A DNA stretch of 32,196 nucleotides from Saccoglossus kowalevskii (Eukaryota > Hemichordata > Enteropneusta > Harrimaniidae). The translations under genes were made by a program, and so were the position numbers. The stretch covers positions 49,394 to 81,589 of the forward strand of contig NW_003136837.1 in NCBI RefSeq assembly GCF_000003605.2. The letters are read 5' to 3'. Positions 1 to 32,196 of this stretch are shown in pieces. Numbering within the stretch: the stretch's first letter is position 1; each line of letters starts with the position of its first letter. The notes under the pieces are model-generated. The model was given only the letters and a program-made list of their open reading frames with translations. It made no database searches and had not been told where the DNA came from.

Positions 1-208
1 CAAGACATTTGGACGTGAAAATAACCGAATCTTATGACAATTGAATGTCAAGATAATGTCTAAATGACGACACAATTGTAACATATTGAAACAATGACAA
101 AATAATATTGTAGCAATTACACAATAATGAAATAATAAAGTTTAAATAATGAAACAATATCAATACGATGCTGCAGAATAACACAATAATGGAATAAGCG
201 CAAAATAA
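1..208. repeat. AT-rich low-complexity stretch
   Basis: This stretch is made of degenerate AATAATGAAACAAT-type phrases, which resume at about 347-440 as CCAAATAATGACCAAA-like phrases. The order is too loose for a clear unit length. No coding potential is visible. The two halves appear split by the inverted-repeat element at 209-346. Confidence 0.4.
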
Positions 209-346
209 TGTTTAAAGGGCGACGGTCGTCGTGTCGCGTCCTATTCGATATGGGACTCATAGCGACCTATACAACGCGTGTAAAATACATTGTTTATTTA
301 CATAAAATTCGAACACGCGCTGCGCGACGACCACCGCGCTTTAAAT
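209..346. mobile_element. Short TTAA-flanked inverted-repeat element (MITE-like), copy 1
   Basis: The left end reads GTTTAAAGGGCGACGGTCGT and the right end GACGACCACCGCGCTTTAAA; these are imperfect inverted repeats, each closed by TTTAAA. The centre includes TTGTTTATTTACATAAA. A second element with the same ends and a similar centre is at 30406-30571. TTAA at both borders is what piggyBac-type insertion leaves, but no transposase is seen. Confidence 0.5.
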
Positions 347-775
347 AAAGACCAAATAACTGAATAATTACCAAATAATAACCAAACAAGTTTCCAAATA
401 AAGACCAAACAACTGAACAATGTTCAAATAATGACACCAAGCTAATTTGGTGGTATTCACTCACTCAATTCACTCAACCGTAAAAATTACAATGTTTTCA
501 GTTGTGATTATTTGCATTTACGCCGATCAACGAAACAGATGACAGGCCCAGCGAGTGACAGGGACGTACGCATTGACGATTTCACGTGTTTGAGTCGAAA
601 GCTATGTCGCAGTTAACGCACACGCTTGCGCAATATGTTACCAGTTTCGGCAATAGTAATTCGTATTAGTACTTGTATCAGGTTTCCATGTTTTGATCAG
701 TTTATCACACACCCGTAATCACTATAAACAGTTCTCACAGTCGTGGATCTCGATTCAGTTAGATATTTAAGCCAG

Positions 776-781
776 TTTATT
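776..781 (-). terminator. Possible poly(A) signal of gene A
   Basis: Minus-strand AATAAA, 170 bp downstream of the gene A stop. It is the nearest perfect hexamer; ATTAAA variants lie closer (885-890). Confidence 0.35.
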
Positions 782-950
782 TAGTTTCGGGGCGAGATCA
801 CAAGTCGTCTAGTGCCAGATGTAAGGTCCCGATTGATAGATTCAAACTAACCATGCTAACCTACATACTATAGCATAGTCTACTTTAATCTGTTGTAATG
901 AATTGATGCATACGTATTTAATGGTGGCTACAATGTATTTACAAATTAGA

Positions 951-1090
951 TTATATAAGATTGTTAATGCTATATTCTGGAACTCCGGGTAATTTGTTCA
1001 GTCTGAAGGTTGTTTTCCCTTCAAGATCTCTCTGACTCTTCACAAAATCGGACCAGTTGGATACGCCTGCAGCTAAGAAGACTTCTGACC
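951..1090 (-). CDS. Gene A exon 5: C-terminal block and stop
   Basis: It follows acceptor AACTGCAG and encodes SEVFLAAGVSNWSDFVKSQ and the tail PGVPEYSINNLI, then TAA at 951-953. The SNWSDFVK block matches the third conserved motif of POFUT1-type enzymes. An AATAAA on the minus strand at 776-781 lies 170 bp past the stop and may be the poly(A) signal. Confidence 0.85.
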
Positions 1091-4000
1091 CTGCAGTTAA
1101 AAACGATACATTAATTCGTAGAGTTTCGAGCGACATAATTCCCGCGCGTGCGCAGATGATGACCTTCCCGCTTTAAATGATGATCTTAACATAATGATTT
1201 CTGTGGCTGTTAGCAACATACACCAAAGTACTCTCATATTTGAGAAAATACTGAATATTTTCCTTATCTATCAAGTTTTGGTTCACACGGAGTAATAAAA
1301 GATTTACCCTAAAATACTAACGTTGAATACAAAATACATTAATAATGGTAATATGCTTGATGTGTCAATTAAAATATTATATGGTTAAATCATAGACAAA
1401 TTAATGCCCAAGTAAGGCTTTCTGACATTGTATATGCGTTCGATATTATGGAAAAAACTTAACTATCAAATTCGTTTCGAATCGTTTTGCAAAACAAGTC
1501 AAGAATATATAAAAACAAGTAACATACTGTAACATATTTCTTGCTCAACCAATGACGAAAAATAAAAGTCGTTCAGTATTTCGTTATCATCGTTATCAAC
1601 AATATCTTTCCACGTGTAAATATGTCGTCGTGATATTACGCCTGATAAATGGTCGATTATTTCCTGGAAAAAAATATATTAATTAACGTGTCATGTACCA
1701 GCTTGTAAATCAAATGGTTATACAGATGTTATGATACAATACATTGGGATGCGTATGACCGTAGGTTAAGAAGCTTTTGAAATAAATTTAAGCTATGACG
1801 TAATTGTAACTAAAAGGTCAATGAATTGGCACGAAATGACGCATTACAAGGTATAGACCACTTTTGACACTTTGTTAAATTTGTACTACTGCTTTCTCGA
1901 GCATTTCAAAATACATAATACTACTTACACCATGCACACAAATTAGTAGAGCGATGATCATACTCGTTGTAGCCAAGGCTAAAGTGTTATGTCGTTGGTT
2001 ATAAGTAAGGAGTAAATGTGACCTTGACAGTAAAAACCTGACGTATCATTCCATTCGAACACAGCAATTTACACAACATTTGGAATAATTTTTCAGTAAC
2101 CTCTTTGTACATAATTTAACTAATTCTATGCCATTTGAATGTGTATTATGTATCGCAACGTGATATACATATACTCAAACATCTATATTCCAGAACTATA
2201 TCTGCATAAACAATTATATAAGGAAAAACAAAGTAGAATCGTTCCCATAGATGACATTTGTACTGCTAAACTGAGATAATCACATTCTTTCAGAACAGCA
2301 AACATGCTATCATAATGATATCTTACCTCTGACCATTCTGGGTAGGAAACGTACAAGCATGTAAGTTTCTTTTCCTTTATTATATCAGCTACTGCTTTAG
2401 TCACATTGTCTATGATAGTCGATAACTCTAACTTTACTCTAGCACATTGAACATCGAGGTGATGAAAATAACAGCTTTAATAAATTGATATATGACAATA
2501 TTATGTACAATGGGCATCTATAATAGACAGCAAGGCTAATTGGAATAACGTATACAATCTACTCGAACAATGATATAATGTGCACTATAAATACCACCAC
2601 ACCCAACTAGCCGACTACCGAAGCAACCCAGACACTAGTCACATCAAAAATTACAATCCAGCGGCTACGAATCTAATTGTGTCGGAATTTGTGTCAAAAT
2701 AGTTACCGTTTTTATAAAAGTACATTTTTAACTTGCAATATTTATAGGTGACATGTGATGCAAATCCGTTATTATTTAAATTAGTAAACATTTAGTAGAT
2801 ATATTTATATTATTTACAGGAATACAAGCACGACTAAAACAATGAGTCACACGACCAAGAGTGGTATAAATAGTAAAATTAGTGAGCATATATTTTTTTG
2901 TAAGAAAATCAATTCGTCGTTTTAGCACGTTTTTAATTAGCTAGCATTGTATAGTTCTTAAGCTGAACACACTTTCGCGTTTCCAAATACGCTGGTAAAA
3001 TACAATGAACACTTACGGCATTTCTGCTGACATGTTACGCCAATGCATTGCCACGTAAGGCTTGCCACCACAGAAACCTGAAAGAAGATGGTCCGTGACA
3101 TTTCTTATAACAGGAGATCTTTTCAGATGTATTCTAATCTCGCTCAGTAATTCCTCCGTGTTAGACATTTCTAATTTTAGTCTCTTGGGCTGAAATACAC
3201 CAAGACACTGTGTGTGACCCACAATGTCTTCAAATCTGTCAGCATTCACTGAACCAACCTGTATAACTTCTTTCTCATCAGGAAGTTTCAATTCTAATTT
3301 GGATGCATATGTTTTGTCGTTGGATCTGTTGTACATGTATGTGGTCCAAGACACTACTTTGATTTGACCTGAATTACACTTCTTTTTGAATTCGTCCATT
3401 GTTGCTAAAGGTACTATTTCTTTCAACTTTTTTACATCAAACGTGTCATTGAACTGTCTCATGTTTGCAATGCTATAACCCCGAACGAGTCCTCCATGTA
3501 GAAAGAAAGGTGTCATCACCATTGTACGATTTAACAGTTTTGCCATTGCCAATGCTTTCACTGTACATACGTATTGACTGTTCGCACCTCCTAGGCCAAC
3601 CCGGTGTATATTCAACAGAAAGCGTGCTGTGTCATGTTTCCGTATTACATCATGTTGATTTCCATCAGTGTTGAATTCTTTGGTATTTGATGAATTTGTG
3701 GATAATTTAATATTCACAGTTTTTGCTGTTGTTCCTTTTATTGGCTTGTTGACATGCATTTCCATAATTGTATTTGAACTCGGTGTTACATATCCCTTCT
3801 TGTACTGTAATATAAGATTGGATCATTAGTTCTGCTTCAACGAACTAATATAAAAATATGGTCGCCTCGCTGATTTTATGTATTTTTCATTGGCATACAG
3901 TTGATAGTACATAGCAGCAAAAGCTCCTTCATCGGTTTTTGCCACGTCAGTTGGACCTAGATTAATTTAGGGAGGGTGTGATAAATAGATGATTATGATA

Positions 4001-5721
4001 GATAGATATTTAGAGGAATGACGACAGTGACATTCAGCGTCCGGTAATATTGCTTTGCGCAAAAATACAAAACATATAAGAAAAATCTGGTTCTTTACAT
4101 AAATTAGAACCTACATTGATACCCAAGTATTAACCGAGTAGCTGCACGTAACAATATACAAAACAACAACAACGAACAAATTTAATATTCAGACACGATG
4201 TGATGTTAAAATAATGTATTGCTATGTCTTACCCATATGGAATAAGGCGTTACGGTATAAGATATTGAATATAGAGTTACGGTATATCATATCGGATATC
4301 GGATTACAATGTATAATATCTGATATCAAGTTAAAGTATATAATATATGATATCGAGTTACGTTATATGATATCGGATATCGCAATGCAGTATGTGATAT
4401 CAGATATCAATATACGGTATACTATAATCCCCTGTGTATTTAACATTAGCATTCTGAGCATTCATTCAATCCTTCACTAGAAATGTATGCTTATGAAAGC
4501 ATACAAATACTATAATACCCTTCGTTCATATTAACAATGATAATCTTAATAACAAAAAAACATGATACATACAACGGCGAGCATAATGGTAAATATGCAT
4601 TCATACAATGTTGTATGCCCACTAAACGCTCACAAGAGTAAATTAAAACTGAAAATGGAATATAAAAGTTGACTAGATATTTAATCCTTGAGTTACCAAA
4701 GTTACATGGATTGATTATGTTATTACTTGACAATTTGTATATACAAATACACCAGCCATAAGGAAAGCAATATTGAAATTAACAATGACATAAAATGTAA
4801 AAGATAGTGCATTAGTGCATGATACAATTAATTTTCATTGGCATGAATGAGTGTTATTATCATGAATAACAATACGTAGTTTCAATTTATTGCTATAATT
4901 TATGTGACATTGTGTTTACTAAAAGTGTTTGACTACTTTCCATATCCATATTTTATTTGAGCCACTTTTAATTGAGAAAACATATTTTTGTATCGATATT
5001 TGTGTTCGGAATAGACAATAAAAGCATAAAAGCAGCGAAACATACGCTGGGCGTACTAAAACTAAATTTAAACAAAGATACAGAAACCACACGTTCTCAT
5101 TTCGTAACCATGCCTCTAGAAATTCGAAAGAACTGAATAACATGTTTGATCTTTTAAGGTCGATATAATTTATCATAAAATAACATTGGAAACTCTTGCT
5201 CGCGGTAACCCATACAGTGGTTCTCAGCAAACGCTAAATTAGATGTTTGAAGGAAAAATTATCATAATATTCAGTCCCACCACTCCACACTGAACAAATC
5301 AAATGTACCCATATCATCATGCAAAAATCAAAGGCACCATTATTAAACTCATGTGTTTTAATTGATATGTGAATTTGAGAAATTTATAGTGTTTTTTCGT
5401 TGGTGCAGTGAATTATTAAACATAAAACTGTTGATGAGGTAGGTACTTGTACCTAACGAAACAGTGGAGTTTCAAAATTCATGTTGTCTTAATTACTATA
5501 TTACCGTATCCATTCGCTCTACATAAACTTTGTATGCACGCTTGATTTGGAATAATCATTGAAATTTATCTTACCTGTGGTTGAACATAATTATTTTCAT
5601 AGTTACCAAGAGATGCAAAGACGTTTTTGTTGAATTGAGTCACATGGCCCGAAGGAAGCACGACAAGGATTACCACAATTAGTGGGAATAGCAACAAAAA
5701 TAACTTCGGACACCACATCAT
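951..5721 (-). CDS. Gene A: POFUT-like (GDP-fucose protein O-fucosyltransferase family) type II membrane protein, 5 exons, intact
   Basis: Coding exons on the minus strand are 5575-5721, 3017-3804, 2327-2474, 1528-1663 and 951-1090, giving 452 residues with no internal stop. Residues about 6-24 form one hydrophobic segment after MMWCPK, suggesting a signal anchor. Residues 50-110 are a variable stem with N-glycosylation sequons. The fold-defining blocks are LLNIHRVGLGG (about 112-122), LLNRTMVMTPFFLHGG (139-154), AMHWRN (His303, Arg305) and AAGVSNWSDFVKSQRD (413-428). In POFUT1 the corresponding HLR motif binds GDP-fucose and the SSFTAFVKRERD block closes the C-terminal Rossmann-like domain; I infer a fucosyl or related transferase in the secretory pathway. 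The C-terminus (INNLI) carries no KDEL/RDEF-type ER signal. All introns have GT/AG ends and phases 0, 2, 0, 1, identical to genes B and C. Two tandem ATGs (5719-5721 and 5716-5718) could serve as start. Exon structure is firm; substrate is unknown. Confidence 0.8.
1141..1178. repeat. Solo end of the same inverted-repeat element
   Basis: This 38-bp block in intron 4 of gene A matches 30533-30570 with a few differences (both contain GCGCGTGCGCAG and end CGCTTTAAAT). The opposite end is missing; exon 5 of gene A occupies the place where it would lie. Confidence 0.5.
1528..1663 (-). CDS. Gene A exon 4
   Basis: It follows acceptor TTTCCAG and encodes EIIDHLSGVISRRHIYTW through FYFSSLVEQEICY, with donor GTATGT. 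Length is 136 bp, as in both paralogues, ending in phase 1. Confidence 0.82.
2327..2474 (-). CDS. Gene A exon 3
   Basis: It starts with one base (C) that completes the Pro codon, followed by CYFHHLDVQCARV and ending LTCLYVSYPEWSE before GTAAGA. The acceptor is TTAAAG. Its 148 bp length is identical in genes B and C. Confidence 0.8.
3017..3804 (-). CDS. Gene A exon 2: stem and N-terminal catalytic half
   Basis: The acceptor is TTATATTACAG|TAC and the donor is ATGCC|GTAAGT. The exon carries the Ser/Thr/Asn-rich stem, the GLGGANSQY block, the NRTMVMTPFF block and, at its 3' end, the HWRN motif. It ends in phase 2, inside the Pro codon of AEMP. Confidence 0.85.
3805..5574 (-). other. Gene A intron 1
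   Basis: This 1,770-bp intron holds the 27-bp minisatellite. Apart from that I see no exon, RNA gene or transposon ORF; short open frames on both strands are AT-rich and unlike any family I recognise. Confidence 0.7.
4237..4425. repeat. 27-bp minisatellite, 7 units, in gene A intron 1
   Basis: Seven consecutive 27-bp units such as ATCGGATATCGGATTACAAT followed by GTATAAT, with a GATATC palindrome in most of them. Because 27 is a multiple of three and the units lack stops in one frame, a plus-strand open frame of 88 codons runs across it, but it is intronic and not thought to be a gene. Confidence 0.85.
5575..5721 (-). CDS. Gene A exon 1: start and membrane anchor
   Basis: It encodes 49 residues beginning MMWCPKLFLLLFPLIVVILV, a hydrophobic run preceded by a single Lys. 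The donor is CAG|GTAAGA at 5574-5569, phase 0. A near copy of this exon lies at 9032-9179. Confidence 0.78.
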
Positions 5722-5911
5722 TTCAAGCAATAAATGCAAACCACAAGTTGATATACCAAGTTGAACAATATGGGTATGACGCTACACTGGTAATTATCGC
5801 TTGCATCAAGATATACAGATGATACATAAATCTGCATCTAATGCTGCCTTCTTACACATTAAATAAGATTATTCGACATTTGCCACTGCTTTTTAATTAA
5901 TTTCTTCATTA
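5722..5911 (-). promoter_or_regulatory. Upstream region of gene A, duplicated at 9180-9406
   Basis: This block directly precedes the gene A start on the minus strand and is shared with the DNA upstream of the orphan exon 1. The best-kept segment is 5851-5874, TACACATTAAATAAGATTATT, nearly identical to 9350-9373. Conservation past the exon suggests either a promoter element or simply the extent of the duplication. Confidence 0.45.
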
Positions 5912-7269
5912 ACTCGTTAGGATTAGTCTGACGCTAAAAATCAGTACTGCTTTTTTCATTATCACACATTTTATTAGGTTTATGATGAACTCTAGAACGG
6001 ATTAGTTTCTGCTACACAGATATGTGCATATGAATTAGGTAATTTGTGTAGCATTTAACTGTTTTCATCATCTACTTAGTGGATCTAAGAGATGGAGTGC
6101 CAAGCAGATCATAGGATATTTCCCTTGTTTTTTAAATACACATATATTTCGAGGACATCCAGCCAGTCAGTGTGCTTTTCTCGGTGCATAATATGCTGGT
6201 GAATCGCAACGTTTATTCTGTCTGGCTGTCTTCATTACCATGGAAACTCACATGCACAGCGTGACTCTTATGTAAATTTGCAAAGCAATTTAGTTTTATA
6301 GTGTTTAGTTTTAGATTGTTGATTGCTTAGTCTCTATTGTAATAAAACAAATATAAATATATATAAAACATATTTTTCAATTTGAGTCTGTGTCATATTT
6401 TCAAATACTTCAGGTTAAACTTCGGGATAATATGTATATCAATGGCGATATACAAATGGATAAAGCATATTCTATCTTTATAGAACAAAATCACTTAAAC
6501 TGATAACCATAAGACCAATTTTGAACTAAATACTAATGAAGATTGTCGACTCCACAAAGAGAAAAGTCTTTAACACATTTTGTATGTTTCAGTCACTCAG
6601 TCAGTATGACATTATTGAGGTAAATTAGTCCAGATGTCACCAGATAGACGTACGTGATTGGGTTTTTCATTACTATTTTTATTAAAGTACCATAGGTCGT
6701 AACACAAACAGCTAGGTGATATAAGAGGTAAAATATGCTAGCAATTATAGGTGTGACCTGTCTGGGCACGTCATTTTACTTTAATTAAAATGGCATCAGA
6801 CGCATTTCCTGGTATCAGTGAGGTTTGTTGAAGCTGTAAAAAATATCCTATTACAGTGACAGAACCTTTAGATTAAATCAAATAACAGCATATTCAAACG
6901 AACACATCACATATCAACTATGGTATCATTTGTTGAGTCAATCAGTTGGTTATGTAGCCAACAACTTAAGAACTTAAACTTCAGCAAATAGACAAAACAT
7001 TGCATACATGTGAAATACATGTTTGAATATCCATATTTTAATTATGTAGCAAATGCAAACACACTTTTTTCGTATTCACTCGAGGTATATAGTTACATTT
7101 TAGACAAGTGATTGAATAATTCACATCGCAGTAACAAATCAATATTTCATTTACAAGAAAATAAAAATACAAAAACGAGAGTTGTACACCTACATTGTAC
7201 AATCACACTACACAAAGTGTTACACAATCAAAATACATTGAAATTGAACTCTATGCGACGGTCAATATA

Positions 7270-7392
7270 AAGACACAGTCAAGAATGCAGCGTGTGAATA
7301 ATAATTTTGCGAATAATATGTGAGCACACCCGCCGTATAACCAAACCTGAGATCTGGAATAGTACGTCATAAGAGATCATTTTAGTCACAGT
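7270..7392. repeat. 123-bp direct repeat, copy 1
   Basis: It aligns without gaps to 7512-7634 with about nine mismatches by eye. The shared core includes TTTTGCGAATAATATGTGAG and AACCTGAGATCTGG. Start-to-start distance is 242 bp. Confidence 0.85.
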
Positions 7393-7511
7393 ATTATGGT
7401 GACAGTCACAAGCTAATTATATCTTCCACAATGTACGACCACTGGATGTCCACAAAATCCCGTGTTTAATAGTCTGGACAAAAGTATTTTTCAGTTAGCA
7501 TGGCAGATTTG

Positions 7512-7634
7512 AAGACACGGTCGAGAATGCAGCATGTGAATTATAATTTTGCGAATAATATGTGAGCACATCCGCCGTATAATCAAACCTGAGATCTGGC
7601 ATAATACGTCATAAGAGATTATTTTAGTCACAGT
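7512..7634. repeat. 123-bp direct repeat, copy 2
   Basis: This is the second copy of the repeat at 7270-7392 in the same orientation. The 119 bp between the copies shows only scattered similarity to the downstream flank, so it may be an eroded tandem duplication of about 242 bp or two insertions of one element. Confidence 0.85.
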
Positions 7635-9031
7635 GAATTTAGTTGCTATGGTGTGGAACATTAATGATCGTACAACCAAAATCTATTTGCTCATATATTC
7701 TAAGCTGATCGTTAGGGTCAGATTAAATTCATATATCTAAGTACGAAACAGAATACGCGAAGTCTAAAGTTCAATTTGATATATCACTTGGTACATCGCT
7801 AAATGTAGGATCGTTGTTTGAAAATATATCATCAAATAGAATGGTATATTTCAGGCCAAGCTGTGACACTTCTTTCTTAAATGCGGCATTTTAATGCAAA
7901 GTTAATTTCACTTAGGTGATTTTTCTGTTTGTATTTTAAGGGTTGATATTCACAGTGTAATAATTTCAAGCTATGATATATGAGATTATGTGTATGTGAG
8001 AGCCACCACTAAACTGCATTTAAACTGTGTGTCGTGGATGACAGGTTACCATGGCATTATGGCATTTACGACAATCTACATGTTTCTATTCATATTCTTG
8101 CAAACTATATGCAAGTTGATTACATAGATAATCTAAGTCTTGTCTATAGAATTGTTCAAATGGTTCATTAGTTTCTGTCCCAAAAATGAAAACTTATTTT
8201 TACTTTTTAATAAAGAAACTTAATTAATATTCATCTTTGCATTCGACAAGTTATTTGTCATTGTGATGTGGTAGAATGCATTTGCGCCACGATGACTATT
8301 CGCAGGAAATTGTATTTGGGGATTTCTATTCCTTGATTTACTAATGATATATACGACTGGGAGCATCACCAATGTTTGTCATTCACAAGTACACTAAGTA
8401 ATTTTAAAATATAAGATACATGAATTACATGAGTGAGTGAGTAAAACAAAACCATCCTTATGCTGTTGTTTATACTAGGAGGATAGGTTTTACACTGGTA
8501 ATACATATAGGGTTGAATGAATAAAGTGCAAGCAATATACCTACTAAATGCACTATAGAATTGTGTTAATGACTACCAAACGTGCTTTGTACATAACTCA
8601 TCAAGGAATGAAAATAAAGATTATAAATTATGACATTCTCAGGCAGACAATTGTTATTAATAAAATATTTCAGTAGACGAAACAGATGAGTGGAATCTTC
8701 AGCATAGACGCTCTGGTATAGATGGTAAATATAATCATGTATATCACTTAAATGTAAATGTTATCGATATTACACTGGTAATAAAATCGTGTATACATGG
8801 ATCAATACTTATCTTTCAGTATGATTGTCAAGTTTAATTACAACGACACTTAAGTAGTTTTGTTTAAGTCACATCTGTACCCTGGCTATACTACATATGA
8901 TTCGACTAATCAACTGAAAATACAGCAACTGCTTAAACTAATAGGACCGACAATTTTGTTTCACTTCTACGAAGAAACATGTATGTTTTTAATATCAATG
9001 ATGTGTTTTACTGTTCAGATGTATATTTTAC

Positions 9032-9179
9032 CTGTGGTTGAACATCGAGTTTGTCATAGTCATCCAGAAATTTGAAAACGCCCTCGTTAAATTGAGTTAC
9101 ACGGCGTGAATAAAGTATCGCTAGAATATCCACAATTAGTGGGAATAGCAACATAAATAATTTCCAGATCCCACATCAT
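9032..9179 (-). pseudogene. Orphan copy of gene A exon 1 (frameshifted start; possible alternative first exon)
   Basis: The minus strand reads ATGATGTGG like gene A, then has one extra base before a stretch encoding WKLFMLLFPLIVDILAIL, which matches gene A KLFLLLFPLIVVILVVL. The frame stays open through VTQFNEGVFKFLDDYD to DVQPQ and a CAG|GTAAAA donor in phase 0, as in gene A (YVQPQ). The original ATG pair at 9174-9179 is out of frame, but ATG at 9152-9154 could restart the frame inside the hydrophobic segment (41 codons). No exons 2-5 follow before gene A, so it is either a dead partial duplicate or an alternative first exon that splices to 3804. Confidence 0.7.
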
Positions 9180-9406
9180 TCTAAGCACTTCACGCGATGA
9201 GTAGATCAACGTAAACAAGTACAACAATAGCAATAGGGGCTGCGCAAGGCTTGATGGGTATGACATTACATTGACTAATATATGCACTTTTATGTCATGC
9301 AGATGGTATATCTGTACTAAACCCTTAAGTCCCGTACTAGTGCTGTAATCTTATACATTAAATAAGATTATTCATTAGTTGTATGTTTTTAATCAATTTC
9401 TTCATA
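9180..9406 (-). repeat. Duplicated upstream DNA of the orphan exon
   Basis: It is homologous to 5722-5911: shared TGGGTATGAC, the CATTAAATAAGATTATTC block and TTTCTTCAT at the far end, with small indels between. This makes the duplication about 340-375 bp including the exon. Confidence 0.7.
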
Positions 9407-10987
9407 ATTTGTCATTTTCAATTATATTTTGTCTGTATCCTCTTTCTTCAATAAAGCTAAACATATTTATACCACGTTAAAATAGTTCCTTTACTTTCAA
9501 ATATAATTAAATTTCTTCAGACTCTTCTTATATCATACTCTTTAAACATTAGTCGTAATTAATTGTATTTTTGTTTACTTGTGTACTTGTGGTCTCAACA
9601 TGTTAACGACAGAAATACAAAAAAACAGTTAAAATAAACTTAAAATAAACTTACCTTGCCGTGTATTCGGTGTTATTTGCTTAAAATAAACTTAGATTGC
9701 AACAATACTGTATTGTCTTTTAGCAGTTATGGAAGTTATTAGGATACTTATCTGATTTGGTGACTAACACTAACCCCATCTTAGAAATTGGCACGTGCAA
9801 TGGAACGTACATGGTAGTTTGCTCAATAATTTGCTCATATACATAGAAATTCGATAAATACATACTTCTTGTGTATTTATATATTTACGACGATTTTTTC
9901 CTCAAAAAGGTAAATTACGTTTGTTTTACATCCCCAATGGCCGAATGTATAGAAAATTTAGATTACACCTATTACACCAGCTTTGTAAAAATTTGAATTA
10001 CAAATCCTGCATAGACATAATCACTAAATACTAAATTATTTGAGTGAATGTTTATTACCTCACCGATATGTGCAATGTATCATAGAGAAAGTAAACCTAT
10101 CAATCAGTTACCATATTTTGCTATATACACATTTTCTTATGAAAACTTCTCACCAAATGTGGATAACTCTGATGTTTTAATAATATACTAGAAATATTCA
10201 CGATTGTAAAACCAATGTCATTCATTTTATTTTCTTGTGTTTCAGAATTTTCAGTCATAAACGACAAATCTAAGTTAACCTTTTAAACGATCTTTTTTGA
10301 GAATGAACGATTAGTATATGAGTGGACGAAAATAAAACCTTAACAAAATTAACATAAATATGATTGTAAGTTTAATGTTGTTATTGTCAACTGTACACTT
10401 TATGTATGCACTCGATAAACGCCAATTTCCAACAAGAACGAAATTAAATATGTATAACTACTAGAATTTGCACTCACATCAGATATTGACAGTGTTATTT
10501 TATTAATAGATAAATTTATGATGATAAGAAACGATTAACTCTTACATGAGAGCAAAGGGTACTATGTTCGAAGTCCCCGTGGACGACAACTACGAATTAA
10601 TAACGGAGCTACTCAAGACATATATATATATCGATTTCAAGCAAGTTGATCGACATACATGACGTGAACTATTAAGACAAATGTCAGATCATATATTGTA
10701 TCAACGTAATTAATAGTAATTCGTGTCCAATATAGTAAGATGACAAGCGCCTTTCATAGTAATCCACATACTTTATTCGATTCACATCACCAGTCTGAAC
10801 AATATTTAGCCTAACGCAGAGCAAGTCAAGTAAATTTCGTCTTTCATACAAGGATTAGCAGGTGTACTGCTCAGAGGTACCGCAATTCCTACCATTTAAT
10901 GTGACGTATTATGGCGGTGAATATCATTGATATCAACTATTCGCTGTGAACACTAATTAATTCCAAACTTCAGACGCTTTTCGAGAG
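9407..10987. other. Intergenic stretch, nothing recognised
   Basis: AT-rich DNA without a convincing ORF. A box-B-like GTTCGAAGTCC at 10566-10576 is not accompanied by a tRNA fold. Confidence 0.5.
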
Positions 10988-11042
10988 TCCAAATATCGAT
11001 GAGACAGGGTTGCAATAGTTTCTGTGTTTTTGCTATATATCT
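10988..11042. repeat. 55-bp direct repeat, left copy
   Basis: It matches 11472-11526 with about three mismatches. The two copies bracket the decayed transposon ORF at 11100-11471. Confidence 0.85.
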
Positions 11043-11099
11043 AACACGAAAGAAGTACTTACCTCTCCACGTGCAAATCCTACCAAAAGGTTAGATGAT

Positions 11100-11471
11100 G
11101 GCTATAGCCTCTTGGGTAGGAATATTCCTAGATTTCTGCAACTCAACGAGTTACCAATCAAGCTTGATCCAGCAAGACTTGATGATGGCAGTGGGATATC
11201 CGAAACTTTGAGAAAAATGCTGCTCGGTATCATGAGAGTTGTAGGCTACTGTTCAACAACACAAAGTTACAAAGAGCTGAGAAACGATCGGCCCCAGCAG
11301 CTGACAGTCTGGAGACCAGCAATAGCAGTAAAATTCCACGGAGGATCTGAGTCACAAAGAAGGCAGAGTGCTTCCTGTGTGAAGAGGAAGGAGACAGCCT
11401 AAGTCAAGCTATGACTATGAAAATGAACAGAAGAATTAATGAATGTGCAAAGTCAATCAATGATGGGAAGC
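11100..11471 (+). mobile_element. Decayed repeat-element ORF with Cys-rich (zinc-finger-like) region
   Basis: Translation begins IPRFLQLNELPIKLDPARL and DDGSG, shifts frame near 11205, then continues NFEKNAARYHESCRLLFNNT and KLQRAEKRSAPAADSLETSN. After an in-frame TGA near 11350 it resumes KKAECFLCEEEGDSL with a C-x2-C pair, then MNRRINECAKSINDGKL. From memory this order of phrases (DDGSGI..., N-x-A-x-x-H-x-S-C-x-x-x-[FY]-N-N-x-K, C-x2-C, then a short helix) is found in a multicopy transposon-associated protein of many aquatic invertebrates. One frameshift and one stop show it is dead. It ends exactly where the right 55-bp repeat begins. Confidence 0.55.
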
Positions 11472-11526
11472 TCCAAATATCGATGAGACAGGGTTGCAAC
11501 TGTTTCTGTGTTTTTGCTATACATCT
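11472..11526. repeat. 55-bp direct repeat, right copy
   Basis: Same orientation as 10988-11042; start-to-start distance is 484 bp. It is too long for a normal target-site duplication. Confidence 0.85.
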
Positions 11527-13295
11527 GTGAGAACCATTGAAGTGACGTTGAAACCAATGTTGATAAAATCGACAAGCTGACCTGTTATCGAGGCAGCAGG
11601 TCGCTGTGTAATTATATACAGTGATATTGATTATATCAGGTTTGTCGCATGAACACTCATTCGTGTGTTTATTTTATCGCGTTACTTGTCGGGTTGTATT
11701 TGCTTTTGGTAGACTGTGCCATAGACAGTATAATTGTATATGTTGAAAGTCACAGAAATGGAACCGATGGTTATTGGGAATATTATTATGACCCTATTGT
11801 TTATCGTGCTAGTTGTGTCTCTAATTGAACATGTTTGTTAGAAGACAATACCAATACTGCATATGCTACCAGTCAAAGCATAACAAACATACTTTATATA
11901 TATACAATATTAAACGACGATAATCATCCCGTAAATAATCTAATATTGACATTTTAGAATTTTTGAGCTGTGACCAATCAATTGCCATTGGGGATGAATC
12001 AGGAATATACAAGACTGCCAGTAATTACTTGAAAATAAAAAAGACCTTTGATTGTGTACATTTTAAACTGATTCCCGTACAAAATCCACCATTGCAGAAA
12101 CACAGATTCTCCGTGCCATGCTTAGTTACTATACTTCAAATTCTGGACGATCTCATTCTAATCCTTGTTAAATGGTTCAAATGTTCACGTAGTCGTTTCA
12201 ACAAAATTGTTTATGGTATTATTTATATTGTTTATGGCTCACTTTGGCATTTGCATTGTATTCAATGCCTTTTTTATATCATAGATCCAAACTGGTGCAT
12301 TCAGTATGGGATATCCGGTGAGTGTATTAAGAAATAAAACATAAAAGATTCAAATATTCTATATAGACATATAGGTACACCACATTGATATATTTTAATG
12401 CAATTGTTATTGTCTGTCGATGTTATACGAGTGTACAATGTGACAGGCATTGACCATTTCGATTTTATACTAAGGCTTATCAATCATATATTTTTGTAAT
12501 CCATATCTATATATATTACCGTCATAAAATCAACCCTAATAAAATACGCTCGAAACAGCTCCGCCGTCTGAGTATATTTATCATGTTATCAACTAAATTG
12601 ATGATGTCAGTAGCTGTCATGGTTTTTGTATTTGTACTTTTTAAATAAGCGCTATGATATTTTATAGAATTGTTGATATTTTGATTACATTTGTTATCAC
12701 AGTGGTGTTGCCATATGAGCATAACAGTGATCTCAATTCGGATCGCCAATAGTGCGGTAGTTTCATCCTAAGCGACTACTTATAAACACTCACGTTCTGT
12801 TCTGCTTGATTAACTGTATATCGCGTGTTTAATGACTCACCCAGCATGCATTGTGCTTACGTCAATGGCATACACGAACCACTGAATTATTGCACTAATA
12901 ATACAGTCCATAAAATAATAACATCAGCTGTTTATATTATTCTGTAGATTACTAACGGCTGTTGTCAATGTTTTGACTAGTGTGTTTGCATTGTGTTCAA
13001 TGTACTGGGCATATCCCAAACATAAACACATTTCAGTGGATGTGATTGCCATTCCAAATATAGCATCAATAACACGATCACTATTGAAATGGGGGAAACC
13101 GTTTGTATTTCAAACGTCGAACCGGAAAATTAGAGAAAAATGTACAATCCAAAAATATGCCCCATAATAATTGCTTGTAATGTGCATGCAATGAATGTTT
13201 ATTCCGATCCACGAGCGCATATAATCTCGAACATATTATTGACATATACGCTTGTTTCCCATAATGCAATTCGAATACGGTATATATTTACTGAA
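11527..13295. other. Intergenic stretch upstream of gene B
   Basis: An open frame at 11963-12337 (plus, 124 codons) has no ATG, no recognisable domain and AT-driven composition; I do not call it a gene. The rest shows nothing I can name. The gene B promoter should lie toward the right end, but no clear TATA or initiator is visible at a fitting distance from the ATG. Confidence 0.5.
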
Positions 13296-13457
13296 ATGGG
13301 TTGGTGTTGGAAACATCGGAAGCCACTGCTCTTGTTATTCTCAGTAATATCGATTGCCGTACTGATGATTTCAGAACGCCATGTGAATGGATTATTGACA
13401 CGCATATCTCCATTGATATTAATGAATGAGTACGGGAAACACCACGGTAACGCACAG
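13296..13457 (+). CDS. Gene B exon 1: start and membrane anchor
   Basis: It encodes 54 residues: MGWCWKHRKPLLLLFSVISI, the rest of the anchor (AVLMIS), and a short luminal start. The donor is CAG|GTAGGA, phase 0. The frame is open upstream, but this ATG aligns with the start of gene C (MSWYWKERK), which fixes the choice. Confidence 0.8.
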
Positions 13458-16400
13458 GTAGGATATATGTACATACCAGATATTCTAGCAGAATAGTACA
13501 TCGCTGTTCCATGGCCTAAACAAACCGCCAGTTGCAATTCAAACAATAATACATATTCTGAATGCATGGAGATAAACCCATGACTAGATTAAATAGGGTA
13601 ATAATGTTACTATAGATGCATTATGCAATATATTGGACTTTACACAGTGTATATTAAATGCACATAATATAAGTATGTTACATATTTGTACTTTGCGATT
13701 CACAACCAACCCGCCAATTTATGTTACGCAATATCTCCCCATATACTTCAACGTTTCAGAAGATGTATACCTATATACACTATAGTTACTAATATTTACT
13801 AATCACCGTCAAAAATATTAATTGAGTGGGTATTTTAATTATGATAATTTTAGGATCATTTTGATGTTTTGTAAGCAAAAATATAAATAATATATAATGG
13901 TGGTTTAATATATATTAATGTTGATAAAATATATTTTTGATAAGTTTGTCTTGGTCGTATTTCTCAAAGCCATGCAACGGTAGTCAATACTGGACTGAAA
14001 AATACCATAGTACAAAACCACTTTTACGTGTACACTCAAACAGCGCCGAGTTTTGCTTTAAATATTAATACGCCGGGCTAACCCTTCACATATTGTGTCA
14101 TGGTAGGCATCAGAAGTGAAGTGTCGGTAAAAACGCCCTGATATTTTCCTAAAAAAAACAACAGAAAGCAAGGTTTTCCAATTTCAATAAATGCATTTTG
14201 CCAGACCTCAATTGTTGTATTTGGGTCATTGCACGAATCGACAACATTCCCAGTACAACAGATTGAATGCATGAATATGTATAAACACGGAGGCAAATAG
14301 CGATGTGAGATTTGGTGAGACGATGAGCAGAATTCAATTTACGGACTAAACGTACCAGCTTACGGCCCAATAATCCAATATGGTGATTTTATATTTATCA
14401 ATGTTGATGTCGTGATGTTTGGCAAAGAATTCCATGACATCGACCAATGTAGTTTATAGTGACTGTTATTATTGTGTTGTTTTCAATTGTTGATCACACG
14501 AATGTATAATACAGACGTGTCCTTTGCCAGTGTTATTTATCATTTGGAGCCATTCATACTGTAACAGAGTGGTGCCCTTTTCACCGCTATGTATTATCTG
14601 CAGTTGACCATGCGCATGTTACAGATCACATATATATCATATGGGCGTATTCAATTCCCCTTCCAATTTTATAACCGTCAAGTTAGGCAAGTAGTGCAAC
14701 AGGTACTATAGCGCTGCATATAAAGAAAAAAAAACTTAGTAATAAATATTAATCTAATGATTGGGAGTGCAAGCTACAGCCACGAAACGGTTAATAAAAC
14801 CAGTGCATTTGCACACATTCAAATGTGAAGTGTGTTATTTCAGTGTGAATGAGAATTATATCTATCCACTTCAATATGAAAGAGATAATTCTTTTAGGAT
14901 CTTACGCTCGATATTTTTATGGTATTGTTGGAATTCAAAATCACCGAGCTTGATGACAATTTCGGATTCGACCTTCAACCTCTCCCAATCACATGTCTCC
15001 TCTATAAAACCAATTACAGACGATGTACTTCGGCCTCTCGTCCAATCATAAATGTCATTTCTGTAACCAATCAAATATGTAAAAAGTAGCCAATCAAAAC
15101 GCATGTTATTTGACCAATTATAACAATGTAACTGATAATCTTCCCGCCCAAATTCTGAATATATATAAGTAGATCATTGTCATGACTGTATTGGCCGTTT
15201 CAGTATCACTCCGCAGGTGTCAGCTCAATAATAGGTTTAGGAAATAAACAATTACTCAAGGTTCCTATCATTCATTTGACATTAGGTGAAAATGTGTTTC
15301 TTTAATTGCATCTTAAAGAATATTTATAAGTTAGAAAGACCAGAAAATAGGCAATTCTGTGATCGAATTGCATGATTGGTTTAACGTTCCCAAAGCATGC
15401 ATCGGTAGTCAATATTGGACTGAAAAATACCATAGTACATAGATCAAACTTGCAGTCTCAGACAGCGCCGAGTTTTTCGTAAAACCCATATACGCCAGGT
15501 TAACCCTTTTCGGAATGTCTCAACGTAAACATCTCAAGTAAATATTGTTATCGGCAATGTCGATAACGCCGAGACATTACGAACCAATAATCTAATATTG
15601 GGCACTGAAATCATACGTATACGTATACTCTGGTTGAGAATATGGATATTGAAATTACCATAAACATACATTTATTAATAATCTGATTTTTTTTAATTCA
15701 ATCATTCAGTCAGTGACTTGTCAGAAAATTGGGCTACATAAACCACACAAGATTGATTCATTGTCATTTTCTATAGGTTGTTTGATTGGCCGTGAAACGT
15801 CACACATATTTACCTCCCGCTTTCATTTTCAATTATGCCTCTGCGTAAAAATCTCAATATCTAAGTGTAACATATTGTGATTTTGAAACACGAGATTTAT
15901 CGCTTTGACTATTCTACTCACACCTGAATAAAATGTATTATATATCAAATGGCGCACATTAAATGTATCTTTTCATATTGTTTATTTCAGCATGGAGAAG
16001 AGTATAGAAAAGCTAATGTGGATTTAACTCATACGCCAATGACTACGACACTAAAGTATGATGTTAACAAGACAACTAAAATCATAAAAGCTATAGTTTT
16101 TGAACCATCTACAGCTGCACCGTCCCAAGACAACAGTTCCACAAATTCAAACGTAACTGCCGGCTATCGGACCCAGAATCATACTGTACAGGACAATAAT
16201 TTAACGCATTTTGTGTTGAACATTCAACGACATGGTATTGGAGGACAAAACAGTCAGTATACAGGTACGGAGAAAGTGATAGTTATGGCTCTATTGTCAA
16301 ATCGTACACTGGTGATGACACCGTTTTTTCTTCATGGAGGACATGTTCGTGGATACAGCACTGAACACATGAGACAATTCAATGACACATTTGATGTGGA

Positions 16401-18102
16401 AATATTGAACGAACTATTACCAGTTTCTACCATTGATGAATTCAAGAAACAATGTAACACAAGCCAAATGAAAATAGTGGCGTGGGACACCACTGGATAC
16501 GAATTATCAAATCGAGATACATTTACTTCAAAATTAGAAATGAAACTTCCAAAATTAGAAGAAATTATTAACGTCGACTCAGTTAACATTAGCAGATTAG
16601 AAGACATAGTCAAACACGCGCCGTGTCTCGGTGTGTATCAGTCCCGGACAGCACAACTACAAATACGTAACTTGGAAGAGTTACTCACAGAGGTTAGAAC
16701 TCATCTGAAAAGGTCTGCTGTTATAAGAAATATCACTGACACTCTTTTGACTGGTTTTTGTGTTGGCAAACCTTGCTTAGCAATGCATTGGCGTAACAAG
16801 TCGGCTGAAATGCCGTAAGTGTACATGTTTTATGGAAAAAAAATGCTTACAATGTTAGCATTGCTTAACATATGGTAGCAAAAGTATTAGAATGTTCAGA
16901 CATGCGTAAAAGTCTTTACACTGCGTGTTCAAAAGTGTTGCCGACGACTTTGAATCTCTTGTTTCAAGTACTGCGCTAAGCGTGTCGTGCAATCAATTCG
17001 TCGTTGAAGACGTTGTTTTTATACAAACAAACAGCAAACTTAATTATTGTTGTGCCGTTGCAATGAATTCCCTGGGGCTTAGTTTAAGCAATAAACGTTC
17101 TTCGGATTTACAACAAATTATAGAAAAAAATTGATTTCACGCGCTGTGCCGTGTTCTATGATTATGCCAGTTCTATTCTTAGTAAAACCTCGCAATCTTG
17201 ACAAACGCTATATGCTAAGTACGTACTTAATTGACAGTGACACAACATGTTGCAAAAAATGTCACTCGCTCACTATACTATCAGTACTAGCCCTCGAACT
17301 GATGTGAAAATGTTGTCCACAAGTTGTTTTGTTAACAGAAACATTTATATTTGATAATATAATTTGATAAGACTGTTTCTACCAATAAAAACCGAGCACG
17401 CACAAAAATAAGGTTCAGTAAATTTAAATCTAAAAATAATACTCAACAAAACGTTTTTATTTTAAAACAACTAATTTCATTTGAGGGGTTCAGTTCATAT
17501 TTATTCGTACATTGAGATACATGAATGGTATGCAAAGTCCGTGGCAGCATTAATTGACTTTGAATTTAAATCAAAACTTAGTCAGAACATGTTTATTTAA
17601 CCTTTTAACGTATTCATTTTAGTAAGACAGACAGTTTGCAGTAGTGCTTCTAATAGAACTTTCGTAAAATGTGGTATATCAGTATTGAAATACAGCTTAT
17701 CAATCATAATTAGGTACAATGGAATCAAATAGTATATATACTTTTATACACTTTCGTAATTCTCCACATGATTGTTTAATGACATGGGAAAACAGCGATT
17801 TATATTTTTCCTTTCACAAACTGTAACGTATCATTTATGTATTGATTAATCAAGGTGTTACTTTCATCATCGTATGGACCAATGTGCAAATATACAATCA
17901 GAATTATCGAAAGTCACGCCCAACGTGACTAAAGCAGTAGTTAACCTGATGAAGAAGGAGAAACTGGAGTGTCTCTATGTTGCTTGTCCCCAATGGTCAA
18001 TGGTATAGTAAATTGATTGATTGATTGACTGATTGATTGATTGACTGATTGATTGTTTGATTGAATGATTGATTGATTGATTGATTGATTATGTGGTGGA
18101 AT

Positions 18103-18173
<71 letters not shown>

Positions 18174-19141
18174 TTAGCTAGTCAATTAGCAAAATATTAA
18201 TTACATATATACTATTCATAAATTCAGTTAGTCAGTCAGTCACTAAATTTAGTTGTGTGACTATATTTGATGTTGTTGATTGCAGTTGCTGGGCAGGCAT
18301 CATAAATGATATTTTATTGTTTTAATGCAGGCCATAATCGATAATCTATCGGATGTAATACCACGAGAGAAGATTTACACATGGAAAGATCTACCGAATT
18401 ACAATAACAATGATATGTTGAGAGACTATTACTTCTCGGCATTGGTGGAGCAAGAGATATGTTACAGTATGTAGACGTTTTTACAGATAAGTAACAAATG
18501 ATATTCCACATCAGCCCACCTGACCCCCCCCCCCAACCATAAGGATGTTCAGCTTTGGAAGCTTACTGTAGCATAAGTATAATAATAGAAAATCTAAACA
18601 AATATTACTCCAATTTAATTAATCTAAATAAAAACAACCCGACTATTCTCTGGAAAACGATAAATAATTTAACAGGAAGGGCCACAGGGAATCGTGGTAG
18701 ACTGCCAAAACTACTTACCATAGACAACCCGCTTTCTCACCATGAATATTCATGACATAATAAANNNNNNNNNNNNNNNNNNNNNNNNNNNNNNNNNNNN
18801 NNNNNNNNNNNNNNTTACATATAAAGTGGTGTTGAATTACGCCATCTTCCCTACCCAGGTTATCATTGAGTATTCAAAAAAATACCCTATGGTTAACAAT
18901 TGTTCACACCTAATGTATAATGACATATCCGTATATACACATAGTGGTTATTACAATTATAGCGCTCTTTCAACCAACCTTTGTATTTTATTTTGCAGGG
19001 TCCAAAATATTTATAGCCGCTGGAATATCAAATTGGTCGAATTTCGTAAAAAACGAAAGAGATATAGAAAACAAAACAACTCTGAATATAAAAGCACTAC
19101 CCGGAATTCCAGAATATAGTATACGTGAGCTTTTGAAATAA
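13296..19141 (+). CDS. Gene B: POFUT-like (GDP-fucose protein O-fucosyltransferase family) type II membrane protein, 5 exons, intact
   Basis: Coding exons are 13296-13457, 15991-16814, 17855-18002, 18331-18466 and 18999-19141, which join to 470 residues without a stop. The N-terminus is MGWCWKHRK and then a hydrophobic run at residues 10-26, a typical type II signal anchor with basic cytosolic flank. Residues 55-125 form a Thr/Asn-rich stem with sequons (NKT, NSS, NVT, NHT). Catalytic blocks are FVLNIQRHGIGGQNSQY (about 128-144), LLSNRTLVMTPFFLHGG, AMHWRN (His320, Arg322) and AAGISNWSNFVKNERD (430-445). The last block is close to POFUT1 SSFTAFVKRERD, so a protein O-fucosyltransferase-like fold is the best guess; acceptor unknown. 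The exon 3 donor (GTATAG) is weak, and a LINE piece and a 50-N gap sit in intron 4. It is closer to gene C than to gene A (HVRGYSTEHMRQF shared). Confidence 0.8.
13965..14100. repeat. Dispersed repeat in gene B intron 1, copy 1
   Basis: It shares GGTAGTCAATA, GGACTGAAAAATACCATAGT, ACAGCGCCGAGTTTT and the phrase TACGCC-GG-TAACCCTT with 15391-15522, in the same orientation. Identity is roughly 80% by eye. Confidence 0.75.
14985..15206 (+). promoter_or_regulatory. CCAAT-cluster / TATA promoter-like block inside gene B intron 1
   Basis: Six CCAAT pentamers lie on the plus strand at 14985, 15010, 15042, 15067, 15090 and 15114. They are followed by TTCCCGCCC (15141-15149, E2F- or GC-box-like), TATATATAAG (15160-15169) and an initiator-like TCAGTAT (15200-15206). 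The order and spacing look like a real core promoter. It could drive an internal gene B transcript or be the relic promoter of an inserted element. Confidence 0.45.
15391..15522. repeat. Dispersed repeat in gene B intron 1, copy 2
   Basis: This is the second copy, about 1.43 kb from the first. It is followed at 15548-15568 by a small hairpin, GTTATCG-7 nt-CGATAAC, and at about 15583 by a phrase (CCAATAATCTAATAT) that recurs after copy 1 near 14366, so the repeat family is probably longer than the aligned core. Confidence 0.75.
15991..16814 (+). CDS. Gene B exon 2: stem and N-terminal catalytic half
   Basis: The acceptor is TTTATTTCAG|CAT, the donor ATGCC|GTAAGT. It carries the stem, GIGGQNSQY, NRTLVMTPFF and HWRNKS. 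The frame stays open 14 codons upstream of the acceptor to an ATG at 15949, allowing a second, anchor-less start if the intron is not removed. Confidence 0.87.
17855..18002 (+). CDS. Gene B exon 3
   Basis: It begins G|TGT TAC after acceptor TCAAG and encodes CYFHHRMDQCANI through LECLYVACPQWSM. The donor GTATAG departs from the usual GTAAGT, and a TGAT microsatellite starts within 10 bp of it. Confidence 0.78.
18011..18090. repeat. (TGAT)n microsatellite
   Basis: About 20 slightly interrupted TGAT units (with TGAC and TGTT variants) just after the exon 3 donor of gene B. Confidence 0.95.
18101..18175. repeat. (ATTT)n microsatellite
   Basis: About 18 pure ATTT units in intron 3 of gene B, 10 bp from the TGAT tract. 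Confidence 0.95.
18331..18466 (+). CDS. Gene B exon 4
   Basis: The acceptor is TTTAATGCAG; the product AIIDNLSDVIPREKIYTW through YYFSALVEQEICY precedes GTATGT. Length is 136 bp. Confidence 0.83.
18540..18764 (+). mobile_element. Fragment of a LINE (non-LTR retrotransposon) reverse-transcriptase ORF
   Basis: The open frame from 18555 reads NLNKYYSNLINLNKNNPTIL followed by WKTINNLTGR. This K-Y-x(n)-N-K-x-x-x-x-L-W-K-T-[IL]-N-x-L-T-G-R pattern is the linker just before the reverse-transcriptase domain in CR1/Jockey-like LINE proteins. Only this linker is present; the sequence then runs into the assembly gap, which probably hides more of the element. It lies in sense orientation in intron 4 of gene B. 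Confidence 0.65.
18765..18814. other. Assembly gap (50 N)
   Basis: Fifty N bases. Fifty is a round placeholder size, so the true length is unknown. It lies in intron 4 of gene B, next to the LINE piece. Confidence 0.98.
18999..19141 (+). CDS. Gene B exon 5: C-terminal block and stop
   Basis: The acceptor is TTTTGCAG; it encodes SKIFIAAGISNWSNFVKNER and the tail PGIPEYSIRELLK, then TAA at 19139-19141. It is one codon longer than exon 5 of genes A and C. Confidence 0.85.
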
Positions 19142-19237
19142 AAAATGCAGTGAAGTTCATATTCTTCTTTTTACATTTATTTTATTATGTACTGTGATGA
19201 ACATGTCAGTTGTCGCGAGTGTGCATGTTTGTTTGTT

Positions 19238-19241
<4 letters not shown>

Positions 19242-19312
<71 letters not shown>
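19242..19312. repeat. (TG)n microsatellite
   Basis: About 35 GT units preceded by TTTG units (19227-19241). It lies 100 bp past the gene B stop, probably in its 3' UTR. Confidence 0.97.
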
Positions 19313-19315
<3 letters not shown>

Positions 19316-19409
19316 TGAAGCAAAGGGGGAAATAGCTGGGGCCTTCAAACTTTATCTCATATGTCTTCATGTGATTTTCGCAATGTTATATTATGATGTA
19401 AATATTCAC

Positions 19410-19415
19410 AATAAA
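19410..19415 (+). terminator. Possible poly(A) signal of gene B
   Basis: AATAAA 269 bp after the stop codon. If used, the 3' UTR would contain the (TG)n tract. Confidence 0.4.
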
Positions 19416-19459
19416 ACCCCAAATGACAAACAGCTAGCGACTCCAAACTAGTTAGGCAC

Positions 19460-21978
19460 ATGTCTCCTGGGAGTCCCAGTTACATTTTAATGACAATAGG
19501 TCAAAGGTGAATTTTACAAACTGAACTAAGGTTACGTGACTCGCAATACATGGTTAGATATTTAATGGATTGGTCAAAGGTTAAGAACTCCATGCAAAAA
19601 TTACAATCACCTAACTACTCATGTGACCCACATGACCTGGCCAGATACAACATGGTTACTTGCTAAATAATATTAAACTGCGCGTCGATCAATACTCCAG
19701 CTGTTCTGTCTTTGTGCATACTTTGAGGTATTCTCGTTATAACCTTATTATTATAAATCTTTTCCTTCAAAGGATACACCATGGGAATGCCGAAATCCAA
19801 AAAGATTAGAACAGAATCAGCGAACTTCTTTGTGTAGAGTCCGGTCAGCCCTAATGGCAGCCATGTTTGTTTTTATTATTGGAGGACGCTTACACGCGTA
19901 ATCATTCCAAATTTGGAATTCGCATTTCCTAATATGGTAGGATGAAGTACCCCGTAAAATACCGCAAAATTACGGCACGCTGTAACTTATGGCGTGATTT
20001 ATTTCATGACCGCATGAACCACCTAAACAAACAGGGTTCATTCGCAATTGTCACACACTAATACATATTTCATACCACATTTTCCATATATGATTCACAA
20101 TCCAATAAATATTCAGTGGCTAGTTCTCAAAAACATAGAACAGTAAATTACACCTTATTCATTATAATCAAAAATATATTCACACATTCACACACAATCT
20201 ACAGTAAAACTGAATGATCAAACAACAATTAACAAACTTCAATAATTTGAAAAAATTATTTATGTGAAACAAAAATGTAAATGTAACAATATACAGATTT
20301 AAACTTATGTAAATGCATATGTAACTCCGCCAATACGTGGAAACAGGTCACTAAAGTAGACTCACAATATAGGTCCTGTTTATTTGATGGACACACAGTA
20401 ATTTGTCTTTAAATATGTCACAGGTTCGAGAACAGTTTTAACATGTGACTATATACATTTTATACTACACGTAATTCTGAAATGGTTCAGACGCCCAATT
20501 ATAATTCGAAATATCAAATTATCAGAACCGAGAATTGTTATATATATTAATGAAGCAGAAAATGTGTGACGACAGTATAAACGAGTACAGTGTTGGAACA
20601 ATTCAATTGTTGATAAATTTTCATCTTCCCTTGGCAATTACATTGTATGTGTGGCTGCTTTTTTCAACAACATAGTGGAAATGAAATATATTTATATATG
20701 AATTGAAATAACTAATCGAATCAACATACACGTCATAATGTATGTCACAGCTGTGTCATACATGACTTACAGAATGCTAAGTTAAATATTAAATAATGAC
20801 AAGTGATTGCTAAATACAATTTATGATCATCGAGACATGGCAGCAACTGATAACATTAATAGTAGCCAAAAGAACCGATATATTGGTCTCTGTTTGCTCT
20901 GTTTGCTCCTACAGAATGCATTTGAATACATATCATATATGGTTAAGCATCACAATTTTGTCAGGATTTATTCTGTATGATTACCACTGCAGCAAAGTTG
21001 TGTTTCTATTATGTAACATGGTCGTTATGATCGTGCTTGGCTGTCAAGTGTCGAAACCAAAATGTATTTATATTTATCATTTTCAAGTTCATGTGCTGCA
21101 AAACACTTTTCGGTATAGTTGTCATGGACTCGTGATTACAATGCTTATCAATCTTATGTCATCTGTTGTATCCATATTTGCTGTTTGACTTTATCATTAG
21201 CAACTTTTTATAACATATATATATATTATAATATATTTATTATTTCAATTTACTGCAGTTGGAATTCTTTCACATTGACTTATTACAATGAAAATAAACT
21301 CTATTTGTTCTTGTTGAACATATTCATTTTATTCCATGACCAAACAACAGTTATTGATAACAATATCACGCCTGGTTTTCAGTTTACAAAAGTCTTCCTG
21401 CATTCAGGAGTAAGTTGTAAAATCAACGTCGAGGCCGCTGTTTATCATCCTCTGCTCAAATGTATGATAGTACATACAGCTTAGGATTAAGAATGGGTCG
21501 CGTGTATTGTCGCTGGTAATTTACATTCTTTTGTTTTTTCTTGTGAACACGGCTTTGTCAATTGTCGGTTAGCTCAAGTCCAGTTTCAGTCACGTATGAT
21601 CAAGTGAAAATATCGAAATGGTAGCACATATTTCACGACAAAGTCCGTCGATTTATTGATAGGGACAGAGAGATGTACGATAGCTCGTAATGGTTCCAAG
21701 CAGTAAATATATCAGTGGTTGTGTTTGTCTGTGTTTCACCGGAACGGAGAATTTCGAGCTTGGCTATTAGTATTGTACTGTATGCTTGTATCCATGTGTT
21801 GCAGACCTGTATATAGGATTACTATATGGTTATTATGTATTAAATTATCAATAGTAAGCAGACATTTTCTGGCTATATCACACTATACTGAGTTTGTTCA
21901 CAGTCCCTCAACAGTTGTTATAGTGAATATAAAAAAAAAAACATCAATCGTTTGTGACTTTTTGTTTTGTTTTGTGAA
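19460..21978. other. Intergenic stretch, no gene recognised
   Basis: Open frames of about 120 codons at 20823-21188 and 21119-21484 are Cys-, Ile- and Tyr-rich, overlap each other and show no domain or splice partner. I regard them as chance. Confidence 0.5.
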
Positions 21979-22035
21979 CAATACCGAAGTACACCAATAC
22001 CGAAGTACACCAATACCGAAGTACACCAATACCGA
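21979..22035. repeat. 16-bp tandem repeat, about 3.6 copies
   Basis: Perfect repetition of CAATACCGAAGTACAC. Confidence 0.95.
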
Positions 22036-22139
22036 TTTTTAATCGCCAAAACGTGAACTGGAGATATAATAACGCATTATGTTTTGTGGGTGATATACAT
22101 ACATATCAGTAAATAATTTGAACGTAAGGTACAATAGAC

Positions 22140-22510
22140 CATTTTCCGTTCACTGCGAGAATCACGCGTTATGCGTGAAATCGAACGTAAAAACAGGACA
22201 AACGAAGGTCATAGCGTCGTAGTGGCGTCAAACATCGCGTGGGATTCGACAAACGCGAAGTATTTTGGGTGACATTTCCATGCTTAATAATGTGCTGTCC
22301 ACATTTGATGATAGGCAATTTCGATTAAGTAAGGGTATTCGGAAGCAATATTCCTCTGTCGAAGATCGGCCGGTCGATGTGAGTTACGAAATAAAGAAAT
22401 TCTAGTTCAAAATCAAATCGTTCGATTTTTGCGGCAGATGTTCGACGCGCGTTTTTCATACATCTCGCGAGATCTCGCAATTGTACGGAAAATCCCCTAT
22501 TGACATCCAT
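22140..22510. other. CpG-rich island-like segment
   Basis: CG dinucleotides (GCGAGAATCACGCGTTATGCG, TCGCGAGATCTCGCAA and others) are far denser than in the flanks. A minus-strand frame of 61 codons (22325-22510) spans part of it but resembles nothing I know. It may be an unmethylated regulatory segment or part of a repeat. Confidence 0.35.
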
Positions 22511-23244
22511 TGGTGATTATAATTGACTTCCCTCGAGTGAACACAATATCATAGAAGTTAACAACCTTTATTTTGTTTTGTTCGCAAACCATCAAACGTT
22601 GTCTTACAAGCAACGATGTAATTTGATGGGTTTGGCGGGTTGGGGTGTGAAACATTTATTTTATTTAACACATTATGTGAGTCGTTGGGCTTACCTGTAT
22701 GGTGCATATTGAGTATGTAAGTCTGTTCTAATGACATTTCAGGAATCACTTATTCAATTCAACTTGGTACAGAGATGTTCTGTTTATTGGTTGGACAAAA
22801 TAATTTTCACGAAAACCTGATTGTGGCTAGCTTGTTCAAATACATGTATATTAATTATCAAATTTGCATAATCGTATCACAATTTACTGCTTTTTCACTC
22901 ACTTCTCAGATTTGTATGATGCTAAATACCTGGAATATAATTCAAACGTTGACAATCTAAGTGAAACCAATGTTTATTAACATAATTGGTTCTATTGCTA
23001 CTGTCATGAATTAGTTTTTGCGTATCTGTTGACCGACTTGTTTAGCTGGTTATTCGTGAATGGCTGTGTTATGTCTGTCATCGTTTAGGCTCATGCGAGG
23101 TCCTGGACGGAACTTGACTCAGTGATTTGGAACTAATTACGATATAACCGTTGCCATCCGGACCGCTATTTCTGACAGTTGGGTATTCGCAGTTAGTAGT
23201 ATAGTGAACGATTAATCAAAAGATATGACGTGTCCAGTACTTAG

Positions 23245-23600
23245 TGTGATTGGCTGTATGATTGAAAGCCACGCCTTAAAGTCTTTTAACTGATTTGTAA
23301 TTGGTTAAGGTTTTGAAAGTGAATAAAAGAGTTTTTAGTTGGGTCAGTCTTGGGTCAGCCTTGCGATAGTCTTGGGGACTTTTCCCAAGGGCGCTGTGTC
23401 TTATAGAGTACTCGACTGACCGACTAAAGACGAGAGTATTTCGTTGTGTGCGTCTATTTGACTGTAAGGCTTAAGTGACTTTCCCGGTCCGATACCTCAA
23501 GCAGACGAGATATAGAGATCAGACGAGAATTCCCCCTGACACGTGTTGGAGAACCTCAGAAGAAGAGAAGAATTTCCCCCTGATACTACACTCAATCCAT
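23245..23600 (+). promoter_or_regulatory. Promoter- or LTR-like segment
   Basis: GATTGGC (23250) and AATTGGTT (23301) are inverted CCAAT boxes. They are followed by GAATAAAAGAG (23321-23331, TATA-like) and GGGTCAGTCTTGGGTCAG. Further on, GAATTCCCCCTGACAC and GAATTTCCCCCTGATAC form a small direct repeat. No gene follows, so a solo LTR or other element relic is possible. Confidence 0.25.
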
Positions 23601-25070
23601 GTCATGTGACCACTTCTGTGTTCTTTGCAGCAATGTATGGTCCACATTTTAAAAACCATCTGAGCATCAGTCATCGTCTTTATCTTCCTCCTCAGTTATA
23701 CTTACGCACTTAAAATGCTTTCGAACTTTCCTTAAACATTTTAATGAAAATCAGCCACACAGTATTTGATGTATTTATACTTACTCCAGTAAAAATGAAG
23801 TTTATTTTCTGTATAAGATCAATGTGTTGCCAGAATATATTATTATTGCAATATCACAAAATTAAAGAGTATTGGTCACATGCTACGAATACATACATGT
23901 CTCATATATGAAAAAAGAGGAGACTTTGGCATAATTCCTTGGATGATTCGAACACATTAATGAAACAAAGTGGGTATTTAGTGCATATCGCACTCGGTGC
24001 ATTTCTGTTGTCTCTGGAGTGCATTGACTTGCTAGGCGGTAATATATAACACAAATCTCTATAATAGTTTTAAACCTCATCTAAATTAAACGTTGTTGTG
24101 TATTCGTACTGGAGCTGTACCTGAACAAGACAGATTATAGATTGTGTAAACTTCAACTGATGGCTAACAGGATACACACATTTATTTAGAACGTACTATT
24201 TTTTCTATTAGTAGCACATGCTCTCAATGATAGGGATGTGTCTGTGATCAAATTAATTCATATTTTAGTGATTCATTATACCATAAATGCAATATTTCGC
24301 TTATGTGAGTAACGGTTTTTAATAATGGAAACGTGCTTTTAATATCAAGTTTTCTATTTTTGTAAGTTTCGATGATACATGCCCTAAAAAGTCTTGAATC
24401 TAACTAGCGGAGACACGTACCTACTTAATCACAAACAAAATAATGGCTATCATTATCCTCGTCTCCGTCTTCTATTTCACGACCTATAAATGTACTAATA
24501 CGGTAATGGTCAACCAACGACCAAATATATCTGTCGTTGAATTTCAGGAATTTCAGGCTTTTCCATATTCATTATCGTCATAGCTGGAATGCGCGTCATT
24601 CCATTAGTATACAATTCAAGGAAATCCCATCACATTCCATCACATCTTTTCTTAACTCTTCTTTGCCTAAATCTTTGGCATGGAAGTGCCAACACCATTC
24701 TCACTCCTGCCACAAAAGTATACATTCATGGTATCCTGATGTATGCAATTTAATACAATTATACACAGCAAACTGTTTAATAGGATACGAAATAGTAGAA
24801 AGATTAAATGCATGTTTAAGTGGCGCTTTGATGTGATGATTTTAGCTTCGTTAGTATTGATGAGATAAAATGACAACCATGGATACCACGCATCAACCAT
24901 ACATTTAACTGAAAGCTGATCACTATGTCAGATTAGATTGAATGAACTGTCATTAACACTTGACCCATATTTGTTAAAATTGTCCATGGCCCCAATCACT
25001 CTTCTACCTGGTGACGAGTTTCCTGTATAACACCAAGGTTATTCTGTTTATAAAGGAAAATACTCTTTCA

Positions 25071-25206
25071 TGTATTTTTGTATATTCAGGTTATGGTAGA
25101 TAAAACACAAGCAGGTGTTACTTTAAATAATTGAATCTTCTTTGTATTTTTGTTTTTATATTCAAGTTATGGTAAATAAAACATCAGCCGGAGTTACTCA
25201 AAATAA
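25071..25206. repeat. 72-bp-period imperfect tandem duplication
   Basis: 25071-25130 and 25143-25206 share TGTATTTTTG, ATATTCA-GTTATGGTA, ATAAAACA and GTTACT...AAATAAT in order. Confidence 0.75.
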
Positions 25207-25823
25207 TACTCATACTGGTCTGGGATGTTTAGTTGCATGCAATCTATGAACAGGCTGCAGACATTTTATGAGTTTTCGCATATTATGCTGCACAATAATG
25301 ACCACCCTCATCTTCAACTCAACAGGTATGTTTATTGTATTTTCGTTTGTATGTCCTTTGATGCATATCAAAGCTCATGCTCATTGTCTAAACAGAGTGC
25401 ATAAAATGAGTTTACATTGAGATACGTATAATATTGCTTCTATTAACACTGGGTTAATGCATTGGGTTAGAAACAAACATTCAAATTTACTGTGTGTATT
25501 TATGTCCAATTTGAAAGCAAACAACAATTAACAAATAATTTCCTTTGCTATTTTCAGATTCACTCATGGGAAAAATAAACACTGATATAATCTTCTTCAT
25601 CAGTTTCATCAGGATGTAAAGCTTGGGTCGTTATATGAATGGGAGTTGAATCAGTAGAGGTCTGTCATTTTCACGCTCATCAATGATGTCACCCATTTTA
25701 ATTCCTCTTCTTTAATAGATACATCACAGGTATAATTGTTGGTGGTGTTCGTGTACGTGTATGCTATAAAGGTCTTGGAGGCAAAGATTGAATACATGAG
25801 TATTTGCACCATTCCTATAAACC

Positions 25824-25837
25824 ACGCCCTCTAGCGG
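25824..25837 (-). promoter_or_regulatory. CTCF-like motif
   Basis: The minus strand reads CCGCTAGAGGGCGT, which fits the bilaterian CTCF core CCASYAGRKGGCRS except at positions 3 and 14. Confidence 0.3.
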
Positions 25838-26091
25838 TAAAAACTTCTGTAGTGTAAATGGGACAGATCTTTCATATCACACAAACTGTTTTTGAGGGTT
25901 TACTTCATTTTAAAGGTAGACCGACTACACAAATAAACACAGTTGTTGATTATATTGCTTTCATTCATTCACGTTATTATTACATCACACGAGTGTCGTA
26001 TTGTCGTATTGACATTCCAGACACAGGTGCTTGTGATCGACCGAGCCCTGTCGCACGCCAGGATAGCCCATTAAATTGCCATTTGATAGAA

Positions 26092-26111
26092 ACATGGCCG
26101 CACGGCCATGT
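26092..26111. repeat. Perfect 9-bp inverted repeat
   Basis: ACATGGCCG-CA-CGGCCATGT. It is short and symmetrical; function unknown. Confidence 0.8.
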
Positions 26112-27341
26112 CATGTAGCCCAAATAGAATATGGCTTCTGTGGCAAAATTGCATGTGTCAGCACTAGTACATGTAATTTGTACATAACACAGATCAGGAG
26201 AGACAACAATTTAATGTCCGGAATTGTCGCCTGGCACAGAAACATCTTAAAATAACTGACACAATTACACGATGATGTGTTATTGGAATAACAGTTATTT
26301 TTATTAAACCTTAGTCAGCTAAATTGTTTACACAGGTAAAGTATTACGTTTTTGAGACGAACAGACATGCAGTATACAGCTGGTGGTTTAATTACAGCGC
26401 ACCGAACTGTGATTAATATGCAGTATTTGCTCGATGTGCTACAATACTTTGTAAATAGATGCATACCAGTTAAATTGCATTATTCCATGACGACAACACC
26501 TTACCGTTGAATTACATTAAATATTAACAAATATCTGTACAATCGGTAAATCATGAGCTACTAGAAGTGGTAGGGATTGGGGTTGGTTCTAGCTCATGTC
26601 AATGTCAAGTTCAGCGGTGTGTAAACAGATGTAAACACAGTTTTGATCAGTGTATAAATATACTATAACATAATTATTGTAATAATAAAATAAAACATTA
26701 TTTAGGTTTTATTCGATATAGTTCCATCCATAATGAACAATCATTTTCATTCGTACTACGTAAAAGTAAATACAAGTTGACGTCTGTTCTAATTAATAAT
26801 TATTTAACCTGCAATAATTTGTGATATTTTTCGCCTTTATTACACCTTAACACACGTGTGCGAGTCAGCTGCATACCGGTATATATTGTTAACCTATAAT
26901 CGTTAAAGAACATGCATGCGTCGGCAACCATTCACATTGATTATGCTTTTAATATAAATTGTAATAAAAGTAATATTTAAATATATTATTTCTCTGTATG
27001 TTGGTTCAGGTAAAGATACAATTGACGTATACTAGCGCCCTAGCATTTACACACTCGCACATTAACATTGTTTACACTGTCTACGATAAGTATAATGTAT
27101 AAGAAATAGTACTAGGTAATTGTAGTTCTTGGTTTTGATATTAAGTATAAATAAGCAGGGGTTTCGGGCAAAGTATCCTATTTTAATGATATTTATGAAT
27201 AAATATGCAAATTTGTTTTTATTCATATGAAAATATGCACAGATGTATGTACCAGCTGTATTTATATTCCACATCTGTAATCCTAGCATACACCGCCATA
27301 ATGCGTGACGTATCACTCATATTGGTTATGCAAAGTTCGAT

Positions 27342-27497
27342 ATGTCTTGGTACTGGAAAGAACGTAAAGTTCTTCTATTGATGTGTTCGATAATTGTTCT
27401 TATTGTACTTGTGATTTCTGAATACTACATGACTCCATCAGCCCCATCTATCGTCGCATATATAAATGAATATGAAAACGAGGATACTCCAACACGG
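27342..27497 (+). pseudogene. Gene C exon 1: start and membrane anchor
   Basis: 52 codons, open, with hydrophobic residues 10-26 and basic KERK flank; donor CGG|GTAAGA, phase 0. If translation stops at the TGA in exon 2, the product is a short anchor-plus-stem peptide of about 110 residues. Confidence 0.75.
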
Positions 27498-28319
27498 GTA
27501 AGAGTAATATTTAACAATATTAATACTATAAAGTTCTCATACACTTATCTGGCGTAACCAGGTCAGGTTTGCATTCATACAGATATTAGCTTGTTAATGT
27601 GTTCATACAATATACTGAACTGTAGTTCTATTATATTGAATTCAAGCATTATGATAACGGTTTTATTTAAAGTAGTATATATGTACTATATTGTACATAA
27701 TTATACCCATATGACGTTTATATATGCGGCACGGGTTACACTAGTCCACTGCGCTGGGAATACCAATTGTTTTGATGAAGTACTATATGGGTGAACTTTC
27801 AATGTATAATGTGTCTTGGTAAGGACGGGGAGTATAGGGGGAATAGACCCAAATAAGATCGTGAAATAGGTTGTTATAACATAGTACACGCTCACACAAT
27901 ATCTTTTAAAATAGGCGAAAGCTGTTATCAATACGTATACTGCATAGAAAATAGTGATAATAGGCCTTGATAAATATTTAATATAATAATATATCCTTTC
28001 GTAATGATAGATATGAATAGTGATGGTTTTGTGTTTCTATTCATACTATTGAAAAGTGAAAGTTTGTTCTGATTCTATTGAATATTACAAAAAAAAAAAC
28101 ACCTTCTATCCTTATGTATATATATTCATCATCGCCTGACACATTACGAGAAATCACTATAAGATTTAGCTACATGAAAAAATAGGCAGATTCTTCCAAT
28201 GCTTTATTATTGTACAGTCGTTGTTGGCCGCAAATGAACCATGACAGTCAAGATAATGTTCTAACAAAATGTCTGACTCACGTATTTGTAATTTCCTGTA
28301 TTATTCCTGTATGTTGCAG

Positions 28320-29098
28320 CAACGATCGAAGCCAGTTACTAATAGTTTTGATGTAATCAATACAACAACATCCGCCATGACAGATGTTAACACAGACATC
28401 GAGATTACAATGGAAACTTCTCATCTAAAATTATCCACAACAAAGTCAAACATCACAAAATATAATCGAAATCATACAAACACACACAATTTATGAAGAT
28501 TTCTGTTGAACATTCAAAGACATAGCTCCGGTGGACAGAACAGTCAGTACAAAGGTTTTGAGAAAGCCATACTTTTAGCTCTTCTGTCCAATCGTACACT
28601 AGTGATGACACCATTTTTTCTTCATGGAGGACATGTCCGCGGTTACAGCACTGAACATATGAGACAATTTAGTGACACATTTGATGTGAGCAAGTTGAAA
28701 AAACTGTTACCTTTAGCAACTATTGAAGAATTTAAAGAAAACTGTAATTCAGGTCAAACTAAAGTAGTGGCGTGGGACAGCACTGGATACAAAGGTGCTA
28801 ATAAAAACACTTTCACCTCCATATTAGGAATGCCACTTCCGGGTGAGGTTATTAAAATCGATGTATTGAACATAAGCAGCCTGGAAGAGGTAGTCTTACA
28901 CTCGCCATGCCTTGGGATATATAAGATGCTGGACTCTAAGTTACAGATAACAAACCAGGACGTATTACTCACCAAGATCAGAACACATCTGAAGAGGTCC
29001 GCAGTTATAAGGAATGTCACTAATGATCTTCTAACTAGTTTCTGTGGTGGTAGACCTTACTTGGCGATGCATTGGCGTAATAAGTCAGCAGAAATGCC
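28320..29098 (+). pseudogene. Gene C exon 2 with in-frame TGA
   Basis: The acceptor is ATGTTGCAG|CAA and the donor ATGCC|GTAAGT. TGA at 28494-28496 follows NTHNL and is immediately followed in the same frame by RFLLNIQRH, so the break is a point change and not a frameshift. The remaining 200 codons are open. Confidence 0.83.
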
Positions 29099-29638
29099 GT
29101 AAGTTCTTGTATGTAGTAAGTTATGACGTTTACACGACCTAGAAGTTACACGATTTAAGTGTTATGAACACGGGAATTTGTTTTGATTTCTTGGTCATTA
29201 TTGATATAGAAATGAATAATTGATTATGCTTAATCGTAAACATACCATTATATTCAATGTTTTTACGTATCACAGAATGATATCAAATACAATCAAATTA
29301 TTATCAATTGTTGTGAATTAGACATTGAATAATGAAACTAGGAGAAGATTTGCATACAAAATAGAACACCAAAATTGGATTAGAAAGAGTGTGGTGGGGA
29401 TGCACGCCTTTCTACTTATCTTTAGTTTTAGAGGATTCTTCGTACAGTATTTCAGTTTCATGAAAATAGTTTATTTGGAAGAAATGATAAATAGGAAGAT
29501 TGTCATAACATAAGTATACAGATTGCAGCTAAACATATTAATACAACATAAACAATCGTAACCGGTCCTGTGTTTGCGATCCATTGTTGATATTCACAGA
29601 AGTGGGGTATATGTGTCTCTATTTACAATTGCATGGGG

Positions 29639-29667
29639 GAATTCAAACGGATGCACCGTTTGAATTC
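29639..29667. repeat. Perfect 12-bp hairpin in gene C intron 2
   Basis: GAATTCAAACGG-ATGCA-CCGTTTGAATTC, a perfect 12-bp stem with a 5-nt loop. Confidence 0.9.
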
Positions 29668-29937
29668 GTACCATACCGTACACAAATTGTCTCATATGAA
29701 TGAATAGACAGTGAACGTTACTATAATTAGTCAAACCGTGTTACGACATTAAATACAATCAGGTCGTACAGCTAACGGACAACCCCCAAAATAATGATAT
29801 TTGTGAAATGTGCCAGTAATATGTAATACAGCAATATATACTAATACATATTCAAAATTTAAGCATAGCGTGAGGTGATGTATGATTTCACACATATACA
29901 AACACGATGTTGAATCTTAGTTATTTTTATATTGAAG

Positions 29938-30085
29938 ATGTTTTTTCCAACACCGTGGCATTACTTGCAATGAAATAAAATCAGCATTATCAAAGGTTAT
30001 GCATCACGTGACTAAAGCAGTAGCTGACGTCATGAAAAAATATAAACTGGAGTGTTTATATGTTGCCTGTCCATAATGGTCGTTG
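29938..30085 (+). pseudogene. Gene C exon 3 with in-frame TAA
   Basis: It begins A|TGT TTT TTC after ATTGAAG and encodes CFFQHRGITCNEI through LECLYVACP, then TAA at 30074-30076, then WSL before GTAAGC. Compared with CCCCAATGG in gene B, one C-to-T change makes the stop. Confidence 0.8.
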
Positions 30086-30152
30086 GTAAGCTAATTTAAA
30101 ATAAAAAAAAAAGATTATTTGACATATGGCATTATAAATACTCTGCTGTTGG

Positions 30153-30166
30153 CCACTAGATGGCGC
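30153..30166 (+). promoter_or_regulatory. CTCF-like motif in gene C intron 3
   Basis: CCACTAGATGGCGC matches the CTCF core CCASYAGRKGGCRS at every position. It lies in the 152-bp intron 3 of pseudogene C. Confidence 0.45.
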
Positions 30167-30237
30167 TATGGTTTACGGGTGTACAGTGATTGTACACTCA
30201 TATAAATACTGAATGAATGTGTTTGTGGTCTTTACAG

Positions 30238-30373
30238 GAAATTATTGAATATCTATCTGATGTTATACCACGACAGCGTATTTATACATGGAGTGATATT
30301 GTGAATGGAAATAATAATGATATATTGAAGGACTATTATTTTTCCTCATTGGTGGAGCAGGAAATATGTTACA
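30238..30373 (+). pseudogene. Gene C exon 4
   Basis: Acceptor TCTTTACAG; it encodes EIIEYLSDVIPRQRIYTW through YYFSSLVEQEICY, donor GTACGT; 136 bp and open. Confidence 0.82.
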
Positions 30374-30405
30374 GTACGTTAAAACTTGTAAATGTTATAT
30401 TTTTA

Positions 30406-30571
30406 TTTTAAAGCGGGGGAGTCGAGTGGCATGCGTCAGGTAGCCATAGCGTGTCCTTGTTTACAAACAAGCATCTTCCCATGAGCATTTGCGTTTTAAG
30501 CGTGTGTTGTTATCGTCGTTTGGGACTGTATTCTCGCGCGTGCGCAGGTGACGACCCCTCCGCTTTAAATA
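30406..30571. mobile_element. Short TTAA-flanked inverted-repeat element (MITE-like), copy 2
   Basis: The left end TTTTAAAGCGGGGGAGTCG and the right end GACGACCCCTCCGCTTTAAA are imperfect inverted repeats with TTAA at both borders, in intron 4 of gene C. The centre (TTGTTTACAAACAAGC) resembles that of copy 1 at 209-346. About 165 bp, no ORF. Confidence 0.55.
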
Positions 30572-31009
30572 TACTAATTAAAAAAATGAAGAAATACAAA
30601 GCAACATACAGTTGTGTATCTGTGTATAGAATTTGGGTTTTTCTTTTACCAGTTGTACAGTACAATCTGGCATTACACTGCCACTGTAATTGCATTCAAA
30701 AAAATGTGATCGACAATTCATGATTTACTGGAGTCGTACACACGTGTCGTGTTTTTTTTAACACAGACAGCCAGCTATGACGCATACAACGTTGTAGCTA
30801 TTGCTCCTGACAATTTACTACTCATGGAGGAAAGTACACTCTATGTCTACATGTATTAACGTTGTGTTTGGAAGGTAGTATTACTTGTAGTATAACACTT
30901 TAATTGTGTTCTGTAATTAAACGTTTGCAGTCACGATAAACAAGGCAAACGTTATCTCTAATAATAAAGAAAAAAACATGTAAGGCTGCTTTTATCGTGA
31001 ACGACCCTC

Positions 31010-31160
31010 ATGAGCGAATTTAGGGGGGCCGAGGGGGCCGCGGCCCCCTATTTTTTTTAACAACCAACAGGGCTTCACGCCATCGGCGCTCGCGAACTTT
31101 TCCTTCGGCCAACTAATCGCCCCCCCCTATTCCAGAATCCTAGAACCACCCCTGACCCTC
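31010..31160 (-). mobile_element. GC-rich transposon-derived fragment
   Basis: Read on the minus strand, the right part gives TCAGGGGTGGTTCTAGGATT and then a G run. From memory this resembles CAGGGGCGGATCCAGGATTT, a terminal motif common in invertebrate repeats. The left part contains a perfect 16-bp palindrome, GGGGGCCGCGGCCCCC (31035-31050). Family not assigned. Confidence 0.4.
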
Positions 31161-31822
31161 TACGGAAAAAGTATTGTAATTTCTCATAATCTGGTACACG
31201 AAGCTGATTTAAAGAATCTTGGTCACGTGCAATTGAATAAAGCACAATAAACCCCCTCCCAGTTTATGCTAATCACACCGACATTTCACTCTTCGACAAA
31301 TAACGTCTAAATGTAGAACGAATCTCGCTAATAAACCGTGTTCGCTGGCGAGTTCACAGACGCGAATTCGCATATTGAAATGGAAAAGTCCACGTATGGA
31401 CAGAGTACGGCGTGCGTAGCTGACGGTTTGGACCCGTGCAGATCGCTGGTGAAATCGATTCATCACAACATAGAGCACACAATTTGAATACGACAACGGG
31501 GTTGACAGATGAATATATTACAAACTTTATTTTCCTTGTCAATAACACGTTGAAAATAGGTTAAATATCTACTGTTGTGTATGGACATTTTTGCCAGGCT
31601 GTTGCACGCCGCGCCACAGCGCTTGCCATTAATACAATTCATTATCTAAGCTTCGGGGTTTATGAAGATGTCATTATATTATATCTGTCGTTCACACATT
31701 ATAATGTTGATTGGTCATACAAACGCTAAAACTGCCAGTTGTAGACTAGAGATTTACATCGAACCTCCGTATTTATATTTGTCAATGCTTAAATAAATAT
31801 TCATATTTTATTTAATTTGCAG
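31161..31822. other. Rest of gene C intron 4
   Basis: A CpG-richer patch at about 31300-31450 (ACGCGAATTCGC, GTACGGCGTGCG) covers short minus-strand frames that I do not recognise. No exon is seen. Confidence 0.4.
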
Positions 31823-31962
31823 GGTCTTCGATCTTCTTGTCTGCTGGATCGTCGAACTGGTCTATTTTCGTAAAAAATGAGAGAGATACAGAACGAAAGA
31901 CTACGATGCTCATCAATAAACTCCCTGGTATTCCACAATACAACATTACATTGCTTTTATAA
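31823..31962 (+). pseudogene. Gene C exon 5
   Basis: Acceptor AATTTGCAG; it encodes SSIFLSAGSSNWSIFVKNER and the tail PGIPQYNITLLL, then TAA at 31960-31962; 140 bp, open. Confidence 0.82.
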
Positions 31963-32196
31963 AGTTGACTGGATTTATTGTATCTAAGTGCTATTTTTGT
32001 GTGTCAGTAAAGAGAGTGAGTTAAAAAAAGGAGTGACTCTCTTTAGTTCTGGGCTGTTTAATCCCTTAGGAACCAGACGTTCTCTTTGTTCATTGAATAT
32101 GTTTATCCACGTACTTTACAACGAATACAACATTTAAACTACACCGTTTGTCACGTAGTCTATGGATCGTAATTATGAGAAACGTATACGAGCAAG
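31963..32196. other. Gene C 3' flank
   Basis: No perfect AATAAA is visible before the window ends; AGTAAA in GTCAGTAAAGAG near 32005 is the nearest variant. Nothing else is recognised. Confidence 0.4.

Follow-up and report, generated by a model that had tools for sequence, protein, structure and literature searches.

Protein O-fucosylation in animals is seen as the work of a few enzymes of the endoplasmic reticulum (ER) with fixed, folded targets. Human POFUT2 (GT68) carries its catalytic glutamate (E54) in an N-terminal loop, and FUT8 (GT23) belongs to the same GT-B superfamily as POFUT2 and POFUT1 (GT65). In plants, the GT106 rhamnosyltransferases share a PF10250-type domain and use UDP-rhamnose, so that this domain does not by itself fix the sugar donor, and the putative O-fucosyltransferases have a GGxN-type N-terminal motif, which recurs in the family described below. 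For Arabidopsis, passages of one report describe 39 PF10250 proteins with a transmembrane segment, one of which, ESMD1 (ESMERALDA1), was seen in the Golgi (PMC4958334). For CePOFUT1, passages of another present Asn43, Arg240 and Trp245 as critical for activity and Phe357 as important for GDP binding (PMC3180450). Large sets of fucosyltransferases are likewise found elsewhere among marine deuterostomes, although in another glycosyltransferase family: an excerpt on echinoderm genomes gives an average of 79 GT10 members (PMC11468063).

Here we describe a family of PF10250 genes in the hemichordate Saccoglossus kowalevskii, several of which lie in a 32,196-nucleotide stretch of its genome, referred to as the window in the following. 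The mitochondrial code and gene order likewise indicate a Saccoglossus-like acorn worm, and the assignment of ATA to Ile and of AAA to Lys led us to set aside an echinoderm or lancelet origin. Judged by its sequences, the family stands apart from both familiar protein O-fucosyltransferases of animals that have the same fold. Among the matches listed for open-licence PMC articles, no description of it was recognisable in titles, abstract beginnings and passages.

Gene structures in the window and across the genome

The window contains two intact five-exon genes, A (951-5721, minus strand) and B (13296-19141, plus strand), with spliced models of 452 and 470 residues. A further copy, C (27342-31962, plus strand), has kept its five exons and splice sites and carries two in-frame stops (Table 1). 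A previous reading of the window, based on sequence only, had counted three full five-exon copies, which holds for A and B, but not for the interrupted C. As it had also stated, the intron phases 0, 2, 0 and 1 are common to all three, and exons 3 and 4 each have one length throughout; GT/AG borders occur at 12 of 12 introns. B and C, on the same strand, are indeed the most alike and A is inverted, with identities in the catalytic part of 68% (B-C), 61% (A-B) and 59% (A-C). Despite having the highest identity of the three, B and C are not resolved as sisters in our trees. The orphan exon 1 noted in the same reading is present, but counted from its first ATG it is shifted out of frame by one base; starting at an internal ATG, the frame holds up to a GT and finishes in phase 0. 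The exon may thus be a remnant or serve gene A as an alternative first exon. Since the window ends where its contig does (C2856, 81,589 bp), the cluster may go on.

Table 1. Exons of the PF10250 genes in the window
Feature	Positions	Strand	Description	Basis
Gene A exon 5	951..1090	-	140 bp, including stop	spliced model, exon profile
Gene A exon 4	1528..1663	-	136 bp	spliced model, exon profile
Gene A exon 3	2327..2474	-	148 bp	spliced model, exon profile
Gene A exon 2	3017..3804	-	788 bp; encodes the stem, the N-terminal half of the PF10250 domain and, at the exon end, the HWR motif	
Gene A exon 1	5575..5721	-	147 bp; encodes the short cytoplasmic tail and the transmembrane anchor	spliced model, hydropathy
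Orphan exon 1	9032..9176	-	overlaps repeat D5, which has 74% similarity to A exon 1	
Gene B exon 1	13296..13457	+	162 bp	
Gene B exon 2	15991..16814	+	824 bp	
Gene B exon 3	17855..18002	+	148 bp	including exon profile
Gene B exon 4	18331..18466	+	136 bp	including exon profile
Gene B exon 5	18999..19141	+	143 bp, including stop	
Copy C exon 1	27342..27497	+	156 bp	
Copy C exon 2	28320..29098	+	779 bp; in-frame TGA at 28494-28496	
Copy C exon 3	29938..30085	+	148 bp; in-frame TAA at 30074-30076	
Copy C exon 4	30238..30373	+	136 bp	
Copy C exon 5	31823..31962	+	140 bp, including stop	

Among the 87 open reading frames of the window, ten longer ones that lie outside the modelled exons or overlap their edges showed no Pfam family over its cut-off. 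In a frame overlapping exon 1 of gene B, we observed a sub-threshold match to DUF6320 (E 0.0027). Searches of the window yielded no tRNA and no Rfam family above its gathering score.

Genome-wide, the architecture that had been regarded as fixed is kept in the phases of introns 2-4, but not in its lengths: in the fetched copies, modelled exons 3 and 4 measure approximately 139-184 bp and 130-148 bp. To 20 further copies we applied a choice of splice sites by score and blind to the reading frame, for which one third of the sites is expected in the phase of the window at random. Donor 3, acceptor 4 and donor 4 were found in this phase in 19 of 19 cases each, acceptor 5 in 17 of 18 and donor 2 in 17 of 20; for acceptor 3, with its wide search window, the count was 13 of 19. 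Phase conservation in these copies is beyond chance. After splicing, 18 of the 20 have open catalytic frames, in models that have rough ends and were built by a script favouring the expected phases; for gene A, this script chose an exon 3 of 112 bp, compared with the actual 148 bp. Exon 1 was sought within the window, and an anchor is assumed for copies elsewhere, except for the intronless paralogs L001 and L002.

Relationship to POFUT1 and POFUT2

The products of A and B match the O-fucosyltransferase profile PF10250 with 61.8 and 61.3 bits, compared with a curated Pfam cut-off of 31.5, the match spanning positions 9-325 of 326 (1e-16). When a profile of 11 family members was searched against the PDB at E-values of up to 10, it found eight sequences, all of which are POFUT1 (best E-value 1.6e-10) or POFUT2 (8.9e-7); FUT8 gave no match. 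In an unrooted tree, a 99/99 branch separates the 25 sampled members from POFUT1 and POFUT2, the two POFUT2 rows being only 39-44% filled and long-branched, with a program warning about their join. Opposite the family, three POFUT1 rows form a group of their own (94/91). The exons of the POFUT1 row of the source genome (L029) were joined by eye; a second tree includes a row of only 59 residues (L028). We therefore reject the view that the family is part of POFUT1, and it does not group with POFUT2 either. With the profile match and this placement outside canonical POFUT1, neither of the results that the sequence-only reading had named as speaking against it occurred.

The family resembles POFUT1 in its PF10250 fold, the arginine of the HxR motif and a C-terminal S-x-aromatic...FVK.xR motif, but differs from it by a transmembrane anchor and the lack of a KDEL-like tail. 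In most members the HxR motif reads HWRN[KR][ST]xE, compared with HLRxGxDW in POFUT1. A shared intron was considered as a sign of descent from POFUT1, but none was found: the nearest introns, close to the HxR motif, differ in phase and place, being in phase 0 in the POFUT1-type gene L029 and in phase 2, a few codons further on, in the family. POFUT2 belongs to the same PF10250 superfamily, and its C-terminal D...(I/V)xQ...C...FIG...S pattern aligns with the family at about 1e-6; however, this alignment is limited to the C-lobe and part of the N-lobe. As to the catalytic glutamate of POFUT2, we saw by eye no acidic counterpart beside the GGxN motif of the family, in alignments obtained without the POFUT2 N-terminal loop. 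The plant putative O-fucosyltransferases with transmembrane segments, which come from another kingdom and are likened here by description only, share the PF10250 domain, the membrane anchor and the large family size. Horizontal transfer from bacteria or viruses was also considered; one scan each of prokaryotic and viral contigs brought up no relatives, a weak negative since only one and two peptide patterns were used.

Copy number and integrity of the family

A Pfam search of the genome identified at least 27 loci of the exon 2 type on 16 contigs, as well as two relatives that are intact but lack introns; POFUT1-type genes are present separately. The resulting count of at least 29 copies is a lower bound, because this search scores the best candidates only. 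The local expansion that had been proposed from the window is thus real, but it is not only local. The PF10250 cut-off is exceeded exon by exon in 29 of 37 rows genome-wide, two only with their neighbours in frame. The family probably grew by tandem duplication with its intron phases retained and, it seems, also by retrocopying.

Such a count could be inflated by alternative haplotypes, by loci duplicated in the assembly or by pseudogenes in decay, in which case there would be no working family. The two stops of copy C fit this reading, as do three loci for which, in the stretches examined, either the downstream exons (L019 and L037) or exon 5 (L027) were not found. However, 26 of the 27 loci have an open exon 2. 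The closest pair among the 25 members compared, at 89% identity, shares one contig, so that we reject haplotype or assembly duplication. All other pairs in this comparison are at most 68% identical, with paralogs mostly at 22-68%, and L036-L039, which lie outside it, have best protein matches of 42-62%. Furthermore, dN/dS is 0.10-0.33 in 11 of 11 pairs tested, although most of these values are rough because dS exceeds 1.2 in 10 of them; the family thus shows signs of purifying selection, mostly with saturated dS. An inflated count is already largely refuted, and we regard it as very improbable.

Donor site, predicted location and function

In a 25-row alignment, of which the 23 full rows were scored, Gly122, Asn124, His303, Arg305, Asp393, Ser417, Trp419 and Arg427 are invariant (23/23), and Trp304 is found in 22 rows. 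His303, Arg305, Ser417 and Arg427 align to POFUT1, where they correspond to the HxR motif with its arginine and to the C-terminal serine and arginine of the donor site. Whether the invariant asparagine is equivalent to Asn43/46 of POFUT1 is uncertain to within one residue, as it falls one column away in two alignments. The positions of CePOFUT1 Arg240 and Phe357 are occupied by arginine and an aromatic tryptophan in 23 of 23 rows. By contrast, the position of Trp245 is a glutamate (Glu310) in 20 rows and a phenylalanine in L001, L002 and L018, and that of POFUT1 Arg40 is a leucine in A; the donor pocket therefore differs from that of POFUT1.

A and B are laid out like Golgi type II glycosyltransferases, with a short tail, an N-terminal transmembrane anchor, a stem and a lumenal catalytic domain. 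Their hydropathy over 19 residues peaks at 2.82 from residue 7 in A and at 1.89 from residue 9 in B, and by eye L001 and L002 also begin with a hydrophobic stretch. Neither gene product has a KDEL-like tail (A ends in SINNLI, B in RELLK). Together, the anchors and the absent tail suggest Golgi enzymes, similar to the transmembrane PF10250 group of plants.

With moderate confidence, we propose that the products of these genes are type II GT-B glycosyltransferases, probably resident in the Golgi, which form a large family beside POFUT1 and POFUT2 and would transfer fucose from GDP-fucose to glycans or proteins that are secreted or exposed at the cell surface. GDP-fucose would most likely be bound by the C-terminal S-x-W...R motif together with the conserved arginine of HxR. 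By analogy with the proposal for CePOFUT1, catalysis may be metal-free, with the arginine helping to break the donor bond.

The family could instead comprise additional protein O-fucosyltransferases that modify folded, cysteine-rich domains in the ER, one domain type per paralog. In favour of this, POFUT1 and POFUT2 are the sole relatives of solved structure that were found, the divergence among paralogs would fit different protein surfaces, and POFUT2 is likewise described, in passages of one article, as lacking a KDEL-like tail (PMC11990869). Nevertheless, given the transmembrane anchors of A and B and the loss of the residues at the Trp245 and Arg40 positions, we consider an ER role rather unlikely. 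More improbable still is that enzymes of this fold take a different sugar nucleotide as their donor, not GDP-fucose, an idea for which the glutamate at the Trp245 position and the precedent of GT106 could be cited: the Arg240 and Phe357 positions, implicated in GDP binding, hold arginine and tryptophan throughout, and the family profile finds only POFUTs. The replacement of Trp245, a critical residue of CePOFUT1, might even indicate inactive relatives that serve as fucose-binding or chaperone-like proteins of the Golgi; but an invariant HxR arginine and several invariant donor-site positions are unexpected for dead enzymes, which leaves this reading with very little probability.

Extending the proposal of Golgi-anchored fucosyltransferases, we tentatively suggest that the approximately 29 GDP-fucose transferases might form a further POFUT branch of the hemichordate's own, similar in size and layout to the plant putative O-fucosyltransferases with transmembrane segments, which would jointly build a fucose-rich coat of mucus glycans or fucan-like chains, the acceptor differing by subclade. 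If the family is what we propose, the existence of about 29 anchored relatives in addition to POFUT1-type genes would represent a second use of this enzyme fold in at least one animal. Its diverged paralogs provide a natural set with which to study the evolution of acceptor choice around a single donor site, and its members would be candidate enzymes for the mucus glycans of acorn worms.

Gene copies in the window

Exon coordinates of the POFUT-like copies in the window, rebuilt from the sequence
Feature	Exons (exon 1 first)	Strand	Joined product
Gene A	5721-5575, 3804-3017, 2474-2327, 1663-1528, 1090-951	minus	452 aa
Gene B	13296-13457, 15991-16814, 17855-18002, 18331-18466, 18999-19141	plus	470 aa
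Copy C	27342-27497, 28320-29098, 29938-30085, 30238-30373, 31823-31962	plus	two stops
Orphan exon 1	9176-9032	minus	

The sequence-only reading described three full five-exon copies, which is true of A and B but not of C, as this copy is broken by an in-frame TGA (28494-28496) and an in-frame TAA (30074-30076). It was right that the three share the intron phases 0, 2, 0, 1: all 12 introns are bounded by GT/AG and follow this pattern. B intron 4 contains a 50-N gap. Simple repeats of the ATTG/ATTT type and of TG lie right behind B exon 3 and the B stop codon (18012-18175 and 19226-19317), and A intron 1 carries a 27-bp minisatellite of about six ATATC-rich units (4222-4410).

Apart from its stops, every splice site of C is intact, the model has no frame shift, and the family-invariant positions are kept (13 inspected). 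Its dN/dS against B is 0.20, compared with 0.28 for A against B, both rough at a dS of 1.2-1.4. C thus seems to have been under selection during most of its existence; its breakage seems to be recent, or the stops peculiar to one individual or assembly. The exon-3 stop sits within repeat D8 (17892-18014 / 29975-30097), which in B and C runs from within exon 3 into the first bases of intron 3.

The orphan exon 1 is on A's strand, 3.3 kb upstream of A exon 1, and its end reads CAG|GTAAAA. Repeat D5, which spans most of it, is 74% like A exon 1. Read from the first ATG, its frame has a one-base shift, while it is intact from an inner ATG; it may be an alternative first exon or else a remnant. Between it and A exon 1 lies a 128-bp direct repeat (7265-7392 / 7507-7634; 91% identical, spacing 242 bp).

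Copies across the genome

A search with Pfam PF10250 gave 37 matches in the genome (572.1 Mb, 4830 contigs) and none in 14 control genomes; as it scored the best candidates, the copy number is a lower bound. The matches include at least 27 loci of the exon-2 type on 16 contigs, three of them in the window, and two single-exon loci, L001 (C2990) and L002 (C93), which are intronless and intact at 431-432 aa. The proposed expansion is therefore borne out by the count, but its description as local fits the three window copies and not the spread over 16 contigs. A further eight matches are of the POFUT1 type, five on C3896, where L029 matches human POFUT1 at 4e-80, and three on C2358 and C1 (L030, L031), judged POFUT1-like by eye. 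They represent two distinct sequences, one on C3896 that extends to the C-terminal motif and one split over C2358 and C1. POFUT1 itself may be duplicated in this genome.

All 27 exon-2-type loci were inspected: the three in the window, 20 fetched copies and four more. Exon 2 is open in 26, the exception being C. Exon profiles located downstream exons in 19 of the 20 copies (none was found for L019 within the stretch examined, L021 and L026 have a weakly scoring exon 3, and no exon 5 was found for L027), and alignment did so in three of the other four, with none for L037 within the stretch examined. Frames were spliced for the 20 copies, and exon 1 was considered in the window; under the expected phases, all but L019 and L027 have a complete open catalytic frame (18/20). 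When splice sites were picked by score alone, with one third expected at random, they agreed in frame in 17/20 cases for donor 2, 13/19 for acceptor 3, 19/19 each for donor 3, acceptor 4 and donor 4, and 17/18 for acceptor 5; since the copies share descent, binomial values for this agreement serve as a guide only. Of the fixed exon architecture proposed earlier, the phases of introns 2-4 thus stand across the genome, but the exon lengths vary among paralogues.

The catalytic parts of 25 members are 22-68% identical pairwise, save for one pair at 89% (L021/L026). The frames have stayed open despite this divergence, in independent agreement with a dN/dS of 0.10-0.33 in 11 of 11 pairs, although dS exceeds 1.2 in ten. 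The only unsaturated pair is L021/L026 (dS 0.21, dN/dS 0.33); L001/L002 give 0.10 at a saturated dS of 2.9. L021 and L026, the family's most recent duplicates, share contig C1757, which bears four copies.

In a tree of exon 2 (29 rows), three of the seven multi-copy contigs form pure groups (C1757, C3177, C2350); the copies of C2856, C4796 and C4613 cluster with rows from single-copy contigs interspersed, and those of C4449 do not cluster. This contig-wise grouping points to tandem duplication with later spread. A, B and C form one group with L012 from a different contig (98/94 in the 25-member tree, 95/95 in the exon-2 tree), so it is not evident that the three window copies are most closely related to one another, and a sister relation of B and C is not resolved. 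L001 and L002 group with the five-exon-type L018 (100/95, 25-member tree) and look like working retrocopies.

The mitochondrial contig

Contig C4830 (17,037 bp) is mitochondrial; its genes were named by eye, save COX1 and ND4. Aligned with bovine COX1, the nine ATA codons stand opposite five Ile, three Val, one Leu and no Met, and seven of nine TGA codons stand opposite Trp; in ND4, ATA meets a mixture of two Ile, two Leu, two Ser and one Met. ATA is probably Ile. AAA meets Lys at the one COX1 site, while the ND4 sites (Lys 1, Gln 1, Asn 3) do not by themselves favour Lys. By eye, AAA also occupies Lys sites of ND1 and COX2 that we take to be strongly conserved, which is why Lys is our reading. 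COX1 runs opposite to ND1 and COX2, and ND2 lies ahead of ND1. The right end of the contig (L035) carries near-repeats of about 190 bp. For the S. kowalevskii mitochondrion, AAA=Lys, an inverted COX1 and a transposed ND1 or ND2 have been reported, along with AUA=Ile in the three enteropneusts known at that time (PMC3121625). From its code and gene order we take C4830 to come from an acorn worm of the Saccoglossus kind.

A probably anchored branch beside POFUT1 and POFUT2

As the earlier reading anticipated, the joined proteins of A and B match nearly the whole PF10250 domain (positions 9-325 and 8-325 of 326, at about 1e-16). Against solved structures, gene A alone finds POFUT1 at an E-value of 0.75, with unrelated chains near behind, whereas a profile of 11 family members, searched up to an E-value of 10, finds only eight sequences: four of POFUT1 (1.6e-10 to 4.2e-6) and four of POFUT2 (8.9e-7 to 1.2e-6). 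Single scans of prokaryotes and of viruses, with one and two peptide patterns, respectively, found no relative. In an unrooted tree with POFUT1 and POFUT2 fragments, the 25 members make up one side of a 99/99 branch, and the family falls outside canonical POFUT1; the rows for POFUT2 are short and sit on long branches, and the program issued a warning at their join.

Scored on 23 rows, with the partial L019 and L027 omitted, the following residues (gene A numbering) are conserved in 22 or 23: Gly122, Asn124, Arg142, Pro148-Phe149, Cys192, Cys249, His303-Trp304-Arg305, Cys322, Asp393, Glu401-Gln402, Ser417, Trp419 and Arg427. In CePOFUT1, N43A and W245A reportedly lower activity 25-fold and 12.5-fold, R240A/K impairs it, and F357A raises the Kd for GDP from 0.35 to 26.9 uM (PMC3180450). 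By alignment, the family has Arg305 at Arg240 and Trp419 at Phe357, but Glu310 at the position of Trp245; its Asn lies at most one residue from Asn43, so this equivalence is approximate.

At the start of A and B, a short tail leads into a hydrophobic stretch and then, by eye, a Ser/Thr-rich stem; over their whole length A and B have 8 and 15 N-glycosylation sequons, and neither has a KDEL-like end. Mammalian POFUTs are described as ER proteins, with a KDEL-like end in POFUT1, and glycan-modifying FUTs as Golgi proteins (PMC11990869); among the 39 TM-bearing PF10250 proteins of Arabidopsis, ESMD1 is placed in the Golgi (PMC4958334). From their layout, we infer that the family enzymes would reside in the Golgi. 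The family is a large, probably anchored POFUT-like branch, separate from POFUT1 and POFUT2; tandem expansion of an enzyme family is an ordinary type of event, but its subject is uncommon.
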